Assembly: GCA_902769535.1 (NCBI GenBank)
Contig: CACXPH010000015.1
Span: 1 to 40,824, forward strand
Reading direction: 5' to 3'
DNA: 40,824 nt
Source: an uncultured Bacteroidales bacterium
GTDB taxonomy: Bacteria > Bacteroidota > Bacteroidia > Bacteroidales > Paludibacteraceae
Made by a program: the position numbers and the translations under genes. Below are positions 1 through 40,824 of the stretch, in pieces. The notes below the pieces were generated by a model that was not told the DNA's origin, did not search any database, and was given only the letters and a program-made list of their open reading frames with translations. Numbering within the stretch: position 1 is the stretch's first letter; every line of letters starts with the position of its first letter.

Positions 1-120
1 GTTCTCGAGGGTGGCGGCAAAGGGATTATCGTCCGCTACTCCGTCGAGGTTGCAGCGGTAGAGTTGTCCGGTGATGGCTTTTCCGGAGGTTTGTTCCCGT
101 ATAAGTTTATATAGTCCCAT
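1..120 (-). CDS. Partial phage-type protein, N-terminal 40 residues (runs off left edge)
   Basis: An open frame starts at an ATG at 118-120 and stays open to base 1, beginning MGLYKLIREQTSGKA and continuing with a QLYRCNLDG segment. Its composition looks like real protein. It overlaps the end of the upstream two-helix membrane gene by 85 bp in another frame, which is long even for phage-style packing. Either this start or the end of the neighbour may therefore be misplaced. I do not recognise the family, and the rest lies outside the window. Confidence 0.45.
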   Translation of the reverse strand, partial: MGLYKLIREQTSGKAITGQLYRCNLDGVADDNPFAATLEN

Positions 121-308
121 AGTTTTTTTGAGTAAGCAGCGTCAATGCCGAATAATGCACCTGCAAAGGTAGCTACTTCACCGAAGCCTATTAACAGCGA
201 CTCATGGATCTCGCCTTGCGGGTCTAAATAGACGCCGCAGAAAAGGAGGATGAGTCCTCCGATGGCGAGGATAGCGGCCGTTACTATTTGCAGATTGAAA
301 TTTCTCAT
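36..308 (-). CDS. Small two-helix membrane protein, holin-like
   Basis: A 90-residue protein starting MRNFNLQIVTAAI. I chose this start over upstream in-frame codons because a perfect promoter (330-360) lies just upstream. It has two hydrophobic segments (about residues 7-28 and 36-52) joined by a short polar loop, then a charged tail ending in a Pro/Ser/Thr-rich stretch. Size and topology match holin-like or small inner-membrane proteins of Bacteroides prophages, but no motif proves a holin function. It is transcribed alone, separated from the 395-628 gene by a terminator. Confidence 0.6.
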   Translation of the reverse strand: MRNFNLQIVTAAILAIGGLILLFCGVYLDPQGEIHESLLIGFGEVATFAGALFGIDAAYSKKLWDYINLYGNKPPEKPSPDNSTAATSTE

Positions 309-329
309 ACCATTTTTCGTTTGACGGTG

Positions 330-360
330 CAAAAGTAGTATAAAAAAGCGAACCCGCCAA
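330..360 (-). promoter_or_regulatory. Bacteroidetes-type promoter for the two-helix membrane gene
   Basis: On the minus strand TACTTTTG (330-337) matches the -7 box TAnnTTTG. TTG (358-360) sits exactly 20 nt upstream as the -33 element. The -33 element lies in the loop of the preceding terminator hairpin. The predicted transcript start is about 15 nt before the ATG at 308. Confidence 0.75.
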
Positions 361-373
361 AAAAGCGGGCTCG
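341..373 (-). terminator. Intrinsic terminator after the 395-628 gene
   Basis: On the minus strand a GC-rich stem (CCCGC/GCGGG, extended by three outer pairs after one mismatch) with a T-rich loop is followed by six Ts (342-347). It lies 22 bp past the stop at 395. The next promoter overlaps it. Confidence 0.75.
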
Positions 374-394
374 GCGATTTAAGAAAACTTAATT

Positions 395-628
395 TTAGCA
401 CAATCCGATATATTCGCGAAGGTCTGCGGCGTCTTTTTCGGCTATCCATCCGCGTTTCCATGCACAGGTATAGAATTGCGAATTATGTCCGTGACGAATG
501 CCTTTTTGACGCCATCCATGGAAGAGGACTTCGAACGCGTGGTTGCGTTTTTCGCGCGACGCGTATTGGTAGCGCTCCTGTAGTTCACGCCGGATAGCGG
601 CAAGATACACTCTCTTATCCTTTTTCAT
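395..628 (-). CDS. Small basic hypothetical protein of the phage-like module
   Basis: A 77-residue, Lys/Arg-rich soluble protein beginning MKKDKRVYLAAIRRELQ. Its start overlaps the stop of the upstream gene by 4 bp (ATGA), suggesting translational coupling, and a terminator follows. No transmembrane segment or catalytic motif is visible. The basic N-terminal half could bind nucleic acid, but that is only a guess from charge. I do not recognise the family. Confidence 0.55.
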   Translation of the reverse strand: MKKDKRVYLAAIRRELQERYQYASREKRNHAFEVLFHGWRQKGIRHGHNSQFYTCAWKRGWIAEKDAADLREYIGLC

Positions 629-969
629 AAGCTGAAGGTGATTTTGAGGTTGATGATATCTGCGGCATTGTAGGTTAGTTTGATACCAGCCACGCCATTT
701 GAGCGTACTTGCCTATTTGCGGTAAATTTCCCGGCTTCATAGAGCGCGTCAGACAGTTCCATCCAATGGATTTCGATATCTGTTACATGCAGTTTCATTT
801 TTGCAAGTTCAGCGCAAGCAAGGATAAATCTCCAGTGTCCGTCCGGCGGCACATTATGTCTCGAGCGCACCCCGAAAAAGCCATTTTTTCTACGTACGAT
901 GAAGTAACCAAAGCCGCGTCCAAGAGAGCCGGTTAAGGATTTACAAGTTGGTGATAATATAACTTTCAT
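625..969 (-). CDS. Conserved Bacteroidales mobile-element protein, unknown function
   Basis: A 114-residue protein starting MKVILSPTCKSLTGSLG. It has a central basic segment (FIVRRKNGFFGVRSRHN) followed by PPDGHWRFILACAELA and an acidic C-terminal half. From memory the 'R-H-x-V-P-x-DGHWRFI-ACAELA' layout recurs in small proteins of Bacteroides prophages and conjugative elements, but I know no function for them. Directly upstream (991-1034) are four 11-bp direct repeats that could control it. It forms a two-gene unit with 395-628. Confidence 0.6.
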   Translation of the reverse strand: MKVILSPTCKSLTGSLGRGFGYFIVRRKNGFFGVRSRHNVPPDGHWRFILACAELAKMKLHVTDIEIHWMELSDALYEAGKFTANRQVRSNGVAGIKLTYNAADIINLKITFSL

Positions 970-990
970 ACTAGCTAGTTTTTAATTGAC

Positions 991-1034
991 CATACGATAA
1001 ACATACGATAAACATAGGATAAACATAGCATATA
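991..1034. repeat. Four tandem 11-bp direct repeats (iteron or operator array)
   Basis: The units are CATACGATAAA (991-1001), CATACGATAAA (1002-1012), CATAGGATAAA (1013-1023) and CATAGCATATA (1024-1034). The array fills the 69-bp gap between the 1039-1356 gene and the start at 969. An 11-bp period is close to one helical turn, so bound proteins would line up on one face of the DNA. No TAnnTTTG box lies in this gap. Confidence 0.85.
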
Positions 1035-1038
1035 CCAC

Positions 1039-1356
1039 CTATTTCGCACTATTGAGCGGAGTGAATTTCTGCTTAGCAGCTTTCTTATCCTGTCGCTTGT
1101 AGTATCGCGCGACCGGCTCCACGATAGAGTACAGATAATTGAAAATCTCACGATTTGATACGAGAGCCATCATCAGCCGTTCGGAGTGTCCGCGTTTCTC
1201 TTTATCGGAGAAGCCTTGAAAGGTTCCTGACGAGAAGGCTCTATACTCAGATTTATTACACATGATGCAGAGCACCGTATTATTTTTTGCCGCGTTAGTA
1301 AAGCTATTAACGGCCTTTTCGATTTTGTCCGTAAGGACTTGAAAATTCTTTGCCAT
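1039..1356 (-). CDS. Hypothetical protein of the phage-like module
   Basis: A 105-residue protein starting MAKNFQVLTDKIEKAV. I chose this start over an ATG 42 bp upstream, which lies next to an inverted repeat and would add an unlikely Lys/Ile-rich leader. It contains VLCIMCNKSEYRAFSSG (two Cys spaced CxxC) and a strongly basic C-terminus (KRQDKKAAKQK). The single CxxC pair might bind metal, but no second pair is seen. It lies just downstream of the replication initiator, the usual place for accessory replication genes. Not recognised. Confidence 0.5.
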   Translation of the reverse strand: MAKNFQVLTDKIEKAVNSFTNAAKNNTVLCIMCNKSEYRAFSSGTFQGFSDKEKRGHSERLMMALVSNREIFNYLYSIVEPVARYYKRQDKKAAKQKFTPLNSAK

Positions 1357-1386
1357 AACTATATATTTTAAAATTGTTTTCAGTAT

Positions 1387-1404
1387 GCGCTTTTTCAAAA
1401 GCGC
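1387..1404. repeat. Perfect 8-bp inverted repeat between initiator gene and next gene
   Basis: GCGCTTTT (1387-1394), spacer TC, AAAAGCGC (1397-1404). It lies 13 bp past the initiator stop. No T-run follows on the minus strand, so it is more likely a binding site or RNA processing hairpin than a terminator. Confidence 0.6.
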
Positions 1405-1416
1405 GTAGTTAACTTT

Positions 1417-2190
1417 TCAATCTCGCCTGGGGAGCCAATCCATGTTCCATTCAAGGTGAAAGAGGTTCATTGTCTCGCGTGTGCAGATGAGGAACTTGCC
1501 GTTGTATTTGACCTGCACAAGAGGGATGCCTTGTTCGCTCAGCCGGTCTTGCTCTTGTCCGGAGAGGAAGGCAGGTTGCGGCTCGGGGAAGTCCGCGATG
1601 AGCCAATCGAGCCGCGGTTTGAAATGCGCGCCCAGACGGACGGCTTCAAGGAGTTTGAATTTCTTGGCGGGTGAACATTTGTTCCACTCGTTGACGGCTT
1701 GCATCTCCATATGCGTAGTCATGCCGCCGCCACCTTTACTTGAAAATTCTTTTTTTAAATCCAAAAATGTTGGAAGGTCGGATGTGCGCGTGTCGCACGT
1801 CTGTGCGCACGTCGCGTTCTTAGTCTCATTCATATTTTCATTAATAATAAGGGGGTTATTAGGGGGAGCGATTTTTTGCTCAATTTGTGCATTATCGTGC
1901 TCATTTTGTGCATCGACGTGCTCAATTTGGGCATTGTTGTGCTCAATTTGAGCATGAGCAAATAATATATTGTCGCGTCTCTCTATTAACCCTAAGTTAA
2001 ACAATTTTTCGACAGCTCTTGTGACTGTCATACGTGATACGACGAACGGCAGCGCAGCGGCTAAGTCACGATAATTAGCGAACCATCCTCTGCCTGCTTT
2101 GGTGCATTTAAGGATAGCCGCATAAACGCAGGTCTCGTTAGCGTTCAGACCATGCTCGCGTCCTGTCGTATCGTCAATTAGTAGTTTCAT
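1417..2190 (-). CDS. Winged-helix replication initiator with internal iterons
   Basis: A 257-residue protein. Residues 1-77 look like a winged-helix domain: helices around NETCVYAAILKCT, a WFANYRDLAAALPFVVSRMTVTRAVEKL helix-turn-helix, then GLIERRDNILF as the wing. This is the fold of phage replisome organisers. Residues 79-105 are four 7-residue repeats (AQIEHNN, AQIEHVD, AQNEHDN, AQIEQ). The C-terminal part (about 140-257) is a separate domain that could contact helicase or loader. The heptapeptide repeats are encoded by four 21-bp DNA repeats, each an imperfect palindrome, as in phage lambda O, where the origin iterons lie inside the initiator gene. The replication role is inferred from fold and repeats; no catalytic motif is present. 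Confidence 0.65.
   Translation of the reverse strand: MKLLIDDTTGREHGLNANETCVYAAILKCTKAGRGWFANYRDLAAALPFVVSRMTVTRAVEKLFNLGLIERRDNILFAHAQIEHNNAQIEHVDAQNEHDNAQIEQKIAPPNNPLIINENMNETKNATCAQTCDTRTSDLPTFLDLKKEFSSKGGGGMTTHMEMQAVNEWNKCSPAKKFKLLEAVRLGAHFKPRLDWLIADFPEPQPAFLSGQEQDRLSEQGIPLVQVKYNGKFLICTRETMNLFHLEWNMDWLPRRD
1877..1960. repeat. Four 21-bp palindromic iterons inside the initiator gene (putative origin)
   Basis: The units start at 1877, 1898, 1919 and 1940 with a 21-bp period. Each begins with a 15-mer TGCTCAATTTGnGCA (the second unit has TGCTCATTTTGTGCA). The fourth copy, TGCTCAATTTGAGCA, is a perfect odd palindrome with 7-bp arms; the others have one or two mismatches. An AT-rich patch with AATAATATATTG follows at 1960-1971, a possible unwinding region. 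Confidence 0.8.
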
Positions 2191-2202
2191 TTAGAGCGGA
2201 AT

Positions 2203-2481
2203 TTAATCCGTTACTTGTTCTACAAAGCCGATAAAGTTATCGAGACAGAAGGATCTCCAGCCGCCGGCTATGAGGTCATAGTAGGCAAAAGTGCTCACCT
2301 CGGACGTCTCGCTATCGGCAGTGCCTTTTGGAAGGTGTTCGGTAGGTATCAGTCCGAAATCGAGCGTACCTATGGCTTCGCGTATAGATCCGTCTTTCCC
2401 GCGTAGGATGACGGGTTTGTTCTTACGGATGTAATTGGCAGACCTCATTAGTCGCCTTAATTTTTTAATGTCGTTTGGCAT
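2203..2481 (-). CDS. WYL_2-type SH3-like beta-barrel protein
   Basis: A 92-residue protein. After a basic N-terminal helix (IKKLRRLMRSANYIRK) comes 'KDGSIREAIGTLDFGLIPTE', then 'STFAYYDLIAGGWRSFCLDNFIGF'. This order (G-x-IR-A-GTL at the front, YYDL--GGWRSF--DN at the end) is what I know from the small Sm/SH3-like barrel family WYL_2 in Bacteroides phages and mobile elements, thought to be regulatory or nucleic-acid binding. It sits 12 bp before the initiator start, probably in the same transcript, and fits an early-gene regulator. The family call rests on recall of the motif. Confidence 0.65.
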   Translation of the reverse strand: MPNDIKKLRRLMRSANYIRKNKPVILRGKDGSIREAIGTLDFGLIPTEHLPKGTADSETSEVSTFAYYDLIAGGWRSFCLDNFIGFVEQVTD

Positions 2482-2483
2482 GA

Positions 2484-2645
2484 TTAATCATCGTTTAAAG
2501 GGTTACAGATACGTTTATGTACTTCGCCGCAGAGGGCGCCACAGGAAGCCCACGCGAGGCGCGCGTCGATGAACTGCGCTTTCTCGTAGGGGTTGAGGAG
2601 TTCAAAGGAGTCTTCCATAGTTTCAAAGAGCGTTTTGTGCTGCAT
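2484..2645 (-). CDS. Small acidic hypothetical protein
   Basis: A 53-residue protein starting MQHKTLFETMEDSFELL. Its ATG lies inside the last codons of the HNH gene (23-bp overlap in another frame), a usual phage-style junction. A longer in-frame version would begin inside the HNH gene with an improbable Ser/Arg/Thr-rich stretch. Features are two Cys near the C-terminus and an acidic N-terminal helix. Not recognised. Confidence 0.5.
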   Translation of the reverse strand: MQHKTLFETMEDSFELLNPYEKAQFIDARLAWASCGALCGEVHKRICNPLNDD

Positions 2646-3108
2646 ACTGTTGGCGGAGTTTTTGGAGTTCGACATCGAAGACCTCGCGGCAGGTGGTGCG
2701 AGGGTCTTGGAGGAAGCGGTGTTTCTCGTACGAGATCGCGTGCAAGTGCTCGGCACGCGTGAGCCAGCAGAGGAGGTTGGCAGGGCAGTAGTCGAGTTTG
2801 TCCGGAATGAGATGATGGCAGACGCAAGGTTTGCCGGTCGTCGGATCAGTCGGCCGTTCGCCGTAGAAAGCTAATGCCATGAGGAGATGGCAGTCAGGTC
2901 CGCATTCTCGAAGCCGAGGATAACGACCATGCATGTTTGGACGAACATTACGAGATGATGGAGAATAGCTATGCGCGACTTTCTGTCCCTGCGCATTAAG
3001 GAAATAGCCGTCGTGGTGCGCCCAGCGGACGATGTTTTTGGTGTACTCAAGCGGTACTTGTTTGCAGCCTTGGTTAAGAAACCAGACGCGAGATAATAAT
3101 TGTTGCAT
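2623..3108 (-). CDS. HNH-type endonuclease-like protein
   Basis: A 161-residue protein. The segment from residue 95, CVCHHLIPDKLDYCPANLLC followed by WLTRAEHLHA, carries the HNH spacing: His98/His99, Asn111, then His121/His123. A CxC just before and Cys70/Cys73 upstream could bind structural zinc. The N-terminal part (RWAHHDGYFLNAQGQKVAHS) resembles the leading region of phage HNH proteins related to NUMOD/AP2-type homing endonucleases. It is the first gene of the phage-like operon, so it could be a homing or packaging nuclease or a recombination accessory. The nuclease fold is reasonably supported, the role is not. Confidence 0.65.
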   Translation of the reverse strand: MQQLLSRVWFLNQGCKQVPLEYTKNIVRWAHHDGYFLNAQGQKVAHSYSPSSRNVRPNMHGRYPRLRECGPDCHLLMALAFYGERPTDPTTGKPCVCHHLIPDKLDYCPANLLCWLTRAEHLHAISYEKHRFLQDPRTTCREVFDVELQKLRQQYAAQNAL

Positions 3109-3151
3109 AAATCCGCATCACGGAGGGATGGTTAGTCTCCGAAATGCGGTG

Positions 3152-3159
3152 CAAAGGTA
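3152..3159 (-). promoter_or_regulatory. Candidate -7 box of the phage-like operon, no -33 element
   Basis: TACCTTTG on the minus strand matches TAnnTTTG, 44 bp before the HNH start. The expected TTG 20 nt upstream (3180-3182) is missing, unlike every other promoter here. A repeat array begins at that place, which suggests an activator-dependent promoter. Confidence 0.5.
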
Positions 3160-3181
3160 GAGGTATTTAAGGAGAATATAG

Positions 3182-3268
3182 GTAGATTTTAAGGGACAAA
3201 CTTGTCGAAGATTATCGTAGATTTTAAAAGACTGTAAAAGACTTCCAAAAAGATTATCAAAGACTATA
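3182..3268. repeat. Helically phased 10-bp repeats plus a 12-bp palindrome
   Basis: Units GAAGATTATC (3207), GTAGATTTTA (3217), AAAGACTGTA (3227), AAAGACTTCC (3237), AAAAAGATTATC (3247, 12 bp) and AAAGACTATA (3259) share a core (A/T)AGA(C/T)T every 10 bp. An exact second GTAGATTTTA is at 3182-3191. Between them is the palindrome GACAA-AC-TTGTC (3195-3206). The array lies upstream of the -7 box at 3152. Confidence 0.75.
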
Positions 3269-3273
3269 CGGTA

Positions 3274-3300
3274 TAAAAAAAGCACCTCGTTTGAGGTGCT
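3274..3300 (-). terminator. Intrinsic terminator of the restriction-modification operon
   Basis: On the minus strand AGCACCTC-AAAC-GAGGTGCT forms a perfect 8-bp stem followed by six Ts (3275-3280). It lies 18 bp past the stop of the coiled-coil gene at 3318 and insulates the phage-like module downstream. Confidence 0.9.
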
Positions 3301-3317
3301 GCATTAAGCGTCAAAAC

Positions 3318-4265
3318 TTAATCATTTATATTGTAATAGTTCATGAAATTCTTCTTTGAGAAGCCGGGAGTATTTTCCTCCGGCATGCCCATACGATGCA
3401 GTTCTTCGAACATAATTTCCGGCTTAACGCTTAGGTACACCCGATTATGCCTACGCAGTTCTACTAGATATCGACAAATCTCCGGTAAAGGAAAATGACG
3501 CACGAGGTTCTCTATCTCACGATGAATTTTAATCTTTTCTTCATGAGATATGACAGATGGGTGAATAAAATGGAAGAGTTCAACCTCTTGTCGTTCACAC
3601 GAGCCATCATTCTGCGCGAAAGAAGGTTCCGTTGTGGCGTATGTGATATTGTATTGATTAGCTATCTGTGTGCAGTTGTTGTTTTGCGTACCGATGTTGA
3701 TTTGTTGGTATTTCTCTTCCATATTGTGGTATTTTATTTTGAGCGTTTTGTTTTCCGCGATGAGTTGTTCGTTTTCGGCCGTGAGTTTTTGTATCTGCGT
3801 ATGCGTGTCAATGAGGAAGTCTTCTTCGGAGAAACGTTCTTCCGCTGAGCGCAGGAAACGATCGTAGAGCGTAACACCTTCTTCAAAGTCCGGATCACGA
3901 TTCTCGAGGAGCATGTTGCGACACTGCCTTGCACGAAAACCCTCGGTGCGTTTGAGCATAGCCGCCAGGACGATGATGGCTATTCTAAAGAGTTGTTTAT
4001 CTCGACCAAGACTGATATTTGCATACGAATCATACTCTAGTTGGTCGCCAGAACAAGTGGTCGCGAACATATACGCGGCGAGGAAATGAGCGGTGTTCAT
4101 CACGCGCACAACGGGTATGTCGATATTCACACCGTTGTTCCACATATGCGACTGCATAGCGTGCAAGCCGTCGATGAGTACTTCATCGCCGGGGAAATCG
4201 CGGCAGAGGTCGTGTTCGGACAACCTGTCACGATAATAGTTGCTATGTAGATCGCGGGGACGCAT
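3318..4265 (-). CDS. Coiled-coil protein coupled to the type III restriction subunit
   Basis: A 315-residue soluble protein. Residues 1-150 are helical with a hydrophobic core (FLAAYMFATT, IAIIVLAAMLKRTEGF). A coiled coil follows at about 155-190 with heptads in LTAENEQLIAENKTL, then a Gln/Asn-rich linker (NIGTQNNNCTQIANQYN). The C-terminal region (about 225-315) is helical and ends KKNFMNYYNIND. Its ATG follows the res stop directly (TAAATG, no gap), and the operon terminator comes right after it. I recognise no known family. Tight coupling suggests it works with, or regulates, the Res/Mod pair, or it is a cargo gene of the island. Confidence 0.65.
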   Translation of the reverse strand: MRPRDLHSNYYRDRLSEHDLCRDFPGDEVLIDGLHAMQSHMWNNGVNIDIPVVRVMNTAHFLAAYMFATTCSGDQLEYDSYANISLGRDKQLFRIAIIVLAAMLKRTEGFRARQCRNMLLENRDPDFEEGVTLYDRFLRSAEERFSEEDFLIDTHTQIQKLTAENEQLIAENKTLKIKYHNMEEKYQQINIGTQNNNCTQIANQYNITYATTEPSFAQNDGSCERQEVELFHFIHPSVISHEEKIKIHREIENLVRHFPLPEICRYLVELRRHNRVYLSVKPEIMFEELHRMGMPEENTPGFSKKNFMNYYNIND

Positions 4266-6329
4266 TTATAAATAGTTCTTGAACTGCTGTTCTGTTATGG
4301 TTGATTCCTCACCGTTGCAAAAACGGTGGATAGTCCAATTACGACCATCTAACACAGGAATATAGAAAACGTAATTTTCCAACAAACGCGAACAAGCAAG
4401 ATAGCATTGGCCGAGGGTCAATATCTTATCCTTATAGGCCTGTACATCAAAAGTAGCGGTGCCGTCTCCGTTGAGACTTTTCACTTCCATAATATGCACT
4501 TTTTCGTTCTTGTCCACAAGGATAAAATCAGGGTACGAGAAATGCTGACCATTTGCGTAATATTCAAACTTAATATCGGAGTTAACGAGGAAGTTCTTGC
4601 CCCATAAATAGGCGGTGCTGTTTTCCTCCGCAAATAGTTCCAATTCGTTTTTGGTTGTTACTTTTACCTCTTTTGCTTTCTTATAGGCTAACCGCTCAAG
4701 AATAGAAGCCCATTCACACTCCGCCTCACTATCAAATGGAATTCGTGTTCCTTGGTCTTTTCGGCACCAAATCCAGTCTATAATTGTTTCGTGCGTTCCA
4801 TTGTCCTTGACATAAGACACTTTCGGGAAGGACACAATCACCTCTTTGCCTTGCTCATCTTTGGTCACCTCCATGCTTTGCGCATAATCGCATTTATAGG
4901 AGCCGTATTCCTTTGCTATGCCATCTACATGCTTTGCATACGTGAACCATTTACTTACATCGTCTGCCACATAGTCATAACATAAGTTCACGACCTCGTT
5001 TTCTTGCTTGGATAATTTTCTATACAAGTCAAAGATGCTCGGGGCAGTAATGTCTTGTTGCTGCTTGCTCATATACTCGCTGATCGAGAAATTATTTTTC
5101 TCTTTCAGCGGTTTAAGGCGCGTAGTACGAATTTGTATGTTGTTTTGAATAGTCACGCCGTCGTTCAGCAGTTTGACGGTGTATGTCGGCTGACGTGTTA
5201 GGTCTTTCACGCCCCAAATCCATGCAGTAGTGGCAAGGCGTTGTGCTTCCTCGCTTAATTGCTCAAAGTCGGTCAAGCGCGGGTTTCTACGCACGCGTCC
5301 CATGACTTGCTCGTCAAGTATCTTGCTCTTGGTGTCGCGCACTTGGTAAAGCATGCACGCACGAGGAATATCCCAACCCTCAGAAATAACCATCTTGAAG
5401 ATGATGATATCTATTGTAGATAGTTTGTCTTTGGCGTAGTCTTTCCACCTCTCCACCGGCAGTGTTTTCTTTACATCGTCGTTGGTATCGCATAGTTTGG
5501 TGTTCTTATCTACAATCATCATCCATTTTAAGGCTTGGTGCTTATTGAGCGCAGGAAAAATCTTTTCGCGCCACTCTTTTTCAGCGTCCAAGCCATTGGA
5601 GATTTGAATAATTAAGCAGGGATTAACAGACAGCAGATTTCGGTAGGCTTTCTTGATTTCCTCGAACTTGTTGATTGCATCTTCAACGGTGTCGTTGTCG
5701 TCTCCTTCTTCTACGTGTTTGATGAGTTTTGCCTCTACGGCGGCTTCCTCAGTTATCTCTACATCAGGAATTTGACCTCTGCTCAATTTAGGAGTAGCGG
5801 AGAAGTTTATCACCTTGCTAAAATAGAGCGAAAGCGAATCTAAATTATTGGTGGCTTGATGGCACTCATCCTTAATGACATATATCTGTTTGCCTTGACC
5901 GGTTTGCGATATATCGCCTTCCGTCATGCAGCGCAAAAAGTTGATTAGGCCGCCTTGTGCAAGTCGCGCGCCCTCTTTGTATAAGTCACGCGGCAATACA
6001 TATACATTATAATCGGTGGGAATATAAACACCTTCCTCATCGGCTATTTCTGAACTGATAAGGTGCGACCGAATATGCGTAAATATACGCTTTTCTTCCA
6101 ACTTTTGAAAAGCATAGTAATTCTGCTGCGCAAGGTTGCCTTTGGATAATGTAGATACAAGGAAAATAACATCATTGCGTTCCGCAAGGACTCTATCCAT
6201 AAAATCAGCCATCATACGGGTTTTGCCGCTGCCCGTAGGTGCCTTAAAAACGAGTTCTCGCTGTTTACGAACTTTATCTACAAGTTCGCTAACGGCTCGT
6301 TGTTGTAAGTCGATAACTTCTTGTAGCAT
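4266..6329 (-). CDS. res: Type III restriction subunit (helicase-nuclease Res)
   Basis: A 687-residue SF2 translocase-nuclease. Visible motifs: Walker A PTGSGKT (31-37), motif II DECH (154-157), motif III SAT (177-179), motif VI QVMGRVRRNPR (about 340-350), and a C-terminal PD-(D/E)xK site with 'PDFILVD' then 'IMEVKS' (about 600-620). In type III systems Res hydrolyses ATP and cuts DNA only in complex with Mod, usually about 25 bp from unmethylated sites. At 687 residues it is shorter than classical EcoP1I/EcoP15I Res (over 900) but holds both domains. It starts 1 bp after the mod stop and abuts the coiled-coil gene. Confidence 0.88.
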   Translation of the reverse strand: MLQEVIDLQQRAVSELVDKVRKQRELVFKAPTGSGKTRMMADFMDRVLAERNDVIFLVSTLSKGNLAQQNYYAFQKLEEKRIFTHIRSHLISSEIADEEGVYIPTDYNVYVLPRDLYKEGARLAQGGLINFLRCMTEGDISQTGQGKQIYVIKDECHQATNNLDSLSLYFSKVINFSATPKLSRGQIPDVEITEEAAVEAKLIKHVEEGDDNDTVEDAINKFEEIKKAYRNLLSVNPCLIIQISNGLDAEKEWREKIFPALNKHQALKWMMIVDKNTKLCDTNDDVKKTLPVERWKDYAKDKLSTIDIIIFKMVISEGWDIPRACMLYQVRDTKSKILDEQVMGRVRRNPRLTDFEQLSEEAQRLATTAWIWGVKDLTRQPTYTVKLLNDGVTIQNNIQIRTTRLKPLKEKNNFSISEYMSKQQQDITAPSIFDLYRKLSKQENEVVNLCYDYVADDVSKWFTYAKHVDGIAKEYGSYKCDYAQSMEVTKDEQGKEVIVSFPKVSYVKDNGTHETIIDWIWCRKDQGTRIPFDSEAECEWASILERLAYKKAKEVKVTTKNELELFAEENSTAYLWGKNFLVNSDIKFEYYANGQHFSYPDFILVDKNEKVHIMEVKSLNGDGTATFDVQAYKDKILTLGQCYLACSRLLENYVFYIPVLDGRNWTIHRFCNGEESTITEQQFKNYL

Positions 6330-6330
6330 A

Positions 6331-7953
6331 TTATTCCTCTATATATTTTTCGGTTCCTTGAAAGTTCTGGCAAACCCACTCAATTTTATCACGCAAGTTA
6401 GTGAATTTCTCTTTGCCGTAAAGCGTTTCATCTATCACATCAAAAGGCGTTTTACCAGCAATAGACTCGTTGTCTGCAACTGACTCTATTTCATATACGT
6501 CCAAGTTGCCGCCATAAGGTTTGTTCTTTTTTATCCACTCAAAATCTTTGCTTCCGTCGTAACACTCGCCCGTCATAATACGTTTGAGACGCTTGCTTGT
6601 TACATCGTATGCAATGCCGTTGGGGGTCGTAGGAGTCGGCTCATTTATCGTGCACATAATATATGTAAGTTCCGATTCTTGTTCCCTATTAAGATCAAGC
6701 ACCGCGTGCCCTGTTGTTCCACTGCCTGCAAAGAAATCAAAAATTACACCTTTATTATTACCGCATACCATTTTTACTAATGTACTTATTAGTTTAGTCG
6801 GTTTGGGATTCTTAAATAACTGACTGCCATTAATAAATATAGTATCAAGTTCCTTCTTTCCATTGTCATTAGAATACATATTATCAATGAACGACAATGT
6901 AGTATAAACTTTTGTTGCATCGATATATTCTATTTCGCATTTGCCATTTTTCTTTCGACAATTCAAATACGATTTTGTATATATTCTATCGCCCTTGATT
7001 ACTAAAAAGCCATTTTTTATTCCCCATTCAACTGCATCTTTAGACCATCTCCATACCCAATCAGTCACACCATGTTCTCCATTATGACGTCTCTTCATTG
7101 CATTAACATCTCCGCCCGGGACAAACTTTCTTCCCTCGAATTCAATCTCATAATCCATGCCTTCACTATATTGCAAAGAATTATAATCGAGAGTTTGAGT
7201 TAATGCATACTTTCCTCTATCCTTTACATATTCATCCTCATATTTGAATTTGCCTAAATCTGTCTTTTCTTCTTGGCTGAATATAATATCTGTATTTTGT
7301 GTATAGCATAATATGTAATCATTATTTTTTGCGATAGTTGCCGTTGATTTTCCTCCTTTTTTTGTTATACGAGGTACATTAAAGAGAAATGCTCTTTCGC
7401 CAAAAACCTCGTCAAAAAGACATTTCATATATGCTTGGTTCTTATCGTCTATACTACAAAAAATCACTCCATCTTTTGACAATAATCGTTTGGCTAATAC
7501 TAAACGAGGATACATCATAGAAAGGAGATTGTCCCTCGTTAATGTATTATCATAGTTCGTTTTTGCAAACTCACCCATACTATCCTTGCCATAAGGAGGG
7601 TCGATATAAATAACATCTACACATCCTCTATACTGGATAAGAAGATTTTGCAACGCCTCGTAGTTATCGCCAATAATGAGTTTGTGCGTCTGTTGCGCTC
7701 CCGGAGTGGTAAAACTCAAAGCCTCATTCTTCTTAAAATATTTGATGGTGTTGCTCTGTTTTTCTAACCGAGGGTCAAAATGCAATCCGGTACGTTTATA
7801 CATCGTACCCAACGCAGAAATAGAGATAGCTTCATCTAATGTCTCAGCATTGTTTATGAGTTTAATCAACAAATCCGCGTTAGAGCGCTCTAATGCTTTG
7901 TCCTCAACGCGGCTTTCAATCTTTTCAATAAGTTCTTGCTTAGTGGTATTCAT
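6331..7953 (-). CDS. mod: Type III DNA methyltransferase (Mod)
   Basis: A 540-residue methyltransferase of the beta order: catalytic DPPY (118-121, in DVIYIDPPYGKDSM) comes before the SAM-binding FAGSG (408-412, in DFFAGSGTTGHAVL). DPPY indicates exocyclic amino methylation, N6-adenine in known type III Mods. The long stretch between (about 200-400) is the target recognition region, which sets specificity and diverges fastest. I chose ATG 7953 because it begins MNTTKQELIEKIES, a typical Mod start. A longer in-frame version would overlap the upstream gene with Ser/Pro-rich sequence. It lies 7 bp after the stop of the phase-variable gene, so translation may be coupled. Confidence 0.9.
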   Translation of the reverse strand: MNTTKQELIEKIESRVEDKALERSNADLLIKLINNAETLDEAISISALGTMYKRTGLHFDPRLEKQSNTIKYFKKNEALSFTTPGAQQTHKLIIGDNYEALQNLLIQYRGCVDVIYIDPPYGKDSMGEFAKTNYDNTLTRDNLLSMMYPRLVLAKRLLSKDGVIFCSIDDKNQAYMKCLFDEVFGERAFLFNVPRITKKGGKSTATIAKNNDYILCYTQNTDIIFSQEEKTDLGKFKYEDEYVKDRGKYALTQTLDYNSLQYSEGMDYEIEFEGRKFVPGGDVNAMKRRHNGEHGVTDWVWRWSKDAVEWGIKNGFLVIKGDRIYTKSYLNCRKKNGKCEIEYIDATKVYTTLSFIDNMYSNDNGKKELDTIFINGSQLFKNPKPTKLISTLVKMVCGNNKGVIFDFFAGSGTTGHAVLDLNREQESELTYIMCTINEPTPTTPNGIAYDVTSKRLKRIMTGECYDGSKDFEWIKKNKPYGGNLDVYEIESVADNESIAGKTPFDVIDETLYGKEKFTNLRDKIEWVCQNFQGTEKYIEE

Positions 7954-7960
7954 ATGGTAT

Positions 7961-8438
7961 CTATTTTTTATCGTTAGAACTATCCCACTGGCTGTGACGT
8001 TTGAGGCAGCGGAGGGATTTGATGGCGTCGGGGTAGCCGAGGTCGGCGGCATGCTGAAGCATGATACGCGCCTCATCGAGGGGTACCGTCGTACAATATT
8101 CCGGGAAATTAGGATCTTGCGCACGAAGAAAAGCGGCGACAGCCGTCACGTAGAGACCCTTGGGGTCGTCATGCAGGTACGCGCGCTCCGCGTATAATAG
8201 TAAGGAATCGGGATTATGAAAGAGCGCCTTGCTCACGAACACAGCGTCCGGATCCACGGCAGGCTGCGCGCCCGCGTCGGCCTGAAGGACAGCTTGCTTA
8301 CCCGCAAGGAAGCCCATGTAAAAGACGAAGAAAAAGAAAAGGAATAGGACTAAAGCAATGCGAAGACAGGGTTTATCTGTACCCCCCCCCTATTCGCGAT
8401 TTACCGAATGGTAAAATAGATGTACGGTTGTTATTCAT
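7961..8438 (-). CDS. Membrane-anchored Sel1-like protein, out of frame as sequenced (G9 tract)
   Basis: The uninterrupted part (7961-8317) encodes about 118 residues ending in a Sel1-like helix pair (LDEARIMLQHAADLGYPDA). Reading upstream in the same frame gives a hydrophobic anchor (ALVLFLFFFFVFYMGFLAG) and then a run of nine Gs (8382-8390, Cs on the plus strand). Beyond it lies ATG 8438, 25 bp after a perfect promoter. With nine Gs this start reads MNNNRTSILPFGKSRIGGGY and stops at 8373-8375. With eight or eleven Gs it joins the anchor frame: 158 residues with eight, with a basic N-terminus, one membrane helix and a periplasmic or extracellular Sel1-like domain. Either this is a phase-variable OFF allele or the homopolymer was misread. 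The function is unknown; its stop is 7 bp from the mod start. Confidence 0.65.
8382..8390 (-). repeat. G9 homopolymer in a coding region (candidate phase-variation tract)
   Basis: Nine Gs on the coding strand, 48 bp after ATG 8438 and just before the membrane anchor. Nine breaks the frame; eight or eleven would restore it. Tracts of 8 or more Gs are classic slippage sites in contingency genes. Confidence 0.75.
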
Positions 8439-8462
8439 ACGTGTTAAAAACCTTTGCGGCGG

Positions 8463-8493
8463 CAAAGGTACACATTTTTTTTGAACTATGCAA
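8463..8493 (-). promoter_or_regulatory. Promoter of the restriction-modification operon
   Basis: On the minus strand TTG (8491-8493), 20 nt, TACCTTTG (8463-8470): a perfect Bacteroidetes promoter, with ATG 8438 25 bp downstream. No other promoter is seen before mod or res, so it probably drives all four genes. Confidence 0.8.
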
Positions 8494-8540
8494 GAGAAAG
8501 GGCAAAAAAAATCGACCGCGGCGCGCGGCAGGGGCCCCCC

Positions 8541-8964
8541 CTAAACAACAAAACCAGAAACACCACCGGAGGTACTTGCCAAAGAGAGGGATAATGGGGA
8601 GGGAAAACACCTAAACAACCAAACCATGAAACAGCACCGCAGGTACTCGCCGAAAGAGAGGGATAATGGGGAGGGAAAGCACCTAAACAACAAAACCAAG
8701 AAACACCACCGGAGGTACTTGCCAGAAGAGAGGGTAAATGGGGAGGGAAAGCACCTAAACAACAAAACCAAGAAACACCACCGGAGGTACTTGCCGAAAG
8801 AGAGGGATAATGGGGAGGGAAAGCACCTAAACAACAAAACCAAGAAACACCACCGGAGGTACTTGCCGAAAGAGAGGGATAATGGGGAGGGAAAATGCTA
8901 AACAACAAAACAAGAAACACCACCGGAGGTACTTGCCCAAAGAGAGGGAATGGCGAGGGAAAAC
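8541..8964. repeat. Tandem array of about six 72-bp repeats at the island edge
   Basis: Units start at CTAAACAAC at 8541, 8611, 8683, 8755, 8827 and 8898, with lengths 70, 72, 72, 72, 71 and about 67 bp. Units 4 and 5 are nearly identical; the outer ones are degenerate. Each holds ACCACCGGAGGTACTTGCC, a near-palindrome around CCGG, and a purine block GAGAGGGATAATGGGGAGGG. The period is a multiple of three, so open frames appear on both strands, but they look like low-complexity artefacts. Flanks are very GC-rich on the left (8515-8540). This array is the main content of the gene-free stretch 8439-9215. Confidence 0.9.
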
Positions 8965-9059
8965 GCTACACCCGCATTGAGCCTCTTCCGGGCGGGCGCC
9001 TGACGTTTGCGGCCTTGGAACATGACGCAAAGACAGGCGACGGAAGAGGGCGAACAAAC

Positions 9060-9080
9060 GTCCGCTCGCAGAGAGCGGAC
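9060..9080. other. Hairpin in the spacer before the hpf promoter
   Basis: GTCCGCTC (9060-9067), loop GCAGA, GAGCGGAC (9073-9080): a perfect 8-bp stem without a T-run. It could end transcription from the left or be a remnant of a structured repeat. Otherwise 8965-9150 shows nothing I can assign. Confidence 0.5.
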
Positions 9081-9150
9081 AGCGAGGGCTAATCCGCCAT
9101 ATGCCCGAGCCCACAAGAAGCAAAGGAAAACAACAAATTTGCAAATAAAT

Positions 9151-9181
9151 TTGCACAATTCAAAAAAAAGCAGTACCTTTG
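9151..9181 (+). promoter_or_regulatory. Promoter of the hpf-metK-lspA operon
   Basis: TTG (9151-9153), 20 nt, TACCTTTG (9174-9181). The start codon at 9216 is about 28 nt past the expected transcript start, with an A/T-rich leader and no Shine-Dalgarno. Confidence 0.85.
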
Positions 9182-9215
9182 CAGAAAATTTAAAAACCCT
9201 TAAAAAATTTATACT

Positions 9216-9491
9216 ATGAACTTGACAATTAATGCAGTAAATTTCGAGATGGCTGAGAAGTTAGAGCAGTTCATCGAGAAGAAAATGAATCGTTTTGAGC
9301 GTCATTTGAACGCAGACGACAAGGTAGAGATTCGTATGTCGGTCATCAAGCCGCAGACGAACGCCAACAAGGAAGTAAAAATGCGTATCGCAGGCCTGTT
9401 TGCAGAGAAGACCGCAGACTCCTTCGAAGAAGGTATCGACGCTTGTCTGGCAGCATTAGAAGGTCAGCTCGAGAAGCGCAAAAACGGTTGA
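9216..9491 (+). CDS. hpf: Ribosome hibernation-promoting factor, short form
   Basis: A 91-residue protein of the HPF/RaiA (sigma-54 modulation) family. It starts with a beta-strand [12 protein letters not shown], a helix with [17 protein letters not shown], then strands around [12 protein letters not shown] and VKMRIAG, and a final helix [21 protein letters not shown]. The length fits the short type that lacks a C-terminal dimerisation domain. It binds the 30S decoding region in slow growth and blocks translation; short forms promote 100S dimers with a partner factor. It heads the operon, and its stop overlaps a possible upstream metK start. Confidence 0.88.
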
Positions 9492-9505
9492 TGCTAAAAA
9501 AAATA

Positions 9506-10786
9506 ATGAATTATCTTTTCACGTCTGAATCGGTGTCCGAAGGACACCCGGACAAAGTGAGCGATCAGATTTCTGACGCTATTCTGGACAACATGATCGC
9601 GCAAGACCCGCAGGCTCACGTAGCCTGCGAGACCTTGTGTACGACCGGTCAAGTGGTTATTGCCGGTGAGGTGAGTTGCAAAGGTTGGGTGGACATCCAA
9701 CAGGTAGTACGTAAGACGATTGCCGAGATCGGTTACACCAAAGCGGAGTATAAGTTCGAGGCGGAGAGTTGCGGTATATTGACCGCACTCCATGCGCAGA
9801 GTCAGGACATCAACATGGGTGTCAGTCGTGAGGTGGCCGAAGAGCAAGGTGCCGGTGACCAGGGTATGATGTTCGGATATGCGACGGACGAGACGGATAA
9901 CTACATGCCGCTCACCCTCGACCTCGCGCACACCTTAGTCTTTACGCTCGCGCGTATCCGTAAGGAAGGACAGCAGATGACCTATCTCCGTCCGGACAGC
10001 AAATCGCAGGTGACCATCGAGTACGATGAGCACAACAAACCCGTACGTATCGATACCATCGTGCTCAGTACGCAGCATGATCCGGAAGTAACGGTGAACG
10101 GTGAACGGTTAGCGGTGAGCGGAGAGCTCATCAAGAAGGATATCATCGAGATCCTGCTGCCGCGTGTAGCAACGCGTGACAGCCGTTACAGCCAGTTGCT
10201 CCATGAGTTCCTGGCGGATACGAACGCGAAACTGTTGGTGAACCCGACGGGTAACTTCGTGATCGGCGGTCCCCACGGTGACACAGGTCTGACAGGCCGT
10301 AAGATCATCGTCGATACCTACGGTGGTCGCGGTGCCCACGGAGGTGGTGCCTTCAGTGGTAAGGATCCCTCGAAAGTGGACCGTTCGGCAGCCTATGCCG
10401 CTCGCTGGATCGCGAAGCACCTGGTGGCAGCCGGTGTAGCCCATGAGGCACTCGTGCAGGTATCCTACGCCATAGGCGTAGCTAAGCCCGTATCGCTGTA
10501 CGTCAACACCTACGGCACGGCGCAAGTGGACAAGAGTGACGCGGAAATAGCACAGATAGTAGGTCAACTGTTCGACCTGCGTCCGGCGGCTATCATCCGC
10601 GACCTCAAGTTGACACAACCGATGTACGAAGAGACCGCTAAGTACGGACACGTAGGCCGCACGAACGAGGTAGTCAAGAAGACTTTCTTTGATGCCGACG
10701 GCAACACGTTTGAACGCGAAGTAGAATTATTCACATGGGAGAAACTGGACCGCATTGACGAAGTCAAAGCGGTATTTGAGATTTGA
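9506..10786 (+). CDS. metK: S-adenosylmethionine synthase
   Basis: A 426-residue enzyme making SAM from methionine and ATP. Motifs: GHPDK (13-17) at the ATP site, FGYATDET, and the glycine-rich loop [25 protein letters not shown] 9506 was chosen because [17 protein letters not shown] matches the family; an ATG at 9491 overlapping the hpf stop would add five residues. Within the gene (10092-10126) five heptamer units encode [11 protein letters not shown] in a loop between the N-terminal and central domains. A second heptamer array begins at its last codons and runs through the start of lspA. SAM may also serve the Mod enzyme of the island. Confidence 0.95.
10092..10126. repeat. Heptamer array inside metK (5 units)
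   Basis: CGGTGAA, CGGTGAA, CGGTTAG, CGGTGAG, CGGAGAG in perfect 7-bp register. It encodes [10 protein letters not shown]. Confidence 0.8.
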
Positions 10787-10812
10787 GATTTTAGATTGAA
10801 GATTTTAAATCG
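10778..10812. repeat. Heptamer array across the metK stop and lspA start (5 units)
   Basis: GAGATTT, GAGATTT, TAGATTG, AAGATTT, TAAATCG. It contains the metK stop (10784-10786) and the TTG start of lspA (10796). Confidence 0.75.
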
Positions 10813-11329
10813 ACGCATATTAGTCTGCGCTATCGTGCTGGGAGCGGTGGTGATTGATCAGGTGATCAAGCTCTATATCGCGACCCATTATGCGGTAGGC
10901 GAGAGCCGCGAGGTGTTCTCGTGGTTCTGGTTGTGCTACGTGGAGAACAACGGTATGGCGTTCGGTATCGAGTGGTTCAGCAAGTTGGCGCTGACGCTGT
11001 TCAGACTGTTGGCAGTAGGCCTGCTGGGATGGTATATACACGGTTTGATCCGCAAGCCCGAGATACCGACCGGATATATCGCCACGATCGCCTTCATCAT
11101 CGCCGGTGCGTTAGGAAACATCGTGGACTGTGTGTTCTACGGCAAGCTCTTCGGTTATGCCGGTTGGTTCTTCGGCCGCGTAGTGGATATGTTCTACTTC
11201 CCGATCATCCACAACAGTGCCGGAGAGGTGATCTTCTTCCGTCCGGTGTTTAACTTCGCCGACAGTTGTATCACCTGCGCCGTGATCGTCATTCTTCTCT
11301 TCTACATGAAGCAGCTCAATAAAGGTTAA
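10796..11329 (+). CDS. lspA: Lipoprotein signal peptidase (SPase II)
   Basis: A 177-residue inner-membrane aspartic protease that cleaves prolipoprotein signal peptides after lipidation. Four membrane helices are visible (about 8-28, 64-82, 93-113, 153-172). Catalytic residues are Asp111 in GNIVD and Asp156 in FNFADS; NNGMAFG (51-57) is the conserved N-terminal motif. The start is TTG at 10796, within a heptamer array. The next gene is a lipoprotein and so a likely substrate. The extra segment between helices 3 and 4 (RVVDMFYFPIIHNSAGEVIFF) is usual for Bacteroidetes LspA. Confidence 0.93.
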   Translation: MKILNRRILVCAIVLGAVVIDQVIKLYIATHYAVGESREVFSWFWLCYVENNGMAFGIEWFSKLALTLFRLLAVGLLGWYIHGLIRKPEIPTGYIATIAFIIAGALGNIVDCVFYGKLFGYAGWFFGRVVDMFYFPIIHNSAGEVIFFRPVFNFADSCITCAVIVILLFYMKQLNKG

Positions 11330-11331
11330 AG

Positions 11332-11847
11332 GTGAAATCACAAATCACAAATTATAAATCACAAATACTAATACTGCTGATCTGTGCAGCAGTATTAGGT
11401 GGTTGTCGACCGAAGGGTATCCTGCATTCTCGTCAGATGCGGGAGATCATTCTTGACCTGCATAAGACCGATGCCTTGCTGTATGTGAAAGGAGGTCATG
11501 CCGTCAGTCGTGAGGCAAAAATGATATACTATGCGCAGGTGATGGAGAACCACGGTGTGACGCAGGCGCAGTTCGACTCTTCGCTCGTGTGGTACACAGC
11601 ACACCCTGCCCTGTTCGACAAGATCTACCCGAAAGTGCTCAAAGAACTTAAAGCCGAAGAGCTGGCATTCTTAGAACTCTATCCGGAGTTCGGTCAGCCT
11701 AATGAACCCACCGCAGAACAAGCCGTTCCGGAACAACCGGTCTTCACGCATGACGACCTGGATAGCATTTTCTGGGTAATACAAAACGGTCCGTGCAACT
11801 CATGGAAAGAGTGGCAAAGACCGTATCGAATTCCGTTTAGCGATTAG
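11332..11847 (+). CDS. DUF4296 lipoprotein
   Basis: A 171-residue lipoprotein: signal segment ILILLICAAVLGGC with lipobox LGGC (Cys25), so predicted to be lipidated. The mature part holds the DUF4296 pattern: MREIILDLHKTDALLYVK, then Y-x-x-VMENHGVTQAQFDSSLVWYTAHPALFDKIYPKVL. The family is Bacteroidetes-specific, often beside lspA, with unknown function. The start is GTG at 11332, 2 bp after the lspA stop. The first residues (KSQITNYKSQI) are encoded by a heptamer array, so the N-terminus of its signal peptide is made of repeat DNA. Confidence 0.85.
   Translation: MKSQITNYKSQILILLICAAVLGGCRPKGILHSRQMREIILDLHKTDALLYVKGGHAVSREAKMIYYAQVMENHGVTQAQFDSSLVWYTAHPALFDKIYPKVLKELKAEELAFLELYPEFGQPNEPTAEQAVPEQPVFTHDDLDSIFWVIQNGPCNSWKEWQRPYRIPFSD
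11336..11370. repeat. Heptamer array encoding the signal-peptide N-terminus (5 units)
   Basis: AATCACA, AATCACA, AATTATA, AATCACA, AATACTA. It starts 1 bp after the GTG start codon of the DUF4296 lipoprotein. Confidence 0.8.
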
Positions 11848-11862
11848 CGTTTAGCGATTTAG
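11835..11862. repeat. Heptamer array between convergent genes (4 units)
   Basis: GTTTAGC, GATTAGC, GTTTAGC, GATTTAG. It supplies the stop codons of the DUF4296 gene (plus strand) and holA (minus strand). Confidence 0.75.
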
Positions 11863-12890
11863 TGCATGATCTTATAGATCAGTTCCTTCCAGAGATCCGC
11901 ATCTTTGGCGGATGGGTTGTTGATACCTTTGAGTCGTGCGTCCGTGTCACGCAGATAGCCCATGATAAGGAAGGTCTTGCCGGCCGGATAACGTTTGGCG
12001 GCTGTCTCATAATCCCGCACGAAGTACGGGTTGATTCCTAATTCTTTGGCCACGTTTGCTTGCGATTTATTAGGCAGATAGTGGTACATGAGCAAGTTCG
12101 AGAAGAACGAGAAGAGCGGTGCCGTCTCACGAATCATAGGATGGTCCTTGGACGACGCGAAGTACTGCGTGATCCGGTTGGCTTTGACGAGGTCACCCTT
12201 GATAATAGCCGATTGCAACTCAATACTGTTAAAGTCCTTGGAAATGCCTATATTCCGCTCTACGAGTGCGGCATCGATGGTATTGACACCTTCCGGCCGA
12301 CCGTCAATCAGTTTTTGCAACGCACCTACGATAGCCGACAAGTCCGTACCTATATGATCCGCCAGGAGCGAAGCTACCTTCGGATCAAAACTGATCTGAG
12401 GATGAGCCGCCTTATAATCGGCCAAATAGCTGTTGATCCAGCGTTCTACCTCATAATCCCGCAACTTATCTGACTGCAACCACACCACCTGCGGATGGTC
12501 TTGCACTTTCTTCCATACCCCTTGCCGTTTGTCCGGTTTGCCGTTATAGCAAATAACCAACACGGTCTGCTCCATGATCGCCGAGAGGTACGCCTCGAGG
12601 GCTTCCCATTTCTTGATAGCCTGTGCCTCGCGCACGATAACCACCTTGCGACCTCCCATCATCGCGTACCCGCGTGCAGCACCAATGACCGGCGAAATGT
12701 CCGCGCCTTGCAGGTCACGACCATACACAACCATTTGGTCAAACTCACGAGCCATGGGATCTAACGCATTATCAGCGATATATTCATACACGCGGTCGGA
12801 GTAATACGGTTCGTCGCCGCACAAGATATAAATCGGTGCGTACTTATCTGCCTGAAGGGCAGTCATAATGTCATTGTACTTAGCAATCAT
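11859..12890 (-). CDS. holA: DNA polymerase III delta subunit
   Basis: A 343-residue clamp-loader wrench subunit. The N-terminal fold is recognised by PIYILCGDEPYYSDRVYEYI (about 18-37), followed by VVYGRDLQGADI and ARGYAMMGGRKVVIVREA. The middle part is an AAA+-like lid without Walker motifs. The C-terminal collar holds NIGISKDFNSIELQSAIIKGD and a PYFVRDYETAAKRYP stretch typical of Bacteroidetes HolA. Delta opens the beta clamp during loading. It ends the minus-strand series and shares a heptamer array with the convergent lipoprotein gene. Confidence 0.88.
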   Translation of the reverse strand: MIAKYNDIMTALQADKYAPIYILCGDEPYYSDRVYEYIADNALDPMAREFDQMVVYGRDLQGADISPVIGAARGYAMMGGRKVVIVREAQAIKKWEALEAYLSAIMEQTVLVICYNGKPDKRQGVWKKVQDHPQVVWLQSDKLRDYEVERWINSYLADYKAAHPQISFDPKVASLLADHIGTDLSAIVGALQKLIDGRPEGVNTIDAALVERNIGISKDFNSIELQSAIIKGDLVKANRITQYFASSKDHPMIRETAPLFSFFSNLLMYHYLPNKSQANVAKELGINPYFVRDYETAAKRYPAGKTFLIMGYLRDTDARLKGINNPSAKDADLWKELIYKIMH

Positions 12891-12903
12891 TTAAATTTCC
12901 TTT

Positions 12904-12946
12904 CTAGGCGGAAGCCGCTCTTCCCGTTTCATCGGGAAGACGCTCC
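12904..12946 (-). repeat. Dispersed structured element, copy A
   Basis: On the minus strand: CGGAGCG, stem TCTTCCCG, loop ATGAAA, stem CGGGAAGA, then GCGGCTTCCGCCTAG. The last part can form a second small hairpin (GCGG/CCGC). It shares both flanks with copy B (27038-27079) while the stem differs and stays paired. The GT-C gene stop (12929) lies at the first stem/loop junction. Confidence 0.75.
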
Positions 12947-14503
12947 GGGTATATAAATCATGTATTTGTATTCGGAGCGGTCGATTTCGCGATAACCTTC
13001 GGCACGTAGCATCTGCTCCAACGCGCTCTGTTTGTCTTTATACGTCTTTTTGGTCTTGAACTTAGGCGAGAACGAGCAGAAGACGATCGGTCGTTCGGCT
13101 TGTATGATCTCGCGGTACTTGACCGTATAAACGGAGTCGAAGATATTCGACCAGAACTCATTGAACCGCGCCGCCTGACAACCTGTCACCGCACGAATAC
13201 GGTGCATGTCCTGGCCGAAGGCGATAATGGGCTGATAGCTGACAGTTGAATGCTGAAGACTATCGTAATCCGCTTTGTATTGCTTGAGCTGGGCTTCATC
13301 CACGGGACGAATGTCGATATGTTCATACGGAGCGATGGTTGCACCCACCGTACAATGCCTCAGATTATAATCTCCGATACAATTGATACTGAAGCGCATC
13401 ATAACCGCTATGGTGAAGCCTAAAAGAGCCGGATAGAGATACTGACGCATCTCTTGCTCATAACGCGTAGCTGCCACAGAGAGCAAGCACACTGCCGAAG
13501 GGAATAACTTAAGCCAGCCGGTGTCGGTACCCAGGGTTGCGACTACTAAAACAGCCACTCCTATAGCTAACTCACGACGCCTGGTCATCAGTGCCCAGAA
13601 GATACAACCAACGGAGATCATGTAGGTCAGGTCGATGTTATACCACTGGTGGATCTTCGGTACGAACGTGACGTAATAGCACAAACCTGCACCCATCATG
13701 ACACCTGCTATTACCGGCAGGTATTCATTTATGATTGCAAATTTATGATTTATGATTTTATTGTTGCTTACCCACTGACCAACACACCACACACCGAGCC
13801 AGATCAAGGCATAGCCGAGCACCTTACCACCATTCACCCATAGTTTGGAGATCATCTCTCCTATACCGTGACTGCTCATCGCAGGGTCCATATAAGCCGG
13901 TGTGACAAACCAATAACCCAGCAGATAAACAACTCCTGCCGATGCCGCAGCAATCGGAACTAACCACAACGCTCTCTTCCTCCAAAGCGGAATCAGCACC
14001 AGCAGCACCAAGATATTCGGAAAGCGCACACTTACCGCTATTCCTGCGAGAATAGCTGTAAGAATTTCAAATTTATGACTGATGATTGCAAATTTGGCCG
14101 TACAGACCCATATGGCACTCAGCAGTAAGACAGTCAAGGTGCCGGGACTGAATTCCTGGAAGGCTCCGTATCCCATCAGACCGAACGCAAGCGCGAGCCA
14201 GTGGAGGTTATTAAGCCGCTGATCGCGGTTCAGCAACGCACCATACGGCAACACGATAGCCGCCACGACCGTCAGCCATGCAGCCAGGCGCAAGGGCAAG
14301 AGTTGTGCACCGAAAAGCCGCACCAACGCACCACCCGTGAGGATGGTACCAATTGACATCCAACCACTCTCTAAGGTCTGGTACTTATACAGCCAGTAGA
14401 ACGGATCCATCGGGTTTCCGTAACCGGCAAAGACGTACCAGAGCGACCAGGCAAGCGTGAAGCCCAGCAGACCTACTGATAATATGTATTTAGCAGATCG
14501 CAT
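12929..14503 (-). CDS. Polytopic membrane protein, GT-C glycosyltransferase-like
   Basis: A 524-residue protein with about 10-11 membrane helices and a soluble C-terminal domain (about 390-524) ending KYMIYIPGASSR. The first periplasmic loop has GNPMDPFYWLYKYQTLESGW, like the acidic/aromatic loop of GT-C enzymes that use polyprenyl-phosphate sugars. The N-terminus overlaps the wecE end by 31 bp, placing it in the amino-sugar operon. It probably transfers a lipid-linked sugar to a surface acceptor outside the inner membrane, as ArnT or GtrC proteins do. Two A/T-rich heptamer arrays encode cytoplasmic-loop-like segments (NNKIINHKFAII, FAIISHKFEI). Its stop lies inside structured element A. Family membership is inferred. 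Confidence 0.6.
   Translation of the reverse strand: MRSAKYILSVGLLGFTLAWSLWYVFAGYGNPMDPFYWLYKYQTLESGWMSIGTILTGGALVRLFGAQLLPLRLAAWLTVVAAIVLPYGALLNRDQRLNNLHWLALAFGLMGYGAFQEFSPGTLTVLLLSAIWVCTAKFAIISHKFEILTAILAGIAVSVRFPNILVLLVLIPLWRKRALWLVPIAAASAGVVYLLGYWFVTPAYMDPAMSSHGIGEMISKLWVNGGKVLGYALIWLGVWCVGQWVSNNKIINHKFAIINEYLPVIAGVMMGAGLCYYVTFVPKIHQWYNIDLTYMISVGCIFWALMTRRRELAIGVAVLVVATLGTDTGWLKLFPSAVCLLSVAATRYEQEMRQYLYPALLGFTIAVMMRFSINCIGDYNLRHCTVGATIAPYEHIDIRPVDEAQLKQYKADYDSLQHSTVSYQPIIAFGQDMHRIRAVTGCQAARFNEFWSNIFDSVYTVKYREIIQAERPIVFCSFSPKFKTKKTYKDKQSALEQMLRAEGYREIDRSEYKYMIYIPGASSR
13728..13762. repeat. Heptamer array inside the GT-C-like gene (5 units)
   Basis: TTTATGA, TTGCAAA, TTTATGA, TTTATGA, TTTTATT. 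It encodes part of NNKIINHKFAIINE on the minus strand. Confidence 0.7.
14068..14095. repeat. Heptamer array inside the GT-C-like gene (4 units)
   Basis: CAAATTT, ATGACTG, ATGATTG, CAAATTT. It encodes KFAIISHKFEI, a near copy of the peptide from the array at 13728. Confidence 0.65.
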
Positions 14504-15618
14504 ATATGGTGTACTTCTTCAACCTTGAGGTCATAGAACAGCGGCAGACGAACCAGACAATCGGCATAACGGTCACACTGCGGCAGTTCTCGGCCGTCAT
14601 GACGTGCCTTGTAATACTCGCTCGAGTGCAAGCTCAGATAGTGGAACACCGCTCCTACTCCATTCTCCTTAAGGTACTTGATGAGTGCCGTGCGTTTCTC
14701 CAAAGACGGCAGCACGAGGTAGAACATATGCGCATTGTTCGTAGCGTAGTCGGGTTTGTCCGGTAAGGTAAAGAAACCTTTGGCTGCGAGCGCTTGCAGG
14801 CGCGAATAGTAGGTATTCCACAGTTTCTTGCGTTTCGCCTGGATCTCGTCGATATTCTCTAACTGAGCCCAGAGGAACGCCGCATTCACTTCACTCGGCA
14901 GGAAAGACGAGCCTATATCCACCCAGCCGTATTTGTTCACCTCACCACGGAAGAACTCCGCACGGTTCGTACCTTTCTCCCAGATGATCTCCGCACGGCG
15001 CACGAAGCGCTCGTCATTCACCACCAGCAGACCGCCTTCACCTCCGGCCGTTACATTTTTCGTCTCATGGAACGAGAAGGCAGCCATATGACCGATGCTT
15101 CCTAAGGGCTTGGGGAACTTACTGTCAGGCGACTGATAATAACTGTCGATGGCTTGCGCAGCGTCCTCTACCACGAGCAGGTTGTGCCGTTTCGCTACCG
15201 CCATGATGGCGTTCATGTCGCACGCGATGCCGGCATAGTGCACGGGCACGATGACCTTGGTACGAGGCGTGATAAGCGCCTCCAGCGTCTCGGCATCGAT
15301 ATTCGGATTACGCTGCATGCTGTCGGCAAACACCACCTTAGCGCCTTCACGCAGGAAAGCCAAGGCAGTCGAGACGAAGGTATAACTCGGAACGATTACC
15401 TCGTCACCCGGCTTAAGTTCACAAAGCATGGCGCACATCTCCAGGGCATCGGTGCCACTGGTCGTCAGTAGTGCTTTGCGAAAACCGTACCGGCGCTCGA
15501 ACCAAGCCTGACAACGCTTGGTGAACACACCGTTTCCGGACAACTTAGCAGTCGAAACCGCTTCGTACATGTAATGGGCTTCCTTACCCGTCAAATGAGG
15601 TTGATTGAAATTTATCAT
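14473..15618 (-). CDS. wecE: dTDP-4-amino-4,6-dideoxygalactose transaminase
   Basis: A 381-residue PLP enzyme of the sugar aminotransferase (DegT/DnrJ/EryC1) family. Typical points: TTSGTDALE (52-60) binding the cofactor phosphate, EDAAQAID (151-158) with the PLP-ring Asp152, and Lys187 in SFHETKNVTAGGEGG as the Schiff-base lysine. The N-terminal INFNQPHLTGKEAHYM and length match the WecE/RffA branch. That branch converts dTDP-4-keto-6-deoxyglucose to dTDP-4-amino-4,6-dideoxygalactose (dTDP-Fuc4N) using glutamate. The supplying rmlA/rmlB genes are not in the window. It overlaps the SMR gene by 4 bp and the GT-C gene by 31 bp. The sugar product is inferred by family. Confidence 0.85.
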   Translation of the reverse strand: MINFNQPHLTGKEAHYMYEAVSTAKLSGNGVFTKRCQAWFERRYGFRKALLTTSGTDALEMCAMLCELKPGDEVIVPSYTFVSTALAFLREGAKVVFADSMQRNPNIDAETLEALITPRTKVIVPVHYAGIACDMNAIMAVAKRHNLLVVEDAAQAIDSYYQSPDSKFPKPLGSIGHMAAFSFHETKNVTAGGEGGLLVVNDERFVRRAEIIWEKGTNRAEFFRGEVNKYGWVDIGSSFLPSEVNAAFLWAQLENIDEIQAKRKKLWNTYYSRLQALAAKGFFTLPDKPDYATNNAHMFYLVLPSLEKRTALIKYLKENGVGAVFHYLSLHSSEYYKARHDGRELPQCDRYADCLVRLPLFYDLKVEEVHHICDLLNTYYQ

Positions 15619-15950
15619 AAGAAAAATACGATTACTCCGATTATAATAATGCCTATAGCGAGGGCTTTACGTTTGTTGATAGGTTCTTTGAAGAGCAACC
15701 ACGAGAGCGCAGGCACAAAGAAATAACTCAGGCTCTCGATGATACTCAACTCTTTGAGTTGCAGGCCTTGGTGCATGCACCATATATTCGCCACCATGGC
15801 TGCAAACATGACCGTATAACCGCCAATCACCCACACGTTGATATACTGCCGCCACCAAGGTGTGTAGCCTTTTCGGGCTCCGTGTTTGAGTGCCATCTGT
15901 GCGCAAGCTGCTACAAACACCACAACTAATGCGATAAGTCCGTACTTCAT
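15615..15950 (-). CDS. SMR/EamA-type four-helix membrane protein, ArnF-like half
   Basis: A 111-residue protein with four membrane helices (about 3-22, 36-58, 70-87, 92-111). It carries the small-multidrug-resistance/EamA signature (ALSWLLFKEPINKRKALAIGIIIIGVIVFF). A second SMR-like gene overlaps it by 4 bp (ATGA). Paired SMR proteins next to a GtrB/ArnC-type transferase are the arrangement of ArnE/ArnF, which flips undecaprenyl-phosphate-aminosugar across the inner membrane. Substrate and heterodimer formation are inferred from context; drug export is less likely. Confidence 0.7.
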   Translation of the reverse strand: MKYGLIALVVVFVAACAQMALKHGARKGYTPWWRQYINVWVIGGYTVMFAAMVANIWCMHQGLQLKELSIIESLSYFFVPALSWLLFKEPINKRKALAIGIIIIGVIVFFL

Positions 15951-16285
15951 GCGCGTGAGAGGATGGTTATACCGGTTATTATGATGATGGATCCGATGAT
16001 ATTCGGGATCGTGATGGTCTCACCGAAGAGCAAAGCCGCGATGAGCATAGTAAAGATGAGCGTGGTGCCTTTGAACAGATAGGCGGTGCTTAGTTCGATA
16101 CGCCGCAGTACTTGTTGCCACAAGATCGCGTACGCACCGATGATAGCAACTGCCCCACCGAACCAAAACAGATACCACCACGAGAAAGTCGGTTGTAACG
16201 CCGCCATCTTCGTGCAGATACCTACACAGGCATACAGCATGTTGATGCCGATGAGCGCAGCTATATGTTTGATTTCAAGTTTCAA
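15947..16285 (-). CDS. SMR/EamA-type four-helix membrane protein, ArnE-like half
   Basis: A 112-residue protein with four helices (about 6-26, 34-57, 69-88, 93-110) and the motif LLFGETITIPNIIGSIIIITGITIL at the C-terminus, as in EamA/SMR halves. It is translationally coupled to the next SMR gene. The two differ enough to suggest a heterodimer of opposite topology. Its start region carries an A/T-rich heptamer array (16273-16307) that also forms the spacer to the acyltransferase gene. Confidence 0.7.
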   Translation of the reverse strand: MKLEIKHIAALIGINMLYACVGICTKMAALQPTFSWWYLFWFGGAVAIIGAYAILWQQVLRRIELSTAYLFKGTTLIFTMLIAALLFGETITIPNIIGSIIIITGITILSRA

Positions 16286-16307
16286 ATCTACAATCTAAAA
16301 TCTACAA
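16273..16307. repeat. Heptamer array at an intergenic junction (5 units)
   Basis: TTTCAAG, TTTCAAA, TCTACAA, TCTAAAA, TCTACAA. It covers the start of the ArnE-like gene (16285) and the stop of the acyltransferase gene (16302). Confidence 0.75.
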
Positions 16308-16961
16308 TGCGTTTCGCAAGAAACGCGCAGGGTTTCCTACCCAGATCTCCCCTTCGTTTATATCATGTTTGAGTACACTACCCATACCGAGTGTAGCATA
16401 ATCGCCGATGGTAAACCCTTCGTGGATCGTGGCGTTAAGACCGATATGAACCCCCTTGCCAATCGTCAGATAACTACCTACCGCCGCTTGCGCCGCTATA
16501 TGGCAGTAGTCACCTACGGTGTCATCATGACCCATCATCGAACCCGCCATCATCAGACAGCAGCGTCCTAACTTCGTGGCAGGCGACATAGACACATTCG
16601 GCATAATCACACAGCCTGCACCTAACTGCACGCTCGGTGCCACATACGCCATCGGGTGCACAAAGGTAGCCAAACGGTCATCGGGGATATTCAGCGCTTC
16701 AAATAGCGCGATACGCTCACGGTTTCCGTCAATACGGTAGATCGTATTGATAAACCAATACCCTTCGTCCAACCATTTCTTCGTATCCTCCAGACGTCCG
16801 ATCACAGGGAACATATCCAACTGTTTGCCTACGGGTTCGCGGTCGTTGAGAAAACCTGCCACCTCGAGATCGGTGGCACCCATACGCCGTGCGTGTTCAA
16901 TGGCAGCAGCCACCACCGTCGCATTACCTACCCCACCTAATATAACTACTTTTCTATTCAT
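16302..16961 (-). CDS. NeuD/PglD-type sugar acyltransferase
   Basis: A 219-residue protein. The N-terminal Rossmann-like domain starts KVVILGGVGNATVVAAAIE (UDP/dTDP-sugar binding in PglD). From about residue 100 a left-handed parallel beta-helix with hexapeptide repeats follows (VHPMAYVAPSVQLGAGCVIM, GHDDTVGDYCHIAAQAAVGS). It ends WVGNPARFLRN, the usual close of acetyl-CoA-dependent transferases. His148 in GHDD is the likely catalytic base position. PglD and relatives N-acetylate 4-amino sugars; beside wecE the natural substrate is dTDP-Fuc4N or a lipid-linked form. It overlaps the glycosyltransferase gene by 4 bp. Confidence 0.8.
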   Translation of the reverse strand: MNRKVVILGGVGNATVVAAAIEHARRMGATDLEVAGFLNDREPVGKQLDMFPVIGRLEDTKKWLDEGYWFINTIYRIDGNRERIALFEALNIPDDRLATFVHPMAYVAPSVQLGAGCVIMPNVSMSPATKLGRCCLMMAGSMMGHDDTVGDYCHIAAQAAVGSYLTIGKGVHIGLNATIHEGFTIGDYATLGMGSVLKHDINEGEIWVGNPARFLRNAL

Positions 16962-17887
16962 AGCACGGATTCAATAATGAAGTTCGGACGCTGTTTGGTC
17001 TCCAGGAAGATACGACCGATATACTCACCCAGCACACCTAAGAACGCGAAGTTCAAACCGAAGAGGAAAAGCATCAGCACCATCATAGAGGTCCAACCGG
17101 CCACTACGTTTCCCACCAGTTTATAGATGATCAGAGCAAGGGCTGCAATCATACTTCCCACACATAGGATGGCACCCATGTACGTCACGATACGGATCGG
17201 GAACATCGAGAACGAGAAGATACGCGCAAAAGTGAGCGCTAACATCTTCTTGAGGTTATACCCGCTTTTCCCGGCAAAACGTGCGTCGCGTTTGAGCGGC
17301 ACTGCCACGTACTTACTGCCGATAAAATACAGCAGACTGACAGCCGTTGCAGTCTTCTCCGGGAACCGACGTAACTCCTCCACCACACTCTTTTTCATCA
17401 CGCGGAAGATCCCCAAACGCGGCATCGTATGGATGTCCGTGATGGCATTGCTCACGTTCTGGAACAAGCGCGAGACGGCTATCTTCATGCGGCTGTCCTT
17501 ACGCTCTTCCCACTGCGCGATAGCCATGGTAGCCTGCTCATTGGCAAGCAGCGCATCGATTAGTACCGGTATATCTTCCGGACGGTCTTGGAGGTCACTG
17601 TCCATGAGCACGATCAGGTCTTTGGTAGTGAGCGACAGTCCGGCAGCGATCGCGTTCTGCTGGCCGAAATTACGGCTCAGGCGTGCAATACGCAGGTGTG
17701 CACGCTGTGCACGTTCCTCCTGCATGATCGCCCACGAGTTATCACGACTACCGTCATCCACCAGAATAATCTCGTACTCCGGTACGATTGTTTCCACTAC
17801 TGCCGTCAGACGACGAAGCAGTTCAGCGATCACTTCCTGGTCATTATAGATCGGAATTACTATCGACAGACTGTTTGTATATCTCAT
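16958..17887 (-). CDS. GtrB/ArnC-like polyprenyl-phosphate glycosyltransferase
   Basis: A 309-residue GT2 enzyme starting MRYTNSLSIVIPIYNDQEVI. The nucleotide-binding EIILVDDGSRDNSW and the metal site in VLMDSDLQDRPED fit DPM1/GtrB/ArnC enzymes that load a sugar onto undecaprenyl phosphate. Two C-terminal helices (about 232-255 and 268-292) anchor it, as in GtrB and ArnC. ATG 17887 lies 44 bp inside the preceding ATP-grasp gene; a longer reading would be all overlap. Genes for a flippase (SMR pair) and GT-C transferases lie in the same operon, completing a three-step system. Confidence 0.85.
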   Translation of the reverse strand: MRYTNSLSIVIPIYNDQEVIAELLRRLTAVVETIVPEYEIILVDDGSRDNSWAIMQEERAQRAHLRIARLSRNFGQQNAIAAGLSLTTKDLIVLMDSDLQDRPEDIPVLIDALLANEQATMAIAQWEERKDSRMKIAVSRLFQNVSNAITDIHTMPRLGIFRVMKKSVVEELRRFPEKTATAVSLLYFIGSKYVAVPLKRDARFAGKSGYNLKKMLALTFARIFSFSMFPIRIVTYMGAILCVGSMIAALALIIYKLVGNVVAGWTSMMVLMLFLFGLNFAFLGVLGEYIGRIFLETKQRPNFIIESVL

Positions 17888-18917
17888 CGTTACTATAAAT
17901 TGTATATCCTGTTCTCTGTGCACTGTATCGTACGTCTTCCGGCGCGGTAAAGACCACACTGCTGCGTCCGAAATACGGATCCACAACAGGAACACGGAAC
18001 TGATCCAGCGATACGTCAATCACCCCTTTGAGGTAGTCGTAGCCTGTACTGAGCCAAACGAGGTCACTACCGATGAAGTCTCCACCCATACGCGCACCGA
18101 TCTCCATGATGGCTATACGACCGTCTTTGGTGATCTTATACTCCGAATGACTCGCACCGTTTTGAACTCCCAGCGCATCGAGCGCCTTGGCTGTAATGGC
18201 GTAAATCTCGTCGTACTGAGCCGGCGTGAGTGTCGAAGGCTGGTGGTGCGCCAGTTCCACAAAATGCGGAGCACCTGTCGTCACTTTATCTGTGATCTGC
18301 AGCGGGTAATGGGTGCTCATGTACGAGATGAACTCCACACTGATCTCCCGTCCTTCGATAAACTCCTCCACCATCGCCTCGTGGCGGAAAGAGACACGTC
18401 GTGCATGGTCAACGGCTTCCTGCAATTGATACCAGTCCTCGATCTTCTCTACGGCCAAACTACCACTGCGGTCGCTGGGTTTGACGATCAGCGGGAGTCG
18501 GAAGCCCTCATTCTTGAGGCGGTTCGTATCCACGGGTCCGTCCTGTTGGAGACAAGTGAACTTAGGACACGGTACACCGGCTTTCATGAATGCCTGGCGC
18601 ATCAGATACTTGTTGTTCGCTTGTACGGCTATCTTGTACGGATTACCAATCAAACCCATCTTTTCCGCCACATACGCCACGGTAGGCGCCGCTACATCAC
18701 TGGCTATCGTGCATACACCGTCAATCTTCTCCTTTCGGCATATACGCAGGATCTCTTCTTTCTCCAGGATGGAGATCGGATAGAACGTGTCGCAGATGTC
18801 CTTGCACACCGCGCCGTCTTCCCATGAGAAACAGATCGTACGCAGCCCTAAACTCTTGGCTTTCTCCACCAAGGGTTGCTGCAGATAACTCGCTCCTATG
18901 ATTGCTAATGTCTTCAT
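17844..18917 (-). CDS. ATP-grasp ligase of the carboxylate-amine type
   Basis: A 357-residue enzyme. The N-terminal pre-ATP-grasp fold reads MKTLAIIGASYLQQPLVEKA. ATP-grasp signs are NNKYLMRQAFMKAGVPCPKF (about 105-125), LIVKPSDRSGSLAVEKI (ATP lysine and loop), EEFIEGREISVEFIS, and the metal-binding end IAIMEIGARMGGDFIG (Glu and Arg). These enzymes join a carboxylate to an amine via an acyl phosphate. In this operon it may attach an amino or hydroxy acid to the amino sugar, or be unrelated. The substrate is unknown. Confidence 0.75.
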   Translation of the reverse strand: MKTLAIIGASYLQQPLVEKAKSLGLRTICFSWEDGAVCKDICDTFYPISILEKEEILRICRKEKIDGVCTIASDVAAPTVAYVAEKMGLIGNPYKIAVQANNKYLMRQAFMKAGVPCPKFTCLQQDGPVDTNRLKNEGFRLPLIVKPSDRSGSLAVEKIEDWYQLQEAVDHARRVSFRHEAMVEEFIEGREISVEFISYMSTHYPLQITDKVTTGAPHFVELAHHQPSTLTPAQYDEIYAITAKALDALGVQNGASHSEYKITKDGRIAIMEIGARMGGDFIGSDLVWLSTGYDYLKGVIDVSLDQFRVPVVDPYFGRSSVVFTAPEDVRYSAQRTGYTIYSNDEIYKQSVDSNSDL

Positions 18918-18918
18918 T

Positions 18919-18995
18919 CTCTAACCTCTAACCTCTAACCTCTAACCTCTAACCTCTAACCTCTCACCTCTAACCTCTCACCTCTAACCTCTCAC
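18919..18995. repeat. Longest intergenic heptamer array (11 units)
   Basis: Six CTCTAAC units, then CTCTCAC, CTCTAAC, CTCTCAC, CTCTAAC, CTCTCAC in perfect register. It fills the whole gap upstream of the ATP-grasp gene and runs into the last codons of the next gene. In the transcript direction it reads GTTAGAG/GTGAGAG. Confidence 0.95.
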
Positions 18996-20546
18996 CTTTA
19001 TCTGCACAATAGCATGACGACCGTTTCGGCATTTCCATTGGATCTCTGTCGGCACACCGTAATGCTGTTCGATCTGACGGCATACATCCACTAATTTGCC
19101 TTTCTCTTGTTCGTAACTACGGTCAGTGAACACATATACATCCTCACGCAGCAAGGCGCGATAACTGTGACCTACCGGCTTATTGAGCGGTATCCAAGTC
19201 AACCAGCCCATGGTGTATTTGTTAAAATCATACGGCCATATATGCCAGGGTGTATTGGCCTCCAGAAGCATGGCAGAACCGATGGTTACCAATGTCGCCT
19301 CTTCCGGCACCCGTTCAAGCAAGGGTTGCTGCATCCACGACCAGTAGAGTTGTTTGTACTGCACATAGACTCGCTGGTTATAGGTCTGATACCCGTACCA
19401 GCCGCAGAGTGCAATCATAGCAAGGGCTATTCCCCAACGCCGTTTGAGACCTGTCGTGTTCGGCAACAGCATAAAATCCGTCATGAGTAACGGCAGGATC
19501 ATACATAGGAACACACGGTTCTTGAGAAATCCGTCCAGACTCACATGGATCATCAGCGCGATCACGAAGACCGAATAGAGGATGAGGAAGATATATTTGG
19601 ATCTATTACCTGTCGTGAGGATCATGAGGATCAGCAGTGCCAAGAGGATACCTACCTCCACGGCGTATTTGTCGAGTCGGTGCAGATTCTTGAGCTGCTC
19701 ACGGAAAGGCACAGCACCTACCACCGCACTGATCTTACGAATAGTCGGCAGGTCTATCTGTTCCGGATCGGGAATAAATTGCAGTAAGAGTTTATAATCA
19801 CTCCACTCCACGCCTTCAGGTAGTTGTTCCGCACGTAGTTTATACGCATTAGGGTTATCCGTGAGTTGCGCACGGAGTTGATTATACTCGCGGTAATATT
19901 TCCACTCCGGATCGCTATCATAGACGTATTTATTCGCCACACGACAACCTACCACGGCCGTCAACAAGACCACGACAGCGATATATTTGCGCCAATTGAG
20001 ACGGTAGGTATAGACGATGATCGGAGCCATAAGAACACCCACCAGTCCTGCTGCCATAAAACGGATAAGCGCACCGATGATCACAAACAGCACACCTGTC
20101 CAACGTGCCGTCTTACTCTCGCGTAGCAGCAACGCACAGCCTGCCAGGCACGTGAGGCCTGCCGTGGTAGTGAATTGCAGCGCCACAATGATGCGTACCC
20201 ATAGTACATAGAGCACCAGCAGCCATAAGACCCGCTCCCACTTGGCGCGGTTCGGTGTCGTAAGTACACAATACGAGAGGATACTCATCGACAGTATATG
20301 CAGCACGGCAAACGAGAGCGTGTACCACTCGATAGCCGTCGTCAGACCGTAGAGCAGTGTCAGCACATAGCCGTAAATGACATTGATATAGACCAGATGA
20401 AAATCAGGCACACCGGAGTACGAACCGTTGGCGATCATAGCCATGACGACGTCGTCGTTTTCCTCGAACGCGAGCGGCATCACCATCGCCATCACCGCGA
20501 AGAACGCGATGTTACAAGCCAGCACTATGTACTTTAACCCTTTCAC
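18984..20546 (-). CDS. Polytopic membrane protein, GT-C-like
   Basis: A 520-residue protein with about 10 membrane helices and a soluble C-terminal domain (about 400-520). The first loop has the acidic LAFEENDDVVMAMIANGSYS then PDFHLVYINVIYGYVL. An acidic pair here is the usual metal/lipid-phosphate site of GT-C enzymes. A large loop at about 200-290 (SDPEWKYYREYNQLRAQLTD) is probably periplasmic. It belongs to the glycan cluster and could be a polymerase, ligase or second lipid-linked-sugar transferase. No exact family recognised. Its last codons are encoded by heptamer repeats. Confidence 0.6.
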   Translation of the reverse strand: MKGLKYIVLACNIAFFAVMAMVMPLAFEENDDVVMAMIANGSYSGVPDFHLVYINVIYGYVLTLLYGLTTAIEWYTLSFAVLHILSMSILSYCVLTTPNRAKWERVLWLLVLYVLWVRIIVALQFTTTAGLTCLAGCALLLRESKTARWTGVLFVIIGALIRFMAAGLVGVLMAPIIVYTYRLNWRKYIAVVVLLTAVVGCRVANKYVYDSDPEWKYYREYNQLRAQLTDNPNAYKLRAEQLPEGVEWSDYKLLLQFIPDPEQIDLPTIRKISAVVGAVPFREQLKNLHRLDKYAVEVGILLALLILMILTTGNRSKYIFLILYSVFVIALMIHVSLDGFLKNRVFLCMILPLLMTDFMLLPNTTGLKRRWGIALAMIALCGWYGYQTYNQRVYVQYKQLYWSWMQQPLLERVPEEATLVTIGSAMLLEANTPWHIWPYDFNKYTMGWLTWIPLNKPVGHSYRALLREDVYVFTDRSYEQEKGKLVDVCRQIEQHYGVPTEIQWKCRNGRHAIVQIKVRG

Positions 20547-20552
20547 CTATAG

Positions 20553-20573
20553 CCAATAACCAATAACCATTAT
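20553..20573. repeat. Short heptamer array in an intergenic gap (3 units)
   Basis: CCAATAA, CCAATAA, CCATTAT in the 26-bp gap between the GT-C-like gene and the nucleotidyltransferase-like gene. Confidence 0.6.
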
Positions 20574-21628
20574 TATTCCCAGTGCCGGTCTTTAGCGAAG
20601 AGTCGTCCTGCGCCGTGCAGCAAGGTCGTAGCAATCATGTGACGGGCGTAAGACGGACTATATTGTTGGATACGCAGCGCATTGGTTAAGCGCTGACGCA
20701 TGGTATGTATCTTACGAATCAGGCGGTTTTTCGCCTCTATCTTTTCGCTCTTCGGTTCACACAGACGTCCGCTCAGCAGGTCGGATATAAAGGGATTATT
20801 CGTGGGTTGGTTGTCAATGATGGACATATACAATTCCCACGGTTCTTCGAGATGCAAGGCCCGCAAATAGGTATGCAACCGCTTGTAGTCGATGCGTTCA
20901 CCGTAGTGCTGCAGCAGGAAGGCCAGGTCGCATATCTGCCGCATGGTAGCACCTTGCGTCATGGCATGTTCCCATGAATGAAGGAAGACCAGCAAGGCGT
21001 TGAAGGTCGGTTCAGGAACACGTACCTCTACTCCGCCTATGGTCAATCGCTCATCACTCATCGTCATACCCTCGTGCTCGAACCGAGCATAACGCCGTTC
21101 ATCCAGCGGGTGCTGCAGACCTACCGTCACACGGTGGATCTCGATAGACACACCGTCAACAATGAGGTTATAGTGCTTGTAGTGATCCAACTCCTCGTCG
21201 AACTTAAGTGCGTTCGGGAAGGTCTCACGCATGACTGCCGCTGCCGGGTGGTATTGGTTCTTGCCCACAAACAGATCGACGTCACCCCACGCGCGTTGGT
21301 GCGGTTCGGGATAGAGAGCCGCCAGACCGGCACCTTTCATCAGCACGGCTTTTATACCGGCCTGCTCGAGTGCCGTCCATGCCACTTGCAGCGTGTGTTG
21401 CAACGGCACATGCTGCTGCATCGTACTCAGGCACACACCTTTCATCTGCACACGCGCGTACGAAGAGAGAGACGATTGCTCCAGTACCAGCGGAAAGACC
21501 ATTGCCGCCGTGCCTTGCATTACATGCAGACGCAGCAGACTGTCCGTCTGCTCCTCCGGCCACACCACAGGTTCACCCTTCAGTGCAGCATGCACCTGAT
21601 TGAGATATATCTGATAAACTTCCAACAT
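20573..21628 (-). CDS. Nucleotidyltransferase-like protein (NTP_transf_5 type)
   Basis: A 351-residue protein. Its centre has AVLMKGAGLAALYPEPHQRAWGDVDLFVGKNQ, the KG-x-x-L and GDVDLFV pattern of the uncharacterised nucleotidyltransferase family PF14907. The D-x-D pair is the likely metal site. 'HYNLIVDGVSIEIHRVTVG' supplies a third acidic residue. These proteins are common in polysaccharide loci, with unproven function. The spacer before it toward the MMPL gene is a heptamer array. Confidence 0.72.
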   Translation of the reverse strand: MLEVYQIYLNQVHAALKGEPVVWPEEQTDSLLRLHVMQGTAAMVFPLVLEQSSLSSYARVQMKGVCLSTMQQHVPLQHTLQVAWTALEQAGIKAVLMKGAGLAALYPEPHQRAWGDVDLFVGKNQYHPAAAVMRETFPNALKFDEELDHYKHYNLIVDGVSIEIHRVTVGLQHPLDERRYARFEHEGMTMSDERLTIGGVEVRVPEPTFNALLVFLHSWEHAMTQGATMRQICDLAFLLQHYGERIDYKRLHTYLRALHLEEPWELYMSIIDNQPTNNPFISDLLSGRLCEPKSEKIEAKNRLIRKIHTMRQRLTNALRIQQYSPSYARHMIATTLLHGAGRLFAKDRHWE

Positions 21629-21635
21629 TTTTCAC

Positions 21636-21684
21636 CTCTAACCTCTAACCTCTCGCCTCTAACCTCTAACCTCTAACCTCTAAC
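21636..21684. repeat. Intergenic heptamer array (7 units)
   Basis: CTCTAAC, CTCTAAC, CTCTCGC, then four CTCTAAC. It fills the gap between the nucleotidyltransferase-like gene and the MMPL gene and supplies the MMPL stop region. Confidence 0.9.
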
Positions 21685-24600
21685 CTTTAGTCTCCTCTTC
21701 TCCCGTATAACGGTTCTTCTTACCGTACACCACCCATTTATCCAAAGCCACCAGCACGGCCGGTACGACGGTCAGCGTGAGCACGATAGCCATGAACGCA
21801 CCGACAGCCAGACAACCTACGATATTCGAGATCATCAGATCGTCTATGAACAAGGCCATAGCACCCGGACCGATCACCATGATCAGACCGGAAGTAAGAA
21901 TCGTTCGTATCGAACCTCTGTACGCCGCACAGACGGCATCGACAGGCAGCATGGTCTTACGACTCTCGCGGTAGTAGTTAGCGAACAAGATACCGTAATC
22001 GATCGTGGCACCCATGAGGATAGCCTGCACGATGAGGTACGCCAGATACAACATCTGTCCGGTCACCAATCCGGCTACCACTACGTTCACATATACCGCC
22101 GTCATGACCGTCACCACAAGGATTATCGGCACGATCACCGAGCGGAAAGTGAGGGCTACGATCAGGAAGATAGAGAGGATGGTCAACAAGGACACCACGT
22201 TCATCTCATGATCAAACCCACCGCGCATCTCTGCGTACATCACCGACTCGCCTACATAATAATGCGCATGTACCATGCGTGCGTCCGCAAAAGCCGTGAG
22301 CGTATCCACGAACGCATAGGTCTCCGGAGATTCCTTGGGTAAGGTCGAGAGCACGACGAGCAAGGAGTGGTCCTCTTTGCGTAACATACCCAGACCGTCC
22401 TTGAGTTGCGCCTTTATATCGCCTGTTTGCTCCTGGATATCAGCCGGCAAGATATCTGCCAGTCGCGGATCATTAACCAGCGTGTCGCACAGGAAGACGA
22501 GCAGCGGTTCAAAGCCCATCTTCAGGGTATCTGCCTGTCCGTTCACCGAGCCGTAGTAATCGTACAACAAGGACATCTGCGCCGGTGTCACCGGATCGGA
22601 CTTGACATCCGACAGTTTCATCAGACGCGCCAGTTTAGCCGCCATCTTATTCGCTGTGTAGGTCTTCTCTCCGAACACCAGTTCTGTGAACAGTTCCGCC
22701 TGCAGATCCGCCTTGGACGGACCTTTATGCTTTACTTCCGCTTTGGGTTCGTACGTGATTCCTTCGGGTTTAGCGGCACGAGCCGTATCCGTACTGTGCA
22801 GCGCACGCTGCAGTTCAGCAATCGTTCGAACCATCTCTTCTGTATCCAGTTCAGACGGCTGTTTAGCCACTCTCGGTGTTTCTTTCTTAGGATAAGCGAA
22901 AGCGAGCAGTTGCTCTTCCGTTTGGAAATCATCGATACCGAAAGCATGCAGCAGTCGGTTCATGTCATGCGCCGTGAGCACGGCGTTCTTATCCGCCAGA
23001 TCCATGAGGTAGGTTCGCTGACCGAGCAACGCACGCTGCTCATCGGACACCATACCTGCCAAACCCGGGCGTTGGAACAGGTCATCTACCAACAGATGCA
23101 CGTACTGCAGCGGACTCATCTTCGACACCTTGCCCGGCGCGTATCCGTACACGAGTTTCGTCTGGATCAGGGTCGAACCCATGAAGACAGACATCTCCTT
23201 GACGTTCATCGGCAGACGAATAGCCGCCGTATCGGTCAACTTACGCATCTCCACGGACGCAGCCGAAGTCTGCACGGCATTCAAGCGCTCGAAGAAAGGC
23301 ACAACGGCTATTCCCTCGATACCCATCTGCGGCATCGCCACCGTATCTCCGCTAACAGCCAGCGGTGAAGGATTAGCGGTGAGCGGAGCTATCGTCTCAC
23401 GCGGTAAGACAATCGTGTCTTCTTCAACCGTCGGCGTTTCCCTCTCACCTCTAACCTCTAACCTCTCACCTCTAACCTCTAACCTCTCACCTCTAACCTC
23501 TAACCTCTCACCTTTATCTTCCGGCACCTCTAACATCGACTGCAAGTCCGCGATCTGCTTTTTCATATCTTCGTCCAGATACGCAGAGAAGAGCGGATTA
23601 GACGCCACGTGGGTGTGCAGGAAACGCGCCAGTTCCGGGAAACCGAGTTCCATCTCCGTCGAGTCCTTGGCTCGCATGTAATAGAGCAGTTGAACGGTCT
23701 CGGGTGTGATCATGTCGAGTGCCTCAGGCGGCACGGTCGTACCCTCCGGCATAAAGTCCTTAAAATCCGTCAATAGTGAGCGCACATGCGTCGTCATCTC
23801 ACTCGGCGTAAGCGGTTTGGACATCAGCGTCGGGTAACTGATCACAAGCTGGATACCCGGCTGTGCCACCAGGCTGTCCACCAGTCCATAAACGCTGTCC
23901 TCGTCCTGCGTGTCATACACAAGCACGAAGGGGTTCGGACTCGGGAACACTTTTTCTATCTGCGACTCTGCCTCGGCCGAGAAGAAGATCGTCGTCTGCT
24001 GCGAGAGGTACCAGGACAGACCGAACAAGATAACGGCGCCTGTTGCCATCGGCAGTTTATGCCGCGAGATGAACTTCGCCATCTTATCCGTCGGCGGAAC
24101 AAACGCTTTCTTGGCCGTCTTGTTGATCGTGTGACGGAAGAGTAACATCAGCGCCGGCATAGCTGTGAACGTGCACACGAGCGAGCAGACCACACCTTTA
24201 GCCAGCACGATACCCAGGTCTGCACCTATCTTCAGACGCATGAAACAGAGCATGAGCAGACCCACCACGGTCGTCAGTGCCGACGAGAGGATGGAAGGCG
24301 CAGCCTTCTTAATCGCATTATTCGCAGCAATGCCTGCCGTGTGGCGATCCGTGTGCTCGTCCTGCTCCTGCCGGTAACGGTTCAAGAGCACGATACAGTA
24401 ATCCAGCGAAAGGACGGCCTGCAGGATCGAACCGATGAAGTTCGTGGTGATGGACACAGACGGCAACAAGGCGTTCGTACCCATGTTAAGCAGAATAGCC
24501 AGGCCGGCCGTGATAAGGACGACCACGGGTTCAAACCAGGACTGCGCCATCAGGAACAGCACCAGCATGATCATGAACGCGGCGAAAATAATGACGGAGA

Positions 24601-25030
24601 TAGGCGGTGTCGCACCGTCCTGACTCGTCTCTACCACGCAGTTACCACCAAAACGAGTACTGATCAGCTTACCAAGTGCTTTCTGATCCACCGATTTCGG
24701 CACATCGAGGTCAAAGACCGTGTGGGTACTGTCCGTCGAATAGCGATAAGACACACCGCGCACATCGTCATAGCCCTCCAGCAGCGTCCGGATACCCGGC
24801 ACCTCCTGAGGCTTGACGCCTTCGAACATCACATGCACATCGGCTCCGGACATCTGCGCGGACGAACCGAACTCAGACGTCACGATCTCCAGACCGCGCT
24901 TCATCTGCGAGTCATCCGGCAGGTACTTGGTCATGTCGGCATTGACGTTCGTGTGGAACATCATAATACCGCTCAAAACGGCCAAAGCTACCGTGATCGC
25001 AAAAAATATGTAATGATACCTCCGCTTCAA
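21680..25030 (-). CDS. MMPL/RND-family exporter
   Basis: A 1116-residue inner-membrane protein with two homologous halves. Each has one N-terminal helix, a large periplasmic domain and a five-helix bundle (first bundle about 155-330, second about 940-1095). It begins MKRRYHYIFFAITVALAVLSGIMMF. SSD-like helices carry FAAFMIMLVLFLMAQSWFEP and LLTILSIFLIVALTFRSVI. Bacteroidetes members are thought to export lipids or lipid-like compounds by proton motive force; the substrate here is unknown. The start is TTG at 25030. The first periplasmic domain holds an insert of three GERLEVR peptides encoded by ten heptamer units, plus PSPLAVSGD from a second array. It is longer than typical (about 800) MMPL proteins of the group. 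Confidence 0.85.
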   Translation of the reverse strand: MKRRYHYIFFAITVALAVLSGIMMFHTNVNADMTKYLPDDSQMKRGLEIVTSEFGSSAQMSGADVHVMFEGVKPQEVPGIRTLLEGYDDVRGVSYRYSTDSTHTVFDLDVPKSVDQKALGKLISTRFGGNCVVETSQDGATPPISVIIFAAFMIMLVLFLMAQSWFEPVVVLITAGLAILLNMGTNALLPSVSITTNFIGSILQAVLSLDYCIVLLNRYRQEQDEHTDRHTAGIAANNAIKKAAPSILSSALTTVVGLLMLCFMRLKIGADLGIVLAKGVVCSLVCTFTAMPALMLLFRHTINKTAKKAFVPPTDKMAKFISRHKLPMATGAVILFGLSWYLSQQTTIFFSAEAESQIEKVFPSPNPFVLVYDTQDEDSVYGLVDSLVAQPGIQLVISYPTLMSKPLTPSEMTTHVRSLLTDFKDFMPEGTTVPPEALDMITPETVQLLYYMRAKDSTEMELGFPELARFLHTHVASNPLFSAYLDEDMKKQIADLQSMLEVPEDKGERLEVRGERLEVRGERLEVRGERETPTVEEDTIVLPRETIAPLTANPSPLAVSGDTVAMPQMGIEGIAVVPFFERLNAVQTSAASVEMRKLTDTAAIRLPMNVKEMSVFMGSTLIQTKLVYGYAPGKVSKMSPLQYVHLLVDDLFQRPGLAGMVSDEQRALLGQRTYLMDLADKNAVLTAHDMNRLLHAFGIDDFQTEEQLLAFAYPKKETPRVAKQPSELDTEEMVRTIAELQRALHSTDTARAAKPEGITYEPKAEVKHKGPSKADLQAELFTELVFGEKTYTANKMAAKLARLMKLSDVKSDPVTPAQMSLLYDYYGSVNGQADTLKMGFEPLLVFLCDTLVNDPRLADILPADIQEQTGDIKAQLKDGLGMLRKEDHSLLVVLSTLPKESPETYAFVDTLTAFADARMVHAHYYVGESVMYAEMRGGFDHEMNVVSLLTILSIFLIVALTFRSVIVPIILVVTVMTAVYVNVVVAGLVTGQMLYLAYLIVQAILMGATIDYGILFANYYRESRKTMLPVDAVCAAYRGSIRTILTSGLIMVIGPGAMALFIDDLMISNIVGCLAVGAFMAIVLTLTVVPAVLVALDKWVVYGKKNRYTGEEETKG
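23362..23389. repeat. Heptamer array inside the MMPL gene (4 units)
   Basis: GCGGTGA, AGGATTA, GCGGTGA, GCGGAGC. It encodes ANPSPLAVSG, so here the complementary strand is the sense strand relative to the array at 23442. Confidence 0.75.
23442..23511. repeat. Coding heptamer array with 21-bp higher order (10 units)
   Basis: (CTCTCAC, CTCTAAC, CTCTAAC) three times plus CTCTCAC. Three heptamers equal seven codons, so the protein gains exact GERLEVR repeats within a periplasmic domain of the MMPL exporter. Confidence 0.95.
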
Positions 25031-25065
25031 ATCACTAATCGCTAATTCGTTAATCGTTAATCGTT
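25030..25065. repeat. Heptamer array at the MMPL start (5 units, one of 8 bp)
   Basis: AATCACT, AATCGCT, AATTCGTT, AATCGTT, AATCGTT. It fills the gap between the MMPL TTG start and the stop of the pseudouridine synthase gene. Confidence 0.75.
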
Positions 25066-26050
25066 AAAAGTTGCCCATCTGGAGATAAGCCACCTCTTTC
25101 GGTGTGAGGAAACGCCATTTACCGCGGCCAACGTTCTTCTTGGTCAAGCCGGCAAAGGACACGCGGTCGAGGTTCACCACCTTATACCCTACTTTCTCGA
25201 AGATACGGCGTACCACACGATTCTGACCGGAGTGGATCTCCAGGCCGATATGCTTGCGGTCCTCTTTGGGGAACTCGAGTGCGTCAGGAATAATACGCTC
25301 GTCGTCCAGCACCACACCGGCACGAACGATCGCCTCATCAATCGGATCGAGCTCTTTATCGAGGGTCACCGCGTAGATCTTCTTCTTATTGAATTTCGGG
25401 TGCGTCAACTTAGCCGCCAGATCACCGTCGTTGGTGAGCAGCAGCACACCGGTCGTGTTACGGTCCAGACGACCTACCGGATAGATACGCTCCGGACATG
25501 CGTGACGAACGATATCGATCACCGTGTGACGCTCTTGCGGGTCATCGGTGGTAGTCACGGTGTTCTTGGGTTTGTTGAGCAGGATATAGACCTTACGCTC
25601 ACGACGAACGGGCTGGTCATGGAAACGGATATCATCCGTCGGCAGCACCTTTGCTCCGAGGTTATCCACGGTCACACCATTCACGGTGATCACACCTGCC
25701 TGGATGAAATCATCTGCCTCACGACGGGAACAGATACCGGCATTAGCCAGGTACTTATTCAGACGAACCGGCTTGGTCGGATCCTCGTGTTGCTCGCGAT
25801 AGACTTGCTGTTTATGGGCCGAATAGAGGCCGTTGTTACGTTTAGGCTTACCACCGAAAGGCTTGTTGCTGCGTTGTGGACGCTCTCCGAACGGACGCTC
25901 CGAACGCTCACTGTTAAATCCAAACGGTTTAGGTCTTGCTTCTCCGTCCTCACGACGGAATCTCGGACGGGCAGATACCGAACCTGCCTCTCTCTGGAAA
26001 CGCGGACGAGGTCTGCGTTCACCTTCATTGTTGTTGAAATTGTTGTACAT
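25064..26050 (-). CDS. rluB: rRNA pseudouridine synthase, RluB/RsuA family, with basic N-terminal tail
   Basis: A 328-residue enzyme. Residues 1-90 are a low-complexity Arg/Asn/Phe/Gly-rich tail (RPRPRFQRE, SERPFGERPQRSNKPFGG), common in Bacteroidetes members and likely RNA-binding. An S4 domain follows (VRLNKYLANAGICSRREADDF, 95-115). The catalytic domain has GRLDRNTTGLL-like sequence with Asp196 as nucleophile, then the family motif QNRVVRRIFEKVGYKV. By family it isomerises a uridine in 23S rRNA (position 2605 in E. coli for RluB); RluE/F-type specificity cannot be excluded. It lies in line with rpmF and yceD, both ribosome-linked. Confidence 0.85.
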   Translation of the reverse strand: MYNNFNNNEGERRPRPRFQREAGSVSARPRFRREDGEARPKPFGFNSERSERPFGERPQRSNKPFGGKPKRNNGLYSAHKQQVYREQHEDPTKPVRLNKYLANAGICSRREADDFIQAGVITVNGVTVDNLGAKVLPTDDIRFHDQPVRRERKVYILLNKPKNTVTTTDDPQERHTVIDIVRHACPERIYPVGRLDRNTTGVLLLTNDGDLAAKLTHPKFNKKKIYAVTLDKELDPIDEAIVRAGVVLDDERIIPDALEFPKEDRKHIGLEIHSGQNRVVRRIFEKVGYKVVNLDRVSFAGLTKKNVGRGKWRFLTPKEVAYLQMGNF

Positions 26051-26053
26051 GTC

Positions 26054-26095
26054 TTTAAATCTTCAATTTTAAATCTAAAATCTTAAATTTCAAAA
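26054..26095. repeat. Heptamer array upstream of the pseudouridine synthase (6 units)
   Basis: CTTTAAA, TCTTCAA, TTTTAAA, TCTAAAA, TCTTAAA, TTTCAAA. It forms the region just upstream of the start at 26050. Confidence 0.7.
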
Positions 26096-26117
26096 AGTGT
26101 CCCTCACGGGTCACGTA

Positions 26118-26132
26118 CGTGCGTCGCGCACG
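26118..26132. other. Short GC hairpin in the rpmF-rluB spacer
   Basis: CGTGCG (26118-26123), TCG, CGCACG (26127-26132): a 6-bp stem within a self-complementary ACGTACGTGCG context. Role unknown. Confidence 0.4.
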
Positions 26133-26153
26133 CGTAAAAATTAAATAGGATAA

Positions 26154-26201
26154 AGGCTAACGGCTAATGGCTAGTGTTATCTAGTCATTCGCCTTTAGCC
26201 T
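26154..26201 (-). terminator. Terminator-like 21-bp hairpin after rpmF, built from heptamers
   Basis: The left arm 26154-26174 and right arm 26181-26201 pair along 21 positions with two mismatches and one G-T pair; the loop is TGTTAT. On the minus strand the stem is followed by TTTATCC and then TATTTAATTTTT. It starts 24 bp after the rpmF stop. The arms consist of GGCTAAC/GGCTAAT/GGCTAGT and CGCCTTT/AGCCTCT units. Confidence 0.65.
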
Positions 26202-26217
26202 CTTGCCTTTAGCCTTT
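26155..26217. repeat. Two opposed heptamer arrays downstream of rpmF (3 + 4 units)
   Basis: GGCTAAC, GGCTAAT, GGCTAGT, a 14-bp spacer, then CGCCTTT, AGCCTCT, TGCCTTT, AGCCTTT. Their inverted arrangement makes the hairpin at 26154-26201. Confidence 0.75.
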
Positions 26218-26224
26218 CGCCAAA

Positions 26225-26407
26225 TCAAGCTTCTGCTTGCTCGATAGCCAATTTACCACGATAATAGCCGCAGGACGGGCAAACAGTGTGGTAGATGTGC
26301 AATGCGCCGCAATTAGGGCAGGTAGCCAGCGTAGGAGCTTTCACTACGTCATGGGTACGACGTTTCGCTTGTCTGGTGTGGCTTTGTCTTCTTTTAGGAT
26401 GTGCCAT
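26225..26407 (-). CDS. rpmF: Ribosomal protein bL32
   Basis: A 60-residue 50S protein starting MAHPKRRQSHTRQAKRRTHD, the usual basic tail reaching into the peptidyl-transferase region. Zinc ribbon: CPNC (34-37) and CPSC (48-51), so a Zn-binding (C+) form. It follows the DUF177 gene by 33 bp in the widespread yceD-rpmF order and is probably co-transcribed from the promoter at 26910. Confidence 0.95.
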   Translation of the reverse strand: MAHPKRRQSHTRQAKRRTHDVVKAPTLATCPNCGALHIYHTVCPSCGYYRGKLAIEQAEA

Positions 26408-26440
26408 AATTATTTTACTTTTTAAAGATTTCTAATTCAG

Positions 26441-26893
26441 TTACAAATTATCAATCTCGGGATCCGAAGATTCACAAAGGTGATCATGGAGGAGAAGTTC
26501 CATCTGCTTATTGCACTCACCCGCTTGGTGACTGTGAACAATCGGAATATTGATACTTACTATTTCATATGCTAACCAGGATAGATCCAATTCATCATTC
26601 GGCAGCTCTGCTGCATCATTGAGAGAATCGACCATTTCATCATTAGCATTTATTTCAAGGGGCATCGGGTCGAGGCATCTATCGCACACAACAAACACAG
26701 TTCCTCGAACCGCAATGTTGAGCCGATAGTCCTCCTCCCGGAGATTAAGCGTTGCTTGGCAGTCCACTGTACCGCTCAGGATTTCCGATTTCTCCAAACT
26801 CTTGAAGAACGCGTCATCCAGCGTTATATCAAAGGTATGAGTGCCTACAGGAAGGCGTTTCAGATCGATGATATAGTGGTTTTTTTCGCTCAT
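26441..26893 (-). CDS. yceD: DUF177/YceD family protein (23S rRNA accumulation)
   Basis: A 150-residue soluble protein. Family points are VCDRCLDPMPLEI (C-x-R-C, about 69-80) and, near the C-terminus, DLSWLAYEIVSINIPIVHSHQAGECN, a Bacteroidetes version of the usual 'P--P-C---C'. YceD is needed for normal 23S rRNA levels in E. coli and maize and is nearly always next to rpmF, as here. It has its own promoter just upstream. Confidence 0.85.
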   Translation of the reverse strand: MSEKNHYIIDLKRLPVGTHTFDITLDDAFFKSLEKSEILSGTVDCQATLNLREEDYRLNIAVRGTVFVVCDRCLDPMPLEINANDEMVDSLNDAAELPNDELDLSWLAYEIVSINIPIVHSHQAGECNKQMELLLHDHLCESSDPEIDNL

Positions 26894-26909
26894 TACGCAA
26901 AATCGGCTG

Positions 26910-26940
26910 CAAAATTACTACAAATTTTTCAAATGTACAA
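26910..26940 (-). promoter_or_regulatory. Promoter of yceD-rpmF
   Basis: On the minus strand TTG (26938-26940), 20 nt, TAATTTTG (26910-26917). The start codon at 26893 is about 10 nt past the expected transcript start, so the leader is very short. Confidence 0.85.
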
Positions 26941-27037
26941 ATATTTTGGCAGAAAAATTCAATTATGCGCGCATAAATTGATTTTTTTGACGAAATAGTT
27001 GCCGTTTGCACGACAGTGCGAACGTAATTTCGGCGGG

Positions 27038-27079
27038 CGGAGCGTCCTTCCGCTTTCGGAAGGAGCGGCTTCCGCCTAG
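27038..27079 (+). repeat. Dispersed structured element, copy B
   Basis: CGGAGCG, stem TCCTTCCG, loop CTTT, stem CGGAAGGA, then GCGGCTTCCGCCTAG. Both flanks equal copy A (12904-12946, opposite strand), and the stem differs by compensating changes. It lies in the spacer after pheS; nothing else clear is in 26941-27116 except small hairpins (e.g. TCCCGTAACGGGA near 27084). Confidence 0.75.
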
Positions 27080-27116
27080 GATGGTTCCCGTAACGGGAGG
27101 GCCGAAAGTACTGTCA

Positions 27117-28157
27117 TTAACAACTCTCAAATTGCTTGAGGAACCGCACGTCGTTCTCGGAGAACAGACGCAGGTCTTTCACGCGATATTTGAGGTTCGT
27201 GATACGCTCAACACCCATACCGAAGGCATAGCCGCTATAGACCTTGCTGTCGATACCGCAGGCCTCCAGCACGTTCGGGTCCACCATACCGCACCCAAGT
27301 ATCTCTACCCAACCTGTCCCCTTGCAGAACGAACAACCCGTACCGCCGCAGATATTACAACTGATATCCATCTCGGCACTCGGCTCCGTGAACGGGAAAT
27401 AACTCGGACGCAGACGGATCTTCGTCTCAGGACCGAACATCTCCTTGCTGAAATACAGCAACGCCTCGCGCAGGTCCGCAAAGCTGACATTCTTGTCGAT
27501 ATAGAGTCCCTCCACCTGGTGGAAGAAACAGTGCGCACGCGCGGATATAGCCTCGTTACGGTACACACGACCCGGGCAGAGCACACGGATAGGCGGTTTC
27601 TGACTCGTCATGACACGGGTCTGCACAGAACTCGTGTGCGAGCGCAAGAGCACGTCCGTCGGTTTCTGCACACCGATCTCTTTCTCGATGAAGAACGTGT
27701 CCTGCATGTCGCGTGCCGGGTGCTCCGGCGCGAAGTTCAGCATGCCATACACGTGCTTGTCGTCCTCCACCTCCGGTCCCTGCGCGATCGTGAAGCCGAT
27801 GCGGGAGAAGATATCCTCGATCTCTTCGCGCACCAACGACAGCGGATGACGCGTACCGAGCGCAATCGGATCCGGCGTACGGGTCAGGTCTAACCTTTCG
27901 CCACTAGCCTCCAGCCTCTCGCCTAATTGCTCACGGAGTTCAGCCAAACGACCTTCCGTCTCTTGACGTAACTGGTTCAGGAGCTGACCCAACTCACGTT
28001 TCTGATCGTTCGGCACCTCGCGGAACTCATTGAACAGCGCCGTGATCTCGCCTTTCTTACTGAGGTATTTGATACGCAAGGCCTCGAGCTCTTCGGCATT
28101 ATTCGCCTGGATCTCCTTCACCTGCGCCATCAGGGTTTGAATACTATCTTTCAGCAT
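27117..28157 (-). CDS. pheS: Phenylalanyl-tRNA synthetase alpha subunit
   Basis: A 346-residue class II synthetase subunit. The N-terminal coiled coil (about 1-90) binds tRNAPhe. The catalytic core starts at [19 protein letters not shown]. Motif 2 is [25 protein letters not shown]; motif 3 contains the end [33 protein letters not shown] insert looks like a small zinc-type knuckle, known in Bacteroidetes PheS. ATG 28157 begins [12 protein letters not shown], the family start, and has a perfect promoter 19 bp upstream. A heptamer array (27889-27930) encodes [14 protein letters not shown] between coiled coil and core. Confidence 0.93.
27889..27930. repeat. Heptamer array inside pheS (6 units)
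   Basis: TCTAACC, TTTCGCC, ACTAGCC, TCCAGCC, TCTCGCC, TAATTGC. It encodes the linker [13 protein letters not shown] between coiled coil and catalytic core. Confidence 0.75.
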
Positions 28158-28175
28158 AAAACACAAAATTTTGTG

Positions 28176-28206
28176 CAAAATTACAATTTTTTTTGCATAT
28201 GTGCAA
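28176..28206 (-). promoter_or_regulatory. Promoter of pheS, overlapping the glyA promoter
   Basis: On the minus strand TTG (28204-28206), 20 nt, TAATTTTG (28176-28183). Its -33 element is one arm of the palindrome TTGCA-TATG-TGCAA (28193-28206). Confidence 0.85.
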
Positions 28207-28223
28207 ATTTTTTTATACCTTTG
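28193..28223 (+). promoter_or_regulatory. Promoter of glyA, overlapping the pheS promoter
   Basis: TTG (28193-28195), 20 nt, TACCTTTG (28216-28223); glyA starts at 28251. The -33 boxes of both promoters lie in one 14-bp palindrome, so RNA polymerase can probably fire only one at a time. Confidence 0.85.
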
Positions 28224-28250
28224 TGCCAAAATTTACGAATTAATACGAAT

Positions 28251-29531
28251 ATGAATCGAGACAATGAGGTTTTTGACGTCATTCGCCGGGAGCGGGAGCG
28301 TCAGACGAAAGGAATTGAGTTGATTGCGAGCGAGAATTTCGTGAGCGACCAAGTGATGGAAGCGATGGGTAGCGTGCTGACGAACAAGTACGCAGAGGGT
28401 TACCCGGGTCACCGTTATTACGGCGGATGCGAGGTAGTGGATATTGCCGAGAACATCGCCCGTGAGCGTCTGAAAAAACTCTATGACGCGGAGTATGTCA
28501 ACGTGCAGCCGCACAGTGGCGCGCAGGCGAACATGGCTGTGTTCATGGCTTGTCTCAAGGCCGGCGACACCTTCATGGGTCTCAACCTCAGTCACGGCGG
28601 TCACCTCAGTCACGGTTCAGCGGTGAATTTCTCCGGTCTTATGTTCAACGCGATAGGCTATGACTTGGATCCGGAGACAGGTCGTGTCAACTACGACGAT
28701 CTGGAGCTCAAGGCGCGTACGCATAAACCCAAACTGATCATCGCAGGCGCCAGTGCCTACAGCCGTGAGTGGGATTACGCACGTATCCGTCGCGTGGCCG
28801 ATGAGATAGGCGCGATCTTCATGGTCGATATGGCGCACCCGGCCGGTCTGATTGCCGCCGGTCTGCTGGACAACCCGCTCAAGTACGCACATATCGTCAC
28901 TTCGACGACCCATAAGACGCTGCGTGGTCCGCGCGGAGGTGTGATCCTGATGGGTAAAGATTTCGACAACCCGTGGGGCAAGACCACGCCGAAAGGCGAG
29001 ATCAAGAAGATGAGTGCCCTACTCGACTCTGCCGTTTTCCCGGGCACACAAGGCGGTCCGCTGGAGCACGTGATAGCCGCTAAGGCAGTCGCTTTCGGTG
29101 AAGCACTGAGTCCGGAGTTCAAGATCTACCAGCAGCAAGTCAAGAAGAATGCCTCTGTCATGGCGCAGGCGTTCATCGACAAGGGCTACAAAGTGATCTC
29201 CGGCGGTACGGACAACCACTCCATGCTCATCGACCTGCGCACCAAGTATCCGGAGTTGACGGGTAAGGTAGCCGAGCAGGCACTCGTATCTGCCGATATC
29301 ACGACCAACAAGAACATGGTGCCGTACGACAGCCGTTCCGCCTTCCAGACCTCTGGTCTGCGCTTCGGTACACCGGCTATCACCACGCGTGGCCTCAAGG
29401 AAGACCGGATGCCGTGGATCGTCGAACTCATCGACCGCGTTCTTCAAGACCCGCTCAACGAAGCCGTCATCGCTTCCGTTCGCGCGGAAGTGAACGGCGA
29501 GATGACCAAACATCCGTTGTTTGCATGGTAG
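28251..29531 (+). CDS. glyA: Serine hydroxymethyltransferase
   Basis: A 426-residue PLP enzyme interconverting serine and glycine with tetrahydrofolate, the main source of one-carbon units. Motifs: [21 protein letters not shown], the PLP lysine Lys222 in [13 protein letters not shown], and [12 protein letters not shown] 28251 fits the start [14 protein letters not shown] and the promoter. It also supports the SAM cycle together with metK. A heptamer array and a bidirectional terminator follow. Confidence 0.95.
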
Positions 29532-29533
29532 TG

Positions 29534-29575
29534 GCTAAAGGCGAGAGGCGAGAGGTTAGAGGTTAGAGGCTATAA
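29534..29575. repeat. Heptamer array after glyA (6 units)
   Basis: GGCTAAA, GGCGAGA, GGCGAGA, GGTTAGA, GGTTAGA, GGCTATA, 2 bp after the glyA stop. Confidence 0.8.
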
Positions 29576-29577
29576 GA

Positions 29578-29608
29578 AAAATCCCCAGCGTGTGCTGAGG
29601 ATTTTTTA
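29578..29608. terminator. Bidirectional terminator between glyA and the AraC-type gene
   Basis: AAAAATCCCCAGC - GTGT - GCTGAGGATTTTTT: a stem with one mismatch, A-run on one side and T-run on the other. It serves both convergent genes. Confidence 0.9.
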
Positions 29609-30475
29609 TTAGTTGTGCTTACCACGGCGGAACTGGTTCGGCGCCATACCTGTGTGTTTCTTCGTGTACTGGCAGAAGAACGAGGCATTGGGGAACTCCA
29701 TGAGGTTCGCGATGTCGTGAATGGACAAGGTCGTGTCCTTCAGATAATGTTTGATCTCCGAAATAGTGATATCCGAGATCCACTCGCCTGCCGCCTTACC
29801 GCTACGAACCTTGCAGATCTCCGAGAGGTATTTCGGCGTGATACCCAGTTGTACGGAGTACCACTGCACCTCGCGTTTATGCGGGTATTGCTGCAAGAGG
29901 CGCGTGAACCGGTGGAAGATATAATCACCGGAATTAACGGATTTGCGAACTTTGAGCTCGGGTTGAACAATCGACAACTTATCCAGATAATTGAGCATCT
30001 CCATCGCTGCTCCGCGTGCAATCAACATGAGGATCTCCTTGCGGTACATGGTCGGTGTATCCTCCAACTGGAGCGTGATCATATGGAAATACGCGAAGAA
30101 GAACTCGCGGATCGTATCGTTCACCTTGAAGATCGGATGGGCCTTGAGGTATTCCTGCTTGATATACCAGTTAGGCTCGATACGCATATGATCGTACATC
30201 ACACGCTCAAAGACCTTGGAGTCAATCGTGACCTGATAGAATTCAAAATCCTTAGACATCTCGTACGGACCGAGTTGCTGACAGAAATCAGGAATACGAA
30301 CGAACAGGTCACCGGCCTTGATACGAAGCATCTCGCGATGGTAATACACATCGATATGCCCCTTGGTGCAGTACAAGACGGTCATCGTAGCCGTAGAAGA
30401 AGTACGCGTCTCGCGACATTGACGAAAACCTTCCTGTTCGGTGGTTACAAAAATGGCATCAGTAGATAATGTCAT
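29609..30475 (-). CDS. AraC-family transcription regulator
   Basis: A 288-residue protein. The N-terminal cupin-like sensor domain (about 1-160) has TMTVLYCTKGHIDVYYHREM and IKAGDLFVRIPDF. The C-terminal AraC DNA-binding domain (about 190-285) shows two helix-turn-helix units: VQLGITPKYLSEICKVRSGK and LSIHDIANLMEFPNASFFCQYTKKHTGMAPNQFR. Regulators of this type respond to small molecules; the ligand is unknown. It is divergent from the DUF4837 lipoprotein, which is a natural candidate target; the two -33 boxes are only 17 bp apart. Confidence 0.88.
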   Translation of the reverse strand: MTLSTDAIFVTTEQEGFRQCRETRTSSTATMTVLYCTKGHIDVYYHREMLRIKAGDLFVRIPDFCQQLGPYEMSKDFEFYQVTIDSKVFERVMYDHMRIEPNWYIKQEYLKAHPIFKVNDTIREFFFAYFHMITLQLEDTPTMYRKEILMLIARGAAMEMLNYLDKLSIVQPELKVRKSVNSGDYIFHRFTRLLQQYPHKREVQWYSVQLGITPKYLSEICKVRSGKAAGEWISDITISEIKHYLKDTTLSIHDIANLMEFPNASFFCQYTKKHTGMAPNQFRRGKHN

Positions 30476-30524
30476 AGTAGGTAAGTATTAATTTGTTAGC
30501 AATGCAAATAAATCTTATCGGCCG

Positions 30525-30555
30525 CAAAAGTACATAAAATTTCGCAAATAAACAA
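30525..30555 (-). promoter_or_regulatory. Promoter of the AraC-family gene
   Basis: On the minus strand TTG (30553-30555), 20 nt, TACTTTTG (30525-30532), giving a leader of about 40 nt. Confidence 0.85.
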
Positions 30556-30572
30556 ATATTTTGTTATTTTTT

Positions 30573-30603
30573 TTGCATATTTGCCATTTTTTTTATAATT
30601 TTG
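30573..30603 (+). promoter_or_regulatory. Promoter of the DUF4837 gene
   Basis: TTG (30573-30575), 20 nt, TAATTTTG (30596-30603). The transcript should start near 30610, so the ATG at 30616 or 30625 leaves an almost leaderless message. Confidence 0.85.
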
Positions 30604-30615
30604 CACCGAAAAATC

Positions 30616-31635
30616 ATGAGACCTATGAAGAAATGCTTGTTCTATGCGCTCTTAGCGCTGGTGATGGTCAGTTGCGGTTCAGGCAACGAACGGTTGTTAA
30701 CCTCGGCGACGGGTAGTATCTACGAGTGCTTGGTAGTGAGCGACGCGAGCGTCAAAGACCTGCTATGCGAGACGATGGGAGCAGACATGTACGGTCTGCC
30801 GCAGATGGAACCGTATTTCACGATTTCGCACGTGACACCGGCGCAGTTCGACGACCTCTTCAGAGGTTCGCGTAACATCCTGCTCGCGGACATCAACCCC
30901 AACAAATACACGCTGGTCAAAGCCACCAAGATGCGCGACGCATGGTCCACGCCTCAGGCCGTGGTACGTATCCAGGCGCCGGATCAAGAATCGTTAGCCG
31001 CTTACTGGCAAGCGAACGGTGCTACGATACGGGAGTGGTTCGTGCAGGAAGAGTTGGCGCGTCAACTCCGTTTCTACCGCGCGAGCACGAACAAAGAGGC
31101 ACGTGCCAAACTGAACAAAGACGGATACGACATGCTTATTCCCGAGGACTTCATGCTCATCATGGACACCACGCTCGCCAACACACACGTGCTCTGGTGC
31201 TGCAACAACAAAGGTCCGATGCGTAAGGACATCCTCGTCTATAGCCTGCCCTACACGGCGCAGGAGCAGTTCAGCGGCGACTCGATCATCGCCAAACGCG
31301 ATGCCGTGGTCGGTGCACTCGTGGGTGCAAAAATAGACGGCAGTTATATGGGTACGGAGTTCAAGCATTTCCCGCCTGTGACGCGTCAGGTAACGGCGCT
31401 GCGCGACACGGTAGGCGGTTTCTACGCGATGGAGACACGCGGACTTTGGAAGATGTTCGGCGGCGCATCGATGGGTGGTCCGTTCGTCAGCCTCACGCGT
31501 CTGGATCAAGTCAACGGTCGTGTCGTGACCGCCGAAGCCTTCCTCTACGCACCCGGACAGAAAAAGAGAAATGCTATGCGGCAGATAGAGGCTATTCTTT
31601 ATTCGTTAGAGATGCCTAACGAGCGCCAACGATGA
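30616..31635 (+). CDS. DUF4837 lipoprotein
   Basis: A 339-residue lipoprotein. Signal segment KKCLFYALLALVMVSC; the lipobox ends at Cys20, followed by GSGN. The mature part matches DUF4837 as I know it: GSIYECLVVSD, then 'RNILLADINPNKYT', 'YDMLIPEDFMLIMDTTLANTHVLWCCNN' and 'GLWKMFGGASMGGPFVSLTRLDQ'. The function is unknown; the family is Bacteroidetes-specific. The promoter overlaps an upstream TTG, which excludes that start; ATG 30616 or 30625 remain, and the latter gives a cleaner signal peptide. The end overlaps the convergent pnuC by 37 bp. Confidence 0.82.
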   Translation: MRPMKKCLFYALLALVMVSCGSGNERLLTSATGSIYECLVVSDASVKDLLCETMGADMYGLPQMEPYFTISHVTPAQFDDLFRGSRNILLADINPNKYTLVKATKMRDAWSTPQAVVRIQAPDQESLAAYWQANGATIREWFVQEELARQLRFYRASTNKEARAKLNKDGYDMLIPEDFMLIMDTTLANTHVLWCCNNKGPMRKDILVYSLPYTAQEQFSGDSIIAKRDAVVGALVGAKIDGSYMGTEFKHFPPVTRQVTALRDTVGGFYAMETRGLWKMFGGASMGGPFVSLTRLDQVNGRVVTAEAFLYAPGQKKRNAMRQIEAILYSLEMPNERQR

Positions 31636-32276
31636 AGGCCGTACAGGCAGTTAGCGCACCAGAACGCGTACTGCGCGGTCATGCAGTAATCGCCGGCGCG
31701 GAGCCATAAGACAACGCTCAGTATATCCACGGCGAGCCATAGGAACCAGTGCTCGCGATACACCAATATCATCAGTACCTGTGCCACCAGCGCAGGTATT
31801 GTTGTAAAGGCGTCCAAGTACGGCTGGGTATCGTCCGTCCATGCACTCAACCCAAGTCCCGTCAGCCACGAACCCACCAACGTCAGCACGGCTATCAACA
31901 CAAGCGTGCGCCAGGATAAAGCGCGCGGCCTCACCTCTAACCGCTCACCGCTAACCGCTAACCGTTTACGCCACGCGTAAACGCCATAAATCATCGTACC
32001 GAAATAATAGGCATTGATAGCCAGTTCGCCGTAGAAACGCTGCGTCCAGCAGAGGTACGAATACGTGAGCACCTGCGCAAAACCGAACACGTACGTCAGT
32101 ATATTCCCCTGCGCACAGAGGCAGACGGAACAGATACCGAGTAAGCCGCTGATGAGGCTTATTGGCGAGAGGCTGGAGGCTGGAGGCAAGAGGTGATTGG
32201 TTATAGTGAACGTCACCACCTGTATCAGCAAGCCGAGCGCCAGAAAACTATAATCGAAAACCTTATTTCTTTGCAT
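31599..32276 (-). CDS. pnuC: Nicotinamide riboside transporter PnuC
   Basis: A 225-residue inner-membrane protein with about seven helices and the PnuC pattern: CLCAQGNILTYVFGFAQVLTYSYLCWTQRFYGELAINAYYFGTMIYGVYAWRK, and a C-terminal WLAVDILSVVLWL with YAFWCANCLYGLHRW. PnuC lets nicotinamide riboside (or related vitamins) diffuse in, trapped by phosphorylation, to feed NAD synthesis. It overlaps the Ig-like gene by 14 bp. Two heptamer arrays lie within: one encodes AVSGERLEVRP in a cytoplasmic loop after the YAWRK segment, the other PPASSLSPIS near the N-terminus. Confidence 0.88.
   Translation of the reverse strand: MQRNKVFDYSFLALGLLIQVVTFTITNHLLPPASSLSPISLISGLLGICSVCLCAQGNILTYVFGFAQVLTYSYLCWTQRFYGELAINAYYFGTMIYGVYAWRKRLAVSGERLEVRPRALSWRTLVLIAVLTLVGSWLTGLGLSAWTDDTQPYLDAFTTIPALVAQVLMILVYREHWFLWLAVDILSVVLWLRAGDYCMTAQYAFWCANCLYGLHRWRSLGISNE
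31929..31963. repeat. Heptamer array inside pnuC (5 units)
   Basis: CCTCACC, TCTAACC, GCTCACC, GCTAACC, GCTAACC. It encodes LAVSGERLEVR on the minus strand. Confidence 0.8.
32164..32198. repeat. Heptamer array near the 5' end of pnuC (5 units)
   Basis: GGCGAGA, GGCTGGA, GGCTGGA, GGCAAGA, GGTGATT. It encodes NHLLPPASSLSP in the first loop, with the repeat inverted relative to 31929. Confidence 0.75.
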
Positions 32277-34032
32277 TCATCGAGACCTTAATCAGTTCCT
32301 TTGGCTTGGCCTTCGTCTGCTCGACGGCCGTATAATCCCACTCTTCCTCGAAATCCCAATTACTCTTCGTCTGGATACTCTCCGGGAAATAGAAGACCGC
32401 TTCCGGCTGGCGTTTCTCGCTCCACAAACCTGTCGTCCACTGTCCGTCCTCGTTCTCATCCACATAGAATCGCAGATAGTACGTATCCGGTTTGAGGTAC
32501 TCGAAGAACGCACCTTCCGGTACGGCAGGCAGTTCGCGAACCACCTTATCCTGCTTGTCCAGCACTTGTATCCGCGCGTGCTCCACGAACGGGTTGAGCA
32601 GAACGCGCAGCGTCGAGTAATCAGACGGCTTCTTGACTTGCAGCTTGTACGAACCGGCTATATGCGTCACGCCATAGACATCGTGCAGCGCACCGCTGTC
32701 GATCGTCAGTTCGTATTTCATATCAGGCTTCAGATCCGCGAGGATATGCAGTTCCATCGGCAGGGTGTCGTGGTCGGCTATGGTGAACCTAACAGGCTTC
32801 AGCACCGTGTCCACTCGCTCGAACAGATGGATCGCTTCCCGCTCGATAGTCGCCAGAGGCGTAGTACAACTCAGACGCAGCGTGTCGTACATCTCAAAGC
32901 TCTGACGCGCATTGGATTTCAGTTCCAACCGGCGGTTTCTGTTCTTCCGTTCCTGCGCCGCATGTGCCTTAGCCGTGAGTTTCGGTGCGCGCCAGATAGC
33001 TCGCAGCGTATCCGTGGCCCACTCCAGATGGAACAGACTGTCCGTCCGACGGTAACGCGCCTCGATGAAGAGCGAATCGATAGTTATCGCCGCACTGTCT
33101 AACAACCACAACGTGATCGTGTCCTTATGGCGCGAGTACTGCGCATGGTAATGGAGTTCGATCGGCAGGCTGTCTTTCATGAATCGCAGTTCCGGCAGAC
33201 TGTCCGGAGGCGCCGAGAACGAGAGACGTATCTTATGCTGCTCGTCACGCGTCGTGCGCTGCATGTACAGTTTCTGCTGCTGCTCCTTGAACAGGTATAA
33301 AGGTGAGTGGCGAGAGGCGAGAGGCGAGAGGGTATCCGGCGCTGTAGTGTCCGGAGGGGTGACCACAATCGGTTCGTCGGCAAAAGCGATAGCCTCACCC
33401 GGCGTGAAACGGTAGTCGCGACTGATATCATCCACGGCGTAAAGCCGATACGTGCCCGGACGCATGTTGCCGATGCGGAAGAAACCCGCTGAATCGGTTC
33501 GAGCCACCCGCAAGAAAGGTTCTTTGGTGAACGCACTGTCGTCTAAGATCTCATGGATACCCACGAACACACCCGACCGCGGTGTCATGTTCTCTGCCTC
33601 ATACACAAAACCCGTGTACTCCAGCGTGTCAATCGTCGAACCCGTAGAGAAATAATAGTTGAACCCACGAAGTGGCACTTTCTCGCGGAAGTCACACACG
33701 GCGCTTCCGAAATCGATCGTATAGGTCGTGCTGTCGCGCAGCGTGTCCTGGAATTGCACAATCAGTCTCTTACCGCGCACTTTGACATCCGGCGGCGTCT
33801 GTTGAGGCGGGGACATCAGCAAGTTCTGCGCTACGTTATCCAATTGCAGATACTCGTCAAACGTCACCTCTATCTTCTTGCCTTTGAACTCCAACGCACC
33901 CAACTCCGGTTCGAATTTGAGCGGCACAGGCGGTATCGAGTCCTTCGGACCACCTTGTGGCCCGATTCCTCTATTCGCACAACTCGCCAGAACGACGACC
34001 AGTAATATGAGACTAAAGTGCTTTAAGTTCAT
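32263..34032 (-). CDS. Ig-like (SbsA-type) lipoprotein
   Basis: A 589-residue lipoprotein: LVVVLASC with Cys18. It starts the mature chain CANRGIGPQGGPKDSIPPVPL, then KKIEVTFDEYLQLDNVAQNLLMSPP, the SbsA Ig-like domain seen in Bacteroidetes proteins. More beta-sandwich repeats follow, plus a SpaA-like FLRVARTDSAGFFRIGNMRPGTYRLYAVDD segment and a C-terminal DTYYLRFYVDENEDGQWTTG. It is probably an envelope structural or adhesion protein; gliding or secretion partners are not present. A heptamer array encodes SPLASRHSPLYLF between domains. It overlaps the deacetylase gene by 20 bp. Confidence 0.8.
   Translation of the reverse strand: MNLKHFSLILLVVVLASCANRGIGPQGGPKDSIPPVPLKFEPELGALEFKGKKIEVTFDEYLQLDNVAQNLLMSPPQQTPPDVKVRGKRLIVQFQDTLRDSTTYTIDFGSAVCDFREKVPLRGFNYYFSTGSTIDTLEYTGFVYEAENMTPRSGVFVGIHEILDDSAFTKEPFLRVARTDSAGFFRIGNMRPGTYRLYAVDDISRDYRFTPGEAIAFADEPIVVTPPDTTAPDTLSPLASRHSPLYLFKEQQQKLYMQRTTRDEQHKIRLSFSAPPDSLPELRFMKDSLPIELHYHAQYSRHKDTITLWLLDSAAITIDSLFIEARYRRTDSLFHLEWATDTLRAIWRAPKLTAKAHAAQERKNRNRRLELKSNARQSFEMYDTLRLSCTTPLATIEREAIHLFERVDTVLKPVRFTIADHDTLPMELHILADLKPDMKYELTIDSGALHDVYGVTHIAGSYKLQVKKPSDYSTLRVLLNPFVEHARIQVLDKQDKVVRELPAVPEGAFFEYLKPDTYYLRFYVDENEDGQWTTGLWSEKRQPEAVFYFPESIQTKSNWDFEEEWDYTAVEQTKAKPKELIKVSMNAKK
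33302..33329. repeat. Heptamer array inside the Ig-like gene (4 units)
   Basis: GGTGAGT, GGCGAGA, GGCGAGA, GGCGAGA. It encodes LSPLASRHSPL on the minus strand, between two domains. Confidence 0.8.
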
Positions 34033-34603
34033 AGCCTTGCTGTTGAAGCCACTCTATTGCCTTTGGCAATACCTCTAACATCCGCTCATTCGACTTGAGC
34101 GAGTCATGAAAATTGATAATACTGCCCGGTCGTGTCTGCCGCTGTATCTGTCGCATCATCGCTTCCGGCGTACGCTTCGCGTTATAGTCGCGCGTCAGCA
34201 CGTCCCACAGGTAGATCTCATAACCTAAGTTCTTTACCGCTCTGCGCTGCCACACCCAAGTTCTTCCATATGGAGGCCTAAAAATCTTGGTCTCCTTTGG
34301 AAACTTCTTCACATTATCGATATACTCCGCCGTGCTCACTTTCCAACCCTTCATATGGTTGTAGGTGTGGTTACCGATACTGTGCCCGGCTTTCACTACC
34401 TGCGCAAACACCTCCGGGTACTTGTCGATATTCTCACCCACCATGAAGAACGTGGCCTTCACGCCGTACAGCTCCAAGATAGCTAACACCTCGGGTGTTA
34501 CTTCCGGAATCGGTCCGTCATCGAAAGTCAGATACACCGCCTTCCCCACACGGCATTTGCCGCATGGGTAAAGACGTTGCAATATCGTTTTGAAAACTCC
34601 CAT
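34013..34603 (-). CDS. Polysaccharide deacetylase (NodB domain)
   Basis: A 196-residue enzyme of the carbohydrate esterase 4 type. Motifs: TFDDGP (26-31) with the catalytic base and metal Asp, HTYNH (79-83) with the metal histidines, RPPYG, and the C-terminal FHDS with the catalytic His. It removes acetyl groups from N-acetyl sugars of peptidoglycan or other polysaccharides. No signal peptide is visible, although the N-terminus MGVFKTILQRLYP could be an amphipathic membrane contact. Its ATG overlaps the ROK stop (TAATG), so translation is coupled. Confidence 0.9.
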   Translation of the reverse strand: MGVFKTILQRLYPCGKCRVGKAVYLTFDDGPIPEVTPEVLAILELYGVKATFFMVGENIDKYPEVFAQVVKAGHSIGNHTYNHMKGWKVSTAEYIDNVKKFPKETKIFRPPYGRTWVWQRRAVKNLGYEIYLWDVLTRDYNAKRTPEAMMRQIQRQTRPGSIINFHDSLKSNERMLEVLPKAIEWLQQQGYELKAL

Positions 34604-35559
34604 TACCAAGCTAAACTCGATGCACCTAAGATAGCGGCATCGCTGTCTTTGAGAATGGAGATCGATACAGGGATTTTACCCTTCCAGATCGGCATCAGGT
34701 TCGCGTCGAGTGCCTCACGGATCGGATCCATGATCCAGTGACCTGACTTGGTCAGACCGCCGAACAGGATAATCGCTTCCGGACTCGAGAAATGTACGTA
34801 GTCCGCCAGTTTCTCACCGAGCAGATGACCCGTATAATCGAAGATCTCCTTGGCAACCAGATCACCCTTCTCTGCCGCGTCGAACACGTCCTTCGAGGTG
34901 ATATTATTGATATCCGGTACATTACGCAGCAGCGTCGGTTGGGTCGTAGCCGTCACGATCTCCTTGGCCGTACGAGCTACACCCGTCGCCGAAGCGTACG
35001 CCTCGATACAACCTTTCTGACCGCAGCCGCACAGACGACCGTTACCGCTATGGTCAATCTTACAGTGACCTAACTCACCCGCAAAACCGTCATGACCGTA
35101 CAGCAACTTACCGTCAATCACGATACCCGAACCTACACCGGTTCCCAAGGTGATCACGATGAAGTTCTTCATACCACGTGCACTACCGTAGATCATCTCG
35201 CCTTGCGCAGCCGCGTTGGCGTCGTTCGTGATCGTGCACTTCACACCCATGCGCTCGCTGATCAACTTAGCAAACGGCACCACACCCTTCCACGGCAGGT
35301 TCGGAGCTTGCTCGATGCAACCCGAATAGAAATTAGCGTTCGGCGCACCGCAGCCTACACCTACTACATCACTCATCGAGATGCCTTCGTCCTCCACCAG
35401 GCGTTTCAGACCTGCGCAGAGCACGTCGCAGTACTCGTCGATATCCGGATACTGCTGCGTCGGAATCGAATTGCTACGTAATACTTGACCTTCGTCGTTA
35501 ACTAAACCGAACTTGGTGCCTGTGCCACCTAAGTCGATACCCAAAGCAAATTTTTTCAT
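34603..35559 (-). CDS. ROK-family sugar kinase (glucokinase-like)
   Basis: A 318-residue kinase. The ATP-phosphate loop is GIDLGGTGTKFGLV (8-21). The sugar site has TNDANAAAQGE with the catalytic Asp. The ROK zinc motif is GELGHCKI followed by CGCGQKGCIEAY. It phosphorylates glucose or an N-acetyl hexosamine; the exact substrate cannot be read from sequence. The closest Bacteroidetes relatives are annotated glucokinases. It sits between the peptidase and the deacetylase genes. Confidence 0.87.
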   Translation of the reverse strand: MKKFALGIDLGGTGTKFGLVNDEGQVLRSNSIPTQQYPDIDEYCDVLCAGLKRLVEDEGISMSDVVGVGCGAPNANFYSGCIEQAPNLPWKGVVPFAKLISERMGVKCTITNDANAAAQGEMIYGSARGMKNFIVITLGTGVGSGIVIDGKLLYGHDGFAGELGHCKIDHSGNGRLCGCGQKGCIEAYASATGVARTAKEIVTATTQPTLLRNVPDINNITSKDVFDAAEKGDLVAKEIFDYTGHLLGEKLADYVHFSSPEAIILFGGLTKSGHWIMDPIREALDANLMPIWKGKIPVSISILKDSDAAILGASSLAW

Positions 35560-35586
35560 TTATGATTTATGATTTAAGATTTATAG
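35559..35586. repeat. Heptamer array between ROK kinase and peptidase genes (4 units)
   Basis: TTTATGA, TTTATGA, TTTAAGA, TTTATAG. It forms the 21-bp spacer and the peptidase stop region. Confidence 0.75.
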
Positions 35587-37641
35587 ATTATTTTGTAAAA
35601 ATTTCAATATCTTGTTATGCATGTGTTTCGCGTTGTTTCCGCGACGCAGATGATGATTATCATCCGGATAGAGTTGCATCTCGAAGTCCTTATCGGCCTC
35701 CACGAGCTTCGCGATATACTGCATCGTGTGCTGTACGTGCACGTTGTCGTCACCCGTTCCGTGGATGATCAGCACCTTTCCCGTCAGGTCAGCCGCTCTG
35801 TCCAGCAACGAAGCCTGATTATATCCGCGGTCATTCACCTGCGGCCGACGCATATAGCGCTCCGTGTACGCGCTGTCGTACAGCCGCCAATCGGTCACCG
35901 GTGCAATCGCGATTCCTGCCTTAAACGGATGGTTCGCCTGACTCATCGTCATCAGCGTCTGATAACCGCCGTACGACCAACCGAGAATCGCCATCTTATT
36001 GCCGTCTATATCCGGTCGCTGTGCAGCCCAGTTAGCTGCAGCAATCAGGTCCTCCGCCTCTTTCACACCCAGGTTCATATACGTCTCGTTCCGCCATGCT
36101 CTACCCTTGCAATCGCTTCCTCGCGGATCAACAATCAGCACCGCATAGCCGGCTTCCACCAAGGCGTACTCAAATCGTTTCCGCCATCTGTTCAGCACCC
36201 GCTGACTCTGCGGACCACTATAGTGCATGACGACTAATGGTCTTCCTTCATTCGTTAACTCGTTCACTCCTTCATTCGTTATAAGGAGCATTGCCTCTAA
36301 TTCTCTCGCCTCCAGCCTCTCGCCTCTTACCTCTATCTTTATAAGTTCCGGCTCCGGCAAACCATTCGCCTGCCAAGCCTCAGCTACCTCCGCATTATCC
36401 TCCAACACTCTTTCCACTTTCACCTTTCCGCCTTCCACCTTACACAGCGTGTACGTGTTCGGTGTCCCAAAAGACTGATAGCAGAACACGGCTTTATTCG
36501 CCTCTTTATTGAACCGTGCCGACCACATACCCTCCTTGTCGGTCAATTTTACCTCTCTTCCCTTTACGGAGGAGCCGGAGGTAGGCTTCAAACTCACGCA
36601 GTATATATCGCGTGTTGCCGGTGTCGTAGCCGCCTGATAATAGAGCGTCTGCGTCTTCTCGTTCACCGCATACAATGCCGTTACATCCATACCTTCCGGC
36701 GTCAACGCACGCACCTTAAAACCGTTATTGGCGTACAGGAAAGCTTGTCGCCAACCGTTCTGTTCGCTAAGCACGACCACACGACCGTCACTCAACCATA
36801 TCCACTCGTCAAACAGGCTGTAGTCCATGAAGTACTGCTTACTCTCTTCACGATACCACGGAGTCGCCACCGTCGATTTGGCATTGCAGTCAAACACCTC
36901 CATCAGCGTCTGGTCTCTATTCACCCGCTGCACGAACACCCGTTCGTTATCATACCACCGCAAGCGCGGGATATAGACATCGTTCACTCGTTCATTCGTT
37001 AAGTCCTTCAACGTTAAAATGCCTTTCGTCGCAATATCATACACGCACACACTCGCCTTCGCATTTTGACAACCCGCCTTCGGATACCGCAAGTGTTCCT
37101 GCGTCGGATATTGCGTCTCGCCATAGACGTCCCAACTGAAATCCGGAACTTCGGTTTCATCCAGTCGCACATAAGCCAATCGCTTCGAATCAGGACTCCA
37201 TGCGAACAAAGCCGTCACACCGAACTCCTCCTCGTACAACCAGTCCGCCACACCGTTGATGATATCTCTGTTCTCATCCTTCGTCACCGCCACTTCCGTA
37301 CCAAAATCGCACTTATGGATATACAGGTTATTGCCTATCACAAACGCCACATACCGTCCGTTCGGACTCATCTGCGCGTCCCTCACTCGCTCATTCGCTA
37401 ACTCACTAACTCCTTTACCTAATCGCTTCCGGCTATGCTTCATCGTATCGACGATGTACCAGTCCGCCACCTCCGAACGACGGAAGATCTTTTCTTCGTT
37501 CTCCTTCTCCAACCGATAACGACCGCCGGCCTCTGCTACGTTCAGAATAGAGTCCTGTTCCGCAACAGACAGTATCTTCGCATTATACTCGCCTCCCAAA
37601 ATACCGGTCAGCACACTCAATATAATCAATAATGTTTTCAT
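35581..37641 (-). CDS. Dipeptidyl peptidase IV-like serine peptidase (S9B)
   Basis: A 686-residue exported peptidase: short signal segment MKTLLIILSVLTGILGG, a beta-propeller (about 40-440), and an alpha/beta-hydrolase domain (about 450-686). Catalytic triad: Ser556 in GWSYGGY, Asp631 in GTGDDNVH, His663 in DDNHHLR. The propeller carries the DPP-IV substrate motif DWLYEEEFG (Glu pair binding the peptide N-terminus). Such enzymes release X-Pro/X-Ala dipeptides in the periplasm. Repeat inserts: EVRGERLEARE plus TNEGVNELTNEG at the start of the hydrolase domain, and LTNERVND and SELANERV in the propeller. The start overlaps the previous stop (ATGA). Confidence 0.9.
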   Translation of the reverse strand: MKTLLIILSVLTGILGGEYNAKILSVAEQDSILNVAEAGGRYRLEKENEEKIFRRSEVADWYIVDTMKHSRKRLGKGVSELANERVRDAQMSPNGRYVAFVIGNNLYIHKCDFGTEVAVTKDENRDIINGVADWLYEEEFGVTALFAWSPDSKRLAYVRLDETEVPDFSWDVYGETQYPTQEHLRYPKAGCQNAKASVCVYDIATKGILTLKDLTNERVNDVYIPRLRWYDNERVFVQRVNRDQTLMEVFDCNAKSTVATPWYREESKQYFMDYSLFDEWIWLSDGRVVVLSEQNGWRQAFLYANNGFKVRALTPEGMDVTALYAVNEKTQTLYYQAATTPATRDIYCVSLKPTSGSSVKGREVKLTDKEGMWSARFNKEANKAVFCYQSFGTPNTYTLCKVEGGKVKVERVLEDNAEVAEAWQANGLPEPELIKIEVRGERLEARELEAMLLITNEGVNELTNEGRPLVVMHYSGPQSQRVLNRWRKRFEYALVEAGYAVLIVDPRGSDCKGRAWRNETYMNLGVKEAEDLIAAANWAAQRPDIDGNKMAILGWSYGGYQTLMTMSQANHPFKAGIAIAPVTDWRLYDSAYTERYMRRPQVNDRGYNQASLLDRAADLTGKVLIIHGTGDDNVHVQHTMQYIAKLVEADKDFEMQLYPDDNHHLRRGNNAKHMHNKILKFLQNNL
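36247..36286. repeat. Octamer array inside the peptidase gene (5 units)
   Basis: TTCATTCG, TTAACTCG, TTCACTCC, TTCATTCG, TTATAAGG. It encodes LITNEGVNELTNEG on the minus strand. Confidence 0.75.
36303..36337. repeat. Heptamer array inside the peptidase gene (5 units)
   Basis: CTCTCGC, CTCCAGC, CTCTCGC, CTCTTAC, CTCTATC. It encodes KIEVRGERLEARE, only 17 bp from the octamer array. Confidence 0.8.
36981..37012. repeat. Octamer array in the propeller of the peptidase (4 units)
   Basis: CGTTCACT, CGTTCATT, CGTTAAGT, CCTTCAAC. It encodes LKDLTNERVND. Confidence 0.7.
37383..37414. repeat. Octamer array in the propeller of the peptidase (4 units)
   Basis: TCACTCGC, TCATTCGC, TAACTCAC, TAACTCCT. 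It encodes GVSELANERVRD. Confidence 0.7.
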
Positions 37642-38897
37642 TCTCTAATTCGTAAAACCTTTCGGCCATTTTTAATAACCAGTTCGAAAGGTCCCCACGG
37701 TATAACCCGTTCATTCGTTAATTCGTTAACTCCTTCATTCGTTAACACCACTCCTTCCGTGTTCGGATGGCACCACCACATCGGTGTCTGCTCCGGATCC
37801 GGCACACGGTACAAACGCCAGGCGCCTTTCGGATGATCCCCTAAGGTATAATCACTCAGCCATACCACTTCCTGCTCGAATTTCCGGTATAATATCCACA
37901 CCTTATCCCCTTCTTCCTTCGCGATAAACAGCCAGGTCGTATCCGGTAACACGGAGTAGTGCCAAACCGACTCCGCTTGCCTCAATTCCGTTGCCGTCTC
38001 GTTGTAACCCACATAGCCGTTCGAGGCCCAGTTACGTATCGTGCAGGTCGTATCCGCCGTATTGAAATCCAGATAGTAGAGCTCACCGGCATCCACCGGC
38101 TCCCTTTCCTCCAGCTTCATCAGACCGTTGTTCACATCCCCGGTCAGCAGGTAGTCAAACAGTTCCAGCACATAATACCCGTCTTCCGGCGCTGCCTGTC
38201 GTTCACCGGTCGGTGGCTCCACGTCCGTCCAGACGGCCCAGAGCGTGACATCCTTCTTCGGATAATACCGCTCTCCGGCCTGCCATATCTCAGGTTGTTC
38301 ATCCGTCGCTTCCGTGAGTTCGCTTGACGTCCAACCGGCAAAAAACCATCCGTCCTTATCCGCTCGCTTCGGCAGCACGATTCCGCTTCCCACTTCGGTT
38401 TCCTGTACCACCTCGCTAACCCCATCCGTCATCAGCGTCACGCTATAAGCCTGCGCCTGCGCCTCCGTCCAGGTAATCTCGTATTTCTCGATATGCAGCG
38501 AGTTGGTCGTTCCCATCACCTGCACCTCCAGCGTGCTCACCGTCTGCTCCCCACTCCATCCGATCGGCTGGTAGTCCGTGTTGTTATACGCGCCGAACCA
38601 CTCCATATACGTGCCTTCGTTCCGGTAGAGCTGCTTGCCGTCCGCTGTCATCGTGATAACCCCGGCTCCGCTACTCTTGTTCGACCTTACATACACCAGC
38701 ACTTTCTCCACCTCCACGCCATCCAACCTGCTCAACGTCAGCGTCGCCGTGTCTTTCGACGTGACGCTACCCTTACTGCCCGTATTGTAATACGTCGCCT
38801 TCATATCCTTAGGCCACGCACATTCCGCTTTCACAGTTCGTTTGTCCTGCACCGTCAGCGTCATCACCGCACTCAGCAAAAACAGCAGTACTCGCAC
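37638..38897 (-). CDS. Secreted protein with a Listeria/Bacteroides repeat
   Basis: A 419-residue exported protein (signal MRVLLFLLSAVMTLTV). Residues about 25-150 look like a beta-sandwich (TATLTLSRLDGVEVEKVLVYVRSNKSSGAG). Residues about 155-225 form an InlB/Listeria-Bacteroides (Flg_new-type) repeat: YSVTLMTDG, WFFAGWTSSE, KKDVTLWAVWT. The C-terminal half is beta-rich and unassigned. The start is GTG at 38897, supported by a promoter about 20 bp upstream. It heads the six-gene operon and may be a surface binding protein. An octamer array encodes TNEGVNELTNERV near the C-terminus. Confidence 0.78.
   Translation of the reverse strand: MRVLLFLLSAVMTLTVQDKRTVKAECAWPKDMKATYYNTGSKGSVTSKDTATLTLSRLDGVEVEKVLVYVRSNKSSGAGVITMTADGKQLYRNEGTYMEWFGAYNNTDYQPIGWSGEQTVSTLEVQVMGTTNSLHIEKYEITWTEAQAQAYSVTLMTDGVSEVVQETEVGSGIVLPKRADKDGWFFAGWTSSELTEATDEQPEIWQAGERYYPKKDVTLWAVWTDVEPPTGERQAAPEDGYYVLELFDYLLTGDVNNGLMKLEEREPVDAGELYYLDFNTADTTCTIRNWASNGYVGYNETATELRQAESVWHYSVLPDTTWLFIAKEEGDKVWILYRKFEQEVVWLSDYTLGDHPKGAWRLYRVPDPEQTPMWWCHPNTEGVVLTNEGVNELTNERVIPWGPFELVIKNGRKVLRIRE
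37708..37747. repeat. Octamer array near the 3' end of the repeat-protein gene (5 units)
   Basis: CGTTCATT, CGTTAATT, CGTTAACT, CCTTCATT, CGTTAACA. It encodes LTNEGVNELTNERV, almost the same peptide as in the neighbouring peptidase. Confidence 0.8.
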
Positions 38898-38916
38898 GTA
38901 TACAAAATTTTCGGTG

Positions 38917-38947
38917 CAAATTTACAATAATTTTTTCATATACACAA
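38917..38947 (-). promoter_or_regulatory. Promoter of the six-gene envelope operon
   Basis: On the minus strand TTG (38945-38947), 20 nt, TAAATTTG (38917-38924). It leaves a short leader before the GTG at 38897. Confidence 0.85.
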
Positions 38948-38984
38948 GCGCGCGCACATTTTTTCCTAATTTTTGTAGATTTAT

Positions 38985-39015
38985 TTGCAAGTATCAGAAA
39001 AAAATCGTAACTTTG
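38985..39015 (+). promoter_or_regulatory. Promoter of tnaA
   Basis: TTG (38985-38987), 20 nt, TAACTTTG (39008-39015). The leader of about 20 nt is too short for a TnaC-type attenuation peptide. Confidence 0.85.
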
Positions 39016-39043
39016 CACCCGCTAATAAAAATGCAATCATACT

Positions 39044-40417
39044 ATGGAACTTCCTTTCGCTGAATCATGGAAAATTAAGATGGTGGAACCCATCCGCAAA
39101 TCGACCCGCGCAGAGCGCGAACAGTGGCTGGCTCAGGCTAAGAACAACGTCTTCATGCTCCGCTCCGAACAAGTGTATATCGACCTGCTCACCGACTCCG
39201 GTACCGGCTCCATGTCCGACCGCCAGTGGGCCGCGATGATGACCGGTGACGAGAGTTACTCCGGCGCACGCTCGTTCTTCGAGTTCAAAGAGGTCGTAAC
39301 AACCCTCACGGGCTTCAATTATGTCATCCCGACTCACCAAGGACGTGCGGCAGAGAACGTGCTCTTCTCCTTCCTCGTTAAGCCCGGTCAGGTCATCCCC
39401 GGAAATGCGCATTTCGATACCACCAAAGGCCATATCGAGGCACGTAAAGCCTTTGCCATCGACGTGACCTGCGACGAAGCGAAAGATACCCAACTCGAAG
39501 CGCCGTTCAAAGGGAACGTCTCGCTCGAGAAACTGGAGAAAGTGCTGCGCGAGAACCAAGGCAACGTACCCTTCATGGTGCTTACCGTCACGAACAATAC
39601 CGTCGGTGGACAACCCGTCTCCATGGCGAACATCAAGGCTACCTGCGAGCTCTGTCATCGCTACGGCGTGCCCGTCAACATGGACTCCGCGCGCTTTGCC
39701 GAAAACGCCTATTTCATCAAGACCCGCGAGGCCGGCTATGCCGACAAGTCCATCAAAGAGATCGCACGCGAGATGTTCTCGTACGTGGACTCCATGACCA
39801 TGTCTGCCAAGAAAGACGGACTCGTCAACATGGGTGGTTTCATCGCTACCAATAAAGCCGAGTGGTACGAGGGCTGCAAGCAGTTCTGTATCCCCTTCGA
39901 GGGCTTCCTCACCTACGGTGGTATGAACGGTCGTGACATGAGTGCCTTAGCCGTCGGACTCATGGAGAACACCGAGTTCGACATGCTCGACACCCGTATT
40001 CGCCAAGTGCAGTACCTCGCAGCCAAACTCGATGAGTACGGTATCCCGTACCAGCGTCCTGCCGGAGGTCACGCCATCTTCGTCGATGCCGACAAGGTCC
40101 TCACGCAGATTCCCAAAGAAGAGTTCCCCGCGCAGACACTCACCTGCGAACTCTATCTCGAGGCCGGTATCCGTGCCTGCGAGATCGGTTATATCCTCGC
40201 CGACCGCGATCCGGTGACGCGCGAGAACCGCTTCGGCGGACTCGATTTCGTACGCCTCTGTATCCCGCGCCGTGTCTATACGAACAACCACATGGACGTC
40301 ATCGCAGCGGCACTCAAGAACGTCTACGACCGTCGCGATTCCATCACCCGTGGACTCAAGATCACCAAAGAAGCCCCGCTCATGCGCCACTTCACCGTCG
40401 AACTCGAACGACTGTAA
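39044..40417 (+). CDS. tnaA: Tryptophanase
   Basis: A 457-residue PLP beta-eliminating lyase turning tryptophan into indole, pyruvate and ammonia. Motifs: IDLLTDSGTGSMSDRQWAAM, IPTHQGRAAEN, DSARFAENAYFI, and the PLP lysine Lys257 in SAKKD. The C-terminal LMRHFTVELERL keeps the His of E. coli TnaA (His463), which tyrosine phenol-lyase replaces; this favours tryptophanase. The N-terminus MELPFAESWKIKMVEP is the Bacteroidetes type. No tnaC leader or tnaB permease is nearby, so regulation differs from E. coli. Indole is a gut signal compound. Confidence 0.92.
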   Translation: MELPFAESWKIKMVEPIRKSTRAEREQWLAQAKNNVFMLRSEQVYIDLLTDSGTGSMSDRQWAAMMTGDESYSGARSFFEFKEVVTTLTGFNYVIPTHQGRAAENVLFSFLVKPGQVIPGNAHFDTTKGHIEARKAFAIDVTCDEAKDTQLEAPFKGNVSLEKLEKVLRENQGNVPFMVLTVTNNTVGGQPVSMANIKATCELCHRYGVPVNMDSARFAENAYFIKTREAGYADKSIKEIAREMFSYVDSMTMSAKKDGLVNMGGFIATNKAEWYEGCKQFCIPFEGFLTYGGMNGRDMSALAVGLMENTEFDMLDTRIRQVQYLAAKLDEYGIPYQRPAGGHAIFVDADKVLTQIPKEEFPAQTLTCELYLEAGIRACEIGYILADRDPVTRENRFGGLDFVRLCIPRRVYTNNHMDVIAAALKNVYDRRDSITRGLKITKEAPLMRHFTVELERL

Positions 40418-40438
40418 TACAAGGTAGAACTACAAAAC

Positions 40439-40464
40439 AGAGAGCGGCCTCATGGTCGCTCTCT
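40439..40464. terminator. Intrinsic terminator after tnaA
   Basis: AGAGAGCG (40439-40446) pairs with CGCTCTCT (40457-40464), with three inner pairs and a TCAT loop, followed by TTT. It lies 22 bp past the tnaA stop and just beyond the stop of the opposing gene. Confidence 0.85.
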
Positions 40465-40466
40465 TT

Positions 40467-40824
40467 TCAGCGAGGAATGTGCTCTTTCGGAGGCGTCTCG
40501 AGCGAGTTGGGGACGCGAGAGTCGTCGAACAGGGGGTGCTGCGCATCGTACGCCTGACCACACACATACCACAGGTACGCCGTCATGGTCTTTTTGCCGG
40601 TCGGCGAGTCTTTCTGCGCATTGAACGCTTGCAGGTCGGTCGCCATGTGGCTCAGGTCTTTACGACGCGCCTTCACCGCTGCCGAAACTGCTCCGAAGCG
40701 GAGACGTGCGTTGATGGAGTCCTCGGTCTGCGAGATGTTGTTACCGTAGGTGTTACCCTTGCGGACGTACAGACGCGTACACTCGGTGCTGGTGGTCGCT
40801 GCTTCACGGTGCGTTCCAATCAGA
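40467..40824 (-). CDS. Truncated gene at the right edge, C-terminal 118 residues
   Basis: The frame ending at 40467 stays open to the window edge, so this is the 3' part of a longer minus-strand gene; internal ATG/GTG codons are not its start. Visible sequence includes CTRLYVRKGNTYGNNISQTE, then SINARLRFGAVSAAVKARRKDLSHMATDLQAFNAQ and YLWYVCGQAYDAQHP. The 'R-K-G...N...Q...R-x-R-F-G/A-A-x-x-A-x-A' layout vaguely recalls small Bacteroidetes proteins of unknown function. I cannot name the family. Confidence 0.6.
   Translation of the reverse strand, partial: LIGTHREAATTSTECTRLYVRKGNTYGNNISQTEDSINARLRFGAVSAAVKARRKDLSHMATDLQAFNAQKDSPTGKKTMTAYLWYVCGQAYDAQHPLFDDSRVPNSLETPPKEHIPR

Follow-up and report, generated by a model that had tools for sequence, protein, structure and literature searches.

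Degenerate heptanucleotide tandem arrays with changing units at gene junctions and in protein loops of an uncultured Paludibacteraceae bacterium and its relatives

Short, degenerate tandem arrays with a period of 7 nt, sometimes 8 nt, occur far above chance in the DNA of an uncultured Bacteroidales bacterium (Paludibacteraceae). The window, which is the whole stretch of 40,824 nucleotides analysed here, comprises positions 1-40,824 of the forward strand of contig CACXPH010000015.1 (assembly GCA_902769535.1). In related species, the same junction or protein loop carried different heptamers or none, in agreement with the proposal of an earlier sequence-only reading that a recurring process builds period-7 DNA and that the arrays are not copies of one element. 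Recurrent tandem duplication of 7 nt (sometimes 8), most simply by slippage and filtered by selection, probably makes these arrays.

Tandem Repeats Finder (TRF) at a score of at least 30 detected 20 distinct period-7 places (21 rows, two of them overlapping) and four period-8 places between 10,090 and 37,745 (Table 1), where the sequence-only reading had counted 22 and four. A stricter lag-match scan of positions 9,301-40,824, outside the island, yielded 17 period-7 and three period-8 arrays, whereas 150 base shuffles within 60-bp blocks averaged 0.05 and 0.04, never exceeding one array of either period, and 150 triplet shuffles gave means of 0.04 and 0.02 (maximum 2 and 1, respectively). Furthermore, 20 stretches of 20 kb from the same genome (400 kb, score of at least 10) contained 80 period-7 arrays, with 0, 7, 11, 11, and 4 arrays of periods 5, 6, 8, 9, and 10; one Markov shuffle of this sample contained a single period-7 array. 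At a score of 12, the counts in 441 kb for periods 5 to 10 were 0, 2, 72, 9, 2, and 2, placing 7 nt above the neighbouring unit sizes. The 9.3-kb island contained no array, as had been noted; however, this absence is uninformative, because 9 of 40 other pieces of the genome of that size were also array-free. Gene calls were made with our own simple gene finder, which leaves start codons and the calling of very short genes uncertain; the arrays at 10,774 and 11,335 lie in the longest open frames and became junctional when the gene finder re-placed the start codon.

Table 1 Period-7 and period-8 arrays in the window.
Positions	Strand	Array and location	Basis
10090..10127	+	Period-7 (AACGGTG to AGCGGTG), in metK, encodes extra loop	TRF; metK alignment
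10774..10804	+	Period-7 (ATTTGAG), spans metK stop codon and gap to lspA	TRF
11335..11366	+	Period-7 (AAATCAC), between lspA and DUF4296 gene, start codon uncertain	TRF
11837..11856	.	Period-7 (TTAGCGA), convergent junction	TRF
13741..13758	-	Short period-7, in gene without Pfam match	Orthologue comparison
16285..16308	-	Period-7 (AATCTAC on +), junction	TRF
18919..18997	-	Longest array, 11.3 units GTTAGAG/GTGAGAG, co-directional junction upstream of ATP-grasp gene	TRF
20549..20569	-	Period-7 (TATTGGT), junction	TRF
21634..21686	-	7.6 units GTTAGAG, spans MMPL stop codon and gap to next gene	TRF
23441..23513	-	10.4 units GTTAGAG/GTGAGAG, MMPL exporter linker	TRF
25047..25067	-	Period-7 (TTAACGA), pseudouridine synthase/MMPL junction	58-sequence comparison
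26147..26173	.	Period-7 (AGGCTAA), gap between YceD and pseudouridine synthase genes	TRF
27889..27924	-	In pheS, borderline period-7 stretch under lag-match threshold	TRF score 30; PheS named from sequence, not Pfam
29539..29569	.	Period-7 (AGGCGAG/AGGTTAG), convergent SHMT/AraC junction	TRF
31933..31964	-	Period-7 (CGGTTAG), PnuC loop	TRF; orthologues
32169..32187	-	Period-7 (GCCTCCA), second PnuC loop	TRF; orthologues
33305..33331	-	Period-7 (CCTCTCG), variable-length stretch of Big_5-domain protein	TRF; orthologues
35558..35583	-	Period-7 (ATTTATG on +), junction upstream of ROK gene, touches ROK ATG	TRF
36980..37000	-	Period-8, DPP-IV-like peptidase	TRF
37382..37412	-	Period-8, DPP-IV-like peptidase	TRF
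37708..37729	-	Period-8 (TTAACGAA), near 3' end of gene 37638-38864	TRF

Arrays, including some inside proteins, were insertions relative to relatives. The MetK loop was longer in 14 and short in 15 of the 29 sequences aligned (29 of 30 loci; L180 was left out). The first PnuC loop contained other heptamers in three of seven orthologues; the second was seven residues longer than in three orthologues and equal in length to a fourth, in which no array was recognised. The stretch in the gene without Pfam match was different or missing in orthologues, two of which contained other heptamers. The array reported earlier in pheS proved marginal (65% matches, missed by the lag-match scan), although 3 of 26 orthologues had clear arrays in the same PheS loop. 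The orthologue comparison covered genic arrays other than those of the DPP-IV-like peptidase, whose gene was present in only one relative locus. In the MMPL linker, the array had a 21-bp higher order, every third unit being GTGAGAG in place of GTTAGAG, and TAG was thereby kept out of frame. The sequence-only reading had described the genic arrays as always lying in a readable frame; this regularity is partly built in, since gene calling requires an open frame.

The strongest pattern, on which the sequence-only reading had not remarked, was the tie of the arrays to tight co-directional gene junctions. By count, predicted genes contained 36 of 72 arrays in the source genome and, across 100 relatives' loci, 116 of 311, so about half of the source arrays were genic; however, genic density was 14 to 18 times below that of co-directional gaps, and the description of arrays invading genes was therefore overstated. 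When the spacer was no longer than 100 bp, approximately one in ten co-directional junctions (7 to 14%) carried an array, whatever the spacer, the data for relatives coming from stretches other than those of the MMPL region. Because the rate was nearly constant per junction, gaps of 1-20 bp were 60-140 times denser in arrays per base than gaps longer than 100 bp. Nine orthologous junctions differed in array frequency (65%, 55%, 30%, and 27% vs 0-11%; chi-square 64.6, 8 df). Junction counts from the 57 relatives' loci described below, all of which lie around the MMPL gene, reflect that region. Junction arrays tended to overlap or adjoin the upstream stop codon, and the median distance from the array end to the next start was 27 bp, with starts uncertain.

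The phylum makes little use of Shine-Dalgarno sequences. It is conceivable, if rather unlikely, that the arrays are functional intercistronic spacers selected at operon junctions, in which stops repeated in every frame, together with a leader rich in A and poor in C, would aid termination and re-initiation; the 7-nt step would matter in that 7 cannot be divided by 3. The constant rate across spacers and the unequal orthologous junctions are consistent with this explanation, as is composition: on the sense strand, junction arrays were 41% A and 9% C, compared with 31.5% A and 19.7% C in co-directional gaps. Moreover, 94 of 120 units contained a stop on the sense strand and 51 of 120 on the other. 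However, letter-permuted sense units already gave a stop in 82 of 120, and composition thus explains most of the sense-strand stop content. Among 208 arrays, 100 had stops on the sense strand only and 27 on the antisense strand only, which is a bias, not a single orientation. A re-initiation motif in which a start overlaps a stop ([AGT]TGA) was found in 37 of 120 sense units, compared with 23 after permutation and 18 when the opposite strand was read; as a translation re-initiation signal, this excess is suggestive only. Most junctions were array-free, relatives lacked an array at the same junction, half of the source-genome arrays were in predicted genes, and some were at convergent junctions, all of which argue against such a function.

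Turnover at fixed sites was examined among gut (mostly ruminant) Paludibacteraceae, Bacteroidales. Of 60 loci gathered, 57 were used (the partial L148, L161, and L162 were left out), giving 58 sequences with the source. The MMPL linker was located in all but five of these sequences. Where sites recurred in relatives, the sequences mostly did not, so the arrays are not conserved as ordinary protein sequence would be. In 32 of the 58 sequences, the pseudouridine synthase/MMPL junction contained an array of period 7 or 14, and the MMPL 5' junction was empty in L132 and L119 and occupied in L129, L130, L152, and L163. One array differed by 28 bp between L120 and L124 (flanks 99%) and another by 7 bp between L116 and L122 (flanks 96%), these being changes between related species with one genome per species. 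A 15-bp difference between L127 and L131 (flanks 97.7%) consisted of copies of AATCGTC plus one base, and the word was already present in the shorter allele. At a site with 99% identical flanks in this pair, the array was swapped for an unrelated one, and L110 had, compared with L108, an 80-bp insertion that was partly non-repeat sequence. For 29 arrays, the nearest relative had the same unit (pairs of identical arrays with flanks of more than 99.6% identity were dropped, and some genomes are represented twice, in L065-L084 and L105-L164); of these, 11 were equal in length and 7 of the 18 others differed by a multiple of 7; in the remaining 11 of 18 the difference was not a multiple of 7, array ends being fuzzy. 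Unit-order autocorrelation in long arrays was weak (21 positive and 16 negative of 37). A unit gradient of the kind that step-by-step error-prone extension would produce was plain in L033:1026-1094 and was not general.

The 88 arrays of the source genome fell into 49 unit classes when rotation and strand were ignored, which bears out the unit diversity noticed earlier and argues against dispersal, that is, the copying of array pieces between sites, whether through gene conversion, through short recombination, or by a mobile element, with the genome spreading favourite words. Copies of a mobile or dispersed element would have common sequence or ends; however, among the 175 flanks of these arrays no pair was alike at E 1e-6, a threshold of 1e-3 yielding 10 pairs of 18-44 bp, and therefore no shared element surrounds the arrays. 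Furthermore, no reverse-transcriptase match was found in G000 (about 85% complete), G046, G060, or G062. Same-unit pairs within a genome locus were nevertheless more frequent than by label permutation (26 vs 8.3; maximum 22 in 2000), a hint that words are copied to some extent or chosen with a bias; same-unit pairs made up 3.9% of within-genome pairs vs 1.2% between genomes. Replacement of the whole array with intact flanks in L127/L131 would also fit dispersal, which we regard overall as unlikely.

Array density ranged from 0 to 50 per 100 kb among 40 genomes of the genus (10-60 kb sampled each). Such strong differences between species of one genus, together with the nearly per-junction rate and the proximity to upstream stop codons, would be compatible with an enzyme, or a translation- or transcription-coupled event, that adds period-7 DNA at stop/start junctions. 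This is very unlikely: the four gene families searched contained no candidate, many arrays are within genes, and tolerance could yield an identical junction bias. Chance, composition, or an assembly artefact is extremely improbable, for although the genomes are metagenome assemblies and C-poor words recur, 17 arrays stand against about 0.05 in shuffles, arrays with differing units and intact flanks occur in assemblies named RUG, RGIG, UBA, and others, and other families of the order had 5 arrays in 293 kb, whereas the genus had 71 in 394 kb (20 stretches, the majority of them around the MMPL gene).

We favour recurrent duplication filtered by selection. A local word of 7 nt (sometimes 8) would be duplicated in tandem, most simply by strand slippage during DNA synthesis, in a process that is presumably ongoing and elevated in parts of the genus. 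Later slippage in steps of 7, 14, or 21 would expand, shrink, and homogenise the arrays, and selection would set where they survive. In the stop-to-start gaps of operons, an A-rich, C-poor, often stop-bearing spacer may be harmless, and arrays would be tolerated or perhaps favoured; within genes, they would survive mainly in loops and linkers, if the frame is kept and no in-frame stop arises. Arrays would be lost or rewritten fast, so that the unit at a given site would soon be exchanged for another. A polymerase may set the 7-nt step, and selection alone may give the junction preference. Slippage alone does not predict 7 over 5 or 6, and spacers of 1-20 bp were as likely to hold an array as those of 51-100 bp, which speaks against slippage as the sole factor.

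No gene tracking array density was found among the four families searched in 23 array-rich and array-poor genomes (MutS, ExoVII, reverse transcriptase, and Y-family polymerase). Loss of mismatch repair was not indicated, at least one MutS-family match being present in 23 of 23 genomes, with a strong match absent only in G070 (71% complete); the same genome was the exception to the presence of ExoVII in 22 of 23. Reverse transcriptase matched in 7 of 23 genomes, unrelated to array density, and Y-family polymerase in 20 of 23, with none in the array-rich G062 and the array-poor G039 and G010. Indeed, G062 (listed as 100% complete, nine arrays in 20 kb) matched MutS and ExoVII but neither reverse transcriptase nor Y-family polymerase.

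The STRR of filamentous cyanobacteria are likewise tandem heptamers, of fixed words used as strain fingerprints, whereas the words here are diverse. The family Paludibacteraceae is named after the genus Paludibacter. Our literature search, outside which most subscription papers lay, found no earlier report joining Paludibacteraceae and tandem repeats. According to the available text of PMC4679880, direct repeats of TAACTGA occur in Beggiatoaceae, cyanobacteria, and five Bacteroidetes, with two sets in Paludibacter propionicigenes, so that the earlier remark that no equivalent was known for Bacteroidales was an overstatement. The same text describes arrays that comprise 2-6 copies in the main genome, usually lie close to a start codon, and have TAA and TGA on the sense strand; a single fixed heptamer is involved, related words are seldom repeated, and nearly all sets are intergenic. 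L127 carries this word in rotation (CTGATAA); however, dozens of heptamers occur per genome here, and a large share of the arrays is genic, as counted above.

According to PMC4679880 and PMC4692102, Mrazek, Guo and Shah 2007 reported heptanucleotide excess in phylogenetically scattered bacteria, and slippage with a 7-nt polymerase contact was proposed as the cause of such 7-nt LSSR. The heptanucleotide excess is common to both: the 80 arrays of the 400-kb sample and the 17 of the 31.5-kb stretch, vs 0-2 in shuffled sequence, are tandem 7-nt repeats above statistical expectation. In contrast to the LSSR as those articles present them, the units here are short, degenerate, and very diverse per genome, dense in tight operon junctions and present in protein loops, and the 58 sequences of one locus show them changing while the sites stay fixed. 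The GGGAATC/GGGGATT heptamers of Xanthomonas and Nostoc also lie between genes and vary in length and sequence among close relatives, but in the available text of PMC4692102 they are fixed, G-rich, and quadruplex-forming, whereas junction units here are A-rich and C-poor. Borg tandem repeats, as described in the available text of PMC9879509, are similarly fast-evolving, independently formed, A-enriched, and located between genes and in disordered protein parts; they are perfect, with unit lengths divisible by 3 in genes, unlike the degenerate units with a fixed 7-nt step, even in genes, of this bacterial genome.

Heptanucleotide excess in bacteria is already known; what is new is that unit diversity is open-ended, that arrays turn over fast while their sites stay fixed, and that the rate is nearly per junction. 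Its cause has been a matter of proposal only, although the excess itself has been documented since 2007 (cited in PMC4679880 and PMC4692102). If, improbably, a heptamer writer indifferent to sequence repeatedly wrote period-7 DNA at a rate set per operon stop/start junction, with site and period persisting from species to species and the word being rewritten, the 7-nt excess in scattered bacteria would reflect one shared machine and not plain slippage. This genus has array-rich and array-poor species, orthologous junctions that are empty, short, or long, and insertions even in so conserved an enzyme as MetK; accordingly, direct tests become feasible of what causes the 7-nt step, how fast it proceeds, and how it affects operon expression. 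Repeat DNA of this kind is also a route to new protein loops.

TRF detected 20 period-7 and four period-8 places between 10,090 and 37,745 of the window, and a strict lag-match scan outside the island (the first ~9.3 kb) gave 17 period-7 and three period-8 arrays, compared with about 0.05 in 150 shuffles. The dispersed arrays proposed by the sequence-only reading are thus real and exceed shuffled sequence. Pfam matches in the window comprised MetK, signal peptidase II (lspA), the DNA polymerase III delta subunit, a glycosyltransferase, ATP-grasp, MMPL, a pseudouridine synthase, YceD, SHMT, PnuC, a ROK kinase, and a DPP-IV peptidase. The source genome of the contig is a 1.887-Mb draft, about 85% complete. 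Elsewhere in this genome, 400 kb contained 80 period-7 arrays with a score of at least 10, and one Markov shuffle yielded one; at the same score, periods 5, 6, 8, 9, 10, and 11 gave 0, 7, 11, 11, 4, and 16 arrays, respectively. The absence of arrays from the island, which had been set against the rest of the chromosome, proved uninformative because 9 of 40 other 9.3-kb pieces of the genome were likewise without an array.

A second set of arrays had a period of 11 and some three to five copies per array; examples are TATGTTTGTCC, GGATCNCCCAA, and CATTGAGCATC. Our genome had 14 of these in 441 kb, none inside genes and mostly in gaps over 100 bp. Unlike period-7 arrays, they lay in such gaps in 7/8 cases in our genome and 8/12 in the relatives' stretches. 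As a guess, they look like direct repeats bound by regulators and not like products of slippage.

Locations of period-11 arrays and of other repeats and genes in the window and in compared loci (L numbers)
Location	Feature
L016:12494	period-11 array
L018:18299	period-11 array
L022:11495	period-11 array
L025:5517	period-11 array
L025:18926	period-11 array
L028:5526	period-11 array
L031:11705	period-11 array
Window 991-1032	period-11 array
	other period-11 arrays
Window 1877-1955	island; 21-bp tandem repeat, 3.8 copies, in an ORF that matched no Pfam family
Window 4266-8124	island; ResIII/DEAD helicase gene adjoining an N6/N4 DNA methylase gene; together they resemble a type III restriction-modification pair
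Window 8540-8964	island edge; 72-bp unit, six copies, 91% matches
L033:1026-1094	array with a stepwise change of unit from TTTAAAG to GTTAGCG, as though the units were imperfect copies of their neighbours
L110:9820-9900	~80-bp insertion at the MMPL junction relative to L108; a two-part heptamer array makes up 53 bp of it, the rest is non-repeat

A search of named genomes for the MMPL exporter gave 60 loci, all from Bacteroidales, Bacteroidia, or Paludibacteraceae bacteria; where a source was given, the hosts were animals, and ruminant stomach was the most frequent. On this basis, our genome is probably that of a gut Paludibacteraceae as well. Within the genus, 71 period-7 arrays with a score of at least 10 were present in 394 kb (20 stretches from 20 genomes, mostly centred on the MMPL locus). 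In other families of the order, five were found in 293 kb (20 stretches from 12 genomes, some short and one apparently masked). Among 40 genomes of the genus, array density at score 12 varied between 0 and 50 per 100 kb. Genomes whose MetK shares at least 83% identity with ours (n = 20) had a density of 17.0, and the other 20 had 7.5; both groups contained array-rich and array-poor genomes.

At orthologous sites, location and period persisted while the words changed. At the pseudouridine synthase/MMPL junction, the best period was 7 or 14 in 32 of 58 sequences, compared with 5 of 580 coding-sequence controls, and the words included TTAACGA, AAAGTCG, AGTTGAT, GGTCGTT, TTTAAAG, GAAAACG, AGATTTG, and AATCATC. 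The corresponding figure was 9/58 at the MMPL 3' junction and 9/53 in the MMPL linker, where one further sequence had period 8; linker words included GTTAGAG, CGAAAGT, AATCAAA, TTCAGCA, and the 8-mer AGGGTTAG. In MetK, 15 of 29 sequences had a short loop following QHDE. The loop was longer in the other 14, and in five of these an array could be recognised (AACGGTG in our genome; AATGGTG, GAATTGA, and others elsewhere). One PnuC loop had four distinct heptamers among eight sequences, and the PheS loop had arrays in 3 of 26 orthologues.

The tempo of this turnover was estimated from 130 arrays whose flanks aligned to the nearest relative with a minimum identity of 85%; arrays that were themselves identical and had flanks above 99.6% were left out.

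State of the array site in the nearest relative, by flank identity
Flank identity	n	Identical	Unit kept	Another unit	Other sequence	Empty
97-99.7%	26	12	7	2 (one site viewed from both sides)	4	1
94-97%	13	0	5	4	3	1
90-94%	47	2	10	20	15	0
85-90%	44	1	7	17	13	6

Between individual loci, one array was 28 bp longer in L120 than in L124 with 99% identical flanks, and L116 and L122 differed by exactly one unit. Loci L127 and L131 had unrelated arrays at one junction despite 99% identical flanks, the L127 word being a rotation of TAACTGA. The empty MMPL junction of L132 had overlapping stop and start codons (TAATG); in L129 the array separated the two codons, and the match started with TTG.

Gene and gap assignments were made with a simple gene finder. 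It placed 36 of the 72 period-7 arrays of our genome inside predicted genes; for 100 relative loci the figure was 116 of 311. Arrays per 100 kb numbered 121.5 in co-directional gaps, 64 in convergent gaps, 21 in divergent gaps, and 8.9 in genes of our genome (122, 63, 19, and 6.6 in relatives). Random placement of 88 arrays in our genome would put 79 wholly within genes; 42 were observed. The rate per junction was nearly independent of spacer length up to 100 bp, and the density per 100 kb was 1655 in spacers of 1-20 bp vs 12 in those over 100 bp (1383 vs 24 in relatives).

Junctions with an array, by non-array spacer length (relatives: 40 stretches from 38 relatives)
Spacer	Our genome	Relatives
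None	6/63	7/93
1-20 bp	12/88	13/114
21-50 bp	4/36	9/73
51-100 bp	4/41	5/71
>100 bp	2/62	11/120

Junction arrays of period 7 tended to start at the stop codon of the upstream gene. Period-8 arrays were fewer and likewise denser in short gaps, and in relatives were not depleted in divergent gaps (co-directional 24, convergent 25, and divergent 27 per 100 kb). Orthologous junctions differed in array frequency: nine with at least 10 members each gave 36/55, 29/53, 3/10, 10/37, 4/38, 2/20, and three times 0/10 (score 10). The first is a gap of ~390 bp, which may conceal a short gene overlooked by the gene finder.

Lengths of genic arrays peaked at 30-33 bp (42/96 in relatives, 20/44 in ours), and those of junction arrays were more widely spread (34/179 and 15/53 at this length). 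The smallest frame-preserving multiple of 7 is 21 bp, and one PnuC loop exceeded that of three orthologues by 7 residues; a preference for 21-bp events in genes is only a tendency, since the longer MetK loops exceed the short ones by 15-45 bp. In our MMPL array, GAG replaces TAG in every third unit, so the reading frame stays open. Among 42 genic arrays of our genome, the consensus unit had a stop on the coding strand in 17 and on the other strand in 27. For junction arrays in gaps of up to 120 bp, the sense strand had a stop in 94/120 vs 51/120 for the other strand, and letter-permuted units gave 82.

Heptamer arrays are described in PMC4679880 and PMC4692102. Both cite Mrazek 2007, according to which heptanucleotides are the most common of the long repeats; the explanation proposed is the contact length of the polymerase. 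Heptamer-derived satellites in bacteria are noted in PMC6749651, and PMC12699852 places Bacteroidota among the phyla with high short-repeat density. In the open-licence literature, the two Paludibacter sets in PMC4679880 were the only earlier record found for the genus or family. Borg repeats (PMC9879509) are the nearest case for fast, independent array formation and new protein loops.

Comparison of flanks revealed no common element around the arrays. In 23 genomes, array density showed no relation to genes for MutS, ExoVII, reverse transcriptase, or Y-family polymerase. Local tandem duplication with slippage would account for the unit-number changes, for the 14- and 21-bp higher-order patterns, and for local words being used again. 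Word-sharing pairs within a locus were in modest excess (26 vs 8.3 expected), which leaves room for some copying of words between arrays. The near per-junction rate requires a second ingredient beyond slippage: either spacers within operons are strongly tolerated or favoured, or the arrays have a junction-linked origin, and the former is judged the more likely.
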